A stretch of DNA of 64,000 nt from Selenomonas sp. Its GTDB lineage: Bacteria; Bacillota; Negativicutes; Selenomonadales; Selenomonadaceae. Position numbers and translations under genes: made by a program. The DNA is taken from assembly GCA_022482925.1 (NCBI GenBank), contig JAKVOG010000003.1, positions 62,001 to 126,000 on the forward strand, read 5' to 3'. Positions 1 to 64,000 of this stretch are shown in pieces; position 1 is the stretch's first letter, and every line of letters begins with the position of its first letter. The notes beneath the pieces were generated by a model, which was not told where the DNA came from, ran no database searches, and worked only from the letters and a program-made list of their open reading frames with translations.

Positions 1-822
1 TATGAGATCCACAGAGCCAACAGCCACAAGCCTTGCAAAATCATGCATGAATGTTGTAAGGCATTCATCTGCTGGACAATCGACCAAGTCCGTAAAGAAC
101 ATTGGTCGCTGGATGCCTGTGCTGGATACGCCAAGGCCAAAGGGCTTTACGCTCCTCAGGACATGGTCTGCACCAAGACACTCTATAACATGCTACACTC
201 CCAGAAACTTCCCATCTCGCTCTTCGAGCTTCCTCAAGTACTAAGCCGCAAACAGCATAGACGCTGGAACAGGAAGAATAATCGCATGATGGGACGCAGC
301 ATCGAGGAACGCCCACAGGAGATTGTCGAGCGCAAGGAAATCGGCCATTGGGAAGCCGATACCGTCGTGGGTAAACGCAACGGTAAGGAAGCTGTCGTAT
401 TCACGCTGGTAGAGCGCGTTACACGCAACTATATTGCCATAAAGATCTCCGGCCGTAACCGCTGCGGGGCTTCTGAAGCCATGGAGCTGCTGCACGAGAT
501 GTATGGTGATAAATTTGGACAGGTCTTTAAGACCATTACAGCTGACAACGGTCCGGAATTTGAGGACCTCTCTAACGTTGAGGAATGGGGCACGGACGTT
601 TACTTCACACATCCCTACAGTTCATGGGAGCGCGGTTCCAACGAGCGTCACAACGGAATGCTGCGAGAGTTTATCCCCAAAGGCGTCTCTATAGAGAACT
701 ACGCTACAGATGATGTACTTCATTTTGCTGATACTATGAACCATTGCCCGAGGCGTATCCTCGGCTACCAGACATCGCAGGAACTCTTCGATGACTTCCT
801 CGATAAAGTCTATGCTAATTGA
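1..822 (+). CDS. IS30-family transposase (5' end outside window)
   Basis: DDE transposase of the IS30 family. The frame is open from the first base. Comparison with the full-length copy at 55419-56480 shows that about 80 N-terminal residues, including the helix-turn-helix, lie before the window. The catalytic region is complete: first Asp in HWEADTVVGKR, second Asp in ITADNGPEFED, and the Glu in the SSWERGSNERHNG block followed by the typical FIPKG. It differs from the other copy at several positions (for example GLYAPQ against ELYSPQ) but has no frameshift, so it was probably functional until recently. Confidence 0.9.
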   Translation, partial: YEIHRANSHKPCKIMHECCKAFICWTIDQVRKEHWSLDACAGYAKAKGLYAPQDMVCTKTLYNMLHSQKLPISLFELPQVLSRKQHRRWNRKNNRMMGRSIEERPQEIVERKEIGHWEADTVVGKRNGKEAVVFTLVERVTRNYIAIKISGRNRCGASEAMELLHEMYGDKFGQVFKTITADNGPEFEDLSNVEEWGTDVYFTHPYSSWERGSNERHNGMLREFIPKGVSIENYATDDVLHFADTMNHCPRRILGYQTSQELFDDFLDKVYAN

Positions 823-869
823 GAATTATTATGAGTTAAAGCTTTGTTCAACTTGCACTTGCAATTTAG
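1..869 (+). mobile_element. IS30-family insertion sequence, right part (left end outside window)
   Basis: The element enters from before the window and ends at about 869 with the same right terminal sequence (TGTTCAACTTGCACTTGC then AATTTAG) as the complete copy at 55308-56527. The two copies are diverged isoforms, not identical. Immediately after 869 the sequence reads as the middle of a LysR-type regulator, so this copy sits inside that gene. Its direct repeat cannot be checked because the left junction is missing. Confidence 0.85.
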
Positions 870-1607
870 GGAAAGTTCTTTTTGACACCAGCCGGGGAAT
901 ATTTCTATAAGAAAAGTCTTGTGCTGATTAATGACTTTGATCGGCTTTGTATGGAAACCGTACAACTGGCGAAAGGCGTAGAGCAGACTTTGACCATCGG
1001 CTATCTGAAAAACTATCAGGGGGATGAACTGCAGCAGACAATTCCGTGTTATCAGGCTAAGCATCCGGATGTAGTACTGCATATCCTGAGTGGTACACAT
1101 GAGGAACTTTATAATCATCTGCGGACGGGAAAAGCAGATTTGGTGATCAATGATTTGCGTCGTACGCCATCGGAAAGATATGTGAATTGTTTTTTGGTGA
1201 ATGGAAATTTTTATGTAGAGCTTGCTGTGAAAAATCCATTGCTGCAGTTGGATACCTTGTCGATGGAGGATTTGAAGAATACCCCATGTATCCTGATTTC
1301 TACTAAGGAGGAATCAGAAACAGAGGAAACTTTTTATCGGGAATATATGGGGGTAAAAAGCGATTTCCTTTTTGCTGAAAGTCTGGAGGAAGCACATCTG
1401 ATGGTGGTATCTGGCCGAGGCTTTATGCCAGTTGAATTCATAGGCAAACCTCATCAAAGGGAGAATATGGTGGGGTATGTGCCTGTTTTCCAGAATGGAA
1501 AGCAGCTTCAAAGGCAGTATTATGCCTTTTGGCGAGCGGATACGGTAAAGGATTATGTTGAAGATTTTGCGGCGCTGTTAGAGCAATCGCTTCTTACGGA
1601 AAAATAA
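870..1607 (+). pseudogene. LysR-family regulator, effector-domain fragment cut off by IS30
   Basis: From the IS30 junction the frame reads GKFFLTPAGEYFYKK, the usual end of a LysR DNA-binding domain (LTPAG...), then a complete-looking substrate-binding domain of about 230 residues to the stop at 1607. The N-terminal winged helix of about 55 residues is absent because the IS30 element occupies its place. The fragment has a possible internal start but would lack DNA binding, so it is treated as a pseudogene. The ligand is unknown. A good terminator follows at 1633. Confidence 0.8.
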
Positions 1608-1632
1608 AATGGTCTGTGAACAGAGACTTTCA

Positions 1633-1657
1633 GGACTTGCTTCGGCAAGTCCTTTTT
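1633..1657 (+). terminator. Rho-independent terminator after the LysR fragment
   Basis: Perfect 8-bp stem GGACTTGC / GCAAGTCC closed by a TTCG tetraloop and followed by five T. It lies 26 bases after the LysR stop. Confidence 0.9.
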
Positions 1658-1698
1658 CATAAGTTCTTCTACTGAGATCGCCCTGAAATCTGAATTGT

Positions 1699-1785
1699 TC
1701 CGGAGAAGGCAAGGAAATGATCCAGCAGGCAGTCGGTGGGAATCTTTTTGAGATCGATACCGTCAAGGCTTATCCGGAAGATTAA
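1699..1785 (+). pseudogene. Flavodoxin remnant
   Basis: A short open stretch reads SGEGKEMIQQ, AVGGNLFEID, TVKAYPED and then stops. Flavodoxins have this order: the phosphate-binding loop (T/S-G-x-[G/T]-x), a helix, and then the conserved GGxLFEI-x-TVKPYP strand. Only about 28 residues survive, with no start codon and no remaining domain. It is therefore a relic of a flavodoxin gene, not a working gene. Confidence 0.6.
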
Positions 1786-1813
1786 TTTCATTGGCTAATT
1801 CTGCATGAATAAC

Positions 1814-1856
1814 AAAGGCCCAGGTCTATAAGATTGGCTTATAGACCTGGGCCTTT
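1814..1856. terminator. Long perfect hairpin, terminator of the leftward VOC operon
   Basis: Perfect 19-bp inverted repeat (AAAGGCCCAGGTCTATAAG and its complement) around a 5-base loop, placed 17 bases beyond the stop of the leftward gene at 1874. The T-run on the minus strand is short (TTTGTT), so termination may rest on the long stem. Confidence 0.75.
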
Positions 1857-1873
1857 GTGGTAAATCCTTATCG

Positions 1874-2239
1874 TTATTTTGCTGGGATAATCTCGATCCA
1901 GTAACCGTCGGGATCATTGATGAAATAGATTCCCATGTCTTTATTTTCATAGCAGATGCAGCCCATATCCTTGTGCTTCTGATAAGCTGCTGCAAAGTCT
2001 TCTGTAGCTACGGCAAGATGGAATTCGTTGTCACCCAGATTATAGGGGGCCTTACGGTCCTCCAGCCAGGTCAATTCCAGTTCGTGCGGGGTCTGCCCGC
2101 CGTCGGAAAGGTAGGCCAGGATGAAGCCGGGACCGTTGAATTTTCGGACAGCCTTGAAGCCTAAGGCTTCTTCGTAGAATTTCAGGCTTTTGTCGAGATC
2201 AAGGACATTGAAGTTGTTATGGGCAAAATGAAAGTTCAT
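1874..2239 (-). CDS. VOC-family (glyoxalase I-like) protein
   Basis: A 121-residue member of the vicinal oxygen chelate superfamily, close in layout to lactoylglutathione lyase. It has two beta-alpha-beta-beta-beta repeats. The likely metal ligands are an N-terminal His (FAHNNFNV), a Glu in HELELTWL, a His in FHLAVAT and a Glu in GYWIEIIP. Such enzymes act on methylglyoxal-thiol adducts or other small electrophiles; the exact substrate cannot be told. It is the last gene of a leftward run with the nitroreductase (23-base gap, own AGGAG site) and probably shares HxlR control. Confidence 0.85.
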   Translation of the reverse strand: MNFHFAHNNFNVLDLDKSLKFYEEALGFKAVRKFNGPGFILAYLSDGGQTPHELELTWLEDRKAPYNLGDNEFHLAVATEDFAAAYQKHKDMGCICYENKDMGIYFINDPDGYWIEIIPAK

Positions 2240-2262
2240 GATTCAGTAACACTCCTTTTTCA

Positions 2263-2778
2263 TTAAAGCTCGGTGACGATGGCTGAAGCCTCACGATACT
2301 GGCTATGCATAGGTGATGGCTGGAAGGTATCTGCTGTATAGCCAAGCGGCATCAGCATGACCGGCTTGATATTGGCTGGCAGCCCCAGGGCTTTGGCCGT
2401 CTCGGTTGGTGGGAACCAGCCAACCCATACGGAGCCGAGGCCGAGTTCGGTTGCTTCCAGCATCATATGGGTAGCAACGATAGCGGCATCCACTTCACCA
2501 GAGGAAACCTGCTCTTCCATGGGATTATCCCAGTCCAGATCATCATCATAAGCAACCAGCAGGACCGTTCCTGCACCATAGATGCAGTGTGTCAGCTGAT
2601 TCAGCCGATCCAGCTTTTCCTGACTGCGGATGACATAGATTTTCTGCGGCTGCTGATTCTTGGCTGTTGGTGCCAGTTTACCAGCTTCCAGGATCTGGGC
2701 TAATTTTTCATCTTCTACCGGTTGAGCTGTGAATTTCCGGGTAGAGAAGCGTGCTTTGGCTAAGTCGATAAAATTCAT
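2263..2778 (-). CDS. Nitroreductase-family FMN oxidoreductase
   Basis: A 171-residue nitroreductase-fold protein. The N-terminal RFSTRKFTAQPV is the conserved phosphate-binding start of the family, followed by APTAKNQQPQ (flavin contact). LGLGSVWVGWFPP and MPLGYTAD form the second half of the FMN site. Family members use NAD(P)H to reduce nitroaromatics, quinones or related electrophiles as homodimers. The start follows AGGAGG with good spacing, 12 bases after the HxlR stop. Being in one unit with SRPBCC, HxlR and VOC genes suggests an electrophile-inducible detoxification operon. Confidence 0.88.
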   Translation of the reverse strand: MNFIDLAKARFSTRKFTAQPVEDEKLAQILEAGKLAPTAKNQQPQKIYVIRSQEKLDRLNQLTHCIYGAGTVLLVAYDDDLDWDNPMEEQVSSGEVDAAIVATHMMLEATELGLGSVWVGWFPPTETAKALGLPANIKPVMLMPLGYTADTFQPSPMHSQYREASAIVTEL

Positions 2779-2790
2779 TTTGATTTCCTC

Positions 2791-3117
2791 CTAGCTTGCT
2801 TGGATTTGTTCACTCATATGCTGGCTGCCCCAGTCACACATTGCCCGAATGATTGGGGACAGGCTTTGCCCATATTCGGTCAGGCTGTATTCGGTCTTTG
2901 GGGGAACGACCGGATATACTTCTCTGTGAATGACCGCATCCTTTTCCAGCTCGCGCAGCTGCTGCGTCAGCATCTTCGGCGTGGCTTGGGGCAAGAGATG
3001 CCGGAGCTCGCTATAGCGCAAGGTACCGCTCATCAGATGCCAAAGGATGATGGCTTTGTATTTGCCCCCAATAATACTCAGAGATGCTTCGACTGGACAG
3101 CTGAAGACGGCGGCCAT
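2791..3117 (-). CDS. HxlR-family transcriptional regulator (copy 1)
   Basis: A 108-residue winged-helix protein with all HxlR marks: an N-terminal Cys in SCPVEASL, then GGKYKAIILWHL, LRYSELRHLLPQATPKMLTQQLRELE (recognition helix) and the wing YPVVPPKTEYSLTEYG. Family members sense electrophiles or oxidants, often through the N-terminal Cys, and control neighbouring redox genes. It starts only 4 bases after the SRPBCC stop without a strong ribosome site, so translation is probably coupled. It is about 75% alike by eye to the second copy at 3793-4119. Confidence 0.92.
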   Translation of the reverse strand: MAAVFSCPVEASLSIIGGKYKAIILWHLMSGTLRYSELRHLLPQATPKMLTQQLRELEKDAVIHREVYPVVPPKTEYSLTEYGQSLSPIIRAMCDWGSQHMSEQIQAS

Positions 3118-3121
3118 TGGC

Positions 3122-3640
3122 TTACTGTGCTTTCGAAGCGAGAACTGTGGCTGCGAGTCCCTTGATCCAGTCCTGGTGGCCGATGTTCATCGTATCTGGT
3201 TTGGACTCGTGCAGGTCTTTGGCTGGCTTGCCCTTCTGGGATTCCTGCGTAAGGATGCGGACACGGTCTTCCGGGAGATCCTCGATGAGCCAGGCATGGG
3301 TAACATCAAGGCGATGCTCTGCATCACCATCTGCCCAGCCATGCCAGGCAAGACGCCCCGGATTGCTGTCATGTGGGGCTTCGAATTCCGTGATCTCGGC
3401 TTCAATCGGGAAGCCAAATGTCTTGAACCGGAACCGAGTATCCGGTGCCAGGATTGTACCCTGGGTATTGTCGAATGTAACGTCGGCGACATTATCATAA
3501 TAAGATGTCCAGATACTTGTGTCAATCAGATTCGAAAAGACCTCAGCGGCGTTGATTCCCTTGACGATGACTTCGTTGGAAGCGAAGTTATCGGTTGTTC
3601 CCGGCAGATACTCATGTGGCCAATTGATTTCGTTTAACAT
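3122..3640 (-). CDS. SRPBCC-family protein
   Basis: A protein of about 172 residues with the SRPBCC (START-like, polyketide cyclase/AHSA1) layout: an N-terminal strand with NEVIVKGINAAEVFSNLIDTS, a central hydrophobic beta-sheet, and a C-terminal helix (HQDWIKGLAATVLASK). Members bind hydrophobic small molecules; no catalytic residue is evident. The start at 3640 is preferred over an upstream in-frame ATG because AGGAGG lies 7 bases before it. It is the first gene of the leftward operon, and an HxlR-type operator sits about 100 bases upstream. Confidence 0.75.
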   Translation of the reverse strand: MLNEINWPHEYLPGTTDNFASNEVIVKGINAAEVFSNLIDTSIWTSYYDNVADVTFDNTQGTILAPDTRFRFKTFGFPIEAEITEFEAPHDSNPGRLAWHGWADGDAEHRLDVTHAWLIEDLPEDRVRILTQESQKGKPAKDLHESKPDTMNIGHQDWIKGLAATVLASKAQ

Positions 3641-3740
3641 AATAAATTCCTCCTGATATGATTCGTGAAATGATTTTACCGTAACGGTTGTTTCAGCTGA
3701 TGGATTCATCATACACGGTAGGATTTATTTTGTGAAGAAT

Positions 3741-3764
3741 GCACTTTAAAGTACTATAGTTACT
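3741..3764 (-). promoter_or_regulatory. HxlR-type operator upstream of the SRPBCC operon
   Basis: On the minus strand the site reads AGTAACTATAG then TACTTTAAAGTGC. Its core (CTATAGTACTTTAAAGTGC) recurs with few changes at 4210-4235 and 34701-34728, each beside an HxlR gene, which is the best evidence that it is the HxlR-binding sequence. Confidence 0.7.
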
Positions 3765-3792
3765 AAAAAGATACTGTACGAGGTAAAGTGTC

Positions 3793-4119
3793 TTACTGAA
3801 TCTGATCGGCCATATGCTCGCGTCCCCAGTCACAGATTGCCTGTACGATGGGATTCAGTGTTTTTCCATAGGTCGTCAGGCTGTATTCGGTTTTGGGCGG
3901 GACGACGGGGTATACCTCACGATGAATGATGCCATCGGCTTCAAGCTCACGCAATTGCTGTGTCAGCATTTTGGGCGTGGCCTGGGGGAGGAAGCGGCGC
4001 AGTTCGCTGAAGCGCAGCGTGCTGTCGATGAGATGCCAGAGGATGATCGCCTTATATTTGCCTCCTATGACGGAAAGGGTCGCCTCAACAGGACAGTGGA
4101 AACATGATTCTTTTGGCAT
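3793..4119 (-). CDS. HxlR-family transcriptional regulator (copy 2)
   Basis: A 108-residue HxlR winged-helix protein: Cys in CFHCPVEATLS, GGKYKAIILWHL, LRFSELRRFLPQATPKMLTQQL and the wing VYPVVPPKTEYSLTTYG. It is transcribed away from the DJ-1-like gene at 4309, and the shared 190-base region holds an HxlR-type operator. The simplest reading is that it controls itself and the DJ-1-like gene. It is a paralogue of 2791-3117, apparently a local duplication with its own target. Confidence 0.92.
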   Translation of the reverse strand: MPKESCFHCPVEATLSVIGGKYKAIILWHLIDSTLRFSELRRFLPQATPKMLTQQLRELEADGIIHREVYPVVPPKTEYSLTTYGKTLNPIVQAICDWGREHMADQIQ

Positions 4120-4209
4120 GATAAATGATCCTTTCTGATTTCGTGATGTTACTCTATATTATATCGTTACTTTATTACAGCGTAAATATCCATGGTATCT
4201 TTTTGGATC

Positions 4210-4235
4210 CTATTGTACTTAAAAGTGCGTACTTG
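4210..4235 (+). promoter_or_regulatory. HxlR-type operator between hxlR copy 2 and the DJ-1-like gene
   Basis: Reads CTATTGTACTTAAAAGTGCG followed by TACTT, matching the sites at 3741 and 34701. A partial repeat (TGTACTTTT) follows at 4238. It lies in a divergent promoter region, well placed to control both genes. Confidence 0.7.
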
Positions 4236-4308
4236 TCTGTACTTTTCGAGGTGATAAAATGAGAACAGTAAGACAATGTGAACATGAGTATATGGAGGAG
4301 TGACACGA

Positions 4309-5151
4309 ATGGAAAAATTATTTTTAGTGGTTATGACGATGGTATTTACGATGCCGTTCTTTACCGGACATACTGCTGAGGCAGCGGCAAAAGGGCGTAT
4401 ATTGCTGGTGGCTTCGAGCCAGCAGACGATGGCGCTGAAAAATGGAACGAAGATGGACGTTGGTTTTTATTTGAATGAGCTGGCTGTTCCGGCACAATAT
4501 CTGGCCAAGCAGGGCTATGAGATCATCATGGCTACGCCGAGTGGAGCGCGTCCAGTCATGGATGCCAGTTCCAATAGTGCAAAGTTCTTTGGCGGCAGCG
4601 AAGCAGAGCGGGCGCAGGCACAGGCTTTTACTGAGAAACTGCCGGTTATTTCTCTCAAGAAAGCCAATGAAGAGCTCGCGCACTTTGATGCGATCTTCAT
4701 CCCTGGTGGACATGCGCCAATGACAGATCTCATGCAGGATGAAGAACTGGGAAATGCGCTGCGGTATTTCCATAAACAGGGTAAGCCGACTGCAGCAATC
4801 TGTCATGGTCCGGTTGCATTGCTTGCTGCCTTGCCACAGGCAGGATCGTTCCGTCAGACGATTGCCGCCGATGATGTCAAAGGCGCTCAGCTGGCGTCAA
4901 AAGGCTGGATCTATGAAGGCTATCAGATGACGATGCTTTCGGATCTGGAGGAGTGGCCGGGAGAGCTGCATAAAGGTACGCAGATGCCTTTCCATATTGA
5001 GCAGGCACTGCAGATGGCAGGTGGTACGATCGTGAATGCTGGTATGTATAAGAGCCATGTCATCCGTGATCGCGAACTGATTACCGGAGAGAACCCGCAG
5101 TCAGACCTTGAACTTGCAAAAGCACTCGATGAGGCACTTCAAAAGAAATAA
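4309..5151 (+). CDS. Exported DJ-1/PfpI-family protein (Hsp31-like)
   Basis: A 280-residue class I glutamine amidotransferase-like protein of the DJ-1/PfpI superfamily. A signal peptide is clear: MEKLFLVVMTMVFTMPFF followed by a small-residue stretch ending AEAA near residue 26. The nucleophile elbow is AAICHGPVALLA (Cys near residue 160), with DAIFIPGGHAPMTDL before it. Family members act as glyoxalase III or repair glycated proteins; Hsp31-type ones have this length. The ATG at 4309 is chosen over a GTG at 4300 because GGAGGAG lies 7 bases upstream of it. Export is unusual for the family, although signal-bearing members are known. HxlR control is likely. Confidence 0.85.
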   Translation: MEKLFLVVMTMVFTMPFFTGHTAEAAAKGRILLVASSQQTMALKNGTKMDVGFYLNELAVPAQYLAKQGYEIIMATPSGARPVMDASSNSAKFFGGSEAERAQAQAFTEKLPVISLKKANEELAHFDAIFIPGGHAPMTDLMQDEELGNALRYFHKQGKPTAAICHGPVALLAALPQAGSFRQTIAADDVKGAQLASKGWIYEGYQMTMLSDLEEWPGELHKGTQMPFHIEQALQMAGGTIVNAGMYKSHVIRDRELITGENPQSDLELAKALDEALQKK

Positions 5152-5160
5152 CGGCAGCCA

Positions 5161-5191
5161 TTGACTTGAAGTTAACTTCATGCTGTACAAT
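5161..5191 (+). promoter_or_regulatory. MerR-type promoter of the first aldo/keto reductase operon
   Basis: The -35 TTGACT (5161) and -10 TACAAT (5186) are separated by 19 bp, two more than normal. The spacer begins with a perfect 14-bp palindrome (TGAAGTTAACTTCA, 5167-5180). A long spacer with a dyad between the boxes is the hallmark of MerR-family activation. Similar elements occur at 39129 and 59824. Confidence 0.75.
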
Positions 5192-5242
5192 CAAGCTGTA
5201 TGCATAAAGAGATTATCGATATTCACATAGAAGGTGTAGAGC

Positions 5243-6632
5243 ATGACAAAAAAGATGACTCGACGTACTGCCTTGAAATATATTGGCGGCGGGGTGTTGG
5301 GGTTGGCAGGCATAACGACTTTGTTCAAGCGCAAAGATATCCTTGCGTTTCTGGATGCGGATCAAAGGGCGAGTCAGTCGAATCAGGGAGGGAGCGGAAC
5401 TGCAGTGGATACCCGGCTGTATCGTTCCAGCGGGCAGCAGCTTTCATTGCTCGGTTTTGGCGCTATGCGCTTTCCTACCCAGGTCATCAATGGCGAGAAA
5501 GTGATTGATGAGGAATTGTCGGAAAAGATGATCGACTACGCTTACCGCCATGGAGTGAATTATTATGATACGGCCTACATGTATCATAAGGGGAAATCAG
5601 AAGAGTTTCTTGGCAGGGTGCTGAAAAAGTATCCGCGTGACAGCTATATCCTGGCGGACAAGATGCCCGGCTTTGAGCTGGACAGTCCGGCAAGGGCTAA
5701 GGAAGGTATTTCAGGAACAGTTGGATCGCTGCGGGGTGGAGTACTTTGATAATTATTTCCTGCATTATCTGAATAAGCGTGAGGATTTTGACCGCTTCTA
5801 TCTGCAGCAGGGCGTATTAGACTACCTGAAGGAAGAGAAGGCCAGAGGCCGTATCCGGAATCTTGGCTTTTCCTATCATGGGGATGTTCCCTTCTTCGAG
5901 TATCTTATGGATAACTTTTCCTGGGACTGTACATTGATCCAGTTGAATTATCAGGATTGGAATGAAGAAACGGAGACACCTGAAGGCACCAGGATCATGG
6001 GCAGTCTTTATCGAAAGGCGGCAGAGAAAGGTGTTCCCTGTTTTGTGATGGAGCCTGTGCGCGGTGGTCGGCTGGCATCTTTGCCGGAATCCGCAGAAAA
6101 ACTGCTCAAGGAACGCGAGCCAAATCGCAGCATTGCTTCCTGGGCCATCCGGTTTGCTGCCTCACAGCCCGAGGTCGTGACGGTTTTGTCCGGAATGAGT
6201 GATTTGAATCAGGTGGTGGATAATATCAACACATTGTCTGATTTCAAGCCACTGTCCAAAACAGATCAGATGGTACTGCAAAAAGCGAATGGCAATGCAG
6301 TTGCCTTGCAGGCGGTGGCTTGTACCTATTGCCGTTATTGTATGCCCTGCCCTTATGGTGTGGATATTCCGGGTAACTTCAAGGTCTACAATGATTGGGC
6401 CGCTTCTTTGGGCTTTCTTGATGAAGACAGGAAACCAAGCGAGAAGCAAAAGGCGGAATTCCTGCGGCATTACCGTAACAGCATTGAAAAATCGGCGCGG
6501 GCAGATCATTGCATACGCTGCCGGAAATGTCTGGAGCTTTGCCCGCAGCATATCGATATCCCTGCAGAAATGCGGAAAATCGATACCATTGTCCAGGATT
6601 GCCTGAACGCATCGGGAAGGGGGAAGATCTGA
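5243..6632 (+). pseudogene. Tat-type aldo/keto reductase with C-terminal 4Fe-4S domain, one frameshift
   Basis: Aldo/keto reductase barrel fused to a ferredoxin-like tail; about 460 residues if the frame is restored. The N-terminus TRRTALKYIGGGVLG resembles a twin-arginine signal. Barrel marks are LGFGAMRFPT, DTAYMYHKGKSEEFLG (catalytic Asp/Tyr), and an oxidised-substrate Lys in LADK. The tail has two Cys groups: CTYCRYCMPCPYGVDIP and CIRCRKCLELCPQHIDIP. The frame breaks at about 5705, where GAAGGTATTT carries one extra G; removing it gives AKEVFQEQLDRCGVEYFDNYFLHYLN without a gap. Members reduce carbonyls with electrons from ferredoxin or NADPH. It is the first gene behind the MerR-type promoter. 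Confidence 0.82.
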
Positions 6633-6633
6633 T

Positions 6634-8099
6634 ATGCTGGTAAAGCTTCGCCTCCTTCTGGCCTGGGCTTCTTTTATCGCCATGACATGTCTTTTTCTGG
6701 GGCTGCTGGACCTTCCCGTTGCCAGAATACAGCTTTTTCCGGCACTTTTGGCAGCAAATTTCGTGGTTGTGCTGGGAATTCTCATTTCAGCTGTTCTGTT
6801 CGGTCGTGTCTACTGCTCGATGCTGTGCCCGTTAGGTATTTTTCAGGATATGATTTTGTGGCTGGCGCAGCGGAGAAAGAAAAACCGACAGAAGTTCCAT
6901 TATCGCAAAGAACGCCGCAGGCTGCGTTATGGGATCCTGCTGGTGACAGCGGCTGCCTTATTCAGCGGTCTGGCGCTTTTGCCTGTGCTGCTGGATCCCT
7001 ATAGTATTTATGGCCGTATGGTCACGCATCTTCTTACGCCAATCTGGCAGCAGTCTGTGAACGGCGCAGCGGCTCTGGGCGAGCAATATGAATTTTATGG
7101 TTTAGCCGGGTATGATTTCGTCTGGCAGGGAGCCGCAGCCTTGGGGCTGGCTCTCGTTTATTTCTTGTTCATAGGCATTGCAGCCTGGCGTTATGGCCGG
7201 ATTTATTGCAATACGGTTTGCCCAATCGGAACCTTACTGGGGACCATCAGCCGTTATTCTGTCTTTCGTATGCGTATCCAGCCGGAACGCTGCGTGGGCT
7301 GTGGCCTTTGTGAGAAAAGCTGCCGTTCTTCCTGTATTGATGTGAAGAACCGGAAAATCGATGCCAGCCGTTGTGTGGACTGCTTTTCCTGCATGGAAGT
7401 TTGTCCAAGGCAGGCCCTGCAGTTTACCGCCACTAAGCAGCCTTCAGTGAAAGAACCTGCCGTTATTCCTGAAGGGAAGGCTCCGGAATCTGTGTTCACG
7501 CGTCGTGAAATGATCGCAGCTTCGGTCATTGCCGCAGGAACTGCTGCCGGTGCCTTGATGAAAGCCGCCTCAGCAACAGGGGCAGCTATCGGCAGTGCCG
7601 ACAATAAGGCAGTTCTGCCGCCAGGTGCCGGTTCTCAGGCAGCGTTTTCAAATCGCTGCACAGCGTGTCACCTTTGTGTGGACCGCTGCCCCAATCAGGT
7701 ACTGACACCTGCAGTTATGGAGTATGGCCTGGGCGGGATTTTTCAACCGCATGCTGATTTTTCTCAGGGATATTGCGATTACAACTGCAACGTTTGTGGG
7801 GCAGTCTGTCCCAGCGGGGCGATCCCCAGCTTTCTCTGGCAGAAAAGCAGCATGTACAGATGGGAAAAGCTATTTACCATCGGAACAGTGCCTGATCCTG
7901 ACCGAAGGGGTAGAATGTGACGAACTGCGTCCTGCATTGCCCGACGGGAGCGATTACCCTGGAGGAAAAAGATGGCAGGAAACTGCCCAAAGTGAATCAT
8001 GCAAAATGCATCGGTTGTGGTTCCTGCACCTATCATTGTCCTGCTCAGCCTACGGCAATGCAGGTCATAGGGAGTGCCGAGCAAAAGCGGATCGTATGA
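6634..8099 (+). pseudogene. Membrane polyferredoxin, NapH-NapG-like fusion, three indels
   Basis: Starts 1 base after the reductase stop, so the two are one operon. The first 200 residues have several membrane helices with two NapH-type motifs ([12 protein letters not shown] and [12 protein letters not shown]). Ferredoxin clusters follow ([27 protein letters not shown]). Then comes an internal Tat-like stretch ([15 protein letters not shown]) and a NapG-like periplasmic part with further CxxCxxCxxxCP groups ([24 protein letters not shown]). The frame is lost near 7830 (missing base), near 7888 (missing base) and near 7922 (extra G); with these corrected the protein is about 488 residues. It would pass electrons from the quinone pool or ferredoxin to an exported partner, plausibly the reductase upstream. 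Confidence 0.8.
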
Positions 8100-8300
8100 G
8101 TTGATTCACGTGGACTGACTATCGGAAAGCCCCAGACTGCTGGAAAAATCGATTATATCAGTGTTATTCGAAAATCCTTGGGCAGGAAAAAGCGATGAAC
8201 TGACGAAATAATTATAGCAGACGACATTGCAACTTGAACATCAATGCGTGTATGCTTTTACTGGTGCAATGCGATAATCAGCAGGAAGAGGGGCATTATT

Positions 8301-9538
8301 TTGATCGTAGAAATCGTGACAACAGGCAGTGAACTACTGCTGGGTCAGATCGTCAATACGAATTCAGTTTATATGGCGGCAGAATTGAATAAACTGGGTT
8401 TTGATGTGGTTTACCAGACAACCGTCGGCGACAATCGCAGACGAATGAAGGAAACGATAGAGCATGCACTGAGCCGTGCGGATATGGTCATCACGTCTGG
8501 TGGCCTTGGACCGACTCAGGGCGACATCACCAAAGAGATCTGTGCAGAGATTTTCGGGCGGCAGCTTTCACTCAATGAGGAATGTGTCGGCCGGATGCGC
8601 CATTATTTTGAGGAGCATCAGTGGACGATGTCAGGGAATAACCTGCGTCAGGCCATGATTCCTGATGGAGCGCATATCTTCAAGAATTATGCGGGTACAG
8701 CACCTGGCATCGCAATGGAACAAGGGGATAAACTGATTGTCAATCTGCCGGGACCGCCTCATGAGATGAAAGATATGTTTGAGCGCAGCCTGAAGCCGTT
8801 TCTGAAGGAAAAATATGGGTTCCCGGCGGTGATCGTCTCACGTGTATTGAATACTTTCGGCATCGGTGAGTCCTCGCTGGAGACGGAGATCAAAGATCTG
8901 ATCCTCGCGCAGAAGAATCCAACGCTTGCCCTGCTGGTGCGCCCGACCGGGGTCATTCTCCGATTACGGCAAAAGCAGCGGATCGGACGGCGGCAGAACG
9001 GCTTATTGCTGATATGGAGACTGAAATCCGGTCCCGCGTCGGGCAGTATATCTATGCTGCAGATGATCAGGACATGGAGGCGGTTGTCGGGCAGGCCCTG
9101 GCAGCCAGGAAGCAGACCATTGCCTGTGCGGAGTCCTGCACTGGGGGCCTCCTGACCAGTCGTCTGACCGATGTTCCGGGCAGCTCTGCATACGTGATGG
9201 GATCGGTCGTGTCCTATACGAATGAGGTCAAGGTCGATTTTGTTGGTGTGGAAAAGAAGACATTGGAAGCGCATGGAGCGGTGTCGAGTGAGACCGCCTG
9301 CGAGATGGCCGAAGGCATAAGAAAGGCGATGCATACGGACTTCGGCGCTGGCATTACTGGTATTGCCGGCCCTGATGGCGGCACCTCGGAGAAACCGGTC
9401 GGGCTGGTGTACATTGCCGTTGCAGGTCCGGAGCACACCGAGGTAAAGAAGAATCTGTTCAGCGGTACGAGGAAGCAGATCAAATTCCAGTCAACCCAGA
9501 CGGCACTGGATATGCTGCGCCGGATGCTGGCTGAGTGA
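8301..9538 (+). pseudogene. cinA: CinA (competence/damage-inducible; nicotinamide-nucleotide amidase), one frameshift
   Basis: CinA has an N-terminal molybdopterin-binding-like (COG1058) domain, beginning IVEIVTTGSELLLGQIVNTNS with GGLGPTQGDITKE, and a C-terminal PncC deamidase domain with ACAESCTGGLLTSRLTDVPGSS and GAGITGIAGPDGG. It hydrolyses nicotinamide mononucleotide and handles damaged pyridine nucleotides. A TTG start at 8301 fits the family start and has GAAGAGGGG upstream; an ATG at 8244 would add an unrelated leader. One base is missing near 8962 (ATTCTCCGATTACG), which splits the two domains. cinA is normally intact and conserved, so this break is a strong candidate for sequencing error. 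Confidence 0.88.
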
Positions 9539-9540
9539 AC

Positions 9541-9598
9541 CATATATGAAAAATGCTGTTGCCTCTGCTAATGAGACAACAGCATTTTTTCATATATG
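9541..9598. terminator. Long bidirectional hairpin after cinA
   Basis: A 21-bp inverted repeat (CATATATGAAAAATGCTGTTG and its complement) around a 15-base loop, with A- and T-runs inside the stem so that it could stop transcription from either side. Confidence 0.8.
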
Positions 9599-9599
9599 G

Positions 9600-9745
9600 T
9601 CAAGGTCATTAGGAATCCTTTGCCGTCACTGATGCAGATCTCGATCTGGGGATTGTCCTGCATATACTGGCGGACTGCCTTGAAGGTTCCTGCACCAAAA
9701 TAGATTTTGCCATTGTAGGTAATCTCGAAGCTGATATGAAGATTC
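9600..9745 (-). pseudogene. Fragment of a pyridoxamine-5'-phosphate oxidase-like flavin protein
   Basis: The minus strand reads SFEITYNGKIYFGAGTFKAV, RQYMQDNPQIEICISD and GKGF. This lines up with the centre of the intact family member at 35386-35796 (EFQYEENGRFYFGTANTKAV then QQLLAHPKAAFTYMEPKGK). About 45 residues remain; both ends are lost and it runs into the terminator. A relic, not a gene. Confidence 0.5.
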
Positions 9746-9920
9746 CGTGCTGTTTGTGAAAAATATATGCATAGTGACAAAAGATGTGATATAATACAAA
9801 AATAAAATTTAGTGTAAAGTTGTAAACTCACGACACAAAAGAGAAAGAGGTGAGCATAGAAATAAAAGTCGCAAAATTTACAACAGACATAAAATTACAG
9901 CGAAAGAGTGAGGTTTTTGT
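9746..9920 (+). promoter_or_regulatory. Upstream region of the MFS gene with repeated TGTAAA motifs
   Basis: A TATAAT lies at 9790-9795. Downstream are two direct TGTAAA units (9813 and 9821, spaced 8 bp) and inverted partners TTTACA (9878) and TTACA (9895). These may be operator half-sites or simply reflect AT-rich sequence. No gene is seen here. Confidence 0.3.
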
Positions 9921-11237
9921 ATGGAAAATGGAATCGATTTAAAACGGCTGTATCGTAAACGTCAATTGCATGTGATCTTTCCCGTGTTTCTTGTTTCTGT
10001 GATTGCTTACCTGGATCGCGTGAATGTAGCTTACGCAGGGATGACGATGACAAAGGATCTGCCCTGGCTTACGCCGGAGATTTTTGGCGCAGGTGCCGGC
10101 ATCTTCTTTCTGGGGTATTTCTTCTTTGAAGTGCCAGGCGCACTTGTTGCGGCCCGGTTCAATGCCTGTACATGGATTGCCCGTATCATGTTCACCTGGG
10201 GATTGGTTTGCGGACTTATGGCATTCATGCAGTCACAGACGGAATTTTATGTTTATCGTTTCTTATTAGGCGCCTGTGAGGCGAGCCTGTATCCGGTCAT
10301 TTATGCGGTGCTGTTCCCAAAATGGTTTACGGCTGGGGAACGCGCCAAGGCGATATCGACGATGCTGACTTCTTTGTTGGTAGCGGCAATCCTTGGGGCC
10401 CCGACTGCGGGCTGGCTGCTGGAAATGAATCTTTTCGGCATGCATGGCTGGCAGACCTTGTTTGTGCTGGAAGCATTGCCGGCACTGGTCTTTACGCTGG
10501 TCTTCCTGTTCTGGGTTAAGGACCAGCCGGAGAAAGCAGCCTGGCTTACTGATGCGGAAAAAGCTTATCTGAAGGCTGCTTATGAAAAGGAACAGGCACA
10601 GATCACGCAGGTGCACAAGTATACGGTTATGCAGGCGTTGACCGATCGCAAGGTTTTGCGTCTTTGCCTCATTTATTTTTTGTGGATCGTTGGCTTTTGG
10701 GGCTTCAATTTCTGGATGCCGCAGGTACTCAAAGGGCTGTCTGGCTGGTCGGCTTCGCTGGTCGGTTTTGCGATTGCGATTCCTATGGGGATTGCTTTGA
10801 TTGCACAGGTGCTTTGGGGGAATTCTTCTTCACGAAGCGGGGAGAAGCGCTGGCATGTGGCACTGGCCATGTTTATAGGTGCCTTTGGTTTGGGAATCAC
10901 ACCATTTGTGAATGATCCAATCCTGAGCCTGGGCTGTATCTGCATTGCTGCTGTTGGTGTCTATGCCGCTATGGGAGTCTGGTGGACCGTTCCTACTACG
11001 TTCCTGAGCGGAGCAGCTGCGGCTGGCGCGACCGCATTAATCAATTCCATTGCGAATCTTGGCGGCTATTTCGGCCCTTACCTGCTGGGCGTGGTCAAGG
11101 GACAGACCGGGTCGTATGATTATGGCTATTTTGCCTTGGCTTCTTGTATGATCCTGGCGGGAGCTGTTATGCTTACACTGAAGAAAGAGTCGATTGAGAC
11201 CTGTGACGATGAAGCTGTAGTGACAGCAGATTCGTGA
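9921..11237 (+). CDS. MFS transporter, anion:cation symporter (ACS) type
   Basis: A 438-residue, 12-helix major facilitator with the layout of the ACS/phthalate permease family: cytosolic start LKRLYRKRQLHVIFPVF, helix 1 SVIAYLDRVNVAYA (the conserved YLDRVN motif), GYFFFEVPGALVAARF after helix 2, and RFLLGACEASLYPVI in helix 4. The family imports small organic acids such as tartrate, galactarate or aromatic acids; the substrate here cannot be named. It stands alone between two terminators. The frame is intact and the start follows GTGAGG. Confidence 0.88.
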   Translation: MENGIDLKRLYRKRQLHVIFPVFLVSVIAYLDRVNVAYAGMTMTKDLPWLTPEIFGAGAGIFFLGYFFFEVPGALVAARFNACTWIARIMFTWGLVCGLMAFMQSQTEFYVYRFLLGACEASLYPVIYAVLFPKWFTAGERAKAISTMLTSLLVAAILGAPTAGWLLEMNLFGMHGWQTLFVLEALPALVFTLVFLFWVKDQPEKAAWLTDAEKAYLKAAYEKEQAQITQVHKYTVMQALTDRKVLRLCLIYFLWIVGFWGFNFWMPQVLKGLSGWSASLVGFAIAIPMGIALIAQVLWGNSSSRSGEKRWHVALAMFIGAFGLGITPFVNDPILSLGCICIAAVGVYAAMGVWWTVPTTFLSGAAAAGATALINSIANLGGYFGPYLLGVVKGQTGSYDYGYFALASCMILAGAVMLTLKKESIETCDDEAVVTADS

Positions 11238-11308
11238 TAAGCCATGACCGGGGGGAATTATTCGAAAGATTCGTGTCTTGAACCATATAGTGTAATAGCA
11301 TAGAGTAG

Positions 11309-11349
11309 CAGAGTTCGGTATGTATAGCTGCGTATCGGACTCTGTTTTT
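11309..11349 (+). terminator. Terminator downstream of the MFS gene
   Basis: CAGAGTTCGGTA pairs with TATCGGACTCTG across a 12-base loop, with one mismatch, and is followed by TTTTT. It separates the transporter from the histidine kinase gene. Confidence 0.75.
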
Positions 11350-11435
11350 GCTTGATTGCCTTGAATAAATATTACGGATAGTATAGAATTTAGGCAATGA
11401 TTGGACGAATTATGATGAGACCAGGAGATGAGATT

Positions 11436-13556
11436 ATGCCAGAAAATGAATCAGGAGAGCGGCATACTGTTGTAGGTGAAGGCACGATCATTACCACGAA
11501 GTCGGATCTCAGAAAAAAATTGAATTATATGATCGATGTGTTTGCTAAAGATTATTTTGCAGTGTTGGTGATCGATTTTTCACAGGACAGGGTGGAGGTT
11601 TCACGTAGCTCTGAGCCGTTTGTTCCTTTGTTGTCTCAGACTTTGTCGAAATCGAATACCTATAGGGGATTTCTCGATTTCTATTGCAGTCAGTATATAA
11701 ATGATCAGGATCGCACCGTGTTATGGACGCAGCTGCAGGTGGAAGAAATTTGCCGTCGGCTGGTCGACAGTGGAACCTATACGGTAACGGCGCATCATAT
11801 GTATCAGGGGAGGACGTGCCCGTCAGAAATTACAATCATAGATGTCAGTGATGCGCAGGATGGCAGTGAATGTATCCTTGCGGCACGGTTCCTGGAAGAT
11901 ATCGTGCGCCAGCAGACTGCACTGAAGAAGCAGGATGATATGGTTCGGACGTTGGTACAGGATTATAATGCAATTTATCATATTGACCTGGACGCGGATA
12001 CTTTCATCATTTTGCAGGCTCATGATGTTGTCAATGAGGATCAGTATGATTATGCATATCGCAGTTTACCTTTTCAGACGGCTATGCGGAAATTCATAGA
12101 GGATATGGTCCGGGAAGAAGACCGTGAGATCATGCTGCAGATCAGCTCCTGTGACTATATCAAGGAACGGCTGAAAAGGCAGGAGGGCTATTCTTATCGT
12201 TTTCAGGTCAAGCCTTTGCGGGGAATGCAGTATTTTGAGATGCGGATCATTCGTGCGCGGACGGATTCGGTGGGGCATTATGCAATCATGACTTCTCGCA
12301 ATGTCGATGAGGCTGCACAGGCAGAATTGAGGGCCCAGCGTGAGATCGAAAAAGCCAATCGGGAACTGGAGGCTGCATTGTCAGCAGCCAGAAAGGCGAA
12401 TGAGTCAAAATCGGATTTTATTGCCAATGTCAGTCATGATATGCGTACACCGTTGAATGCAATTCTGGGGTATGATCGGCTGGCACTGGAGTCGGATTCA
12501 GATGAGGTTCGGGTGGATTATTTACGTAAGATTGGTGAGGCTGGCAATACATTACTGACATTGATCAATGATACACTGGATTTACAGAAGATCGAGAACG
12601 GGGTCACGAAGCTGCATTTGCAGCCAGTAAATTGTCAAACAATCACAGAGGGAATAATGACGGCAGTGCAGCCAATGATGGATGTGAAACATATTCATTT
12701 TGCTTTTGATAATATAAATTCAATTTGTACGACAATTCGTGCTGATGCAGTAAGGGTGGAAGAAATTTTCATCAATCTGCTCAGCAATGCGGTAAAGTTC
12801 ACGCCGGCTAATGGCGAAGTCTTGTTGTTAATGGAGTGTGAGAAGGAAACCAAGCGTGAGCTCCGCCTAAAATTAACGGTAAAAGATAATGGCGTGGGGA
12901 TTTCACCGACGTTCATTCCTAAGATATATGAACCGTTTTCACAGGAACGTACGGAAAAAACAGTGGGGATTGGAGGTTTCGGGCTGGGACTTTCTATCGT
13001 AAAACGTCTGATCGATTTGATGCATGGGCGTATTGAGGTTCAAAGCGAATTGGGGAAAGGCACGATATTTACGGTTTATCTGTCGTTTAATAAAGTGAAG
13101 AAACGTATAGCGGAAGCACAGACTGTGTCTGTAGATCTGACACTATTGAAAGGGAAAACAGTTCTTCTATGCGAAGATAACGAGATGAATCGTGAAATTG
13201 CGACCGCAATTCTTGAGCAGAGTGGGATGATCGTTATTCCTGCTGCGAATGGGGAAGAAGGCGTCAATCATTTTATCGAATCGGGCAGTGGTATGATTTC
13301 GGCCGTGCTTATGGATATTCGCATGCCGGTTATGGATGGCTATGCTGCTTCCAGGGCAATACGTGTCAGCAATCATCCAGAAGCCAGGACGATTCCGATT
13401 ATTGCTCTGTCAGCAGATGCGTATACAGATGACGTAAAAAAGGTGCAGGCTTGCGGGATGAACAGACATTTATCGAAGCCGATTGATCGAAAACTACTCC
13501 TGCAGACATTGCAGGTGGAGATTCAGAGCCGGCAGAGGCAACAAAATAAACGATGA
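11436..13556 (+). CDS. Hybrid sensor histidine kinase with C-terminal receiver
   Basis: About 706 residues. The first 300 form two PAS-like sensory segments with no membrane helix, so sensing is probably cytosolic. A coiled stretch (QREIEKANRELEAALSAARKANESK) leads to the dimerisation box FIANVSHDMRTPLNAILGY, with phosphoacceptor His near residue 333. The ATPase domain has INLLSNAVKFTP (N box), DNGVGIS (G1), PFSQE (F box) and GFGLGLSI (G2). The receiver domain has LLCEDNEMN and MDIRMPVMDG (phospho-Asp near 626). The ATG at 11436 has AGGAG 8 bases upstream and is preferred to the ATG at 11397. No response regulator is adjacent, so its partner is elsewhere. Confidence 0.92.
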   Translation: MPENESGERHTVVGEGTIITTKSDLRKKLNYMIDVFAKDYFAVLVIDFSQDRVEVSRSSEPFVPLLSQTLSKSNTYRGFLDFYCSQYINDQDRTVLWTQLQVEEICRRLVDSGTYTVTAHHMYQGRTCPSEITIIDVSDAQDGSECILAARFLEDIVRQQTALKKQDDMVRTLVQDYNAIYHIDLDADTFIILQAHDVVNEDQYDYAYRSLPFQTAMRKFIEDMVREEDREIMLQISSCDYIKERLKRQEGYSYRFQVKPLRGMQYFEMRIIRARTDSVGHYAIMTSRNVDEAAQAELRAQREIEKANRELEAALSAARKANESKSDFIANVSHDMRTPLNAILGYDRLALESDSDEVRVDYLRKIGEAGNTLLTLINDTLDLQKIENGVTKLHLQPVNCQTITEGIMTAVQPMMDVKHIHFAFDNINSICTTIRADAVRVEEIFINLLSNAVKFTPANGEVLLLMECEKETKRELRLKLTVKDNGVGISPTFIPKIYEPFSQERTEKTVGIGGFGLGLSIVKRLIDLMHGRIEVQSELGKGTIFTVYLSFNKVKKRIAEAQTVSVDLTLLKGKTVLLCEDNEMNREIATAILEQSGMIVIPAANGEEGVNHFIESGSGMISAVLMDIRMPVMDGYAASRAIRVSNHPEARTIPIIALSADAYTDDVKKVQACGMNRHLSKPIDRKLLLQTLQVEIQSRQRQQNKR

Positions 13557-13576
13557 AGGTGTAGGATTCAATGAAT

Positions 13577-13626
13577 ACATTGACATCTATCTATACGTGT
13601 GCTATAACATAGATAGATGTCAATGT
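13577..13626 (+). promoter_or_regulatory. ArsR-type promoter/operator
   Basis: Two perfect 18-bp inverted arms (13577-13594, ACATTGACATCTATCTAT, and its complement at 13609-13626) flank a 14-base centre. A full promoter lies inside: TTGACA at 13580 and TATAAC at 13603 with a 17-bp spacer. A repressor on this dyad would cover both boxes, as expected for autoregulation by the ArsR protein just downstream. Confidence 0.88.
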
Positions 13627-13637
13627 GAGGTGAAATG

Positions 13638-13910
13638 ATGAAAGATGAAGAAGCCGCTTTGATCTGCAAGGCAATCGGTGACTTGAACCGGTTGCAGATT
13701 GTTCAGTTGTTGACACAGGGAGAGCGTTGTGCCTGCGATATTCTGGAGCGTTTTTCGATTACGCAGCCTACGTTATCGCATCATATGAAGATCCTATGTG
13801 CCATCAATCTGGTTCAGGCAAGAAAAGAAGGAAAATGGTGTCACTATTCCCTGAACTGCGAGAAGTTCAAGGAGTTCAAGGAGTATATCGGCAAACTGGT
13901 CTGCTGCTGA
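13638..13910 (+). CDS. ArsR-family metal/metalloid-responsive repressor
   Basis: A winged-helix repressor of about 90 residues. Core marks are CKAIGDLNRLQIVQLL, ERCACDILERF (Cys-x-Cys at the start of the DNA-binding segment, the classic metalloid-sensing position in ArsR alpha-3), TQPTLSHHMKIL (recognition helix) and ARKEGKWCHYSLN (wing). A terminal Cys-Cys follows. The second of two adjacent ATGs (13638) has the better spacing from GAGG. First gene of an operon with the permease and thioredoxin-like genes. Probably senses As(III) or another thiophilic species. Confidence 0.9.
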   Translation: MKDEEAALICKAIGDLNRLQIVQLLTQGERCACDILERFSITQPTLSHHMKILCAINLVQARKEGKWCHYSLNCEKFKEFKEYIGKLVCC

Positions 13911-14000
13911 TTGTCTGGAATCGGATAGCAGGCGAAGCCTATGCTGATATATTGATGGACATAAATGTGATGTCGCATTAACGGTAGTAAGGGGGACTTT

Positions 14001-15002
14001 ATGGTTTGGGACTTTTTCCAGAATCAGATTCTGGGCATGAAATGGCTGGATGTGCTGTTGGCACAGCTGTTGACTGCAGCTGGTGTGGATGTACAATCTG
14101 CGGCTGGCGGCAGCCTGAATTTCTTTCTTTATGATGTCATCAAGATTACGGTACTGCTCTGTTTGCTGATCTTCATGATCTCGTATATCCAAAGCTATTT
14201 CCCACCGGAGCGCAGCCGTAAGATCATGGGGCGCTTCCATGGTATTGGGGCGAATTTTATGGGGGCTTTGCTGGGGACGGTGACACCATTCTGTTCCTGC
14301 TCATCGATACCAATCTTTATGGGATTTACCAGTGCTGGTCTGCCACTTGGCGTTACGTTTTCTTTTTTGATTTCGTCACCAATGGTTGATTTGGGCAGTC
14401 TGGTTATTCTTATGAGTATTTTCGGAGCCAAGGTAGCCGTAGCCTATGTTGTTGTCGGATTGGTGATTGCCGTGGCTGGTGGTACGATAATCGAGAAGCT
14501 TGGCATGGATCGTTATGTTGCAGATTTTGTCCGTCAGGCGTCAGGCGGTGCTGACTTGTCGTCCCCAGCACTTACCTCGAAGGATCGGATGGTTTATGCC
14601 AGGGATCAGGTCGTACAGACCTTTCGGAAAGTCTTTCCTTATATTCTTGTCGGTGTAGGTATTGGCGCAATCATCCATAACTGGATTCCGGCAGACTGGA
14701 TCGAAGGAGCTTTCGGTAAAGGCAATCCTTTTGGCGTGTTGTTGGTTACGCTTATCGGCGTTCCGATGTATGGTGATATTTTTGGAACGATACCGATTGC
14801 TGAGGCCTTGCTGTATAAAGGCGCTGATCTGGGTACGGTCCTTTCGTTCATGATGGCGGTGACAACATTGAGTCTGCCGTCGATGATCATGCTGAGCAAA
14901 GTGGTACAGGCCCCTCTGCTTAAGACCTTCATTGCGGTCTGCACGATCGGGATTATCCTGGTGGGTTATTTGTTTAATTTATTGCAGGGCTGGTTTATTT
15001 GA
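14001..15002 (+). CDS. YraQ/ArsP-type permease (DUF318)
   Basis: A 333-residue membrane protein with about eight helices and the family signature TVTPFCSCSSIPIFMGF near residue 95, plus SSPMVDLGS and a second-half repeat GVPMYGDIFGTIPIAEAL. ArsP members export trivalent organoarsenicals; YraQ relatives have no settled substrate. Placement between an ArsR repressor and a thioredoxin-like protein is a recurrent arrangement and supports metalloid or thiol-related transport. There is a 90-base gap after arsR without a terminator, and GGGGGA precedes the ATG. Confidence 0.85.
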   Translation: MVWDFFQNQILGMKWLDVLLAQLLTAAGVDVQSAAGGSLNFFLYDVIKITVLLCLLIFMISYIQSYFPPERSRKIMGRFHGIGANFMGALLGTVTPFCSCSSIPIFMGFTSAGLPLGVTFSFLISSPMVDLGSLVILMSIFGAKVAVAYVVVGLVIAVAGGTIIEKLGMDRYVADFVRQASGGADLSSPALTSKDRMVYARDQVVQTFRKVFPYILVGVGIGAIIHNWIPADWIEGAFGKGNPFGVLLVTLIGVPMYGDIFGTIPIAEALLYKGADLGTVLSFMMAVTTLSLPSMIMLSKVVQAPLLKTFIAVCTIGIILVGYLFNLLQGWFI

Positions 15003-15021
15003 TATTGAGGAGGTTTTCATC

Positions 15022-15330
15022 ATGGGATTATTTGGTTTCAGCAAGAAGAAGGATGCATCTTCGTGTAAGTGGGAATGTCATCCGGAGACGGCGGAGCAGG
15101 ATGCACCGGTTAAAGTCTTAGGCTCTGGTTGTGATAAATGCCGCGCACTGGAACAGTCCACTATAGAAGCATTGAAGGAGTCAGGCCGGGAGCCACGGGT
15201 TCAGCATGTGACCGATTTTGCGGAAATCGCGAAGTATGGCGTCATGCAGACACCTGCCCTGGTAGTAGATGGTAAAGTCGTTTCTTATGGTAAGGTGTTA
15301 TCGAAAGAAGAAGTCCTGAAGTTGCTATAA
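15022..15330 (+). CDS. Small thioredoxin-like protein (TM0996/MTH895 family)
   Basis: A 102-residue redox protein. After a lysine/cysteine-rich lead (FGFSKKKDASSCKWECHPE) comes a glutaredoxin-like fold with VKVLGSGCDKCRALEQ (CxxC active site), MQTPALVVDGKVVSYG (the cis-Pro loop) and a C-terminal helix. Small proteins of this family are repeatedly found beside YraQ/ArsP permeases. The ATG at 15022 follows GAGGAGG. The Cys-rich leader is an addition not seen in the shortest members and might bind metal. Confidence 0.88.
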   Translation: MGLFGFSKKKDASSCKWECHPETAEQDAPVKVLGSGCDKCRALEQSTIEALKESGREPRVQHVTDFAEIAKYGVMQTPALVVDGKVVSYGKVLSKEEVLKLL

Positions 15331-15336
15331 GAGTTC

Positions 15337-15377
15337 ACACATGCGATTGCTGATTCGAGCAATCGCATGTGTTTTTC
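15337..15377 (+). terminator. Terminator of the ArsR operon
   Basis: ACACATGCGATTGCT pairs perfectly with AGCAATCGCATGTGT around a 6-base loop, followed by TTTTTC. It ends the arsR-permease-thioredoxin unit. Confidence 0.92.
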
Positions 15378-15566
15378 ATAAAGATGAAATAGTTGCTCCA
15401 ATTACGGTCATATCCTTTATAATAGAGATATAGGATCTACTGTGAAGCAATCTGGTAATATGTCAACCCCATAAAAGAAAAGATTTCAAAAGGATTACCA
15501 GAAAATGAGTGCACTTAATAAGACTTTTCTTTCAAATTTCAAAAAAGAAAAGTATGTTCGAAAATA

Positions 15567-16851
15567 TTAAGCTTGGACTACTCTGTCAGAAGAGTAGAGC
15601 TGATGATTGGCCAGCAATCCAAAAATCAGTCGGACAAATTTTCGAGCGGTAAGAGCGAGTGCACGTTTATGCTGATGAATTTTTACTTCATCATATTTTT
15701 TCTGGTAGAATGCAGCGAATTCGCCGCAGTGATTCTTTACATGGCTGGTCGCTTCAATCAGGTAATACCTGAGATAGGCATTGCCAGCTTTTGAGAGTGG
15801 TGTATCGTCAGCCTGGAAGTTTCCCGACTGATTCTCCCGCCAGACGAGGCCCGCGTATTTTGCCAGTGCCTCCTGGTTCTTGAATGCATCGATATACCCA
15901 ATCTCAGACAGGATACCAGCAGCCATGACCGGCCCGATTCCTGGAATGGATAAAAGGCTTTGGTAAGCATTGGGGTCAATCCCCTTGAGCGTCTTCTCGA
16001 TGGCCTTATTCACGGCCTTGATCTCAATTTCATAGGTTGAGATCAGTGTGAAGGATGAGGCGATGGAGACCGTTAACGGCTCATACAAACATTTATCCAG
16101 TCGATAGGAGTTGCGGGCCTGCCTGCTGAAGCAGGGAGGCTGTTTTTTCCGGATTGGGGAACCGATTATGTCCCTTTTCGCAGATGTAGCTGATGAGGTC
16201 TTCTGTAGGCATTTCAATAATCTCTTCCATCGAGAGAAAGTCGGTTAGTACCGAGGATGCCGTAGCCCCGAAGCTATTGGAAAAGGGCTGATCTTCCGCA
16301 TCGAGCAGCGAAAACTCGCTGAACTTGAGGAAGATATTGGAAAGCATGTAGGCCTTTTCGCGTGTTAGCGCTTTGGCCAGATGCAGGCGATGCCTGGTCA
16401 GTCTTTGCAGAGCAAGGAACTGACTGCCACGCCAAGGCTTGGTAGTAATCCGGTTGGCACGAGCGAAATCAGCGATGACAAAGGCATCGACATAGTCGTT
16501 CTTGCCAAGGTCAATAAAGGACTTTTTGTAGTTCTTGATGGCCTTCGGATTCAAGCAGTATACCGCAGTGTGGAACGGAGCGAGGACATCACAGGCTGAA
16601 AGATAGTTCGCGACATGTATGCCGTAAAATGACGTAGATTCGAGAGCTACCACAAGTTTAGTAAGGTCCTTACGGGAACGCAGATAATCTGCAAGCCGAT
16701 TGGCAAGTTCCACTGCGCCGGGCTGATTATTGCCGACCGCAAAGCTTTGAAGCGTCTTCTGGGATTCAAAATCCAGGAGTGCGACAACGTTGTTGCGGGA
16801 GCTGATGTCAATCCCGACAAAAAGAGTAGAAAGAAGATCCGCCTTCTTCAA
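15567..16851 (-). pseudogene. IS110-family transposase (DEDD recombinase), one frameshift
   Basis: N-terminal DEDD RuvC-like domain: FVGIDISSRNNVVALLD (first Asp), ALESTSFYG (Glu), and NDYVDAFVIADFAR (the two Asp). The C-terminal transposase_20 domain has LLSIPGIGPVMAAGILSEIG, LAKYAGLVW and SKAGNAYLRYYLIEA, with the catalytic Ser in SKAGN. One extra base near 16118 (GCAGGCC for GCAGCC) breaks the frame between the two domains. This is the only insertion sequence in the window whose recombinase is frameshifted. Confidence 0.85.
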
Positions 16852-16859
16852 AGTAAACC

Positions 16860-17100
16860 ACCACCTTTCCGGCTAAGCGTTGGAAAAGTGAACAAGGAAT
16901 TATCCTGATCTTAATTGCTGACCGCACCCTCGCTAATAAGCATTCACCCGTGAGAGGCAACGTTGCTGGAAACCACTCTCGCCCAGGGACGCAACATCTG
17001 TGTAAGCGGTATTTGACAACTAAGGCAGGCGTCAAGCTTTTCGAGCAGTCACCGATAGGTGCCGCAGGAGGTGAAAGACGTAACCTTGGCCACAAATCTC
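16860..17100 (-). ncRNA. Candidate IS110 bridge RNA region
   Basis: The 240 bases upstream of the recombinase start have no open frame but contain several short inverted repeats. In IS110-group elements the non-coding end next to the recombinase start encodes a bridge RNA whose loops pair with target and donor DNA. Position and orientation fit; the fold and guide loops have not been computed, so the limits are approximate. Confidence 0.5.
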
Positions 17101-17147
17101 TAAAGTAATTGTAGCATCAGGAGTTCCATATTAGAAGTTTTTAACTG

Positions 17148-17173
17148 GTAAGCAAGGCGGAAATCTTGCTTAC
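17148..17173. other. Hairpin upstream of guanine deaminase
   Basis: GTAAGCAAG pairs perfectly with CTTGCTTAC across an 8-base loop, 30 bases before the guaD start. The trailing ACAAAAT is not a T-run, so it may be an operator or the old end of a neighbouring unit rather than a terminator. Confidence 0.4.
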
Positions 17174-18038
17174 AAAATATATTATACGAGGATGTGGAGT
17201 ACATGGAAGACGTTGGAGAATATGTTGTCAGAGGCAATTTGATTTATACGGAAACGATGGATCGTTTTTCGGCCCTGGTTGATGGCTGCATTATGGTAAA
17301 GGATGGGCGTATCCAGGCAGTCGGGCCTTATCAGTCACTGGCCAATCAGGATATTCCGGTGCTGGATTACCGGGGGGCTTTGATTATACCTGGATTTGTC
17401 GATCTGCATGTACATGCACCGCAGTATGGTCAGATTGGTATAGGGATGGATGAAACACTGCTTCAGTGGCTGGAACAGTATACCTTTCCCGAGGAAAAAC
17501 AATTTGCTGATCCTGCAAAGGCAGCGGGAATCTACACGGATTTCATTCGTGAACTGGCAGACAACGGGACGACAGTGCTGCTGTCTTTGCAACGATACAT
17601 CCGGAAAGTACGGAACTATTATGCCGGCTCCTGAAGCAGGCCGGTATCAGGGCTTTTGTTGGCAAGGTGAATATGGATGCGAATGCACCGGCAGGATTGC
17701 ATGAGGAAACGAAGACCTCTTTAGAACAGACCCGACAATTCCTGCAGGCATGGAAGGATGATCCGATGGTAAAACCCATCCTGACCCCTCGCTTTGCACC
17801 ATCGGTCACGCGTGAATTATTGACCGGATTGGGGAAAATGGCCCAGGAATATCAGGTGCCTGTCCAGTCGCATCTGGCCGAGAATCAGGAGGAAGTCGCC
17901 TGGGTAGCCAGTTTGTTCCCCGAGCGTTCATCGTACTTGGACGTATATGCCTATTATCATCTGTTGTGGTAAACTAAAATTGTAACAGGGCAACCTAATA
18001 AGATATAATCAAATTATCTTAGAAAAGGAGAGTGCCTT

Positions 18039-18323
18039 ATGCCACAACATTATGATCCAGAGTTTAAAAAACAGATTGTACGGTTGCACTTAGAAGAAGG
18101 TCGTACCATCATCAGTCTGCAAAAAGAATATACAGTTTCAAAAGCCGCCATTTCTAAATGGGTAAAACAATTTCGCGATGAATGCCAGGACAATCCTAAA
18201 GCCCAATCTGACTATAATTACATGAAAGAAAATCTTCGGTTACGAAAGGAGCTTGAAGAGGCCCAGAAGGAAGTGCTTTTCCTAAAAAAAGCTGCAGCAT
18301 TCTTCGCGAAGGAGATCGATTAA
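18039..18323 (+). CDS. IS3-family OrfA (helix-turn-helix)
   Basis: A 94-residue DNA-binding subunit: HYDPEFKKQIVRLHLEEG, then VSKAAISKWVKQF (HTH), and a C-terminal leucine-zipper-like helix (ENLRLRKELEEAQKEVLFLKKAA). Near its end an A7 run (18284-18290) is a slippery site for -1 frameshifting, which would make the OrfAB transposase. Confidence 0.92.
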   Translation: MPQHYDPEFKKQIVRLHLEEGRTIISLQKEYTVSKAAISKWVKQFRDECQDNPKAQSDYNYMKENLRLRKELEEAQKEVLFLKKAAAFFAKEID

Positions 18324-18385
18324 CGGCTTATCGATTTATCCAAACATATCATCCACTATTTGGCTTACGGTGGTTATTCCGCCGG

Positions 18386-19183
18386 ATGAATATCTACCCT
18401 AACGCTTATTACAACTATCTTGCACAACGAAAGAAGGCGTATCAGCAACAAAAACACAGAATTTTGCAGAAGATTAAGGACATCTATCATACCTATAATG
18501 GCGTGCCAGGATATCGTACGATGCAGGTCTACCTAAGGCGTGAAGGAATAGTAATCAGCCGTCCAACCGTACATCGGTACATGAATCGAGAGCTTGGTCT
18601 GCTGGCTGTAGTTCGTCGGCGTAAGCCAAATTATTGCAAAGGACATGCTCATAAAGTATTTCCAAACCTATTGCAGCAAAATTTTACAGCAGAAGAGATC
18701 AACCATAAGTGGTGCACTGATTTTACGTATTTATTTCTTAGCAATGGCAGCAAGCGGTATAACTGTACGATTATTGACCTTCATGATCGCAGTGTAGTTG
18801 CAAGCATCACAGACAAAAAAATCACCAGCGACCTGGCAATTCGAACCTTGCAAAAGGCTATACAATCGCAGAAGCCGAAATGCCAGCAGCTTCTGCTGCA
18901 TAGTGATCAAGGAAGCCAGTACACATCTCAGGAGTTCATTGATTTCTGTGCATCACAGGGAATCCAGCAGAGCATGAGTAAGGCTGGCTATCCATACGAT
19001 AATGCCCCAATGGAACGTTATTATAATACCTTGAAAAATGAGCTTATAGAATTGCATTGCTACCATACAGATGAAGAGCTCACAAGTTCCATTGAAGAAT
19101 TTGCCTATGGTTGGTACAACCATGGTAGGCCACATTCATATAATGATTATCGAACTCCTTATGAAGCTCGATGTCATTCTTAA
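18386..19183 (+). CDS. IS3-family OrfB (DDE integrase part)
   Basis: The rve-type catalytic part: WCTDFTYLFLSNG (first Asp), LLLHSDQGSQYTS (second Asp) and NAPMERYYNTLKNE (Glu). The listed start is the first ATG. The true protein is probably OrfAB: after a -1 shift at the A7 run (18284-18290) the frame reads KKSCSILREGDRLTAYRFIQTYHPLFGLRW and joins this part without a stop. The coding sequence is intact. Confidence 0.92.
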   Translation: MNIYPNAYYNYLAQRKKAYQQQKHRILQKIKDIYHTYNGVPGYRTMQVYLRREGIVISRPTVHRYMNRELGLLAVVRRRKPNYCKGHAHKVFPNLLQQNFTAEEINHKWCTDFTYLFLSNGSKRYNCTIIDLHDRSVVASITDKKITSDLAIRTLQKAIQSQKPKCQQLLLHSDQGSQYTSQEFIDFCASQGIQQSMSKAGYPYDNAPMERYYNTLKNELIELHCYHTDEELTSSIEEFAYGWYNHGRPHSYNDYRTPYEARCHS

Positions 19184-19942
19184 AAATGTAGGTTGTACTG
19201 TTACAAAAATGCTTGACCACAACATCTGTTGGGCGATACGCCTACCTTGATGGCTCATTGTATCTATCTTTCGCCAGAAGATGTTCAGCGTATGGCCGCG
19301 TGTGATGTCTATGCAGTTCATTGCCCAGACTCAAATCTCAATCTGCGCAGCGGGCTCATGCCGGTTCGAAAGCTATTGAAGGCAGGTGTGCGTGTAGGCT
19401 TGGGGTCGGATATTGGTGCAGGCAACAGCCTGTTCATGCCGGATGAGGTCGTCCGGGCGATAGAGATATCCAAGGTCTATGCGATGTTGCATCCAGAGGA
19501 CGAACCACTGCATTTATCGGAAGCTTTTTACCTTGCCACTAAAGGAGGAGGATGTTTCTTCGGCAGGACGGGCAGCCTCGAGCCTGGCTATGCGGCAGAT
19601 TTCCTGGTGGTGGATGTGCCGGAGCATCAGCGGGAGCGGCATACAGGATTTCCTGGAGACTGCCATCAATATGCCAGGGGACTTGCAGCTCGCGGTATAT
19701 CGTTGGATACCACTGATTGACAACCGATAGAACCCGCTCATATAAGCCATGCTTTTGCAGCAGGCGCAACTCGGAGGCATAGTTTTGCCAAAACGAGAAA
19801 AATAATTGCAAGGTATCTTCATGCCTTGTAATTTTTTTTTGCAATAAACGTTCCGTATACTGGTCGAAAAGTTTCTTCAGGTATTGTTGGAGCAGATCAT
19901 CTGTTGTGGTCAAGCATTTTTGTAACAGTACAACCTACATTT

Positions 19943-20740
19943 TTAAGAATGACATCGAGCTTCATAAGGAGTTCGATAATCATTATATGAATGTGGCCTA
20001 CCATGGTTGTACCAACCATAGGCAAATTCTTCAATGGAACTTGTGAGCTCTTCATCTGTATGGTAGCAATGCAATTCTATAAGCTCATTTTTCAAGGTAT
20101 TATAATAACGTTCCATTGGGGCATTATCGTATGGATAGCCAGCCTTACTCATGCTCTGCTGGATTCCCTGTGATGCACAGAAATCAATGAACTCCTGAGA
20201 TGTGTACTGGCTTCCTTGATCACTATGCAGCAGAAGCTGCTGGCATTTCGGCTTCTGCGATTGTATAGCCTTTTGCAAGGTTCGAATTGCCAGGTCGCTG
20301 GTGATTTTTTTGTCTGTGATGCTTGCAACTACACTACGATCATGAAGGTCAATAATCGTACAGTTATACCGCTTGCTGCCATTGCTAAGAAATAAATACG
20401 TAAAATCAGTGCACCACTTATGGTTGATCTCTTCTGCTGTAAAATTTTGCTGCAATAGGTTTGGAAATACTTTATGAGCATGTCCTTTGCAATAATTTGG
20501 CTTACGCCGACGAACTACAGCCAGCAGACCAAGCTCTCGATTCATGTACCGATGTACGGTTGGACGGCTGATTACTATTCCTTCACGCCTTAGGTAGACC
20601 TGCATCGTACGATATCCTGGCACGCCATTATAGGTATGATAGATGTCCTTAATCTTCTGCAAAATTCTGTGTTTTTGTTGCTGATACGCCTTCTTTCGTT
20701 GTGCAAGATAGTTGTAATAAGCGTTAGGGTAGATATTCAT
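19943..20740 (-). CDS. IS3-family OrfB (copy 2)
   Basis: The same 265-residue protein as 18386-19183 with the complete DDE set (WCTDFTY, LLHSDQGSQY, NAPMERYYNTLKNE). Intact and expected to be made as OrfAB by -1 frameshifting. Confidence 0.92.
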   Translation of the reverse strand: MNIYPNAYYNYLAQRKKAYQQQKHRILQKIKDIYHTYNGVPGYRTMQVYLRREGIVISRPTVHRYMNRELGLLAVVRRRKPNYCKGHAHKVFPNLLQQNFTAEEINHKWCTDFTYLFLSNGSKRYNCTIIDLHDRSVVASITDKKITSDLAIRTLQKAIQSQKPKCQQLLLHSDQGSQYTSQEFIDFCASQGIQQSMSKAGYPYDNAPMERYYNTLKNELIELHCYHTDEELTSSIEEFAYGWYNHGRPHSYNDYRTPYEARCHS

Positions 20741-20802
20741 CCGGCGGAATAACCACCGTAAGCCAAATAGTGGATGATATGTTTGGATAAATCGATAAGC
20801 CG

Positions 20803-21087
20803 TTAATCGATCTCCTTCGCGAAGAATGCTGCAGCTTTTTTTAGGAAAAGCACTTCCTTCTGGGCCTCTTCAAGCTCCTTTCGTAACCGAAGATTTTCTT
20901 TCATGTAATTATAGTCAGATTGGGCTTTAGGATTGTCCTGGCATTCATCGCGAAATTGTTTTACCCATTTAGAAATGGCGGCTTTTGAAACTGTATATTC
21001 TTTTTGCAGACTGATGATGGTACGACCTTCTTCTAAGTGCAACCGTACAATCTGTTTTTTAAACTCTGGATCATAATGTTGTGGCAT
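20803..21087 (-). CDS. IS3-family OrfA (copy 2)
   Basis: The same 94-residue protein as 18039-18323: helix-turn-helix followed by a leucine-zipper-like helix and a slippery A7 run near the end. Confidence 0.92.
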   Translation of the reverse strand: MPQHYDPEFKKQIVRLHLEEGRTIISLQKEYTVSKAAISKWVKQFRDECQDNPKAQSDYNYMKENLRLRKELEEAQKEVLFLKKAAAFFAKEID

Positions 21088-21399
21088 AAGGCACTCTCCT
21101 TTTCTAAGATAATTTGATTATATCTTATTAGGTTGCCCTGTTACAATTTTAGTTTACCACAACAATCCTTGGTCTTGAAGTGCCGATAAAAGGTCCTGCG
21201 GGAGAGTTGGGCCTGTTCTGCAATGCTGGAAACGGTGATGGCATCGTAAGTATGGAGCGTCAGCTGATCAAAGAAAGCTTGGATCAACCAGGCACGGGAT
21301 TGTTCGATCGTTTTTTGATGTGTGATAGTCATGAGCCAGGGTCCTTTCCTTTATTTTGTGTCACAGAACTGGTTGATTTGTAGCACTTTGCCGGTTTGA

Positions 21400-21449
21400 T
21401 TGACCGTGTAAATCAAGTTCATTATAATATATCTGTCACAGGTGTGACA
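21400..21449 (+). promoter_or_regulatory. Promoter and TetR-type operator of the MFS pump gene
   Basis: TTGACC (21400) and TATAAT (21423) with a 17-bp spacer, followed at 21434-21449 by the perfect 16-bp palindrome TGTCACAGGTGTGACA. A further half-site (TGTCACA) lies near 21358 towards the divergent tetR. The placement suits repression of both genes by the TetR protein. Confidence 0.8.
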
Positions 21450-22667
21450 ATATTATTATGGTGGACGGAGGCTTTATCGTGCAGGAAAAATTATGGACAA
21501 GGGATTTCTTAAGGCTCTCTTTCGTGAGCCTTTTTATGTATCTGGTATTTTATTCGTTTATGGTTATTGTGGCAATCTATGCCTTACAACAAATGAATGC
21601 ATCCAATGCGTCGGCCGGACTGGCAGCAGGAGATTTCCTGTTGGCGGCACTGGTGGCCAGATTGATCGCCGGTCATACGATTGAGCATATTGGCAAGCGT
21701 CGTATGATGCTTTGGGGGCTGCTTTTCTATGCCTTGCTGCAGGGACTCTATTTTCTGGCCGGAAATATTTATTTGTTTGCGATCATTCGTTTTGTTCATG
21801 GTCTGGCCTTTGGATTTTGTGCAACGGCCGTCTCTACATTAGCAGCCTGTCTGGTACCAAAGACGCGGCGGGGAGAGGGAATGGGCTATTTTTTGCTCAG
21901 TACGACACTGGCATCGGCAATCGGTCCGTTTATTGGGCTGTTCGTTTATCGCCAGTCTGGTTTTGAGACTTTATTGCTGGTCAGCTTAGGGATGTCTGTA
22001 TTGGCTTTCCTGCTGGCAGCAGGTATCCGGGTGCCACGGGAGGAAACTGAGCCGGCAGCGTCCTGCTGCTGGTTCCGGGCTGCAGAGTTATTTTGAATTC
22101 AAGGCTTTGCCAATCGCGCTGATCAGCTTTGTGATTTATTTCTGTTATTCCAGTCTGCTCAGTTTCTTTTCTGCTTATGCAGCCGAACTGGACATGCTGG
22201 AAGCGGGACAGTATTTCTTTCTGGTTTATTCGCTGGCTATCATCATATCTCGTCCTCAGGTCGGAAAGATTGCAGATCATCGGGGTATCCACTCGGTTAT
22301 GTATCCGTCATTTTTGCTGTTCGCGTTGGGACTGGGGCTGCTCAGCATCATGCATACGATTCCAGTGATGATTATCGCTGCCATCTGCTGCGGTGTCGGG
22401 TTCGGAACATTTGCTGCCATGGGACAGGTTTTAGCAATCCAGAAGGTTTCCAGGGAGCGTTTTGGCATTGCATTGTCGACGCTGCTTTCAATTTCAGAAT
22501 TCGGTACGGGGGTAGGTCCGTTTCTGCTGGGTGGTCTGTAACCGTCAAATAATACGGTGTATTTAATATTGACCTCCCATATGAGATAATGTGTTTGTCA
22601 AAAACATAAAAAACACAACACAAAAAACGCAAAAAACCAAGCACTTGTTTTTGGGGGAGGACTTGTA

Positions 22668-23057
22668 TTGAATCAGATCCAACAAATCAAAACGCAGCAC
22701 AGCATCGAGCAATGGAAGAAGGTCATCATAGACCAACAGGCTAGTGGCCTTTCTGGTCGGGCATACTGCCAGCTGCATGCCATCCGAGAAAATCGTTTCT
22801 ACTACTGGATCCGCAAGATACGCGAATCCATCGTGGCGATGCAGCCTGTAGTTACCAGCACTAGCCAGGAGCCTGTTACTGAGACACAGTTTGCTGTAGT
22901 TTCAGCAGCAACCGTCACCGTCAAGAATCGCCAGGAGAATGTCCCAAAACTGCTCCTTCATTATGGTCCAATCAAGTTTGAGCTTACAGATCAGACGTCT
23001 CCGGAACTTCTGCGACAGACGCTTCAAGTTCTTCAGGATGTGCTTCCACCATGTTAG
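22668..23057 (+). CDS. IS66 accessory protein TnpA
   Basis: A 129-residue IS66 OrfA-type protein: SIEQWKKVIIDQQASGLSGRAYCQLHAIRENRFYYWIRKIR is the family's helix-turn-helix region. Starts at TTG 22668 after GGGGAGG. Its stop overlaps the TnpB start. Confidence 0.88.
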   Translation: MNQIQQIKTQHSIEQWKKVIIDQQASGLSGRAYCQLHAIRENRFYYWIRKIRESIVAMQPVVTSTSQEPVTETQFAVVSAATVTVKNRQENVPKLLLHYGPIKFELTDQTSPELLRQTLQVLQDVLPPC

Positions 23058-23407
23058 CTCGTGAGATATCTGCCGACCATATCTATCTGGCTTGTGGGCA
23101 TACAGACATGCGCAAGTCCATCGACGGACTTGCCAGTATCGTGTCATCCCATTTCAAGATGGACCCGCATCAGCCGTCGTTGTTCCTGTTCTGCGGTCGG
23201 CGCAAAGATCGCATCAAGGCACTGCTCTGGGACGAGACCGGCTTCCTCCTGCTGTATAAGCGCCTGGAAAATGGTCAGTATCAGTGGCCGAGCAAGCCGG
23301 AGGATATCCTGGAGCTTTCCGAGCAGCAGCTTCGCTGGCTTACAGATGGCTTATCTATCGATCAGCCCCGTGCCGTCCAGAAAGTGCATCCTACCCGTAC
23401 AATCTAA
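23051..23407 (+). CDS. IS66 accessory protein TnpB
   Basis: A 118-residue IS66 Orf2 protein with the conserved YLACGHTDMRKSIDGLA and LFLFCGRRKDRIKALLWDETGFLLLYKRLE. Overlaps tnpA by 7 bases, so translation is probably coupled. Needed for transposition of IS66 elements; biochemical role unknown. Confidence 0.94.
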   Translation: MLAREISADHIYLACGHTDMRKSIDGLASIVSSHFKMDPHQPSLFLFCGRRKDRIKALLWDETGFLLLYKRLENGQYQWPSKPEDILELSEQQLRWLTDGLSIDQPRAVQKVHPTRTI

Positions 23408-23447
23408 GCTGCAGATGTGCATAACTACGTAAATCTGTGGATAGCTG

Positions 23448-23482
23448 AGCCCCCGCCACTACTGGCGTTGCGGGGCTTTTTG
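23448..23482 (+). terminator. Hairpin with T-run between IS66 tnpB and tnpC
   Basis: AGCCCC-CGCC pairs with GGCG-TTGCGGGGCT, followed by TTTTT. It may attenuate transposase expression. Confidence 0.6.
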
Positions 23483-23519
23483 CGGTACAATAGAAGGAGC
23501 AAAAACAAGGAGGCTTCCC

Positions 23520-25088
23520 ATGACTGACCTGCGCGAGCAAGAGATGCAAAACCGGATAGATGCCCTGGCAAATGAGAAACGGAACCTGAAAGAGGAAAAC
23601 CAGTATCTCAAGGAACAGATTGCCCAGCTGAAGAAGATGGCATTCGGCTCAAAAACCGAAAAGACGAAACGCGTCCTCGGCGACAACGAGGAAATCAATC
23701 TCTTCAACGAGGCGGAAGTTGAGGCCAAAGCAAGTGCTCCGGAGCCCACCATTGAAGTACCAGCACATCAGCGCCGGAAAAAGCAAAGTGGACGCACGGA
23801 GGAAATCCTGAACTCTTTCCCTCATGAAGAGCAGGTCATCACCCTGCCAGAAGATCAGCGGGTCTGCAAGCGCTGCGGAGCGCCGCTCACTTCCATGGGC
23901 AAGGAGAAAATCCGCACGGAAGTCCAGTTTATCCCAGCGACTATCAAGGTCATCGACTTCTACCGGGAAACCTTCCAGTGCCTGGAGTGCCGGAAGCAGG
24001 ACCATTTCTCGATTGAGAAACCAGTAATGCCGCAGCCGGTCCTGGCAAAATCCATTGCTTCACCATCCAGCGTAGCCCATGTCATCTGCCAGAAATATCT
24101 GTTATCCCTGCCACTTTACCGACAGGAACAGGAGTGGAAGGGCATCGGCCTCATGCTTTCACGGGCTACCCTGTCGAACTGGGTCATCCGGCCGACAGAA
24201 GACTGGCTCATGCCCGTAGTGGAGCGGATGCATATGCACCTGCTGCAGCTGCCGGTCATCCATGCGGATGAAACGCCAGTCCAGGTGCTCAACGAGAAGA
24301 ACCGGAAGAACACTACGAAGTCTTTCATGTGGGTGTACACTAACGGAGAGTATGAGGTGAACTGGCAGATTCGTATCTATGAATACCATTCGGGCCGGAG
24401 TGGCAACTTCGCTGCGGATTTTCTGGAAGGATTCCATGGAATCCTCCAGACAGATGGCTACAGCGGATACGAGAAGATTTCCTGTGAGGCACACGCACTC
24501 TGCTGGGTCCATGCCCGCCGGTACTTCGTGGAGGCAATTCCGACAGGATTAGAGAAGGAAGAGATTGCTGAGACTACCAGTGGACAAGCGCTCAACCGGA
24601 TCAATGAATTGTTCGCGCTGGACAAGGAATTGGCAGAGCTGCCCGTCGCTGAACGGCAGCAAGAACGTCTGCGGCTTGAAAAGGACAAGCTGGAGGCGCT
24701 GTTCATGTGGCTGAAAACAGTTCAGCCGGAAACAGCGCCGAAGTCTGCCTTAGGCAAAGCCGTAAACTATGTCCTGAATCATCAGGAGGGCTTATCTGTC
24801 TATCTGCTCCATGGCGCAGCAGCCATGTCCAATAATATCTGTGAACGGGCCATCCGGAACTTCACCATAGGTCGGAAGAACTGGTTGTTCAGCGGATCCC
24901 CGAAGGGAGCCGCAGCCAGCGCTGCGGCCTACAGCATGATTGAGACCAGCAAGGCGAACGGACTGGATCCATTCAAGTATCTAACCTATCTCTTCACGAA
25001 GCTTCCGAATATGGATTTCAAGATTCATCCAGAGCTCCTGGATAGCGTCCTTCCTTGGGCCGATGAAATCCAGCAAAACTGCAAATAA
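23520..25088 (+). CDS. IS66 transposase TnpC
   Basis: A 522-residue transposase. N-terminal leucine-rich coiled coil (residues 10-45), a zinc-finger-like part (RVCKRCGAPL and FQCLECRKQDHF), then the DDE core: IHADETPVQVL, LQTDGYSGYEKI (Asp) and the C-terminal NNICERAIRNFTIGRKNWLFSGSPKGA (Glu) that marks IS66. Intact. Confidence 0.96.
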   Translation: MTDLREQEMQNRIDALANEKRNLKEENQYLKEQIAQLKKMAFGSKTEKTKRVLGDNEEINLFNEAEVEAKASAPEPTIEVPAHQRRKKQSGRTEEILNSFPHEEQVITLPEDQRVCKRCGAPLTSMGKEKIRTEVQFIPATIKVIDFYRETFQCLECRKQDHFSIEKPVMPQPVLAKSIASPSSVAHVICQKYLLSLPLYRQEQEWKGIGLMLSRATLSNWVIRPTEDWLMPVVERMHMHLLQLPVIHADETPVQVLNEKNRKNTTKSFMWVYTNGEYEVNWQIRIYEYHSGRSGNFAADFLEGFHGILQTDGYSGYEKISCEAHALCWVHARRYFVEAIPTGLEKEEIAETTSGQALNRINELFALDKELAELPVAERQQERLRLEKDKLEALFMWLKTVQPETAPKSALGKAVNYVLNHQEGLSVYLLHGAAAMSNNICERAIRNFTIGRKNWLFSGSPKGAAASAAAYSMIETSKANGLDPFKYLTYLFTKLPNMDFKIHPELLDSVLPWADEIQQNCK

Positions 25089-25098
25089 CCGATCTAGT

Positions 25099-25125
25099 GG
25101 TCAGCCAAACTTGGCTGGCCTTTTT
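25099..25125 (+). terminator. Terminator inside the IS66 right end
   Basis: GGTCAGCCAA pairs with TTGGCTGGCC (one mismatch) around a 2-base loop, followed by TTTTT. Confidence 0.8.
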
Positions 25126-25316
25126 GTTTGGGAGGACTGACACCTGATGATTTAACGCTTACGGTGGTCTGCTGGAGCTCTGTGGGTTTCATTGGTTGTA
25201 TCTTCTGGCAGCAGGAACCACACTGCTTTGCGGAGGTGCGTATTATATTTGCCATAAACACGCTTATATATAAGGTGTGTTTGGGAAGAATTGCGAGACG
25301 GGCTGTAAGGCTATGG

Positions 25317-26653
25317 GGTAGTGTCAACTCTTATGTGTAAACTTTTATAGTGTAGACTGAAAGATTAATCCGTGAACATCTCCAACAACTCCGGATATGC
25401 TTCTTGAAATCCACGATGCGCTTTCCCGGAAAAACGTCGGTTATAATCACAGTAGACCGTGCAGGCGAATCGTTCCAGTGAATCCTCGTTGGGGAATTGC
25501 TCCTTGAGCTTTGCCTTGTGACGAAATCCTTTGTTGTTGTTCTCAATGAGGTTTGACGTGTAAATTGTCTGCTGGATGCTCTTCGGAAATTCGTAAAACG
25601 AGAAGAGGCTGGACTCATTCTGAAAAAGCTTATGAAGTCGCTTGTACTTTGTTCCATACGAGTCGAGAAAGGCTGACAGTTCTTGTTTTGCGAGTGCGGC
25701 ATTCTCCTGCCGGTACACACGCTTAAGCGCATCCAGGACGATCTTCCGGTCAGAAGGCCGCACCAGGCGGCTTACAGCACGCATGAGATGAACCCAGCAA
25801 CTCTGGTGCTTGGCACGCGGAAACTCATTCTGTACTGCGTCTGGGAGACCAACAAGGCCATCCGAGACGAAGAGCAGTACCTGTTCCAGCCCCCGCATTT
25901 TCAAGCTCTTTAGCATATCGGCGTAGTTCAGCGCTGACTCAGAAGGCAGAATGGCATAGTCAAGAATTTCCTTGTATCCTTCCGGCGTAATGCCGAGCAG
26001 GACATGGATAGACTCCTTGGCTACACTGTCGCGACGGAGATTGACATACATTGCATCACAAAAGATAACGGCATATCGCTTGGCAACTGGTCGTTTATGA
26101 AACTGTTCAACCTGATCCGACACATCAGCTGCAATCTTGGATATGGTAGCTGGCGTGTAGCAATGGCCATACATCTGCTCGATAAGTTCTGCGATTTGAC
26201 GCGTCGTGACACCGCGTTGGTACAGTTGAATGATTGTAGTCTCCAACGAATCGACACGTTGTTTTCGCGTCGGCAATAATGGCGATTGAAATTCGCCATT
26301 GCGGTCGCGCGGCACATCCACCGTGATTTTGCCATACGAAGTCACGATGGTGCGCTGATATGAACCGTTGCGGCTGTTGCCTGTATTCCACCCGGCGGAA
26401 CTGTGCTTCTCGTAGCCGAGAAATCCTGCCAGTTCAGCTTTGAGGACGGCATTGACACCTTCTTCGATTTTGCTGCGAAGGAATTCATTGGCGGCAGCAC
26501 CGCCTTGGAGTAGAGATGTGAGAAGTTCTGTGGTAAGATAAGACATAAAGGAACCTTCTTTCTTTGTGTTTTGTTTGGTCACTTAACACTATAAAGAAAA
26601 GTGGTTCCTTTTTCTATCCCCACTTGAGTTTACACAAATGATTTTACACTATC
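25317..26653 (-). mobile_element. IS256-family element, copy A
   Basis: About 1337 bp. Terminal repeats share TAGTGT near the tip and TGTGTAAACT about 16 bases in. Flanks GGCTATGG (25309-25316) and GGCTATTG (26654-26661) form an 8-bp direct repeat with one mismatch. It is a different isoform from the element at 41223-42571. Confidence 0.85.
25365..26546 (-). CDS. IS256-family transposase (copy A)
   Basis: About 393 residues. Mutator/IS256 marks: LAGFLGYEKHS, the N-terminal VDVPRDRNGEF, the DDE set within AVIFCDAMYVNLR (first Asp), VLLFVSDGLVGLPDAV (second Asp) and YTSNLIENNNKGFRHKAK (Glu). The start at 26546 is chosen because AAGG lies 7 bases upstream; the frame is open further up to 26582. 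Confidence 0.95.
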   Translation of the reverse strand: MSYLTTELLTSLLQGGAAANEFLRSKIEEGVNAVLKAELAGFLGYEKHSSAGWNTGNSRNGSYQRTIVTSYGKITVDVPRDRNGEFQSPLLPTRKQRVDSLETTIIQLYQRGVTTRQIAELIEQMYGHCYTPATISKIAADVSDQVEQFHKRPVAKRYAVIFCDAMYVNLRRDSVAKESIHVLLGITPEGYKEILDYAILPSESALNYADMLKSLKMRGLEQVLLFVSDGLVGLPDAVQNEFPRAKHQSCWVHLMRAVSRLVRPSDRKIVLDALKRVYRQENAALAKQELSAFLDSYGTKYKRLHKLFQNESSLFSFYEFPKSIQQTIYTSNLIENNNKGFRHKAKLKEQFPNEDSLERFACTVYCDYNRRFSGKAHRGFQEAYPELLEMFTD

Positions 26654-26741
26654 GGCTATTGGGATGTATGCATTATGTTGATACAATAACATTGTAATAT
26701 CAATGGATTCTTTGGTACAATAGAATCAAGGAATCGAGGTG

Positions 26742-28134
26742 ATGTTATTCATTATGTTAGATATACATTCACGATTATGGCAGCGGCGTTTTTATACGAT
26801 TGTATTGCTTAGTGCAGTCGAAACAGTGCTGGCATTTTCCTGTTTCGGTTTTATCAGTATGCCGCCCATATCATTGACCACATTGCATATTCCGGTGCTT
26901 CTGGCAGCACTGGTTTATGGTCGGTGGGGCGGCGCTGTTCTTGGTGCTGTTTTTGGTGTTTTAAGCGCTTGTGTCGCGACGAATCTGTCCTTTATTCCTG
27001 CTGATCGGGTATTTTCGCCATTTCTGAGTGGCAATCCATTGGGGAGTATTGTCTCAGCGGTTGGTACTCGTATCCTGCTTGGCTGGATTGCGGGCTGGGC
27101 GTTTGGCCTGGTAAAGCATACAGCACATGAAGGATTGAAGATCGGACTGGTAAGTTATCTGTTGACTGGTCTGCATGGTTTGCTGGTGTTTGCGTCGTTT
27201 CATGTATTTTTCCCGGGCCTTGGCTTTACGCCGCTTTACCTGATAGAGCGGATTGCTTCTTTGGCGAATCTTTATGATGGCTGCCTGGCAGCCATTTTGG
27301 TGCCGCAAATTTATCTGTGGTTGTTTTGCAGTTCGTCCGGAAAGAAATTTCGGCATATTTTCTCTCAGACGGATACGATGATTTTTGATACTGCCAAATC
27401 ACGTCTGTTGTTGGCGTTTAGTGGGGGGGCTTTTCCTGACTTCGCTGGCCCTGGTCTGGCATTTTATCAGTCAGATCCAGCGGGCCTTGATGGCATTGCA
27501 GGGGAGTATGCCGGATGGACTGTCTGAACTCATGCTGGGCTGGGGGTTGCAGTTTGTTCTGGCAATTACAGCAGTATCATTCCTTCTCTTTGCTGTCATC
27601 ACGTATTATTACAATCTTTCCCATGAAGCACTGGAAAAGGCTCGTCGTGATCCGCTTACGGCGCTTTATAATAAGGGCAGTATAGTTGAACAGGTTGATG
27701 CGCAGCTTAAAGATAATTTTGCTGGCTATGGTGCTTTTCTGATGATGGATATCGATCATTTCAAGACGGTGAATGATAGCTTCGGGCATCCGATGGGAGA
27801 TGAGATCCTCAGAAATGTTGCCAGTGTGTTGGTGCGAGTGACCCGTGAGGCTGATCTGATTGGTCGTTTAGGTGGAGATGAGTTTTGTATCTATTTGCCC
27901 AATGCTCATACGAAAGATGATGCGCTCATGGTGTCTCAGCGTATTCAGCAGGAAGTTGCTGCTATTCTTATGCCTGATGGGACACCGGTAACGCTCAGTA
28001 TGGGAATGGTGTTGGCCGATGGACAGACGACATTCAATGAATTTTATGCAAAAGCAGATGAGGCACTCTATGAATCGAAGGAGCGTGGCCGGAACTGCTG
28101 CAGTGTCTATAAGGAAATGGCTGTTTTAACGTGA
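26742..28134 (+). pseudogene. Membrane diguanylate cyclase (GGDEF), one frameshift in a G run
   Basis: N-terminal membrane domain of about six helices that resembles an ECF-transporter S component or similar small-molecule sensor (HIPVLLAALVYGRWGGAVLGAVFGVLSAC; GIFSVG-like SIVSAVGTRILLGWIAGWAFG). Then comes a helix pair and a GGDEF cyclase: ARRDPLTALYNKG, DIDHFKTVNDSFGH, RLGGDEFCIYLP. The active site is complete, so c-di-GMP synthesis would be expected. The frame is lost at a G7 run (27421-27427); with six G it continues AFSGGLFLTSLALVWHF. The homopolymer makes a sequencing slip plausible. Confidence 0.85.
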
Positions 28135-28221
28135 GGAAGGAATACAGGGAAGAAAGTAGATGAATGCGTCAGTGCAACTGCCGGATATATGCATTGATGA
28201 TTGATTTGGAGATGTATATTG

Positions 28222-28757
28222 ATGGATAATAGTCAATTATTTGGCTGGTATTATCTGGCTGTTGTTAACCTATTGACATTGGGGCTGTACCGTTGGGACA
28301 AATATTGTGCCGTACATCATCGCTGGCGGATTTCTGAGTTTACGCTGCTGCTGAGTGCAGCTATGGGCGGTTGTGCTGGGGCATTGTTGGGGATGCGGCT
28401 TTTCCGGCATAAGACAAGACATTGGAAGTTTCGGATCGGTATTCCTTTTTGCCTGCTGATTTGGATTTTTTTGCTTGTGGGGATAAATTCACCGGTATCT
28501 GCAGATGGTCAGTGTTATTATGTCAGTGTGTCAGGCTATGATCAGAATCGTGGAACGATGGATAATCCTTTGGCAACTTTGGCTGGGGCGCAGGAAAAAG
28601 CAGTTTCGGGGGATACGGTATATATTATGCCCGGCACCTATAAAGTGAATTCGTCTGCTGAGGAGGACGAACTTTACAGGGAGGTTATGACGTTCTATAA
28701 AAGTGGAATTACCTATGCAGGTTATTCAGCCAAGGAACCCCTGTGTGTTAGCATAGT
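28222..28757 (+). pseudogene. DUF1294 membrane domain fused to a beta-helix domain, 3' truncated
   Basis: Residues 1-95 are a DUF1294 protein (YLAVVNLLTLGLYRWDKYCAVHHRWRISEFTLLL, GALLGMRLFRHKTRHWKFRIGIP), with three helices. In the same frame follows an exported-looking part: YYVSVSGYDQNRGTMDNPLATL, a hallmark of right-handed parallel beta-helix proteins (DUF1565/pectate-lyase type), and DTVYIMPGTYKV. The frame then meets the start of an insertion element near 28742-28757 and is lost. DUF1294 proteins normally end after about 90 residues, so the fusion is unusual. The start at 28222 has GGAG upstream. Confidence 0.7.
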
Positions 28758-28823
28758 TGTCAGTGATAGATGAAAGCTTTTGTGTTACCATAGATGAGTA
28801 TCACAGAAAGGAGCTCGACAACC

Positions 28824-29318
28824 ATGCAGTATAGCAATGAACTTCGTGAGGCGGTGTTACGACGCCTACTTCCTCCACAGAATGAATCCATCAGTAAGGT
28901 GGCGTCTGCCGAAGGAATCTCTGAACAAACCCTTCGCAATTGGTTGGCAAAGGCAAAGACAGACGGAACATCTGCCAGCGACTTTGAACGCCCTGCTGAC
29001 AAATGGAGTACGCAGGATAAATTTCTCATCGTCGTTGAAACAGCCAGTATGAATGAAGAAGCCTTGGCAGAATATGCTCGCAAGAAAGGCCTTTATGTCG
29101 ATCAGATCAAGTCCTGGCGCGATGCGTGCCTGAATGCCAATGGCGGTGTCGCAAAAGAAGCTGCCCGTTTGCACAAGGAACTCAAGGCTACCGAGCGGGA
29201 AAACCGTAAGCTGGGAAAAGAACTTGCCCGTAAGGAAAAAGCTCTAGCAGAAACTGCAGCTTTACTCGTTCTAAGAAAAAAAGCCGATGCGATCTGGGGG
29301 GACAACGAGGACGAATGA
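28824..29318 (+). CDS. IS3-family OrfA-type protein
   Basis: A 164-residue DNA-binding protein with two helix-turn-helix units (ISKVASAEGISEQTLRNWLAKAK and ALAEYARKKGLYVDQIKSWRDAC) and a C-terminal coiled coil (HKELKATERENRKLGKELARKEKALAE). Start follows AAGGAG. Its stop overlaps the orfB start (ATGA). Complete but without a partner transposase. Confidence 0.85.
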   Translation: MQYSNELREAVLRRLLPPQNESISKVASAEGISEQTLRNWLAKAKTDGTSASDFERPADKWSTQDKFLIVVETASMNEEALAEYARKKGLYVDQIKSWRDACLNANGGVAKEAARLHKELKATERENRKLGKELARKEKALAETAALLVLRKKADAIWGDNEDE

Positions 29319-29716
29319 TCAGCGCCCCAGATCGCGCAAATGCTGTACAGCTGATTTTAGAAGCCATGCACCATGGTGCTGGTTGTGCTGCGGCCTGTGA
29401 GGCTCTCGGCATTACTGAGCGGACCTATTTCCGCTGGCAAAAATTACAAAAAGAACATGGAAATATCTCCGATTTACGGCCAACCGCCAAGCGATTGGCT
29501 CCTGCCAACAAACTAAGTGAGAATGAACGCCGGAAAATCATCGATACGGTTACCCAGGAATACTACAAGGATATGCCTCCCTGTGAAATTGTACCAGCAC
29601 TTGCTGACAAGGGGCAGTATCTCGCTTCAGAATCCACCTTTTACCGGGTTCTCCGTCAGGAAGGAATGGCAGGCCGTCGCGGCCGTGCTGCAGCTCCAGT
29701 AAAACGTAAGATTTCT
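29315..29716 (+). pseudogene. IS3-family OrfB, N-terminal fragment
   Basis: Begins MISAPDRANAVQLILEAM and has the HTH_21-like lead-in LRPTAKRLAPANKLSENER and YLASESTFYRVLRQEG. The catalytic rve core is missing because ISL3 starts at 29717. Confidence 0.85.
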
Positions 29717-31229
29717 GGCTCTTCACTAGATTGTGTGGGTAAAATGTCTGCATGAAATGTTGGTTTGCCCTTATAGGATATGGGCTTATGGACGATTCGG
29801 CAGCGGAATATTTAAGTTGGAACAAACTAGCAGCACCATGTCGAGCATATTCTGGATATTTCGGAAGCCAAATGAGCGCCGAATAATCAACTTGATTTTG
29901 TTGTTTGTGGACTCAACCCTGGCATTGCTGACCTGTAGCTGTATGGTGTTTAGAATATGATCCTTGTGGCGCATAATCTTCCGTTGCAGTTCAACAAACT
30001 CAGGGATTCGGCAATGCCGTGCCCAGTTCACCCAGCGCGTAAGTTCGCTTTCGGCAGCCTCCACATCAGTCATCTTCAATAGGAGTCGCAGCATCTCTTT
30101 CAGCTTATACGCTCGGTAAAGTCGGTTATTCGAAAGCTGTATCATTTCCAGCTTGGCTTCCTGTGTTGTAGTAAGGTTCTCAGGTGCCTTACCTAATGAA
30201 TAAGTTGCTCCTTTTATAGCTTGGGCATGCTTTTTAGCTGCTAAAAACTCTGCGTGTTTTTCATCATTCACTTTGGGACGGCCTCTCCTTTGCTTGCCAT
30301 AAGCTTCTGCAACAGATTTTGCTTCATGCCAACTCTGCCGACGGACTTTATCGAGGGCTTCCATGGCCCATTCCACTACATGAAAAGCGTCAATACAACG
30401 GGTGCAGTTAGGCAAATATTCCTTAACGCAGGAGGTAATCCATCGGGCACCGTCACCAGTAACGACACGGATGGACTCTCTCTGCTGCTGACTCAGCTTC
30501 TCCATGAATAAGGTCAGGATGGCTTTGCCATGTCCCTCATGGGCCCATACAACGGTATTTGTCGCATGATTCACGACTACCGTGATATATTTGTGCCCTT
30601 TACGGTAGCTGGTCTCATCGATGCCAATTTCCACTAGACCATCCAATCGGCCATTGAGGTTCGGCTCTATATCCTCACGGACACGAGAGATGATTTTGCC
30701 GACGGTATCCCAGGAGACACGCATATATCTAGCAACAGCGCTCTTATTGAGCTGCGTTGCTAGCCAGGCGGTACTCGTTTCGAATTCTTTGGTAAAGCGA
30801 GACCCAGGATAAGCCCAAGGGACGCTGGCGACGTGAACGCCATGACGAGGACATTCAATGCGTAAGGTATCCGCGACAATTTGCACGATGACGCCACCGA
30901 AATCTAGAGCCCGCCAGGTTCTGCTAATGCGACCCGTGTCATAACCAGGGCATTTTGCCCCGCAAATCGGGCAACGATTCTGATCTCTTTTGTGTGGCGT
31001 AGCCTTGATGGTAAGATGGCGAACAGCGTCCTTATCCGACCAAAGTTTTACGTCCTCAATGATGATGTTCTTGACATTTAAGAGATTTTTGCATAATGTA
31101 GAAGTAGAAACCACGTGCATCCTCCTTGGAATGTTTTTGTGTAGAGACTTCTACATTACCATGGATGCAGGTGGTTTTCAATTATTTAGTTAGCAGAGGG
31201 CTTTTCTACCCACACAAAGTAGTGAAGCC
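29717..31229 (-). mobile_element. ISL3-family element
   Basis: Ends share CTTCACTA and, two bases further in, TTGTGTGGGTA (left at 29721, right complemented from about 31227). The outermost left bases GGCT suit the ISL3 end GGCTCTTC. No 8-bp direct repeat is seen: the left flank is IS3 orfB and the right flank is a nitroreductase gene, so the element borders a deletion or rearrangement. Confidence 0.85.
29786..31120 (-). CDS. ISL3-family transposase
   Basis: 444 residues. N-terminal zinc finger (RCPICGAKCPGYD and CPRHGV), a helix-turn-helix (LNKSAVARYMRVSWDTVGKI), then the DDE core: IGIDETSYRKGHKYITVVV (Asp), VTGDGARWI with CIDAFHVVEWA (Asp) and VESTNNKIKLIIRRSFGFRN (Glu). Intact. Confidence 0.95.
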   Translation of the reverse strand: MHVVSTSTLCKNLLNVKNIIIEDVKLWSDKDAVRHLTIKATPHKRDQNRCPICGAKCPGYDTGRISRTWRALDFGGVIVQIVADTLRIECPRHGVHVASVPWAYPGSRFTKEFETSTAWLATQLNKSAVARYMRVSWDTVGKIISRVREDIEPNLNGRLDGLVEIGIDETSYRKGHKYITVVVNHATNTVVWAHEGHGKAILTLFMEKLSQQQRESIRVVTGDGARWITSCVKEYLPNCTRCIDAFHVVEWAMEALDKVRRQSWHEAKSVAEAYGKQRRGRPKVNDEKHAEFLAAKKHAQAIKGATYSLGKAPENLTTTQEAKLEMIQLSNNRLYRAYKLKEMLRLLLKMTDVEAAESELTRWVNWARHCRIPEFVELQRKIMRHKDHILNTIQLQVSNARVESTNNKIKLIIRRSFGFRNIQNMLDMVLLVCSNLNIPLPNRP

Positions 31230-31235
31230 TCAAAT

Positions 31236-31625
31236 ATGATGTCATTTGATCGTGACAAATTACTGGGGAGTCATGTATCGGATGAGCAGCCGTCCGTTAT
31301 TGATGATCCGAAGATAAAAAATGGTTTTTATGATGCGCCAACGGTGTGTATCATTTTTGCACAGGAAGATTTTCTTTTCAGTGTTGCAGATGCGTTCTGT
31401 ATAGCGGAAAATATGGTTTTGGAAGCTTTTTCACTGGGGATTGATTCCTGTATCGTATCCCGTGCAGAAGAAACGTTTACAACGGATTATGGGAAACAAT
31501 TGCTACAAGATTGGAAGGTTCCTGAAACAATGATTGCACGTTGCTTTGTCGTATTAGGTTATCATGAAGGCTTGTATCCAAAAGAGAAGCCACGCAAAGA
31601 GAATCGCAGTCTCACTGTGGAATGA
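31236..31625 (+). pseudogene. Nitroreductase-family protein, 5' truncated
   Basis: The surviving 129 residues contain GFYDAPTVCIIFAQEDFLFSVADAFCIAENMVLEAFSLGIDSCIVSRAEE, FVVLGYHEG and YPKEKPRKENR, the middle and end of a nitroreductase. The N-terminal flavin-binding helix (R-x-S-x-R) is lacking. The ISL3 element ends 6 bases before the first ATG, so the 5' part was removed with it. The remaining protein would not be expected to bind FMN. Confidence 0.8.
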
Positions 31626-31734
31626 AAGCCGGTCAGCGCAGCTGCGTGTCCTTATGGCAAGTCGGTTCATGGGGAGAATATGCCAGGAATGTATCCATTC
31701 GTCTGAATGTGCATGGGTACACAACCTTAACGGA

Positions 31735-32890
31735 CTATTTCTGACGTGCGAAGAAGTAATAGGCAGCGATGCCGCTTAGAAGCAGGGCCGCACTGCAATT
31801 GAACATGGCAGTATAGCCAAAGGCAGAGGCAACTGCACCGCCAGCGAGCGGGCCAAATCCCTGACCGGAATTTGCGCCGATGAAGAACGTACTGGCGGCC
31901 AGACCACGCTGAACAGAGCCTGAACGGCGCAGACATTCTGCCTGCAGTGATGGCTGTGCTGTTCCCTGGCCAAAGGCTTTGATGACAGCTGCGGCGAGAA
32001 TCATGCCCAGACCTGCTGCATGGCCAAGAAACAAGGCTTCCAGGATAGCACAGAGCAGAGCCGGGTAGAGGATGAAAGACAGTCCGTCCCTTTTTGTCAT
32101 ACAGCTTGCCGGCCAGTGGGCGCGTAAGCAGGAGGCATAGGGCGTTTACGGTAAAATAAAGGCCAATATTCGGAATGTCGCGTTCCTGTGCGAGAAGGAC
32201 AAGAAATGAACTGGCCAGGCCGTTGCCCATGGAAAATAAACCGCCAATCAAGGAAAGAGGCAGGAGCGGGAAAGAAATAATATCGGACAGATGCAGGGAG
32301 GAAAAGGAGAATTTTGGATGCGGCAGAGCAGGGGAACTTTGCATGAAGCTCATGCCGATCGTGGCGGCAATCAGCAGCAGCGCAGCAAGTAAAAACGTGC
32401 TGTCGATACCGATTCGGTCAGAAATTTCGATGCCGGCAGTCGGGGCGGCAGCCATGGCGATGACCTGGCCAATGCTGTAATAGCCCATGCCTTCACCCAG
32501 TCGTTTTTGGGGAATGAAGTCTGAGATCCAGCCCATGTTTGTTGAGATGGCAACGGTAAAGCTTACCCCGTGCAGCATGCGCAGAAAAATCATGGCAGCG
32601 GTGTTCGGCGCGAGCATATAGCCGAAGGTAGCCAGTCCATTGATGAATGTGCAGGTCATCAGCAGATATTTTTTATTCATACGGTCAATGAGCAGCCTGG
32701 CAAGTGGGCCGAGCAAAAGCGCTGTGAGTGCGAAAATGCCAACAACTAGTCCTGCTGTAGCAAGGCTGGCACCAAATTGCAGGACATAAAGAGAAAGCAA
32801 TGGCGTAATGAGATTGAAAGCCGCTTGCGCCAGCAGGTTCATGCAGACCAGCAGGATGAAATTTTTATTCCAAAGAGATGGAGCTGTTAA
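31735..32890 (-). pseudogene. MFS transporter, frameshifted, start codon unclear
   Basis: A 12-helix MFS pump similar in plan to 21479-25273: LWNKNFILLVCMNLLAQAAFN, LLGPLARLLIDRMNKKYLLM, IPQKRLGEGMGYYSIGQ. A T5/A5 run at 32091-32095 carries one extra base; with four A the frame continues KLYDKRDGLSFILYPALLCAILE and ends at 31735. Homology extends upstream of the first ATG (32842) to about 32890, where AAGGAGG is followed by ATTAACAGC in place of the ATGACAGC expected, so the start is also damaged. Confidence 0.78.
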
Positions 32891-33015
32891 TGGAAAAAGC
32901 CTCCTTGTGGTAGAAGATATCTATTATTATATAGTATATCACGGTTCAGGTGTTCTTAAAGCAAACGCATTCTCCTTGCCGTTTCTTAAAAATGGAGATA
33001 GGCTAATATCATAGG

Positions 33016-33063
33016 AAAGAGCCAGCCAGATACAGGATGATTCTTGTATCCGACTGGCTCTTT
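33016..33063. terminator. Bidirectional hairpin between convergent or adjacent units
   Basis: AAAGAGCCAG with CTGGCTCTTT as outer stem, and GATACA / TGTATC as inner stem. It follows the stop of the leftward hydrolase (33081). Confidence 0.8.
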
Positions 33064-33080
33064 GGGGTTCTGAATATCGA

Positions 33081-33899
33081 TTATTTCAGCTGTTTGTTCA
33101 GGTAATTCACAGCGATATCGGTTGCGGTGGTTACGTTCTGGGAGAAGTTGTGGTCATAACCAGGCAACAGGTGAAGTTCACTGTTGGGGTAGAGATGTGC
33201 GTAACGCTCGCTGTAGGTGTAGGGGACTAGCTGATCGCCAGTTCCGTGAATCATGCAGGCGTAGCCTTGATAACCGGCAGCTGTTTCATAGATCGGCAGA
33301 CTGAAGGCGGTCTTGATGTAGTTGCGGCCAATCTTATATCCACCGAAAATCTCGACATATTCTGGCGGATCGAGCGGATTACATTTCACGCCGTAGGCAG
33401 CACCACGGATGGCATCTTCACGCAGCACAGCCGCCGGAGCGAGGAGAACGATAGCCTTGACTTTATCCGTGCCAAGTTCGCCGGCAGTCATACTGGTGAC
33501 GACACCGCCCTGGGAGTGGCCGGCCATCGATACCGAGGTAACGCCTGGCAGTGCCTTCACATAGTTGTAGACTTTCTTGGCATCTTCAATCTCATTGGGA
33601 ACGGTCATGTCCTGAAAACGTCCTTCGCTTTCCCCATGCCCGTTGAAGTCGAAGCGGATGGAGGCAATTCCATTCTTTTCCAGGCCATCAGCCATATGGG
33701 TTATGATCGTATCTTCTTTGTTGGATGTGAATCCATGCATCAGCATGACCATTGAATAGCTATTTTTGCCATCCGGGCGTTGGATGACAGCGGCTAATTT
33801 ACCATGATCGCCCTGAATACTGACCTTTTCCGCAGCAGCAAAGGCGGTCATCGGCACCATCAGGCAGGCCATCAGTGCCAGCAGGAATAATTTTTTCAT
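33081..33899 (-). CDS. Exported alpha/beta hydrolase
   Basis: A 272-residue serine hydrolase. Signal peptide MKKLFLLALMACLMVPMTAFAAA with cleavage after AFA. The fold has MLMHGFTSNKED (oxyanion loop), AGHSQGGVVTSM (nucleophile elbow GxSxG, Ser near residue 130), an acidic residue in HGTGDQLVPY and His in GYDHNFSQN. Resembles feruloyl-esterase-like and BAAT-type esterases. The ATG at 33899 is chosen over one 17 codons upstream because it begins the signal peptide and has CAGGAG before it. A PerR/Fur-like box lies 80 bases upstream. Confidence 0.88.
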   Translation of the reverse strand: MKKLFLLALMACLMVPMTAFAAAEKVSIQGDHGKLAAVIQRPDGKNSYSMVMLMHGFTSNKEDTIITHMADGLEKNGIASIRFDFNGHGESEGRFQDMTVPNEIEDAKKVYNYVKALPGVTSVSMAGHSQGGVVTSMTAGELGTDKVKAIVLLAPAAVLREDAIRGAAYGVKCNPLDPPEYVEIFGGYKIGRNYIKTAFSLPIYETAAGYQGYACMIHGTGDQLVPYTYSERYAHLYPNSELHLLPGYDHNFSQNVTTATDIAVNYLNKQLK

Positions 33900-33980
33900 T
33901 ATACACAGCTCCTGTTCGTATGTAATAAAAACCTGTTTATAATATAACACGTAAATGATTGGAATTGAAGATAGATGTTG

Positions 33981-33995
33981 TTATAATGATTATCA
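33981..33995. promoter_or_regulatory. PerR/Fur-type box
   Basis: TTATAATGATTATCA differs at one position from the PerR box consensus TTATAATNATTATAA and at one from the Fur 7-1-7 consensus TGATAATNATTATCA. It lies 82 bases upstream of the hydrolase start and after the Cys-rich gene stop. The two regulators cannot be distinguished from one site. Confidence 0.6.
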
Positions 33996-34038
33996 TGATA
34001 GCGGTAATTCGAGCCTGGAAGACATGATGTGTTTCCTG

Positions 34039-34230
34039 TCAGTTGTTTTTGGCCCAGGAACCAATCATATCGTGCAGCCAGGATCTTTTAGGATGGTTTG
34101 CAGCTGAGCCTGTGCCACTCCAGCAGAGTTTGCCGTCACAGCCATTGCAGTATGGGCAGCTGGCGCAATTCTTGCTGGTGCGGCGGCTGCATTCACGACA
34201 GATGCAGCTGCTGCAGGAATACTCTTTCAT
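34039..34230 (-). CDS. Small cysteine-rich protein of unknown function
   Basis: A 63-residue protein whose residues 5-38 hold ten cysteines in short spacings (CSSCICRECS, then CASCPYCNGCDGKLC). There is no signal peptide or membrane helix. The pattern suggests one or two metal sites (zinc or iron-sulfur), or a metal-buffering role. I do not recognise a family. The ATG at 34230 has GGGAGGG upstream; the longer frame to 34314 lacks a ribosome site. It is divergent from the HxlR gene at 34344 and adjacent to a PerR/Fur-type box. Confidence 0.65.
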   Translation of the reverse strand: MKEYSCSSCICRECSRRTSKNCASCPYCNGCDGKLCWSGTGSAANHPKRSWLHDMIGSWAKNN

Positions 34231-34343
34231 AATGAACCCTCCCTGTGTGTTTCTTATAGGATAACATGTCCGAGGCAGCAGGGCGATAGCAAAAGTTACA
34301 GGTTTTGCTGACACGTGATTGATATAAGAAAGGAGATCTTATT

Positions 34344-34682
34344 TTGGTTGATCGGAAAGAGTTGCCGGCATGTCCGGTTGAGACGACGCTGCTATTGATC
34401 AGTGACCGCTGGAAGGTCCTTATCCTGCGGGACCTGCTCAGTGGGACCAAACGATTCGGTGAGCTGAAACGGAGTGTGGGGACAATCTCGCAGAAGGTAC
34501 TGACCAGTAATCTTCGCTCGATGGAAGCGGATGGTTTATTGGTACGCCAGGTTTATCCGGAAGTGCCGCCAAGGGTAGAGTATACGTTGACCGAATTAGG
34601 GAAAAGCCTGAAGCCCGTACTGGATGCGATGTGGGACTGGGGTGAGGGCTACCAGGCTTTGGCAAAAGAGCCGGAAGCTTGA
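34344..34682 (+). CDS. HxlR-family transcriptional regulator (copy 3)
   Basis: A 112-residue winged-helix protein: ACPVETTLLLISDRWKVLILRDL (sensing Cys in the usual place), FGELKRSVGTISQKVLTSNLR (recognition helix) and VYPEVPPRVEYTLTELG (wing). It starts with TTG at 34344 after AAGGAG. It is more distant from the other two HxlR proteins (ISDRWKVLILRDL against GGKYKAIILWHL). An HxlR-type operator lies just after it, before the MarR gene. Confidence 0.9.
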   Translation: MVDRKELPACPVETTLLLISDRWKVLILRDLLSGTKRFGELKRSVGTISQKVLTSNLRSMEADGLLVRQVYPEVPPRVEYTLTELGKSLKPVLDAMWDWGEGYQALAKEPEA

Positions 34683-34700
34683 GGCATGGTTTCCTTCAGG

Positions 34701-34728
34701 TAACTATAGCACTTTGAAGTGCCTACTT
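34701..34728 (+). promoter_or_regulatory. HxlR-type operator upstream of marR
   Basis: TAACTATAGCACTTTGAAGT followed by GCCTACTT matches the sites at 3741 (minus strand) and 4210. It lies 19 bases after the HxlR copy 3 stop and 59 before the marR start, suggesting that HxlR 3 controls marR and the flavin protein gene. Confidence 0.7.
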
Positions 34729-34782
34729 TTCAGGGGAGCTGCTGCGTGTTATCATGAGATTGTGTTCAGGAGGTGAAGAAAC

Positions 34783-34794
34783 TTAGATGTCTAA
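34783..34794. promoter_or_regulatory. MarR operator overlapping its own start codon
   Basis: TTAGATGTCTAA is a near-perfect 12-bp palindrome whose centre ATG is the marR start codon. The perfect form TTAGATATCTAA recurs at 35281, 42 bases after marR. Confidence 0.65.
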
Positions 34795-35239
34795 TAAAAA
34801 ACAGATTGAGCCGCGGAATATGATCGCGCTCATGAGCAGGATTACCGAACTGACAAACCGGATGATTGTGGATGAACTCCATGCGCATGGAATCGAAGGA
34901 ATTGTGCCATCACATGGTGGCATACTGACCCGCTTGTTCACGGGGAAGCAGTATACGATGCAGGAAATGGCGGCGGCCATCCATCGCACGAGGCCAACCC
35001 TGACAGTTCTTGTCAGAAAGCTTGAAGCACAGGGCTATGTGCTTCGGGAAAAAAGCAAAGCAGATTCCCGGGTGACATTCCTGCGGATCACAGAGAAAGG
35101 CCGGGCACTGGAGCCGGTATTCCGTGAAATCTCGGATCAGATGAACGCGCTTGTCTATCAGGGACTGTCGGATGATGAGGCACAGCGGATGTCCGGACAA
35201 CTGCGGCAGATGCTGGAACGTCTGGCAGGGGCCGTTTGA
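34787..35239 (+). CDS. MarR-family transcriptional regulator
   Basis: A 150-residue winged-helix dimer: N-terminal dimer helix (RNMIALMSRITELTNRMIVDEL), YTMQEMAAAIHRTRPTLTVLVRKLEAQGYV (recognition helix) and the wing EKSKADSRVTFLRITEKGRAL with the conserved Asp-x-Arg. It begins at ATG 34787 after AGGAGG. Palindromes at its start and just downstream point to self-control and control of the flavin protein gene that follows. Ligand unknown. Confidence 0.9.
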   Translation: MSNKKQIEPRNMIALMSRITELTNRMIVDELHAHGIEGIVPSHGGILTRLFTGKQYTMQEMAAAIHRTRPTLTVLVRKLEAQGYVLREKSKADSRVTFLRITEKGRALEPVFREISDQMNALVYQGLSDDEAQRMSGQLRQMLERLAGAV

Positions 35240-35280
35240 CGGAAATGGTACAACCCAGTGGGGCTGTGCCAGGTTAAAAC

Positions 35281-35292
35281 TTAGATATCTAA
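35281..35292. promoter_or_regulatory. Second MarR-type operator
   Basis: Perfect palindrome TTAGATATCTAA, preceded by AAAC and followed by AAAC, 94 bases before the flavin protein start. Shares the sequence of the site over the marR start codon. Confidence 0.65.
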
Positions 35293-35385
35293 ACAAAATG
35301 GATCATGATGGCTCAGGCACAGTGATCTGTGAACTGAACTCAATGATAGAATGATTTCATGGATTATGTAAAGGGGAATTGCACG

Positions 35386-35796
35386 ATGAAAAAAGAAGAA
35401 TTTATGTCGTATCTGCCGAATGGTACTTATGGTATTCTCTCAACGGTGGCTGAAGATGGCCGTCCGGAGGGGCGTGGCTGGGAGTTTCAGTATGAGGAGA
35501 ATGGTCGCTTCTATTTCGGTACAGCCAACACTAAAGCCGTTTACCAGCAGCTGCTGGCGCATCCGAAGGCAGCATTCACCTATATGGAGCCGAAAGGAAA
35601 GTATACGGTCCGTATCAATGGTGAAGTACATTTCGTGACGGATGCCGCCAAGAAAGCCGCCTGCTGGGAAAAGATTGACCCGCTGGTGCAGAAGATGTAT
35701 CAGAGCGTCGAAAATCCGATCTTTGAGATCCTTTATCTGGATGCCTGCAACTGCAAACTGGCCAAAGGATTCAACCCGACTGAAGCAATGGAGTAA
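35386..35796 (+). CDS. Pyridoxamine-5'-phosphate oxidase-family flavin protein
   Basis: A 136-residue split-barrel flavoprotein: GTYGILSTVAEDGRPEGRGWEF (first strands), NGRFYFGTANTKAVYQQLLAHPKAAFTYMEPKGKYTVRINGEVHFV (FMN-binding core), and a Cys-rich end (LDACNCKLAKGF). Small members bind FMN or F420 and reduce unknown small molecules; true vitamin B6 synthesis is unlikely at this length. The ATG at 35386 follows AGGGG. Probably under MarR control. Confidence 0.85.
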   Translation: MKKEEFMSYLPNGTYGILSTVAEDGRPEGRGWEFQYEENGRFYFGTANTKAVYQQLLAHPKAAFTYMEPKGKYTVRINGEVHFVTDAAKKAACWEKIDPLVQKMYQSVENPIFEILYLDACNCKLAKGFNPTEAME

Positions 35797-35815
35797 TTGT
35801 TTCTGGAACAATACA

Positions 35816-35875
35816 AGAAAATCCCGCAGATTCCCTCGTAGGAGGTGGATCTGCGGGATTTTTAGGTCAGGTGGT
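35816..35875. repeat. Duplicated terminator, copy 1 (before the toxin-antitoxin pair)
   Basis: AAAATCCCGCAGAT pairs with ATCTGCGGGATTTT across TCCCTCGTAGGAGGTGG, followed by T-rich sequence. The same loop and stem, then AG[G/A]TCAGG, recur at 36612-36672. Beyond the stem the sequence still resembles the 3' end of the LysR gene at 36660, so the copy includes a remnant of that gene end. Confidence 0.8.
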
Positions 35876-35907
35876 GCTCAACTGAGCAGTTTTTGCAGTA
35901 TGAAGCA

Positions 35908-36285
35908 TTATTGCTGGTGAGCAAGAATCCAATCCCGAAGGCCATCACAATCCAGAACATCAGTTGCTACTTGCAACACAACTTTAATCAAAGCGTCCTG
36001 TGTATAATTTACTTGGATGCCATTGACAGCCAGGAATACGAGCATGGCATGTGCGCCCAGACGTTTGTTGCCATCTACGAATGGATGATTACAAATCAAT
36101 CCGAAGCCAAGCCTGGCTGCTTTTGATTCAACGTCAGGATATTGGCTGATGCCAGCAAATTCCTGCCATGGCGCAGCCAGAGCAGATTCCAGCAGTCCTT
36201 CATCGCGTAGTTCTGTGGAGCCACCACTGGTAGCAATCAGCGCAGCATGCAGGTGCAGTATCTGTTGCTTAGTCAGTTTGATCAT
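35908..36285 (-). CDS. doc: Doc-type (Fic-domain) toxin
   Basis: A 125-residue death-on-curing protein. The active loop is NHPFVDGNKRLGAHAML (Fic motif HxFx[D/N]GNKR). Other Doc marks are LTKQQILHLHAALIATSGG at the start and LRDEGLLESALAAPWQ. Doc phosphorylates elongation factor Tu and stops translation. Its start overlaps the antitoxin stop (ATGA), so the two are translationally coupled. No missing residue is seen. Confidence 0.92.
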   Translation of the reverse strand: MIKLTKQQILHLHAALIATSGGSTELRDEGLLESALAAPWQEFAGISQYPDVESKAARLGFGLICNHPFVDGNKRLGAHAMLVFLAVNGIQVNYTQDALIKVVLQVATDVLDCDGLRDWILAHQQ

Positions 36286-36521
36286 TTAGCCAGAACCTCA
36301 TAAGCTTTTTGATTCCTGGTCATTAGTTGCTGGGAGATGTGATCGATTACTGAATCGTCAGCGATATCTTCACGATCTCCACGGATTTCTGTCAGAATAT
36401 ACTTGGGAGCATTGTTCTTCATAATGATGATAGCGCCTTTTGAATCTGCCAGTTTGGCTACCTTAGAAAAGTTTTGATTCGCTTCGGTCATAGAGACCAT
36501 TGCGCTGGTATCTATTAACAT
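36282..36521 (-). CDS. phd: Phd/YefM-type antitoxin
   Basis: 79 residues: SAMVSMTEANQNFSKVAKLADSKGAIIIMKNNAPKYILTEI is the Phd/YefM DNA-binding fold, followed by a flexible tail that would neutralise the toxin. The ATG at 36521 is preferred because AAAGGCGGTGATTGAT precedes it and the longer frame is hydrophobic nonsense. First gene of the pair, as in phd-doc. Confidence 0.9.
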   Translation of the reverse strand: MLIDTSAMVSMTEANQNFSKVAKLADSKGAIIIMKNNAPKYILTEIRGDREDIADDSVIDHISQQLMTRNQKAYEVLAK

Positions 36522-36611
36522 ATCAATCACCGCCTTTTTCTTTATTGTAGCATATAAAATAGGATAAATATATGCTAGAAATAAATAAAGTGCCGTAGTC
36601 ATTTCTTAATA

Positions 36612-36672
36612 GGAAAAAATGCAGATTCCCTCGTAGAAGGTGGATCTGCGGGACTTTTTTTAGATCAGGCGG
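36612..36672. repeat. Duplicated terminator, copy 2 (after the toxin-antitoxin pair)
   Basis: GCAGATTCCCTCGTAGAAGG then TGGATCTGCGGGACTTTTTTT. Differs from copy 1 (35816) at a handful of positions. It forms the terminator of the leftward LysR gene, whose stop lies inside the repeat at 36660. Confidence 0.8.
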
Positions 36673-37548
36673 GCGATGAGTTTGTCGCGAAAGAGCTGGG
36701 GCACTTTTGAAAGGCGGTGCTTCTGCTTCCAGATCAGATAGACATGAGTGGAAAGCTGCGGCTCCAGCGGTCGAAAGCAGAAGGGGCTGTCAGGGCCGGT
36801 ATAAACCAGCTGGTCCAGGCAAAGCGCATATCCAAGGTATTCTTTTACCATGAGGGAAGCATTGTAGAGCAGATTATAAGTGGCAACGATGTTCAGGTTC
36901 TCAGGCTCTTTCTGCAGCCAGTGATAGAGCTCGTGAGTGGCAAGCGATTGCTGGGATATCATGAGAGGGATGTCCCAGACATCCTGATTCTGGATGGTGG
37001 TTTTCTGGCTAAGGGGAGCATCTTTGCGCATGAGCAGTCCCCAGCGGTCCGGATTCGGGAGTTCCAGCGAGTGGTATTGCTTGATGTCTGATGGTTCGAC
37101 CAGTATGCCGAAATCCAGCAGTCCCTTTTCAAGCCGTTCAATGACATCATCGGCTTTGCCACTGAACAGATGGTAATGGATTTGCGGGTAATCGGCCTGC
37201 AGTTCTTTGGCCAGTTTTGCCAGGGGCTGCAAGGCTGGTGTTTCACCGCTGCCGATATAGATATCACCGGCAATCACATCCCCAATCTGCTGGAAACTCC
37301 TGCTGAGTCCGTTCGGTCAAAGCGGTGATTTCCTCGGCACGTTGGCGCAGGAGCCTGCCGGCGTCTGTGAGCACAGTCTTGCGTTTCCCGCGCTCCAGCA
37401 GTTTGATGCCTAGTTCGTCTTCAAGCTCGGCCAGCTGTCGGGAGAGTGTCGGCTGTGTGATGCACAGGGCCTCAGCGGCCCGTGAGATATTTTCTTCCCG
37501 GGCTACGGCTAAAAAATAGGTTAAGACGCGGAATTCCATGATATTCAT
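36660..37548 (-). pseudogene. LysR-family regulator, one frameshift
   Basis: DNA-binding part: MEFRVLTYFLAVAREENISRAAEALCITQPTLSRQLAELEDELGIKLLERGKRKTVLTDAGRLL. The frame is lost at about 37292, where TTTCCAGCAG should be TTTCAGCAG; then it continues QQIGDVIAGDIYIGSGETPAL through a complete effector domain to the stop at 36660. The gene is divergent from the exported hydrolase at 37881, its likely target. Start is ATG 37548 or 37539. Confidence 0.85.
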
Positions 37549-37560
37549 CAATCCTTTCAC

Positions 37561-37880
37561 TTAGAAACGGTTATGGGTATATCTTTCGTCACATGGGGTG
37601 AATATCCTGCTTAAAACGATGCTTTCCAGGCATCGTTTTTCTTTTGTGGGTATTCTTATGGAAGATTCGATATAGTGCAAGTAAAAAACAGGATTTATTA
37701 TACTTAGAAGGTATAATAAATGATTTTAAATAAGCATTAGACATATTATATGCATTCGGCTAAAATAAAATCAACCTTCAGGGATAGAAGAGACAAGGGG
37801 AAATGCTGACGCATCGAAGTGAAGGCAGTATTGGAATCCGTAAGTATGTGAAACAGAAGTAAGGAAAGAGGAATTTGAAG
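37561..37880 (+). promoter_or_regulatory. 320-base divergent region between LysR and the exported hydrolase
   Basis: No gene is seen. It holds a hairpin AAACGATGC / GCATCGTTT followed by TTCTTTT (37614-37640), possibly an attenuator or small-RNA terminator, and a dyad TTTATTATAC / GTATAATAAA with a 7-base centre (37694-37720) that contains a TATAAT-like -10. The dyad is a candidate LysR operator. Confidence 0.45.
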
Positions 37881-39045
37881 ATGAAAAAATTTAAAAGCAA
37901 GAAATCCATGCTGGCAGCAGCGCTGCTCATTGGGACGATGTCATTTGGCTTTATGGGGATGAATGCAACTGAGGCAGCAACGCCGGCCAAGGTTTTGGCG
38001 CAGGAGTCACAGATGAAGCATTCGTCTATCCAGGAACTCGACAATGATACGCGGGTGTTCAAGGTAGATAAGAACATCGAGGCAAAGAATGTCCGCTTCG
38101 ATAACCGCTATGGCTTTACCGTGGCCGGCCACATGTATCTGCCGAAGAACTTCGATAACAAGAAACAGTATAAGGCGGTTGTGATCAGCGGTCCGTTTGG
38201 CGCGGTCAAGGAGCAGTCCTCAGGGCTCTATGCACAGGAAATGGCTAAGAACGGATTCGTTGCGGTGGCCTTTGATCCGTCGACGACAGGCGAGAGCAGC
38301 GGGACACGCCGTAACATGGGCTCGCCGGAAATCTTTACGGAAGATTTCAGTGCAGCGGTGGATTTTGTTTCGAATCTGAAGTTTGTCAATCCGAATCAGA
38401 TTGGGGCAATCGGCATCTGTGGACTTTCAGGCATGGCATTGACGGCAACGGCAAATGATACACGTATCAAGGCTGTGGCGACCTCGGCGATGTATGATAT
38501 GTCCGAGAGCATCAGCGATCACTACAAAGGTGCGTATTATACGCCGGAGCAGCGTGAAATCGTCAAACAGCATTTGGCAAAGATGCGTGATGAAGAAGCC
38601 AAGACCGGACAGTCCATCCGTGGCTTCCATGAACTGGGCGTAGATGCAAATGGCAGCGTGCAGACCGGTGATACGTTGTTCCCGGATAAGATGCCGGCTG
38701 ATGCAGGCCAGGTTGCCAAGGATTTCTATGATTATTATATTGGCCGGGCCTTTCCATCCACGGGCTATCAATTCCAATAAGTCAGCCTGGGATTCCACGA
38801 CACCGTATGGTTTCTTCAATTTCAATCTGATGGAGAATATCGATCAGATCAGCCCGCGGCCAACTTTGCTGATCACTGGTGAGAAAGCTCATTCCAAGTA
38901 TTTTGCGGATGAAGTCTATGCAAAGCTGAAATCCCCGAAACAGGAAATTGTCGTACCGGGTGCCAGCCACACGGACCTGTACGATCAGATGGACAAGATT
39001 CCGTTTGATAAACTGGTGGCTTTTTTCCAGGATAATCTCAAATAA
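37881..39045 (+). pseudogene. Exported alpha/beta hydrolase, one frameshift
   Basis: Signal peptide KKFKSKKSMLAAALLIGTMSFGFMGMNATEAA. Hydrolase body: AGHMYLPKNFDNKKQYKAVVISGPFGAVKEQ, AFDPSTTGESSGTRRNMGSPEIFTEDFSAAVDFVSNL, ICGLSGMALTATA (nucleophile elbow with Ser), and GASHTDLYDQM (His). Similar to the YcjY/acetyl-xylan-esterase-like group. An extra C near 38754 (TTTCCATCC for TTTCATCC) breaks the frame; corrected, it reads GRAFHPRAINSNKSAWDSTTPYGFFNFNLMENID. About 387 residues when intact. Probably activated by the divergent LysR protein. Confidence 0.85.
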
Positions 39046-39128
39046 TTATTCAACTTAATGTGCACATGCCCCTGCTATTCAGTGTAGCGGGGGCATTGTT
39101 GTAAAAAATCGAAATACCTGCTGAATAT

Positions 39129-39161
39129 CCTTGACTTGGAGTTAAGTCAAGGGTATACGAT
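39129..39161 (+). promoter_or_regulatory. MerR-type promoter of the DUF4405-reductase operon
   Basis: A near-perfect dyad with arms CCTTGACTT (39129-39137) and AAGTCAAGG (39144-39152). The -35 TTGACT (39131) and -10 TACGAT (39156) are 19 bp apart. It shares TTGACTTGGAGT with the element at 59824 and the design with 5161. Confidence 0.78.
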
Positions 39162-39196
39162 GGGAAATAGAGAACGGCATTGAAGGAGGAGAGAGA

Positions 39197-39887
39197 ATGA
39201 AACGATTTGTTTTGGATATAGCGATGTTGATCGTGATCGTGGTCACGATGGGGTTCCATTTTCTGCCGCAGATGTGGCATGAGGTGCTGGGACTGATTCT
39301 GCTGGCCGGGGTATGCTGGCATCTGGGATTGAATCATCGGTGGTTCGGCAGCATGCTTCGCGGTAAATGGAACCGGCTGCGGCTGTTGCAGACTGCGTTG
39401 GGGTGGCTGCTGGTCGTATGTTTCTTGATTACGATCGGTGACCGGCATCATTATTTCGAATTACGTGTTCAAGGATCTGTGGGTGGGGGTTCCCCTGCAT
39501 CGCAGCATCTTCGTGCATCAGCTGCATATTGCCAGTGCGTATCTTATGGTGATCCTGGGTGGCATGCATCTGGGGATGCATTGGCCGGCACTTTGGCAGC
39601 GCATCCGGAGATTACCGGTCATCGGGCAGTTGGACCATCATCCATCCGTACGTTTCTGGGTGCTGGTGCTTATCGGCTGGGCTGGTGTACTGGCCTCGCG
39701 TCTGGATCATGTTGGTGACCGTCTGGTCATGAAGCATATCTTCGGCACGGCAGCATCTCATTTGCCGAATGGTGTGTACTATCTGCTGCTGTTGTGTGTG
39801 TTCGGGTTATATGCAACCGGCTTTTATTATCTGCAGAAAAGATTGCAGCGTCGGGCAATGGAACGGATGGGAGGCAGAAACAAATGA
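39197..39887 (+). pseudogene. DUF4405-like membrane protein with haem-type histidines, one frameshift
   Basis: Four or five helices. His-rich helix motifs WHEVLGLILLAGVCWHLGLNH and FVHQLHIASAYLMVILGGMHLGMHW resemble the bis-His b-type haem sites of small cytochrome b-like proteins. An extra C near 39436 (ACGATCGGTG for ACGATGGTG) breaks the frame; corrected, it reads CFLITMVTGIIISNYVFKDLWVG. About 230 residues. Its stop overlaps the next gene (ATGA), so it is coupled to the Tat-type reductase, for which it could be the membrane electron donor. Confidence 0.78.
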
Positions 39888-41126
39888 AGAGACGGTCTTT
39901 TATCAAAGGATTAGGGATAGGCGCTGTAGGTGCGGCACTCGGCACTTATGATTTTGACAGCCTGCTCAACCGTGGGAAATGAGTCTGGCCCGGCTAAGGG
40001 ATCTGGTCAGTCAGCTGTTGCTGAAATGATCTATCGGGAGATTCCCCATAGCGGGCAGAAAGTCAGCGCGATATCGCTGGGCGTAGGGTCCCTGCATGAG
40101 TCATCGGATGCTGAGGTGGAGCGGATCGTAGACTATGCATTGGGCAGTGGCATCAATCTGGTTGATATGATCATGCCGACCGCCGGGCCGGCTGAAGCCA
40201 TCGGGCGGGGGCATGAAGAGCCGCCGCAAGGACGTGATTGCACAGCTCCATATTGGGTTCCTATTATAATATGGCTGGTGTCACGGATCGGACGCGGAAT
40301 CTGCAGGAGACGAAAAAAGGGATTTGAGGAGCAGCTGCGGCTGTTTGGCAGCGGTGACAGTGATATCGGGATGATCCATTATGTCGATCAGAATGATGAT
40401 TATGATGCCATGCTCAATAATGGTCTGCTGGATTATGCGGTCAAACTCAAAGAGGCTGGGACAATCCGTTACATTGGTTTTTCCTCACATTCGGTTGAGA
40501 TCAGCCAGCGTTTCCTTGCAACCGGGCTGATTGATGTGTTTATGTTCAGTCTGAACCCTGCATATGACTTCGAGAATACGTCAGAAGGGCTGCGGGTTGC
40601 TGCGGACCGGGCGGCTTTGTATGCGGAGGCAGAAAAACGCGGGGCGGCGATTACGGTCATGAAATGCTATGGTGGCGGGCAGCTGCTGTCGGCGACGGAC
40701 AGTCCTTTTGGACAGGCGATGTCGACTGCTCAGTGTGTGCAGTACTGCCTGGACTGGCCAGCGGTTATTTCCTGCGTGGCCGGGGTAAAGAATATGAAGG
40801 AAATGCAATCTTCGCTGGAGTATCTGGCAGTAAGTCCGACTGACCGCGAGTATCGTGCGGTGCTCAGTTCCGGGGCTGCCGCCATGGAAGGTGTCTGCAT
40901 TTACTGTAACCACTGCCTGCCGTGCCCGGTAGGCATCAATATCGGTGATGTCAACAAGTATTATGATCTGGCAAAGAACGGCGACGCGCTGGCCAGAGAT
41001 CATTATTCATCGCTCAGCCGCTGGGCTTCTGACTGCAATGAATGCGGCGAATGTGAGCCACGCTGCCCATTCCACGTGAAGGTGCGTGACCGCATGAAAG
41101 AGATCGCGGCCTATATGGGGAAATGA
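39884..41126 (+). pseudogene. Tat-exported aldo/keto reductase with 4Fe-4S tail, four single-base insertions
   Basis: Starts KRRSFIKGLGIGAVGAALG, a clear twin-arginine signal. Four +1 insertions interrupt it: A-run 39977-39979, G-run 40207-40211, C at 40260-40261 and A at 40322. Removing them gives a smooth family sequence, for example AIGRGMKSRRKDVIAQLHIGF, then YYNMAGVTDRTRNLQETKKGFEEQLR. The barrel continues IGMIHYVDQNDDY, IRYIGFSSHS and VMKCYGGG. The tail has CIYCNHCLPCPVGINIGDVNKYYDLA and CNECGECEPRCPFHVKV, two cluster sites. A paralogue of 5243-6632. Confidence 0.82.
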
Positions 41127-41222
41127 TGATCGTTGGAAGGATTGGACAATAGGAGGGATTTTGTTGTTTAAACAGACCATTAGTATTATGGTATTAGGCT
41201 TGTTTGTAACCGGTCTGGTCTA

Positions 41223-42571
41223 GATAGTGTCAAGTTAATTGTGTAAACGTTCCTGCAAGTATTCCGCGCTGTTCTCACCGGTCAGGATCATCGAACATGC
41301 TTAATAAATCGCTTTCAGCTGCATTAAATCCAAGATGGACACGTGCTGATTGTTTCCGGTTATAATCACTGTAATATGTACAGACGAACCGCTCTAGTGA
41401 CGCCTCATTCGGAAATTGCTCCTTCAGCTTTGCATGGTGCTTAAGGCCTTTGTTGTTATTCTCGATGAGGTTGGAAGTGTAGACACTGCGATGGATGCTG
41501 GACGGAAAGCGGTAAAATTCAAAGAGCCCTTCCTGACTGGCAAACATATTTGCAAGTTTAGGATACTTTGAGGCCCATTTATCAAGGAACCTGCCAAGAT
41601 TTTCCATAGCAGACTTCGCGTCTTCAGCTCGGTATACCAACTTGAAATCTGCTAAGATTTCCTTACGGAATTTAGGCCGGACCAGTCGCGAAATCGTGCG
41701 TGCAAGATGTACATAGCAATACTGATGCTTTGCCTTTGGAAACAACTCCAGAAGCTTCTCACGAATTCCTGAAAGGCCGTCCGTAACGAAGAGCAGCACA
41801 TCCTCCAGACCACGAGCCTGCAACTTATGAAAAAGGTCTTCATAATTACTTGCTGACTCTGTCGGATATACGCTGTACTCCAATACTTCCTTGTGCCCAT
41901 CCGGCGTAATTCCAAGGATAACATGCAAAGCCTCTTTAGCAACACTATCCCGTCTGAGATTCAGATACGTGGCATCGCAGTAAATGACGGCATACCGGCC
42001 GCTGACCTTGCGGCTATGGAATTCTGCTACCTGCGTTTCTACAGCGCTAGCAATATTTGACACGGTCTGCGGCGTGTAGTACTGTCCGTACATCTGCTCA
42101 ACCAGGTCGCTGATCTGGCGTGTGGTGACTCCATGCTGATAGAGCTGGATGATGGTAGTTTCCAAAGCGTCGTCCTGCCGTTTGCGCTCAGGTACGGTCT
42201 GTTGTTGGAAAAGCCCATTGCGGTCACGCGGAATCTGAAGCTGAAGCAGACCATATTCCGTATGGAACTCACGTGGATAAAAACCATTCCGGCTGTTGCC
42301 GGAGCCCCAGCCATTGGAGCTATGTTTCTCATAGCCCAAAAAGCTGGACAGTTCAGCCTTAAGCAGCTGATTGATGGCATCTTCTAGTTCCTGGCGAAAA
42401 ACATCTTCAACGGAACGTTTTGCTACTAGCGCTTGCATGAGTTTTGTGTTAAGATTTGACATTAGGGAACCTCGTTTCTGTAGTGTCTTGGTTTGCACTT
42501 AACACTATACAGGAATGAGGTTCCTTTTTCTATGGGCCTCTTAAAGTTTACACAAGTTATTTTACACTATC
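41223..42571 (-). mobile_element. IS256-family element, copy B
   Basis: 1349 bp. Ends GATAGTGTCAAG (left) and, complemented, GATAGTGTAAAAT (right), both with TGTGTAAAC further in. Flanks CTGGTCTA (41215-41222) and CTGGTCTC (42572-42579) form an 8-bp repeat with one mismatch. Confidence 0.9.
41275..42462 (-). CDS. IS256-family transposase (copy B)
   Basis: About 395 residues: SSFLGYEKHSSNG, LQIPRDRNGLF, the DDE set in AVIYCDATYLNLR, LLFVTDGLSGIREKL and YTSNLIENNNKGLKHHAK. Shares perhaps 60% with copy A, so the two elements arrived separately. Start at 42462 has GAGGTTCCCTA before it. Intact. Confidence 0.94.
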   Translation of the reverse strand: MSNLNTKLMQALVAKRSVEDVFRQELEDAINQLLKAELSSFLGYEKHSSNGWGSGNSRNGFYPREFHTEYGLLQLQIPRDRNGLFQQQTVPERKRQDDALETTIIQLYQHGVTTRQISDLVEQMYGQYYTPQTVSNIASAVETQVAEFHSRKVSGRYAVIYCDATYLNLRRDSVAKEALHVILGITPDGHKEVLEYSVYPTESASNYEDLFHKLQARGLEDVLLFVTDGLSGIREKLLELFPKAKHQYCYVHLARTISRLVRPKFRKEILADFKLVYRAEDAKSAMENLGRFLDKWASKYPKLANMFASQEGLFEFYRFPSSIHRSVYTSNLIENNNKGLKHHAKLKEQFPNEASLERFVCTYYSDYNRKQSARVHLGFNAAESDLLSMFDDPDR

Positions 42572-42760
42572 CTGGTCTCTATACGGGGCTATGCTTTAAT
42601 TGCATGATCAGTCATGATTCCGTTTCACAGGAGGATTATGCGAGGATGGCGCAGGAGATCGTTGACCAGAGCCTGGAGCCATGAAATAATAAGTATGGAT
42701 ATTTTTAATTGGCAAACGTGAATGCAGGGCACAGGTTTTTTTCCGCGCCAGGAGGTATTT

Positions 42761-42840
42761 ATGCGACAAAGAAATGTATGGGTGAGGATAGCGGGTATCA
42801 TCACGATGACCATGCTGCTATTGGCAGGCTGGTCTGCTTT
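42761..42840 (+). pseudogene. Start of a secreted or membrane protein gene, cut by a group II intron
   Basis: CCAGGAGGTATTT precedes an ATG that opens RQRNVWVRIAGIITMTMLLLAGWSAL, a signal-anchor-like stretch. The group II intron begins at 42841 and the continuation is not found after it. Product unknown. Confidence 0.5.
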
Positions 42841-44743
42841 GTGCGCCCGGCATGGGCGCACTCTAATGGGTGAAAGTCCCTAGACTACCCGGTAGCGGGA
42901 AGGTCATAGCTGAACACCAAGGGTGTCCATCGTGAGGTGGAATCTGAAGGAAGGTGTAAGCAAATCTCTGGTCTGACGAACAGAAATCACATAAGGCTAA
43001 TTCATGAGGATAAGGCCGCAAACCAGGCCAAAGTCCAATAGCTACACGGAATCATGGATAGTAAATGTGGCAGACACATGGAGAGAAAGAGTGCGTTCTT
43101 ACCCGGGGAGGTCTCACGGACATGACCAATGTCATATAATATTGGCGGTCATGGTTGAAACAAGATTTACCGTGAGAAGTCAGCTGGGGTCATAGTACGA
43201 GGTGGGCTATAGGCCATCTCGGAAGGACCGAACCTTAGGAGATGTCAATAAATGAATGTAACCAAGCAGAATGACAAAGGCAGAAAACTTCATAATGAGG
43301 ACTGCCCGCAAAAGGTAGCTGCGGAACAGCAAGGATATGCGGGAGTGCCTGTTTCTGTGAGGATTGCTGAATTGAGCGGCATCATTGCAGACTTGCCAAC
43401 GGACAGTCTGTTGAAGCGGATTATCTCAAGAGACAACATGAATGTTGCCTACCAAAAGGTAAAATCCAATCGAGGAGCAGGCGGAATCGACAAGATGAGC
43501 GTAGATGAGCTTCTGCCGTATCTTAGAGAGCACCGCTTGAGCCTCCTTCAGCAGATAAAGGACGGCAAATATAAGCCGAACCCTGTCCGTCGGGTAGAAA
43601 TACCCAAAGAAGAAAAAGGCAAATACCGAAAACTGGGAATACCGACAGTAGTAGACAGGGTGATACAACAGGCCATAGCCCAAGTGCTCACCCCTATCTA
43701 CGAACCGCAATTCTCAGAATCCAGCTTCGGCTTCAGGCCGGGGCGTGGAGCCCATGACGCCCTACGGCAATGCCAGAAATATGCGAATGAAGGCTATGTC
43801 TACGTAGTAGATATGGACTTGGAGAAGTTCTTCGATACAGTCTGCCAGAGCAAGCTGATAGAAGTCCTTTCCCGAAGCATAAAAGACGGCAGGGTCATAT
43901 CGCTGATTCACAAGTATCTCAATGCAGGAGTAATCCGGCAGGGAGTCTTTGAACGTAGTGAGCAGGGAGTACCGCAGGGAGGGCCGTTAAGCCCTCTGTT
44001 AAGCAACGTCATGTTGAACGAACTGGACAAGGAACTGGAAAAGCGTAACCACAAATTTGTGAGATACGCAGATGACTGCATGATACTGTGCAAGAGCAGG
44101 AGAAGTGCAGAAAGAACCCTGACCAGCACAATCCGATTCATAGAAGGGAAACTGTTCCTAAAAGTGAACCGTGAGAAGACCAGCGTGGCACACATTTCCC
44201 GAGTGAAGTATCTTGGTTATGGCTTCTACCGTTACAAAGGCGAATGCCGTTTCAAGGTACACCAGAAGTCGCTAGTGAAGATGAAGAACCGCCTCCGGGT
44301 GCTGACGAACCGGAGGAAGGCTATAAGCAACGAAGATAGACCGCTTATGCTGAGCAGATTTATAAAAGGCTGGGTAAACTACTTCAAGCTGGCGGACATG
44401 AAGGGAATGCTTAAGCAGGTAGATGAATGGCTTCGCAGAAGGATACGGGCAATCTACTGGAAACAGTGGAAGAAGGTTAGGACAAGGTACCGAATGATTA
44501 GGCAGTACAAATTGCCGGAATGGAAGGTACATGAACTTGCCAACTGCCGAAAGGGGATATGGAGAGCGGCAGTAATGCTGAACTCAGTCCTCACAAACAA
44601 AGAAATAGCCCGACAAGGCTATATAGCCATGTCGAGCTATTATGAGCAAGTATGTGAAAACTAAGGAACCGCCGTGTACCGAACGGTACGCACGGTGGTG
44701 TGAGAGGTCGGCTGGTCAAACAATGGTCAGCCTCCTACTCGAT
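42841..44743 (+). mobile_element. Group II intron
   Basis: Begins GTGCGCCCGGCATGGGCGCA, the conserved 5' start of bacterial group II introns, followed by about 400 bases of structured RNA, the maturase gene, and a domain V-like hairpin CCGCCGTGTACC-GAAC-GGTACGCACGGTGG near 44670. It ends CCTCCTACTCGAT at 44743. The flanks do not belong to one gene (a signal-peptide start on the left, a leftward LysR on the right). Confidence 0.9.
43252..44664 (+). CDS. ltrA: Group II intron reverse transcriptase/maturase
   Basis: 470 residues. Reverse transcriptase blocks: NMNVAYQKVKSNRGAGGIDKMS, KYRKLGIPTVVDRVIQQAIAQVL, SSFGFRPGRGAHDAL, YVVDMDLEKFFDTV (first Asp), QGVPQGGPLSPLLSNVMLNELD and the catalytic RYADDCMIL. 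Maturase domain X follows (FIKGWVNYFKLADMKGML, DEWLRRRIRAIYWKQWK). No HNH endonuclease domain is seen at the C-terminus. Intact. Confidence 0.96.
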   Translation: MNVTKQNDKGRKLHNEDCPQKVAAEQQGYAGVPVSVRIAELSGIIADLPTDSLLKRIISRDNMNVAYQKVKSNRGAGGIDKMSVDELLPYLREHRLSLLQQIKDGKYKPNPVRRVEIPKEEKGKYRKLGIPTVVDRVIQQAIAQVLTPIYEPQFSESSFGFRPGRGAHDALRQCQKYANEGYVYVVDMDLEKFFDTVCQSKLIEVLSRSIKDGRVISLIHKYLNAGVIRQGVFERSEQGVPQGGPLSPLLSNVMLNELDKELEKRNHKFVRYADDCMILCKSRRSAERTLTSTIRFIEGKLFLKVNREKTSVAHISRVKYLGYGFYRYKGECRFKVHQKSLVKMKNRLRVLTNRRKAISNEDRPLMLSRFIKGWVNYFKLADMKGMLKQVDEWLRRRIRAIYWKQWKKVRTRYRMIRQYKLPEWKVHELANCRKGIWRAAVMLNSVLTNKEIARQGYIAMSSYYEQVCEN

Positions 44744-45467
44744 TTGTCATGAGTGCATTGTTCAGGCTGATGCCCAGTCCGGCAGCGACCATGGAATAGG
44801 CGGTGTAGTTGTCACTGGTCGTGAATCGGATATCCGGACTGAGATGGTGGGTGTGCAGCAGCCGCTCCAGGTCGGTGTTCTGTTCGGGCAAAGGCTGTAT
44901 GAACGGGCTGCCATTCAATGATTCCAGGGGGAAGCAGGCAGCATTGGCCAGGGGGTGTTCTTTAGGCAGCCAGACGACGAGCTCGTCGCGTTGCAGGGGA
45001 ATCCAGTCGCACTGTCCCTGATATTCGCTGAAAAAGCAGCAGTCAATGGTATGATCGGCCAGCCGTTGCCGGAGGTCATTGTTTCCTGCTTCACATAAGT
45101 CAATCTGGATTCCCGGCCAGTTGGCCTGGAAATGCTGGATGATCTGGGGCAGCCAACTGGCCGCTATGCTGTAATAGGTGCCAATGGTGAGATGACCGGT
45201 ACTGAGTCCGCGTATGTCTGCACAGAGTTGATCCAGTTGTTCCTGCCAGTGGACAAGTTCATGGAAAGCTGGCAGCAGTTGGTGTCCTTCTGTGGTTAGC
45301 TGGACACCGGCGGTGCTGCGAGTGAATAAGGGAAAGCCTGTTTCTTCTTCCATTGTCTTTACCATACGATTGATGCCGGATGGTGTGTACCCGAGCTCTT
45401 CGGCTGCCTGAGAGAAACTGCCGGTTTCAATGATCTTCAATAGAGCGCGACTTTTTTCTGTATCCAT
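44744..45467 (-). pseudogene. LysR-family regulator, 3' end removed at the group II intron
   Basis: Good N-terminal DNA-binding domain (SRALLKIIETGSFSQAAEELGYTPSGINRMVKTMEEETGFPLFTR) and most of the effector domain to AGLGISLNNALMTN. The frame then runs into the intron end; about 45 residues usual for the family are missing. It is divergent from the EamA remnant at 45589, which was probably its target. Confidence 0.85.
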
Positions 45468-45588
45468 CTGCAGCTGCCTCCTTTATGTAATGTGTATATT
45501 ATTCACAGCATATGTGATTTATTTTCGCTTTTTGCATAGCTGATTACATAGTATACTGAGAACCAATAAATTACAAGGGGGTGGGAGC

Positions 45589-45919
45589 ATGAGCAACAGC
45601 TGTGCAGAGTTGCTGTTGGCGGCAGTGATTGCCGCTCGCAGTATTTCGTATCTATTGGAAAAGGTTGGTTTGGAGAGTATTGCTCCGTTTACATTGTTGG
45701 GTATACGCTTCCTGATTGCGTTCGTATTTCTGGGGTTGGTTTTCTGGCAAAAGATTCGGGGAGCTTCGGTCAGAGCCCTCCGGGCTTGGATGGGGATTCT
45801 TGCAGGAACGGATCGATGGATATGGACTGGCAGGTGCAGCGATTATCATTGGAAGCCTGCTGGTCAGTCAGCATCAGATTTCCGAATCGCAGCAGAAGCA
45901 GGAGAAATTTGATGGATGA
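45589..45919 (+). pseudogene. EamA/DMT-family transporter remnant with internal deletion
   Basis: The start reads LLLAAVIAARSISYLLEKVGLESIAPFTLLGIRFLIAFVFLGLVFW, the first two helices of a drug/metabolite transporter. Then, in another frame, come LQERIDGYGLAGAAIIIGSLLVSQ and a charged tail, the last helix of such a protein. About 200 residues between them are gone, so the gene has lost its centre. Confidence 0.8.
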
Positions 45920-45926
45920 TAATAAA

Positions 45927-45965
45927 ATAAGGCACAGTGCCTTATTCAGCAGTGCCTTATTTTAA
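45927..45965. terminator. Bidirectional terminator
   Basis: AAAATAAGGCAC pairs with GTGCCTTATTTT. It lies between the EamA remnant and the convergent TSUP gene and serves both. Confidence 0.85.
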
Positions 45966-46742
45966 GAAAACGATAGCGCCCATTGCCAATGTCAGGATAA
46001 TCAGGATTGGTGGAAGTACCCGTTCCAGGACTGCGCGCTTGATCCGTTTTAGCAGGACAGGTCCGAGAAAAGCACCAATCATGGTTCCGGAGACCAGCAG
46101 GCCGACGAAGGTCCAGTGGATGTTTCCCAGTCCCAGATGGACGAGAAAGCCGGTGATGGAAATCCCGACCAGAACAAATACGGAGGTGCCTACGATTTCC
46201 AGCGGGCGGCAACCCAGTACGGCAAGGCCGGCAACGATAGGCGCGGTTCCGCTTATGCCTACGATGCCGGACATCATGCCGCCCAGAAAGCCATAAGCAA
46301 TCGCTTTGGCTATGGAACGTTTGTCGTGTGGTGCAGTCAGGGAATTGTTTGGTTGGTTGGCATGAGACGGTTTTCGCCGCGAGTTCCGCTCGGACAGCAG
46401 CATCTGCACGCCAAGTGCCAGCAGCAGTAATCCGGTCAGCTTGTTGTACAGGCTGATTGGCAGCAGATCTGAGCAGGATGAGCCTACCAGAGCGCCGATG
46501 ACGGCTCCAAGCAGCATGATGCGTCCCAGATAGGGATTGACGTTGCCTGCTTTCCAATGGCTGAGCGTTCCTATGATGGTAGTCGGGATGATGGTGGCCA
46601 GGGATGTGGCCGCCGCAACAGCTGGTGAGACGTTGAAGAAGGCAGTGAGTATGCCTACATAAATGCCACCACCGCCACCGCCCAGAGAAATGATCAGCAG
46701 TCCAATCAGAAACCCTGCCAGCGGTAATGTAATGAATTCCAT
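45957..46742 (-). CDS. TSUP (TauE/SafE) family permease
   Basis: A 261-residue membrane protein with about eight helices in two halves: GFLIGLLIISLGGGGGGIYVGILTAFFNVSPAVAAATSLATIIPTT and GFLGGMMSGIVGISGTAPIVAGLAVLGCRPLEIVGTSVFVLVGIS. The repeated G-rich helix start and [N/S]P-x-x-A-x-x-TS motif are typical of the family, which moves sulfite, sulfonates or other small anions. Divergent from the LysR gene at 46896, which probably controls it. Confidence 0.88.
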   Translation of the reverse strand: MEFITLPLAGFLIGLLIISLGGGGGGIYVGILTAFFNVSPAVAAATSLATIIPTTIIGTLSHWKAGNVNPYLGRIMLLGAVIGALVGSSCSDLLPISLYNKLTGLLLLALGVQMLLSERNSRRKPSHANQPNNSLTAPHDKRSIAKAIAYGFLGGMMSGIVGISGTAPIVAGLAVLGCRPLEIVGTSVFVLVGISITGFLVHLGLGNIHWTFVGLLVSGTMIGAFLGPVLLKRIKRAVLERVLPPILIILTLAMGAIVFLK

Positions 46743-46859
46743 AAAAAGCCTCCTTGGAGCTAGTCTATTCAGTAAAAGAATCTTGACGCAGATCCTGTTT
46801 CCAAGTAGTATTATAGCGAAGATTGAAACAGATAAAAAACACTTATTATAGCTATTTTA

Positions 46860-46876
46860 CAGTTGTATTGCAACTG
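46860..46876. promoter_or_regulatory. Candidate LysR operator between TSUP and LysR genes
   Basis: CAGTTG-TATTG-CAACTG, a perfect 6-bp dyad with 5-base centre, 20 bases before the LysR start and within the divergent region. Confidence 0.55.
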
Positions 46877-46895
46877 CTTATGGAGGCATAAAATT

Positions 46896-47816
46896 ATGGA
46901 TATCCGTCAACTAAGCTATTTTCTGGCAGTAGTTGAAGAGGGGCTGGTCACGAAAGCGGCGGAGCGGCTGCACATCACGCAGTCACCACTGAGCCAGCAG
47001 ATGATTACCCTGGAAAAGGAAATGGGCGTGAAGCTTTTTCAACGGACCAAAAAGCATATCGGGTTGACGTCTGCCGGGCAGGTCTTGAAGCGTCGGGCGG
47101 AGCAGATTCTGGATATGGCACATTCGACCGTGAATGAGGTCCGTGAGACCGGAGAGGGGATTTGCGGCAAGCTGACAATCGGGATTATCCACTCGTCCGG
47201 GCGGTTATTGCTGCCAGAGCGGATCCAGACATTCCATGAACAGTATCCGCGGGTATCGTTTGACCTGCGGCAGGGGGATCCGGCACATATCCTGGAATTG
47301 ATGCGGCTGAGGCTGGTGGATCTTGGCTTTGTGCGTTTGCCGGTGGATACGGAGTTGTATGAGCAGATCCCGATTCCGACTGAGGCGATCGTGATGCTGA
47401 TGCGTCCATCCTATATGAAGGATACCGAGGCGCAGATGTCACTGCTGGAGGTGGGAGATGCCCCTTTGCTGCTTCATCGGCGATATGAACGATTGGTACG
47501 GGAATATTTCGAGGCCCATCAACGGACACCAAATGTTTTGTGTGTCAGTGATGAACTGATTCCTCTGCTGACCTGGGCAGACTGTGGCCTGGGGGTGGCG
47601 GTTGTTCCGCAATTCGCTTCTCATTTTGTCATGGATGATCTGTGTGTGAAGCAGCTATCAGAGCCTGTGCTGAGCACATCCAGTACATTGATCTGGCGCA
47701 AGGGAGATGATTTGTCGATGGCAGCCACGCATTTCATCGAGCTATTTCGTGAGGAAGAAATGATGAAAAAGAAGGATTTGGGGCAGGGAAAGGCTGCCTT
47801 GATGACGAAAGCATAA
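46896..47816 (+). CDS. LysR-family transcriptional regulator
   Basis: A 306-residue regulator: MDIRQLSYFLAVVEEGLVTKAAERLHITQSPLSQQMITLEKEMGVKLFQRTKKHIGLTSAGQVL is a full DNA-binding domain, followed by an intact effector domain (GKLTIGIIHSSGRLLLPERIQTFHEQYPRVSFDLRQG; LTWADCGLGVAVVPQF). The ATG at 46896 has GGAGG before it; the longer frame to 46863 covers the operator. The only complete LysR gene of five in the window. Likely controls the divergent TSUP permease. Confidence 0.92.
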   Translation: MDIRQLSYFLAVVEEGLVTKAAERLHITQSPLSQQMITLEKEMGVKLFQRTKKHIGLTSAGQVLKRRAEQILDMAHSTVNEVRETGEGICGKLTIGIIHSSGRLLLPERIQTFHEQYPRVSFDLRQGDPAHILELMRLRLVDLGFVRLPVDTELYEQIPIPTEAIVMLMRPSYMKDTEAQMSLLEVGDAPLLLHRRYERLVREYFEAHQRTPNVLCVSDELIPLLTWADCGLGVAVVPQFASHFVMDDLCVKQLSEPVLSTSSTLIWRKGDDLSMAATHFIELFREEEMMKKKDLGQGKAALMTKA

Positions 47817-47855
47817 CGATGGTTATATCGCATCATGATAGGAGATATTTTGGCT

Positions 47856-49052
47856 ATGAGTAAGAAGATATTTGAAGAGGATGTAATGTGCAGGGAATGC
47901 AGGGCCATAGTACAGTCGTGTGAGCCATTCAAGGATGGCTTTGGTATCGTGCTGGACCAGACCGTGTTCTTTCCGGAAGGCGGCGGACAGCTTAGCGATA
48001 GTGGCTGGCTGATTGTCGGGGACCAGCGGATTCCGGTGGGTCATGTGCGCATACAGGATGAGGTTATCCTGCATGAAACGACTCAGGCCATTTCAGTCGG
48101 TACAGAGGTAGTGGCTGTGCTGGACTGGCCGGTTCGGTTTGACCACATGCAGCAGCATTGTGGAGAGCATCTGCTTTCGTATGCATTCTGGAAGCTTTTT
48201 CAGGCAGACAATGTGGGCTTCCATATGAATCCGGAACTGGTGACCATCGATCTGAATAAAGAGGTAAGCGCCGAGGAGGTGCGCCAGGCTGAAGAAATGG
48301 TCAATCAGCAGATTCAGGAGGACCGGGACATCCATGCGGAATGGATGGCGCATACCGAGGCAGCAAAGCTTACGATGCGGAAATTCAATGAGAAGATCAC
48401 CGGACTTTTACGTATTGTGAGTGTGGAGGGCAGTGATGTCTGTACCTGCTGTGGCACTCATCCGCCAACGACCGGTATGGTCGGACTGGTTAAGGTGCTG
48501 AAGGCGGAAAAGCATAAGGACGGCTCACGGATTTCGTTCCTGTGCGGGCGGCTGGCCTTGCAGCTCATCAATCAGCGGATGGACGCACTGAGCGAGGCCG
48601 CCCGGGCCCTTTCCATCCGGGATGAAGAGATTGGGGATGGCGTAAGCCGCCAAAGCGAAGAGATCCGGCAGCTTAAAGAGAAGCTGCACGAACGGAACCA
48701 GCAGCTTCTCGAAGGCAGAGTGCGGGATCTGCTGGCTGACGCTCAACCGGATGCAGATGGACGGGTACGCCTGACGGTCTTGTCAGATGACCTGGAAGCA
48801 GCGGAGGCGAAGGCACTGGCTCAACGGCTGGCCGAAGTGCCAAAGGCTCGGGCCGTCGTTGCCTATGAAAGCAAAGGCCGGGTGAACTATCTGATTGCGC
48901 TCGGGGCAGGTAATACGGAAAATGGCAAGGAACTGCTGCAGCAGGTCAATACGCTGCTGGGAGGCCGTGGTGGCGGACGGATGGATTTTGGCCAGGGCAG
49001 TGCACCGACACAGTCAGGCTGGCAGGATCGACTGCAGAAACTTCTGGCGTAA
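47856..49052 (+). CDS. Alanyl-tRNA editing protein, AlaX-L type
   Basis: About 398 residues; trans-editing factor that clears Ser or Gly from mischarged tRNA-Ala. The editing core has FFPEGGGQLSDSGWL, HMQQHCGEHLLSYAF (HxxxH zinc motif) and VCTCCGTHPPTTGMVGLVKV (Cys-x3-His part). A coiled-coil follows (EEIRQLKEKLHERNQQLLEG), then a DHHA1 domain ending LLGGRGGGRMDFGQGSAP. The ATG at 47856 is favoured (AGGAGA 10 bases upstream) over one at 47835. It follows the LysR gene by 40 bases and may share its transcript. Confidence 0.92.
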   Translation: MSKKIFEEDVMCRECRAIVQSCEPFKDGFGIVLDQTVFFPEGGGQLSDSGWLIVGDQRIPVGHVRIQDEVILHETTQAISVGTEVVAVLDWPVRFDHMQQHCGEHLLSYAFWKLFQADNVGFHMNPELVTIDLNKEVSAEEVRQAEEMVNQQIQEDRDIHAEWMAHTEAAKLTMRKFNEKITGLLRIVSVEGSDVCTCCGTHPPTTGMVGLVKVLKAEKHKDGSRISFLCGRLALQLINQRMDALSEAARALSIRDEEIGDGVSRQSEEIRQLKEKLHERNQQLLEGRVRDLLADAQPDADGRVRLTVLSDDLEAAEAKALAQRLAEVPKARAVVAYESKGRVNYLIALGAGNTENGKELLQQVNTLLGGRGGGRMDFGQGSAPTQSGWQDRLQKLLA

Positions 49053-49076
49053 ATCGTTTTTGATGGGAATTAAAAA

Positions 49077-49115
49077 ACATCCCCAATGGTAATGCTGTTT
49101 ACCATCGGGGATGTT
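49077..49115. terminator. Bidirectional terminator between AlaX and GH1 genes
   Basis: AACATCCCC-ATGGTAA pairs with TTACCAT-GGGGATGTT, one bulge in each arm, between convergent genes. Confidence 0.85.
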
Positions 49116-49127
49116 CTGATTTATTTT

Positions 49128-50618
<1,491 letters not shown>

Positions 50619-50712
50619 ATGCGATAGGGAAATGAGGCGTTTTGCGGGCAAACTGGTACTTAAGTAGCAAAAAAAGAGGTACAGGTGGGGCAGACCTGGA
50701 ACTTTTGACTCG

Positions 50713-51561
50713 TTATTTGAGATTGCGGGTGTCAAGATAGGGAAGGTTATCCCGGATGTATTGGAGATTCTGAGGATAGTCGGCTTTGAACAGGCAGCTG
50801 TAGAGCAGGTCCAGTGTGTACTGCATGGCCAGATTGGATGCGAATTGGGCAATGCGGTGCCGTAGGTTCTCCTTATCACTGATGTACAGCTGGTAGTCCG
50901 TAGCCTTTGCCAGCCGGGGATTGCCGGCACGTCCAATCCAGATGGTGGTGACCTGTCGTTCATGGAATATCTTCAACAGATCCGACAGAAATCCGATCTG
51001 CCCGGAATAGGAAAGGATCAGGGCAACGGAGTCCCTGTCGGTCATGAGCGCCTGACAGCGCTGCTTATATTCGGATTCATTGAAGCTGATCTGATATCCA
51101 AGACTCATCAGACGCAGCTGGAAGTTTTCAGCCAGGCTGCTGTTCTGTGCCTGGGCAAAGATGGCAATATGATTCGCTTTCTGCAGCCGCAGGACAATCT
51201 CCCAGAGTGTATCCATCTGGAGTGATGCGACCGTATCCTTGATTGTATCGATGTAGAGCTGCTGCAGTTTATGCGCGACGGCTTTTTGGCTGTCTTTTTC
51301 ATTGAACGGGAAGTTGGTATCGACGGTATTAGGGGAGAGCCGTTGATCCTGCGCCAATCGAACCTTGAGCTCCTTGAAACCGGTGAGTCCCAGTTTCTTG
51401 CAGAAGCGCAGGATCATGGACTTGGATACATAGGCTGCTTTGACGACATCCCGCAGATTTCCGTTGAGTACCATATCGGTATGTTTTTCGATAAAAGTCG
51501 CAAATTGTCGTTCAGAAGTGGTCAGCGTATCTTCGTATTTCAGTCGTTGGAATATATTCAT
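50713..51561 (-). CDS. RpiR/MurR-family regulator with SIS domain
   Basis: About 282 residues. N-terminal HTH_6: TTSERQFATFIEKHTDMVLNGNLRDVVKAAYVSKSMILRFCKKLGLTGFKELKVRLAQDQ. C-terminal sugar isomerase (SIS) domain: LWEIVLRLQKANHIAIFAQAQNSSLAENFQLRLMSLGYQI and DRDSVALILSYSGQIGFLSDLLKI. The SIS domain binds a phosphosugar. Being just upstream of the 6-phospho-beta-glucosidase, it is the likely regulator of that gene. The start at 51561 begins the family's usual N-terminus; the longer upstream frame is not family-like. Confidence 0.9.
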   Translation of the reverse strand: MNIFQRLKYEDTLTTSERQFATFIEKHTDMVLNGNLRDVVKAAYVSKSMILRFCKKLGLTGFKELKVRLAQDQRLSPNTVDTNFPFNEKDSQKAVAHKLQQLYIDTIKDTVASLQMDTLWEIVLRLQKANHIAIFAQAQNSSLAENFQLRLMSLGYQISFNESEYKQRCQALMTDRDSVALILSYSGQIGFLSDLLKIFHERQVTTIWIGRAGNPRLAKATDYQLYISDKENLRHRIAQFASNLAMQYTLDLLYSCLFKADYPQNLQYIRDNLPYLDTRNLK

Positions 51562-51764
51562 GGCAGGCCCTTTCTTTGGAAACGTTATTTCAGTAGTCAG
51601 CTGGCTTATAGGATTCATTATACAACGTTGGGCAATGACGGTCCAAGTCCCGCTGCTATTTCTGGTCATGCATTTACGGGCTCGTGCCGGCAGGTTTTTC
51701 CCGGAGCATGTCGAATGATATAGAAAAAGTAAGGGACTGAAATGATTAATGGAGGATGATAGGA

Positions 51765-52172
51765 ATGGAACTTCGGCCAATCGGCTGCATTCATAGCAGC
51801 TACAAGACATTAGCTGATGCGCCAAGACAGGGGCGCTGGTCTGAGGAGATCGTGCAGCTGGAAATCTATGCAGCGTATGAAGATGGGCTGCTGGGAATTG
51901 GGAAGCATCAGTACCTGATTATCCTGTATGAGGCAGATCGTGCTGACCACAGCCGATTGCAGGCCATCCCCTGTGGCGGTACGGCAAAGACTGGCGTGTT
52001 TTCCTGCCGTACACCGAATCGCCCCAATCCTATCCTGTTCTGCGTGGCAGAACTGATCGATTGTCAGGGACGGTTCCTCACGGTGCGGGGCGTGGAAGCA
52101 CTTGACGGCAGTCCGTTGCTGGACATCAAGCCGTATATCGCTGCATTGGATGGCCAACCTAAAACCGATTAA
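51765..52172 (+). CDS. TrmO-type (TsaA/YaeB) tRNA methyltransferase domain protein
   Basis: 135 residues: MELRPIGCIHSSYKTLADAPRQGRWSEEIVQLEIYAAYEDGLLGI start, then GVFSCRTPNRPNPILFCVAELIDCQG (the R-x-P-x-RPNPI motif that binds S-adenosylmethionine) and GVEALDGSPLLDIKPYI. TrmO methylates N6-threonylcarbamoyladenosine in tRNA; short single-domain forms like this may act on another substrate. GGAGG lies 9 bases before the ATG. Confidence 0.85.
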   Translation: MELRPIGCIHSSYKTLADAPRQGRWSEEIVQLEIYAAYEDGLLGIGKHQYLIILYEADRADHSRLQAIPCGGTAKTGVFSCRTPNRPNPILFCVAELIDCQGRFLTVRGVEALDGSPLLDIKPYIAALDGQPKTD

Positions 52173-52215
52173 ATATATCGATACAAGGAGTGCAGGATGA
52201 TGGGACTCATTAAAG

Positions 52216-52284
52216 AAGAATGCCCGGATATGGTAGGGAAATGTAGTGACCCCATAAAGTTACCATATCCGGGCGTTCTTTTTT
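52216..52284. terminator. Long-stem bidirectional terminator
   Basis: 20-bp arms AAGAATGCCCGGATATGGTA and its complement (one G-T pair) around a 25-base loop, with TTTTTT after it. It lies between the TrmO-type gene and the convergent dxs-like gene. Confidence 0.85.
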
Positions 52285-52285
52285 G

Positions 52286-53874
52286 TTAGCGTAAAGCGAG
52301 GATGTCTTCGGCAATCTGGTCAGGTGTCAGGTGATTTTCTTTGGCCAGTTCATTCGGATCATAGCGGTCGTAGAATTTCTTTTCCAGACCGAAATTCAGG
52401 ACACGCATGGAATCTTTGCCATAGAAGCGGGCAATCTTCTCGCCAAAGCCGCCATCGAGGATGCCGTCCTCCAGGGTTACGACAATATCGTGATCCTGTT
52501 TAAGCTGTTCAAGCAGGGCTGTATCCTGACCGGAGATGAAGCGCGGATTGATGATCGTGGCTTCGATGCCATGCTGCAGCAGGCGTGCGGCCGTCTCTTC
52601 GGCAAGACCATAGAAGCTGCCGAGGCCGAGCAAGGCTACCTTGCTGCCTTTTTGCGTGATCTCATAGGTGTTGAGGGAATCGTAGCTTTGCTGTACCGGA
52701 CGGTCGCTGGAACCAATCATTGGTGTCGGGACGCGGATGGCAACCGGGTGATCCGTCTGATTGATGGACCAGTCCAGCATAGCTTCATATTCCTCTGGGG
52801 AGGTTGGGGCCAGATAAACGAGATTCGGGATATTGGACAACAGCGGGATGTCATAGATGCCAAGATGCGTTACATCATTCATTCCGTAGAGCGAGGCCAT
52901 GAATACGAGGAACGTGGCTGGATTGTTGTTGATGCAGACATCCTAGGAAATCTGGTCGAAGGTCCGCTGCAGGAACGTGCTGTAGGTGCCGAATACCGCA
53001 TGAGCACCGTTCCTGGCAAGGCCCGAGGCCATAGCCACGGCCTGCTCCTCGGCGATACCGACATCAATGAACTGTGAGCCGGCAACCTCACGGCGGTCTT
53101 TCGTGAAGCCCATAACAGTTGGAACCGCCGCGGTAATGACGGCCAGTTTCTTATCGGATTTCATCCGGTCGAGCAGATAGGAGGCCGTCTGCTCAGCATA
53201 GGGATCGACAAAGGCTTGTTTCACTTCGCCGGTTTCAATATCGAACGGCATGTGCCAATGCCAGTCCTCTTTATTTTCCTCGGCTGGACGATACCCTTTG
53301 CCCTTTTGGGTGACAATATGGACGACGACCGGATGGTCGATGTCTTTGACCTCATGGAAAGCAGCAATCAGGGCTTCTGTATCATTTCCATCAGCGACAA
53401 AGCGATAATCGAGTCCCATGGCCTTGAACAGGTTTTGATCCGATTGGCCGTTGGATTCACGCAACTCGCGGAAAGCTCTATACATTCCACCGTGGACTTC
53501 GGCAATCGATTGATCGTTATCATTGAACACGATGATGAAGTTCGTACCAAGCTCACCTACGTAGTCAAGACCTTCGAATGCTTCACCGCCACTCATTGAG
53601 CCATAGCCGATGATGGCGATGATGTTCTCGTGCATGCCTTTGAGGTCACGGGCTTTGGCCAGACCGGACGCCAGACTGATTGAGGTAGAGGTGTGCCCAA
53701 CGTTGAAAAAGTCATGTGTGCTCTCTGCTGGATTCGTGTAACCGGAGACGTCGTCATAGTGATCTTCATAGAGATAGGCGTCCTTGCGACCGGTCAGCAT
53801 CTTATGCGGATAGGCCTGATGCGAGACATCGAAGACCAGTTTGTCCTCTAGGATTTTGTCATTTTTTAGGTCTC
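52286..53874 (-). pseudogene. DXS-like transketolase-family gene, 5' truncated with in-frame stop
   Basis: Strong resemblance to 1-deoxy-D-xylulose-5-phosphate synthase: KLVFDVSHQAYPHKMLTGR, GYGSMSGGEAFEGLDYVG (thiamine diphosphate GDG-like site, here GYGSMSGGEA), NDNDQSIAEVHGG, KGKGYRPAEEN, SQFIDVGIAEEQAVAMASGLARNG, and a transketolase C-domain. The first 55-60 residues (the GGHxxxNLGVVE region) are missing: a stop lies directly before DLKNDKILEDK. Within the gene a TAG at 52943-52945 replaces a codon in the same frame (FDQIS-stop-DVCINNN). Two independent lesions make it a real pseudogene. Confidence 0.85.
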
Positions 53875-54070
53875 ACATCATTGACAAATCTACATTTTTT
53901 ATGATCGTTTTTGTTGATTGCTATTATTTCCTTACAGCTGGTTCATACGATAAAGGCATAACGGATTATGTTTGATAAGTATTGGCGATTGGTCATGTTT
54001 GGGTGCATAATAACAGATAGGTGTAACTAGTGATCAGAACTGGATTCATAGTTCCTGAAAGGAAGAATAT
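53875..54070. other. Intergenic region between dxs-like gene and MBL-fold gene
   Basis: About 195 AT-rich bases. No open frame, hairpin or convincing operator is seen. It is where the promoter and 5' end of the dxs-like gene would have been. Confidence 0.4.
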
Positions 54071-55186
54071 ATGCAGAGACGCGAGTTTATCTTAGGCGGG
54101 CTGGCGCTGTCGGGGGCTCTGGCGACTGGTGTGCTTTACCGTTATCCATGGGAGGCCTTTGGTCAGACTCCAAAAGGAGAACATTTGCTACGGGTACAGC
54201 AGTCGCCACATTATCAGAACGGGCAGTTTGTCTGTTTGGAGCCGGTAGAGGTGATGATTGGCCAGGAAAGTACATGGTCTGCTACCTGGAAGTTTCTGTT
54301 TGGTGATAAGACAGGCAGGACACCGGATCAGCCACTGCCAAGCCAGAAAACGGATTTGTACGGCCTCCCATTGGAGGAAGACCTGGTGGTCTGGCTGGGA
54401 CATTCGAGTTTTTATCTGCAATTGTGCGGTCGGCGTATCCTGATCGATCCCGTGTTCTCGGATTATGCGTCGCCGGTCTTTTTTGTGAATCGTGCATTCC
54501 CAGGTACCAATATCTATCAGGCAGCTGATTTCCCTGAGATCGACCTGGTGGCAATCACGCATGACCATTGGGATCATCTGGACTATCCTACCCTAATGGC
54601 TTTGCAGGATAAGATCAAGCAGTTCGTTTGCCCGTTGGGCGTGAGCAGCCACCTGGAAAAGTGGGGCTTCCAGCCCGGACAGATCCATGAGGGGGATTGG
54701 TATGATGAGATCCGGCTGGGCGAGGATTTTTCAGTGCATGTGCTGCCCTCACAGCATTTTTCTGGTCGCTCGTTGACGAGGAACCAGACCGAATGGTGTG
54801 GATTTGCGTTCCTGACGCCGACGCATCATGTCTATTGCAGCGGAGATGGCGGCTATGGCAGTCATTTTGCGGAAATCGGCCGGCGTTTTGCCGGAGTGGG
54901 TGGTTTTGATCTTGCCTTGATGGAGAATGGCCAATACAATGAGGACTGGGCCAAGATTCATATGTTCCCGGAGCAATCGGCACAGGCAGCTGCTGAGGTC
55001 GGAGCTCGTGCAGCATTGCCGATGCATGATGGTAAGTTTGCGCTTGCACGACACACCTGGCAGGAACCATTCGAGCGGTTTACGGCTGCGGCAGCAGACT
55101 ATGATTATGCATGCTATACGCCAATGTTGGGACAGACGGTCCCAATCGGTGTGCCCGGACAGTCCTTTGTGCCGTGGTGGCGATAA
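54071..55186 (+). CDS. Exported MBL-fold hydrolase (UlaG/NAPE-PLD-like) with Tat-type signal
   Basis: A 371-residue metallo-beta-lactamase-fold protein. The N-terminus QRREFILGGLALSGALATG is a typical twin-arginine signal. Metal motif AITHDHWDHLDYPT (HxHxDH), further ligands in SQHFSGRS, CSGDGGYG and MHDGKFAL. The pattern WLGHSSFYLQLCGRRILIDPVFSDYASP and the lipid-type layout place it with NAPE-PLD/UlaG-like enzymes that cleave phosphodiesters or lactones; substrate unknown. Start follows GAAAGGAAG. A terminator follows at 55212. Confidence 0.88.
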   Translation: MQRREFILGGLALSGALATGVLYRYPWEAFGQTPKGEHLLRVQQSPHYQNGQFVCLEPVEVMIGQESTWSATWKFLFGDKTGRTPDQPLPSQKTDLYGLPLEEDLVVWLGHSSFYLQLCGRRILIDPVFSDYASPVFFVNRAFPGTNIYQAADFPEIDLVAITHDHWDHLDYPTLMALQDKIKQFVCPLGVSSHLEKWGFQPGQIHEGDWYDEIRLGEDFSVHVLPSQHFSGRSLTRNQTEWCGFAFLTPTHHVYCSGDGGYGSHFAEIGRRFAGVGGFDLALMENGQYNEDWAKIHMFPEQSAQAAAEVGARAALPMHDGKFALARHTWQEPFERFTAAAADYDYACYTPMLGQTVPIGVPGQSFVPWWR

Positions 55187-55211
55187 AGAAGCGGAGATTA
55201 ATAGACTGGAA

Positions 55212-55254
55212 GAGGGTGGTGCACGAAAGCGATTTCGTACGGCACCCTCTTTTT
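55212..55254 (+). terminator. Terminator of the MBL-fold gene
   Basis: GAGGGTGGTGC / GGCACCCTC outer stem and CGAAA / TTTCG inner stem, followed by TTTTT. Confidence 0.9.
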
Positions 55255-55292
55255 GCCTAACTGTGGTTGAACGATCTTGGAGATGAGGATTC

Positions 55293-55307
55293 GAATCTTT
55301 ATTTATG
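55293..55307. repeat. Direct repeat flanking IS30, left copy
   Basis: GAATCTTTATTTATG, repeated exactly at 56528-56542 on the other side of the IS30 element. A 15-base target duplication. Confidence 0.85.
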
Positions 55308-56527
55308 GTTCGTTGTAAAATGAAGTTGAACACCTAATAATTCAAAAATATCCATAGTGCATTGACTTATGGTAGAATAGAAGTTCACACACACACTATT
55401 CAAAGGAGTCATCACACTATGGACAACTCAAATTCTACCACAAATGAAGCTGCACGTAAATCCGGTAAACATCTCACACTCGATGAGCGTGGCATGATTC
55501 AGGCTTTGCGACGCGAAGGTAAATCACTCCGAGCTATAGCCGAAGCCATCGGATGCGTCCACACTACAGTCATGTATGAGTTGCGACGCGGTACGCCCGT
55601 CAAAACTCATGCGAAAGGCCGCGCCCCTGTCTATACCGCGAAGCGCGGTCAGAAGGCGTATGAAATGCACAGAGCCAATAGCCGCAAGCCTTGTAAAATC
55701 ATGAATGGACATTGCGATTCATTCATCCGTTGGACTATCGACCAAGTCCGTAAAGAACATTGGTCGTTGGATGCCTGTGCCGGATACGCCAAGGCCAAAG
55801 AGCTCTACTCTCCCCAAGACATGGTCTGTACCAAAACGCTCTACAACATGCTGCACTCCCAGCAGCTTCCTATCTCGCTCTTCGAGCTTCCTCAGGTGCT
55901 AAGCCGCAAGCAGCATAGACGTTGGAACAGGAAGAATAAACGCATGATGGGGCGCAGCATCGAGGAACGTCCGCAGGAGATTGCTGAGCGCAAGGAGATT
56001 GGCCATTGGGAAGCTGATACGGTCGTGGGCAAGCGCAACGGTAAGGAAGCTGTCGTGTTCACGCTTGTAGAGCGCGTTACACGCAACTACATTGCCATAA
56101 AGGTCTCTGGCCGTAATCGTTGCGGAGCTGCTGAAGCCATTGAACAATTACACGAGGTATATGGTGACAAGTTCAGCCAGGTTTTTAAGACCATTACAGC
56201 TGACAACGGCCCAGAATTTGAGGACCTTTCCAGCGTCGAAGAATGGGGTACCGACGTTTACTTCACTCATCCCTACAGTTCATGGGAGCGCGGTTCCAAC
56301 GAACGTCACAACGGAATGCTGAGGGAGTTTATCCCGAAAGGCGCTTCTATTGAGAACTACGATGCAGAGGATGTACTTTATTTTGCCGACACCATGAACC
56401 ATTGCCCGAGGCGTATCCTCGGCTACCAGACATCGCAGGAACTCTTCGATGACTTCCTCGATAAAGTCTATGCTAATTGAGAATTATTATGAGTTAAAAT
56501 TTTGTTCAACTTGCACTTGCAATTTAG
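55308..56527 (+). mobile_element. Complete IS30-family element
   Basis: 1220 bp. The left end reads GTTCGTTGTAAAATGAAG then TTGAAC; the right end, complemented, CTAAATTGCAAGTGCAAG then TTGAAC; about 15 of 24 positions agree, best at the inner TTGAAC. It lies 40 bases past the terminator of the MBL-fold gene and 25 bases before the tandem IS4-type pair. Confidence 0.9.
55419..56480 (+). CDS. IS30-family transposase (complete)
   Basis: 353 residues. N-terminal helix-turn-helix KHLTLDERGMIQALRREGKSLRAIAEAIGCVHTTVMYELRRG, then the DDE core: HWEADTVVGKRNGKEAVVF, ITADNGPEFEDLS and WERGSNERHNGMLREFIPKGAS. The ATG at 55419 has AAAGGAG upstream; an in-frame start further up lacks a site. Intact. Confidence 0.95.
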   Translation: MDNSNSTTNEAARKSGKHLTLDERGMIQALRREGKSLRAIAEAIGCVHTTVMYELRRGTPVKTHAKGRAPVYTAKRGQKAYEMHRANSRKPCKIMNGHCDSFIRWTIDQVRKEHWSLDACAGYAKAKELYSPQDMVCTKTLYNMLHSQQLPISLFELPQVLSRKQHRRWNRKNKRMMGRSIEERPQEIAERKEIGHWEADTVVGKRNGKEAVVFTLVERVTRNYIAIKVSGRNRCGAAEAIEQLHEVYGDKFSQVFKTITADNGPEFEDLSSVEEWGTDVYFTHPYSSWERGSNERHNGMLREFIPKGASIENYDAEDVLYFADTMNHCPRRILGYQTSQELFDDFLDKVYAN

Positions 56528-56542
56528 GAATCTTTATTTATG
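56528..56542. repeat. Direct repeat flanking IS30, right copy
   Basis: GAATCTTTATTTATG, identical to 55293-55307. Confidence 0.85.
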
Positions 56543-56552
56543 TTGTTAGTAT

Positions 56553-58132
56553 CTCAAACTTCGCACATCCCAAACAAGCCTGCAGTAATGCATGGCAAGG
56601 GAATGTGACTTATTAAATACCAAACTCATGCACACTGTTTCAAACAGTTGTGCCATAAATTTGGCAGATTTTTCAAGAAAGAATCCAGCATCTTATCCAA
56701 TTCCTTTTCCATGAAAAGTATTCGCTCTTTTATCTGGTCAACAAATGTCTTCAGTACCAAGAGCAATGCTTCCATATAGTGTAAATCCTGCAGTTCGTCA
56801 TAAGATGCAAAAAACAGATCACCAATGCTTCGTTTATCTGTATTTCGGCGCTGTTCTAGCGACAACATCGTGTAACGAGCAAAGACAATAGATACGTGGG
56901 CTGTCATAGCATCATAAGACATAGTTCTGCTTTCTTTTCCAAGCTTCAGGAATGACTTGCACATCTTGAAAAAGACTTCAATACTCCAGCGCTTGCCATA
57001 AGTCTGGATAATTTCTTCTTCAGACAAGCTGACATCTGTCGAAGCTAAGATGAGGTATTCCTGGCGATTATTCTTATTCCTCACGAAAACCAATTTCACC
57101 GGTGTGGATTTGGAGCCTTTCACAGCCTCAACTTCTACAGACAGCAGGAATTTAGAACGTCCGCGACGCTTCGTAGCAGAACGAAAAATGGCTGGCGCAC
57201 TTTGCATACGGCCATTGTAACGGAAATGGATTTTCTCCGATTTCTTGGACATGGCAATAACGTCATAGCCAATTTCCTTGATTTGAATCAGGGAAGATGG
57301 CGAGCAGAACCAAGTGTCAAAAAGAACGTGCTTCGCTGGAATCTGTGCAGTCTTTGCTTCTTTCAGAAGCGTCAGGACTACACTGGTCGCTTTGGATTGA
57401 GCCAGTTTACGCTGTTTGCCGCCATTGCTTCTAGCATCGATGTCAGAGGATGCTTCCTGGAGGCGGTTCTCACGATTTGCTGAGGACAGCAGGCAATGGC
57501 TGAGCGGCAGGAAAGAATTTCCATCACTCCATCCAAGCGTCAGCATGCGAAAACCTTTCGTATACTTATGCTCTACATGGTCAAAAACTTTTGCCAGAAG
57601 CTCAACCTTCTTAGAACGAGATCTGCTGAAAAGCGAATCATCGACAATGAGCACATTGCGGCGATTCTCGTCAGTCAGCGGAGCAACTTTCTGGATGACC
57701 TTAGCACCAAGATGCAGTGTGAATTTTCGCCAGTTAATGCTGCAGGAATTCATGAAGCGGTAAAGCGTATCTTTTGCAAAGGGGATGGATGCTGAAGCTT
57801 CCTTCTCCTTCTGAAAAAACGATTTACTGCCGAATGCATTTTCAAAGGCAACTTGAAAGACGTCTTTTACCGAAAAGCCGCGTACTTTATACGCATTGCA
57901 GGATTTGAGAATCTTACCAACCTGAAATTCTTCAAGAAAATGTGAGATTTTCGAGGAAAGGAGTTCACTGGACTGATGATTTTGTGCTACAATATTCATG
58001 GCATAAGCCCTCCGTTTTTGCTGTGATTTGTTTGACGACTTTATTATACAAAACGGAAATGGCTTATGCTATTTTATTTTTGGAAAGCTGATTTAAGAAT
58101 TAATTGGCAGTTTCACAACTGCGAAGTTTGAG
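56553..58132 (-). mobile_element. IS4-family element, tandem copy 1
   Basis: 1580 bp with perfect terminal inverted repeats CTCAAACTTCGCA / TGCGAAGTTTGAG. Preceded by TTAGTAT (56546-56552) and followed by TTAGTAT (58133-58139), which is also the left flank of the second copy. Confidence 0.95.
56626..57999 (-). CDS. IS4-family transposase (copy 1)
   Basis: 457 residues. RNVLIVDDSLFSRSRSKKVE (first Asp), HVLFDTWFCSPSSL (second Asp) and TYGKRWSIEVFFKMCKSFLKLGKES (the Y-2-R-3-E-6-K signature of IS4 transposases). N-terminal helical domain VGKILKSCNAYKVRGFSVKDVFQVAF. Intact. Confidence 0.93.
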   Translation of the reverse strand: MNIVAQNHQSSELLSSKISHFLEEFQVGKILKSCNAYKVRGFSVKDVFQVAFENAFGSKSFFQKEKEASASIPFAKDTLYRFMNSCSINWRKFTLHLGAKVIQKVAPLTDENRRNVLIVDDSLFSRSRSKKVELLAKVFDHVEHKYTKGFRMLTLGWSDGNSFLPLSHCLLSSANRENRLQEASSDIDARSNGGKQRKLAQSKATSVVLTLLKEAKTAQIPAKHVLFDTWFCSPSSLIQIKEIGYDVIAMSKKSEKIHFRYNGRMQSAPAIFRSATKRRGRSKFLLSVEVEAVKGSKSTPVKLVFVRNKNNRQEYLILASTDVSLSEEEIIQTYGKRWSIEVFFKMCKSFLKLGKESRTMSYDAMTAHVSIVFARYTMLSLEQRRNTDKRSIGDLFFASYDELQDLHYMEALLLVLKTFVDQIKERILFMEKELDKMLDSFLKNLPNLWHNCLKQCA

Positions 58133-58139
58133 TTAGTAT
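58133..58139. repeat. TTAGTAT spacer between tandem IS4 copies
   Basis: The middle of three TTAGTAT copies (56546-56552, 58133-58139, 59720-59726). The tandem pair has a period of 1587, that is element plus target repeat. Confidence 0.9.
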
Positions 58140-59719
58140 CTCAAACTTCGCACATCCCAAACAAGCCTGCAGTAATGCATGGCAAGGGAATGTGACTTAT
58201 TAAATACCAAACTCATGCACACTGTTTCAAACAGTTGTGCCATAAATTTGGCAGATTTTTCAAGAAAGAATCCAGCATCTTATCCAATTCCTTTTCCATG
58301 AAAAGTATTCGCTCTTTTATCTGGTCAACAAATGTCTTCAGTACCAAGAGCAATGCTTCCATATAGTGTAAATCCTGCAGTTCGTCATAAGATGCAAAAA
58401 ACAGATCACCAATGCTTCGTTTATCTGTATTTCGGCGCTGTTCTAGCGACAACATCGTGTAACGAGCAAAGACAATAGATACGTGGGCTGTCATAGCATC
58501 ATAAGACATAGTTCTGCTTTCTTTTCCAAGCTTCAGGAATGACTTGCACATCTTGAAAAAGACTTCAATACTCCAGCGCTTGCCATAAGTCTGGATAATT
58601 TCTTCTTCAGACAAGCTGACATCTGTCGAAGCTAAGATGAGGTATTCCTGGCGATTATTCTTATTCCTCACGAAAACCAATTTCACCGGTGTGGATTTGG
58701 AGCCTTTCACAGCCTCAACTTCTACAGACAGCAGGAATTTAGAACGTCCGCGACGCTTCGTAGCAGAACGAAAAATGGCTGGCGCACTTTGCATACGGCC
58801 ATTGTAACGGAAATGGATTTTCTCCGATTTCTTGGACATGGCAATAACGTCATAGCCAATTTCCTTGATTTGAATCAGGGAAGATGGCGAGCAGAACCAA
58901 GTGTCAAAAAGAACGTGCTTCGCTGGAATCTGTGCAGTCTTTGCTTCTTTCAGAAGCGTCAGGACTACACTGGTCGCTTTGGATTGAGCCAGTTTACGCT
59001 GTTTGCCGCCATTGCTTCTAGCATCGATGTCAGAGGATGCTTCCTGGAGGCGGTTCTCACGATTTGCTGAGGACAGCAGGCAATGGCTGAGCGGCAGGAA
59101 AGAATTTCCATCACTCCATCCAAGCGTCAGCATGCGAAAACCTTTCGTATACTTATGCTCTACATGGTCAAAAACTTTTGCCAGAAGCTCAACCTTCTTA
59201 GAACGAGATCTGCTGAAAAGCGAATCATCGACAATGAGCACATTGCGGCGATTCTCGTCAGTCAGCGGAGCAACTTTCTGGATGACCTTAGCACCAAGAT
59301 GCAGTGTGAATTTTCGCCAGTTAATGCTGCAGGAATTCATGAAGCGGTAAAGCGTATCTTTTGCAAAGGGGATGGATGCTGAAGCTTCCTTCTCCTTCTG
59401 AAAAAACGATTTACTGCCGAATGCATTTTCAAAGGCAACTTGAAAGACGTCTTTTACCGAAAAGCCGCGTACTTTATACGCATTGCAGGATTTGAGAATC
59501 TTACCAACCTGAAATTCTTCAAGAAAATGTGAGATTTTCGAGGAAAGGAGTTCACTGGACTGATGATTTTGTGCTACAATATTCATGGCATAAGCCCTCC
59601 GTTTTTGCTGTGATTTGTTTGACGACTTTATTATACAAAACGGAAATGGCTTATGCTATTTTATTTTTGGAAAGCTGATTTAAGAATTAATTGGCAGTTT
59701 CACAACTGCGAAGTTTGAG
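58140..59719 (-). mobile_element. IS4-family element, tandem copy 2
   Basis: 1580 bp, in the same direction as copy 1 and apparently identical to it, with the same inverted repeats. Right flank TTAGTAT at 59720-59726. Confidence 0.95.
58213..59586 (-). CDS. IS4-family transposase (copy 2)
   Basis: The same 457-residue protein as 56626-57999, with all catalytic motifs. Intact. Confidence 0.93.
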   Translation of the reverse strand: MNIVAQNHQSSELLSSKISHFLEEFQVGKILKSCNAYKVRGFSVKDVFQVAFENAFGSKSFFQKEKEASASIPFAKDTLYRFMNSCSINWRKFTLHLGAKVIQKVAPLTDENRRNVLIVDDSLFSRSRSKKVELLAKVFDHVEHKYTKGFRMLTLGWSDGNSFLPLSHCLLSSANRENRLQEASSDIDARSNGGKQRKLAQSKATSVVLTLLKEAKTAQIPAKHVLFDTWFCSPSSLIQIKEIGYDVIAMSKKSEKIHFRYNGRMQSAPAIFRSATKRRGRSKFLLSVEVEAVKGSKSTPVKLVFVRNKNNRQEYLILASTDVSLSEEEIIQTYGKRWSIEVFFKMCKSFLKLGKESRTMSYDAMTAHVSIVFARYTMLSLEQRRNTDKRSIGDLFFASYDELQDLHYMEALLLVLKTFVDQIKERILFMEKELDKMLDSFLKNLPNLWHNCLKQCA

Positions 59720-59823
59720 TTAGTATATAGAAATGGGATATCATAAATCTATCGAAAATCTTCATAAGTGGATAGGGTGTGGAAGAGTAAATCCCTTCAA
59801 TACGAGGTTAAGTAGAAAAATGC

Positions 59824-59854
59824 TTGACTTGGAGTCGACTCACAGTGTTAGGCT
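59824..59854 (+). promoter_or_regulatory. MerR-type promoter of the MATE operon
   Basis: -35 TTGACT (59824) and -10 TAGGCT (59849), 19 bp apart. The perfect palindrome GAGTCGACTC (59832-59841) lies in the spacer. Shares TTGACTTGGAGT with 39131. It begins about 100 bases to the right of the tandem IS4 pair. Confidence 0.72.
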
Positions 59855-59887
59855 GATAGATGGGTAAGACAGGTATGAGGAGATGTT

Positions 59888-61309
59888 ATGCGCGAAAATC
59901 TTTTAGGGCGGCTGCGGGCTGGTAAAGCATTGACATTGCGTCAGCTGATCCTGATGACGGTTCAGCTCAGTATTCCGGCTATCATGGCCAAGGTCACATC
60001 GGTTATCATGCAGTATATCGATGCGTCGATGGTTGGCACGATCGGTGCTGAGGCCGCAGCCAGCATCGGGCTGGTTGATTCCAGCACCTGGCTGCTGGGC
60101 GGGCTCACCTTGTCAGTCGGTACGGGCTTTACCGTGCAGGCAGCACATCGTATTGGAGCCAATGACAATGCCGGAGCGCGAAGCCTGATGCGGCATGGGC
60201 TGCTTACGGTCCTGCTGTTCAGCGCAATCCTTGGTGCAGTGGCAGTGGCAATCAGTGGCAGCCTGCCGTTATGGATCGGGGGGACTGCCGAAATCCGGAA
60301 GGATGCCTCTCGTTATTTTGCCATTTATATGGCAGCACTGCCATTGCTGGCTTTGAATTATACAGCGGGGGCGATGCTGCAGGCCAGTGGTAATATGCAG
60401 GTTCCCAGTCTGCTCAATGTCATGATGTGCATACTGGATGTCATCTTCAATTTATTGATGATCTTTCCTTCAAGGCAGCTGGACTGCTATGGCTGGATTG
60501 TTCCATTGCCGGGAGCTGGCCTTGGCGTTGCTGGCGCTGCTTTGGGGACTGTAATGGCTGAGGCCTGTTGCCTGGTGGGAATGCTCTGGTTCCTGCTGAA
60601 GCGCTCGCCAGTGCTGCATCTGCGCCCGGAGAATCAGATGTTTTCTTATTGGCAGGAACTGCGCGAAGCCCTTCGTCTGGCCTTGCCGATGGGGTTCGAG
60701 GAATTTGTAATGGGTGGTGCATATGTTGCTTTTACGCGTATCGTATCACCGCTGGGAACTGTGGCCCTGGCCGCGAATTCCTTTGCAATCACAGCCGAGA
60801 GTCTTTGCTATATGCCGGGCTATGGTGTAGCGGCTGCTGCCGCTACGCTGATTGGTCAGAGTGTGGGGGCTGGCCGGCCGAAACTTGCCCGGAAGCTGGC
60901 CTGGGTCAATGCAGCCTTTGGCATGTTTGTGATGCTGGTCATGGGCCTGTTCATGTATGGGCTGGCACCGGTGATGATGGCGCTGCTTTCACCGGATCTG
61001 CGGGTTATTGCTGCGGGTACGGAGGTGCTGCGTATTGAGGCGTTTGCTGAGCCTTGTTTTGCTGCGGCTATTGTCGTGACCGGAATATTTCGCGGTGCCG
61101 GCAACACGCTGCTGCCCAGTATCGTGAATTTTATCAGCATGTGGGGCGTACGCATTCCGCTGGCAGCCTGGTTAGCACTGTCGTATGGCCTGCGCGGCGT
61201 CTGGATTGCCATGTGCACCGAGCTCTGTGTGAGAGGCTGCCTGTTCTTGTTTTTGCTCTGGCAGCAATCTGAACGGATTTATTATCACAGGATCATATCG
61301 AAAGGATGA
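59888..61309 (+). CDS. MATE-family efflux transporter
   Basis: A 473-residue, 12-helix multidrug and toxin extrusion protein: LTLRQLILMTVQLSIPAIMAKVTSVIMQYIDASMVGTIGAEAAASIGL in the first half and the repeat LRLALPMGFEEFVMGGAYVAFTRIVSPLGTVALAANSFAITAESLCYMPGYGVAAAAATLIGQSVGAG in the second. Uses Na+ or H+ to expel drugs or metabolites. First gene behind the MerR-type promoter; start follows AGGAGATGTT. Its stop overlaps the next gene (ATGA). Confidence 0.92.
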   Translation: MRENLLGRLRAGKALTLRQLILMTVQLSIPAIMAKVTSVIMQYIDASMVGTIGAEAAASIGLVDSSTWLLGGLTLSVGTGFTVQAAHRIGANDNAGARSLMRHGLLTVLLFSAILGAVAVAISGSLPLWIGGTAEIRKDASRYFAIYMAALPLLALNYTAGAMLQASGNMQVPSLLNVMMCILDVIFNLLMIFPSRQLDCYGWIVPLPGAGLGVAGAALGTVMAEACCLVGMLWFLLKRSPVLHLRPENQMFSYWQELREALRLALPMGFEEFVMGGAYVAFTRIVSPLGTVALAANSFAITAESLCYMPGYGVAAAAATLIGQSVGAGRPKLARKLAWVNAAFGMFVMLVMGLFMYGLAPVMMALLSPDLRVIAAGTEVLRIEAFAEPCFAAAIVVTGIFRGAGNTLLPSIVNFISMWGVRIPLAAWLALSYGLRGVWIAMCTELCVRGCLFLFLLWQQSERIYYHRIISKG

Positions 61310-62181
61310 ATTTAAATATGGAACAACATAAAAATGAAGTATTTACTGGTGAACGGGCATTGTTTCAGGGAAAGGAACTGGAGCTCATTGACTGCACGTT
61401 TCAGGATGGAGAATCCCCGCTCAAGGAAAGCGAGCAGATCCAGTTGCTGGGAGCGCGCTTCAAATGGAAGTATCCTCTTTGGTACAGTCGGCATATCACG
61501 GTAAAAAGCAGCGTGTTCTTTGAGATGGCACGCGCGGGGGTATGGTATACGGATGATGTCCATTTTGAGGATGTGACGATTGAGGCCCCAAAGGAATTTC
61601 GGCGCTGCCATGGCATTGTCCTGAAACAGGTTTCGATACCGAATGCCGATGAGACACTGTGGAATTGTCAGGATGTGACGATGGATCATGTTCTGGTCAA
61701 AGGCAATTATTTTGCCATGAACAGTCAGGATATGAAGCTGGATCATTTTACCTTGTATGGCAATTACAGCTTTGATGGGGCCAAGAACGTAGAGATCCAT
61801 AATGCCCGGATCCTGTCGAAGGATTTTGCCTGGAACAGCGAGAATGTCACAATCTATGATTCGTATATTTCGGGTGAATATCTGGGCTGGAATGCGAAGA
61901 ATCTGACCCTGGTGAATTGTACGATTGAAAGTTTGCAGGGGTTCTGCTATATCAAGAATCTGGTGTTGAAGAACTGCAAGCTCATCAATACGACGCTGGC
62001 CTTTGAATATTGTACGGTTGATGCAGATATCACAGGTGGTGTGGACAGCGTCTTGAATCCGACCAGTGGCACGATCCGGGCAGATCGTATCGGGGAACTA
62101 ATCATGGAGCCGGATAAGGTGAATGTAACGAAGACCACGATCATCTGCCGCCAGGAAGTTCCCATGGAACAGACGGTATAA
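61306..62181 (+). CDS. DUF3737-family protein
   Basis: A 291-residue protein of the DUF3737 family with a repeating strand pattern that suggests a parallel beta-helix: NEVFTGERALFQGKELELIDCTFQDGESPLKES, WYSRHITVKSSVFFEMARAGVWYTDDVHFEDVTIEAPKEFRRC, NCQDVTMDHVLVKGNYFAMNSQDM, LGWNAKNLTLVNCTIESLQGFCYIKNLVLKNCKL. No signal peptide. Function unknown. Coupled to the MATE gene by a 4-base overlap; a second start at 61318 is possible. Confidence 0.88.
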   Translation: MNLNMEQHKNEVFTGERALFQGKELELIDCTFQDGESPLKESEQIQLLGARFKWKYPLWYSRHITVKSSVFFEMARAGVWYTDDVHFEDVTIEAPKEFRRCHGIVLKQVSIPNADETLWNCQDVTMDHVLVKGNYFAMNSQDMKLDHFTLYGNYSFDGAKNVEIHNARILSKDFAWNSENVTIYDSYISGEYLGWNAKNLTLVNCTIESLQGFCYIKNLVLKNCKLINTTLAFEYCTVDADITGGVDSVLNPTSGTIRADRIGELIMEPDKVNVTKTTIICRQEVPMEQTV

Positions 62182-62193
62182 GGAGTAATCGAC

Positions 62194-63348
62194 ATGGTAT
62201 ATGATTTTGATGCAGTCACCAACCGCAGCGGGACGAATGCCTATAAATGGGAGATCGGGGCGGGTGAATTGCCAATGTGGGTGGCCGATATGGATTTTCC
62301 TACGGCACCGGCTGTGAGGGAGGCCATTGAACGGCGCGCCGCGCATGGTGTCTTTGGTTACTCGGTGATACCGCCTGCCTGGAATTCTGCCATCGTGGCT
62401 TGGTGGCAGCAGCGCCATGCGGTGATTTTTTCGCCGGAGTCTGTGATCTTCTGCGCCGGTGTTGTTCCGGCTATCTCCAGTATGATCCGTAAACTGACGA
62501 CACCGGCCGAGAAGGTACTGGTGCAGACACCTGTCTACAATATTTTTTTTAACAGCATCTGCAATAACGGTCGGTTTCCGGTTGAGAATCCACTGCAACG
62601 GACTGCCGATGGGTATGAAATAGACTGGACGGATCTGGAGCAGAAACTCAGCAATCCGCAGGTCACGCTGATGCTGCTCTGCAATCCACAGAATCCAGGC
62701 GGGATCATCTGGGGCAGGGAAGATCTGTCCAGGATTGGTGCTCTGTGTGCCAGATACCATGTGACGGTAATATCCGATGAGATCCACTGCGACCTGACTG
62801 ATCCGGGGTATGATTATGTGCCATTTGCTTCGGCATCGGATACTTGCCGTGCCATCAGCATTACCTGTGTGGCGCCGTCGAAAGCATTCAATATTGCCGG
62901 TTTGCAGGGAGCTGCTGTTATTGCGGCGGATGAAGCGCTGCGGCATAAGGTCTGGCGGGGGCTTAATACCGATGAATGCGCTGAACCGAATGCTTTTGCC
63001 ATTCAGGCAGCTATAGCAGCTTTTACGGTCGGTGGGGAATGGCTGGATGCACTGCGGATGTATATTGCAGCAAACAAGGCGATGGTCCGGGGCTATCTGC
63101 AGCAGGAACTGCCTGAGATCACCATGGTGGATGGACATGCTACGTACCTGTGCTGGCTGGACTGTCGGCAGATCAGCCGCGATGATCTGCAGTTGGCTGC
63201 GGATATTCGGCAGAAGACGGGACTATTCCTTTCGAATGGCAGCCAGTATGGCGCAGCCGGAGCGGGTTATCTGCGGATGAATGTTGCCTGTCCGCGTCAT
63301 ATGGTAGAAGATGGGCTGGATCGTTTGCGACGGGCGGTTCGGTTATAA
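62194..63348 (+). CDS. PatB/MalY-type aminotransferase (probable C-S lyase)
   Basis: A 384-residue PLP enzyme of fold type I. Marks: NAYKWEIGAGELPMWVADMDFPTAPAV (the MWVADMDF of MalY/PatB), LCNPQNPGGIIWGREDL, VISDEIHCDL (PLP-binding Asp), APSKAFNIAGLQGA (Schiff-base Lys) and YLRMNVACPRHMVEDGLDRL. Family members split cystathionine or other cysteine S-conjugates. 12 bases after DUF3737 and in one unit with it and the MATE pump, suggesting that a sulfur-containing compound is both cleaved and exported. Confidence 0.92.
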   Translation: MVYDFDAVTNRSGTNAYKWEIGAGELPMWVADMDFPTAPAVREAIERRAAHGVFGYSVIPPAWNSAIVAWWQQRHAVIFSPESVIFCAGVVPAISSMIRKLTTPAEKVLVQTPVYNIFFNSICNNGRFPVENPLQRTADGYEIDWTDLEQKLSNPQVTLMLLCNPQNPGGIIWGREDLSRIGALCARYHVTVISDEIHCDLTDPGYDYVPFASASDTCRAISITCVAPSKAFNIAGLQGAAVIAADEALRHKVWRGLNTDECAEPNAFAIQAAIAAFTVGGEWLDALRMYIAANKAMVRGYLQQELPEITMVDGHATYLCWLDCRQISRDDLQLAADIRQKTGLFLSNGSQYGAAGAGYLRMNVACPRHMVEDGLDRLRRAVRL

Positions 63349-63361
63349 AAAAACAAAACAG

Positions 63362-63394
63362 CCGGTTTTGTTGGTCTTGAAGCCAATCAGACCG
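63362..63394 (+). terminator. Probable terminator of the MATE operon
   Basis: CCGG-x5-TTGG pairs with CCAA-x5-CCGG around TCTTGAAG, followed by TTATTTATTT. The interrupted stem makes this weaker than the others. Confidence 0.5.
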
Positions 63395-63499
63395 GTTATT
63401 TATTTACAAAATAAAGACATGACATATGAAATAAAAGATATTGAAAATTAACTTAAAAAGAAATATAATGGATAAGTCTATGGAAAGGAGAATGTATTT

Positions 63500-64000
63500 A
63501 TGTTATATCCAATGAAATTGCAGGCACCTTTGAAGGATTATCTTTGGGGTGGCACGAAATTGAAGGAAGAGTATGGCAAGAAAAGCGATCTCGCTAAAGT
63601 GGCAGAGAGCTGGGAACTGTCCTGCCATGAGGCCGGAAAGAGTATCATCCGTAATGGAGCAGCTGCGGGGATGACACTGTCGGACTGGATTGAAAAAGAA
63701 GGCAAAGCTGTATTGGGCGTCAATGCCAACTGTTTTTCGTATTTTCCCTTGTTGATCAAGCTCATTGATGCACATGACAATCTGTCGGTACAGGTTCATC
63801 CGGATAATGAGTATGCGCTCCGGGTAGAGGGCGAGTATGGCAAGACGGAGATGTGGTACATCGTGGACTGTGAGCCTGGCGCATCGTTGATCTATGGCTT
63901 CAAGGACACAATCACGAAAGAGGAATTTCGTCGGCGTATCCAGGATAATACTCTGCTGGAGGTATGCAACCAGGTGCCGGTCCATAAGGGCGATGTGTTC
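63500..64000 (+). CDS. manA: Mannose-6-phosphate isomerase, class I (3' end outside window)
   Basis: The first 167 codons: MKLQAPLKDYLWGGTKLKEEYG (the YLWGG start), ESWELSCHEAGKS (Glu-x-Ser-Cys/His region), FPLLIKLIDAHDNLSVQVHPDNEYAL (zinc ligands Gln and His in QVHPDN), and GKTEMWYIVDCEPGASLIYGF (zinc Glu). Interconverts fructose-6-phosphate and mannose-6-phosphate for sugar use and polysaccharide precursors. ATG at 63500 follows AAAGGAG. Continues past the window. Confidence 0.93.
   Translation, partial: MLYPMKLQAPLKDYLWGGTKLKEEYGKKSDLAKVAESWELSCHEAGKSIIRNGAAAGMTLSDWIEKEGKAVLGVNANCFSYFPLLIKLIDAHDNLSVQVHPDNEYALRVEGEYGKTEMWYIVDCEPGASLIYGFKDTITKEEFRRRIQDNTLLEVCNQVPVHKGDVF

Follow-up and report, generated by a model that had tools for sequence, protein, structure and literature searches.

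What would two aldo/keto reductases (AKRs) with twin-arginine (Tat) leaders do outside the cytoplasm, and what would supply them with electrons? AKRs are cytosolic enzymes that normally use hydride transfer from NADPH, and we know of no NADPH in the periplasm. The genes lie in a stretch of 64,000 nucleotides from a Selenomonas sp. genome (the window), and an earlier note on this DNA had described them as one exported carbonyl-reduction system with exchangeable electron donors. Judging by profile matches and reading frames, all of the parts that it named are present: two iron-sulfur (Fe-S) AKRs with Tat leaders (AKR1 and AKR2), a fusion polyferredoxin, and a DUF4405 protein. We think it fairly probable, from the domains, leaders, pairings, residues, and promoter sites that are read from the sequence, that these form two separate, dedicated extracytoplasmic modules in which membrane donors feed Tat-exported Fe-S reductases. 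The features are:

4300..5151, forward strand: protein of the DJ-1/PfpI family whose N-terminus looks like a signal sequence, immediately before the AKR1 promoter (PF01965, 63.6 bits)
5161..5191, forward strand: MerR-type promoter before AKR1, TTGACT-N19-TACAAT with dyad
5243..5749, forward strand: N-terminal part of AKR1, Tat-type leader and start of the AKR barrel (PF00248, 58.7 bits)
5637..6632, forward strand: remainder of AKR1, AKR barrel and C-terminal 2[4Fe-4S] ferredoxin domain (PF00248, 66.3 bits; Fer4_8/9/17)
6634..7920, forward strand: main part of the NapH-NapG fusion, with membrane region, two inner clusters, internal RR, and first outer cluster motifs
7917..8099, forward strand: C-terminal clusters of the fusion, in a different frame
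39131..39161, forward strand: MerR-type promoter before DUF4405-AKR2, TTGACT-N19-TACGAT
39197..39718, forward strand: N-terminal part of the DUF4405 haem-type membrane protein (tblastn, 56% to residues 1-82 of the protein from a related genome, G080)
39438..39887, forward strand: C-terminal part of the DUF4405 protein (PF14358, 27.7 bits, cut-off 26.7; 64% to G080)
39884..39982, forward strand: Tat leader of AKR2, MKRRSFIKGLGIGAVGAALG, with a frame break after it (TIGR01409, 21.7 bits, cut-off 16.7)
39930..41126, forward strand: AKR2 body, AKR-like barrel and C-terminal 2[4Fe-4S] domain (PF00248, 44.1 bits; Fer4_8, Fer4_17)

The earlier note had reported frameshifts in both copies, and all four module genes are in fact broken: AKR1 between 5243-5749 and 5637-6632, the fusion between 6634-7920 and 7917-8099, the DUF4405 gene between 39197-39718 and 39438-39887, and AKR2 after its leader. 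The two pieces of AKR1 align (tblastn, 51% each) to residues 1-151 and 114-457 of the intact orthologue from Mitsuokella multacida. The DUF4405 homology in the first of its frames reaches residue 82 only, and this frame alone has no Pfam match; the G080 protein also scores above the PF14358 cut-off. The AKR2 leader is 70% to residues 1-27 of G080 AKR2 (tblastn), and the homology of the body (also 70%) starts at 40020, with a garbled stretch at about 40205-40320. (G080 AKR2 matches PF00248 with 49.8 bits.)

It is possible, although we think it somewhat unlikely, that the modules are dead genes in this organism and that the breaks are not sequencing errors. Besides the four broken genes, AKR2 is reduced to a 63-residue remnant in one genome (G036), AKR1 lacks most of the barrel in another (G200), and the window contains several transposase-like frames. 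However, unrelated neighbours (cinA, LysR, and a hydrolase) are broken as well, and the completeness of this genome is 88.96%, versus at least 99% for 15 of 21 genomes from the same genus, so indel errors are suggested. Intact versions of the gene pairs recur in distant bacteria.

The conserved adjacency that the earlier note had proposed as a check was found for both pairs. A fusion lies within 2.6 kb and on the same strand at 20 of 22 AKR1 frames with a Tat leader, versus 1 of 115 leaderless relatives (1/78 and 0/37 in two groups, where 61/78 and 29/37 loci have at least 1.4 kb of flank on both sides); these counts take identical AKR cores once and omit frames that match over fewer than 190 residues. 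One Tat-AKR1 has no fusion nearby (L123), and the locus of another is cut by a contig edge (L127). Twelve frames that are nearest to AKR1 but have no visible leader were left out of the comparison; two have the fusion (the window copy, whose N-terminal part is broken off, and L116, at a contig edge) and 10 do not. Ruminant-gut MAGs supply six of the 14 positive AKR1 loci; these records are near-alike, so they are not independent. Among 189 genomes of the family, five have the fusion, and all five carry AKR1 adjoining it. Six have an exported-clade AKR2 locus, and DUF4405 adjoins AKR2 in each (the window, G080, G099, G200, G205, and the remnant in G036; the G200 and G205 loci are cut by contig ends).

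The proposal that the donors are exchangeable did not hold up. None of the 22 leader-bearing AKR1 frames has a DUF4405 gene within 1.6 kb, and no fusion was found at AKR2 frames, so we rejected a donor shared by both AKRs. A leaderless AKR1-type gene (L097, in G036) adjoins the AKR2 remnant and is 0.6 kb away from DUF4405, and M. multacida has a DUF4405 gene about 2.3 kb beyond the fusion. Nor do the data favour one system: only the window's own genome and G200 have both modules, and co-occurrence across the 189 genomes gives p = 0.008 with the window's genome and p = 0.10 without it. Even "paralogous", the earlier word for the two AKRs, applies only loosely, because they are about 30% identical and belong to separate subfamilies.

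In module 2, the stop codon of the DUF4405 gene overlaps the start of AKR2 (ATGA). Histidine positions recur in the DUF4405 proteins of relatives, and binding of haem b has been demonstrated for a different DUF4405 protein (PMC11334425). The domain and the recurring histidines resemble the DUF4405 cytochromes of flavinylation gene clusters, as does the presence of exported Flavodoxin_4 and FMN_red proteins nearby in relatives, but the DUF4405 partner here is AKR2, which differs from the clusters in the relevant sections of PMC11334425. We considered flavinylation because of the recurrent grouping of DUF4405 with Flavodoxin_4 and FMN_red, and we rejected it: the genome's sole ApbE match is on another contig (C6), not in the cluster, and the flavinylation motif [ST]GA[ST] is absent from all seven flavodoxin-fold proteins scanned. 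We propose that the DUF4405 protein would act as a b-type cytochrome that donates electrons to Tat-exported AKR2.

What AKR2 would do with these electrons is less clear from its residues. It has the AKR domain, but the Asp-Tyr-Lys-His tetrad is incomplete: Tyr and Lys are missing in all four exported-clade rows, one of which is the garbled copy from the window, as well as in all 29 leaderless kin of at least 33% identity, the cut by which kin were grouped. The cofactor-site Asn is replaced in both sets. (Eight more rows, at under 27% identity, retain Tyr and Lys and are other AKRs.) Given these losses, AKR2 probably has another chemistry or relays electrons, and the earlier suggestion of carbonyl reduction fits AKR1 but not AKR2. 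AKR2 might be no enzyme at all: its barrel would be a spent AKR fold acting as an electron relay or a sensor, with the work left to the ferredoxin tail. One of the fold matches to our AKR1 model, SmbA, has an AKR-like barrel that binds nucleotides but is not an enzyme, which fits this idea. We nevertheless consider it unlikely: Asp and one His are still conserved, and the lost Lys is His in 29 of 29 leaderless kin, so the site looks refitted rather than decayed.

In module 1, the fusion starts one base after the end of AKR1. Its front matches NapH (79.2 bits, far below the cut-off of 213), and its back matches NapG and NapF, likewise below cut-off. As in the window copy, all 10 fusions examined have the NapH layout of cysteines, RR before a weakly hydrophobic segment, and NapG-type clusters; the segment after RR scores 0.61-1.52 for hydrophobicity, versus 1.96-2.76 for the first transmembrane segment. 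(At L118 the fusion is split into two pieces.) NapH-type inner clusters, RR with a weakly hydrophobic segment, and NapG-type outer clusters are also features of NapGH and of the NapH-NapG fusion of MLMS-1 (PMC5449189). Unlike those systems, the partner here is a Tat-leader Fe-S AKR, and no AKR partner is named in the relevant sections of PMC5449189.

We suggest that the NapH half would be inserted by Sec and that the NapG half would be exported by Tat via the internal RR and the weakly hydrophobic segment. The fusion would take electrons from menaquinol (UbiA alone is no proof of menaquinone), and its outer [4Fe-4S] clusters would hand them to the C-terminal 2[4Fe-4S] domain of AKR1, whose exported barrel would reduce a carbonyl-type compound outside the cytoplasm. 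Export, quinol as the donor, the direction of electron flow, the substrate, and the inducer are all points that we infer.

AKR1 has an AKR barrel. The Asp-Tyr-Lys-His tetrad and the Asn of a Kv-beta-type motif, which we take to act in the NAD(P)H cofactor site, are kept in 21 of 21 Tat-AKR1 rows (the tetrad count covers rows with at least 250 aligned residues). We modelled its structure from nine sequences (mean pLDDT of 75.9, with the cluster loop at 358-368 below 50), and L-galactose dehydrogenases are among the best structural matches. No Fe-S AKR appears by name among the structure matches listed, or among the molecules listed by sequence searches of the PDB (26, 6, and 16 distinct sequences, the first and third being for the same protein).

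AKR chemistry is reversible, and tightly bound NADP is carried out by Tat in glucose-fructose oxidoreductase from Zymomonas. AKR1 might then be an exported dehydrogenase, perhaps with bound NADP carried by Tat, that draws electrons from a sugar or alcohol outside the membrane and passes them via the clusters and NapHG to the quinone pool. The conserved tetrad and Asn and the structural matches agree with this, but the MerR-type promoters suggest a stress response over sugar use, and NapGH is a quinol dehydrogenase that passes electrons outward (PMC5449189). We think that a dehydrogenase role is quite unlikely.

Our preferred reading, of membrane donors feeding two exported reductases, can be taken further. 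The two AKR-fold Fe-S subfamilies may have been exported independently and wired to different quinol-side donors as nicotinamide-free, membrane-driven reductases, with Asp/His/His of AKR2 as a new metal or cofactor site; this extension is doubtful. A point against the preferred reading itself is that we are aware of no way for electrons to pass from [4Fe-4S] to a nicotinamide without a flavin.

The AKR1 leader, read directly from the translation, is MTKKMTRRTALKYIGGG. AKR1 and AKR2 are apparently both Tat substrates, given their leaders and the presence of TatC in the genome (220.9 bits, G000:C5). The AKR2 leader also matches PF10518 (22.2 bits, slightly below the cut-off of 22.7). It is very improbable that the leaders are false and that both reductases are cytoplasmic ferredoxin-linked AKRs: Tat profile models do not match the window's AKR1 leader and most AKR relatives are leaderless, but 22 of 24 flagged AKR1 and AKR2 leaders have an RR-x-hydrophobic-x-K/R-type motif, 11 of 24 have a lipobox in the scanned stretch, and leader and fusion co-occur. 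A loose RR rule also picks out 3/79 and 3/38 frames of the leaderless groups, but by eye these are not leaders, and the six frames stayed in the leaderless counts. A seventh such frame (L101) has a leader that looks real and no fusion, and was kept apart. On a tree from a quick search, with random samples of 26 of 75 and 14 of 29 leaderless rows and a long-branch warning, Tat leaders are predicted to have arisen separately in the two subfamilies.

The leaderless relatives, which we take to be COG1453-type AKRs with a C-terminal 2[4Fe-4S] domain, share the barrel and, in nearly all rows, the eight cluster cysteines; they differ in having no leader and, with that one exception in 115, no adjoining NapH-NapG-like gene. 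Reductive dehalogenases and similar Tat-exported reductases are fed by NapGH-like proteins. They resemble the modules in having a Tat leader, a 2[4Fe-4S] tail, and a membrane donor, but here an AKR barrel (PF00248) replaces the corrinoid domain, and no dehalogenase domain is among the Pfam matches. The earlier note knew of no published account of such a system, and we likewise found no description of a Tat-exported Fe-S AKR module in the open-access PMC literature, where some of our searches were weak and missed usual spellings.

If true, anaerobes, many of which come from gut and rumen records, would gain a new class of terminal reductase: a recurring exported AKR linked to a polyferredoxin that resembles a quinol dehydrogenase. 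The modules would point to a little-explored route by which respiratory electrons reach reductases outside the cytoplasm, and the refitted active site of the AKR2 branch could be a source of new chemistry. They also raise the question of how one-electron carriers could drive an AKR barrel without free NADPH, which is testable because Mitsuokella multacida DSM 20544 has intact AKR1-NapHG genes.

Both operons are preceded by MerR-type promoters, as the earlier note had stated. The genome (2.94 Mb) contains two exact matches to the pattern TTGACTTNNAGTTAANTYNA, which are these two promoters (about 0.003 would be expected at even base composition), and two more with one mismatch; a reversed-pattern control gave none. 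We scanned 11 promoter stretches upstream of related operons in other genomes, and a MerR-type site was present in one of them, before G099 AKR2 (5/6 at -35), so joint MerR control is not conserved and looks local. Both operons of this genome would probably be induced by an AdhR-like MerR protein under electrophile stress.

We found a MerR-type regulator with Cys52, which is the conserved residue in AdhR/NmlR regulators (PMC4776306). This cysteine and the promoter with a 19-bp spacer resemble the AdhR/NmlR carbonyl-stress regulon of Bacillus subtilis, but, unlike the regulon in the relevant sections of PMC4776306, the window's products carry export signals, and control by the regulator is putative. 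CMD and DJ-1/PfpI-type genes in the wider guild are a further likeness to that regulon. YraA is a DJ-1/PfpI-type protein, and the DJ-1/PfpI-family neighbour at 4300-5151 is a possible associate of the AKR1 module.

The earlier note described two pairs of reductase and membrane redox genes, with frameshifts in both. Both pairs are present in the window, and we found at least one frame break in all four genes: AKR1 (an aldo/keto reductase with a Tat-type leader and a C-terminal 2[4Fe-4S] tail), the NapH-NapG polyferredoxin fusion, DUF4405 (a haem-type membrane protein), and AKR2 (a second AKR-fold Fe-S protein with a Tat leader). Three nearby genes are also broken:

5243-8099: first operon, AKR1 then the NapH-NapG fusion
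39197-41126: second operon, DUF4405 then AKR2
8244-9538: cinA, frame-broken
36660-37560: LysR regulator, frame-broken
37875-39045: exported hydrolase, frame-broken

The broken neighbours suggest either assembly indel errors or wide gene decay. Assembly errors are the likelier cause, because the neighbours are affected too and 15 of 21 genomes from the same genus are at least 99% complete. (This 2.94 Mb draft genome, from the same family as Mitsuokella multacida, is 88.96% complete.) Other genomes contain intact copies of AKR1 and the fusion and of DUF4405 and AKR2.

Elsewhere in the window, a pair of transposase-like frames (18039-19183) seems to split an amidohydrolase gene (17194-19720). A second such pair (19943-21087) lies close by on the opposite strand, and is alike over the 70 residues compared. 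Tandem 457-residue transposase frames on the minus strand (56626-57999 and 58213-59586) are also alike over the 70 residues compared; the first, which was the one scanned, has a DDE_5 domain. Another twin-arginine-led protein (54071-55186; MQRREFILGG) has a metallo-beta-lactamase-fold domain.

We conclude that these are two dedicated modules, predicted to be exported and each conserved, and not a single system with exchangeable electron donors. The earlier interpretation was half right: each reductase is conserved with its carrier, but the pairs do not form one system. To score conserved adjacency, we took AKR frames from the fetched loci and looked on the same strand for a fusion up to 2.6 kb away or a DUF4405 gene up to 1.6 kb away; leaders were flagged by a twin-arginine and hydrophobicity rule. 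The fusion adjoins 20 of 22 Tat-leader AKR1 frames (14 of 16 loci), as compared to 1/78 and 0/37 in two groups of leaderless relatives (Fisher p = 9e-21 per frame or 7e-16 per locus, not corrected for relatedness; ruminant-gut records that closely resemble one another make up six of the 14 loci). As for the exceptions, the contig of L127 is cut at the start of the frame, and no fusion lies near L123.

Among the 189 genomes of the family, five encode the fusion at E ≤ 1e-50 (the window's own; G031, which matches M. multacida; G188; G202; and G200), and AKR1 adjoins it in all five, although the AKR1 of G200 is missing most of the barrel. Among named records, the pair occurs in those of M. multacida, an uncultured Acidaminococcus, and a Veillonellaceae bacterium, and in MAGs from Victivallaceae, Tidjanibacter (AKR1's N-terminus is cut off by the contig end), and Verrucomicrobia (the fusion is in two pieces). 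In six ruminant-gut MAGs titled "Bacterium isolate RGIG..." (L120, L122, L124, L125, L126, and L130), one fusion is followed by two tandem, Tat-lipoprotein-like AKR1s whose leaders run into a lipobox. In G043 (L102:2735-4853), a NapH-type fusion adjoins a Tat-led protein whose sequence reads as DUF362-like; these fusions may thus serve further exported partners.

Close AKR2s (57-70% identity, E ≤ 1e-50) are found in three of the 189 genomes besides the window's own. DUF4405 adjoins AKR2 at 6/6 loci: the window; G080 (FMN_red-type Tat lipoprotein, DUF4405, AKR2, CMD); G099 (AKR2 then DUF4405); G200 and G205, where the start of AKR2 lies beside DUF4405 at contig ends; and G036, with a 63-residue AKR2 remnant. 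DUF4405 is common by itself (134/189 genomes at E ≤ 1e-8, mostly without an exported-clade AKR2). The CMD-like gene of G080 (L193:2878-3630) has an extra C-terminal half, cupin-like by eye.

Exchangeable donors are not supported, as we saw no cross-pairing: none of the 22 Tat-AKR1 frames has a same-strand DUF4405 gene up to 1.6 kb away, and no AKR2 frame has a same-strand fusion up to 2.6 kb away. Among the 189 family genomes, both modules occur together only in the window's genome and in G200; leaving out the former, which was picked for having both, this single case is unremarkable (p = 0.10). The modules are linked by a shared guild of genes for exported redox proteins. The set in M. multacida is CMD, flavodoxin, AKR1, the fusion, and an FMN_red lipoprotein, with DUF4405 further along; G188 has AKR1, the fusion, the lipoprotein, and CMD; in G035 and G199, DUF4405 is with the exported flavodoxin and the lipoprotein, and AKR is absent from the fetched stretch. 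In the window's genome, the exported flavodoxin and the FMN_red lipoprotein are both on contig C10.

In a tree built by a quick method that gave a long-branch warning, 21 of 22 Tat-AKR1 rows form one group (support 82), and Tat-AKR2 sits beside leaderless AKR2 kin (starred support of 99). This separate placement, and the three changes that the leader label requires, point to Tat leaders having been gained more than once. In G023 (L101:5536-6873), a leaderless-type AKR with a separately gained Tat leader directly follows a MerR gene, and its tail has no CxxCxxC motif. In G041 (L091:8520-10899), leaderless AKR2-type and AKR1-type genes are adjacent, and a nearby MerR gene bears its own MerR-type site.

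Active-site columns were set by matches to Kv-beta and other AKRs, and we presume the roles of the aligned tetrad and cofactor-site residues. Both the Asp-Tyr-Lys-His tetrad and the Asn of the cofactor site are retained in all 21 Tat-AKR1 rows. The four rows of the exported AKR2 clade and 29/29 leaderless kin (≥33% identity) keep Asp and His but have lost Tyr and Lys (Lys is His in all 29 kin), and Asn is replaced by Ser or Ala, so from the alignment AKR2 should be named an AKR-fold Fe-S protein rather than an AKR enzyme. Eight rows at under 27% identity belong to other AKRs, with both Tyr and Lys retained.

Most likely, menaquinol would supply the electrons, and NapHG or the haem of DUF4405 would relay them to the exported partner's Fe-S tail. 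This genome encodes TatC and, 1.6 kb away, a UbiA-family enzyme. The reverse direction, with oxidation feeding electrons into the quinone pool, may operate instead. The hard step would be inside AKR1, between one-electron clusters and a hydride enzyme: tightly bound NADP might be exported along with the folded protein, or a different cofactor might be seated in the barrel. The earlier note knew of no description of such a pair as one system; our search of literature listings, whose wording was partly weak, found no description of these modules.

Both operons follow MerR-type sites, as had been proposed, and no other exact match to the pattern occurs in the genome. Of two sites with one mismatch, one precedes a Flavodoxin_4 gene and the other a metallophosphoesterase-like gene (named by eye) with a Tat leader. 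By its sequence, a MerR protein near 209.5 kb of contig C3 is a candidate regulator of the window's sites: its cysteine 52 (numbered from the MTIKEV start) stands at the position given for AdhR in PMC4776306. A looser MerR-type motif at 59824, with no matching -10 in the scan, precedes a MatE-family efflux gene (59888-61309).
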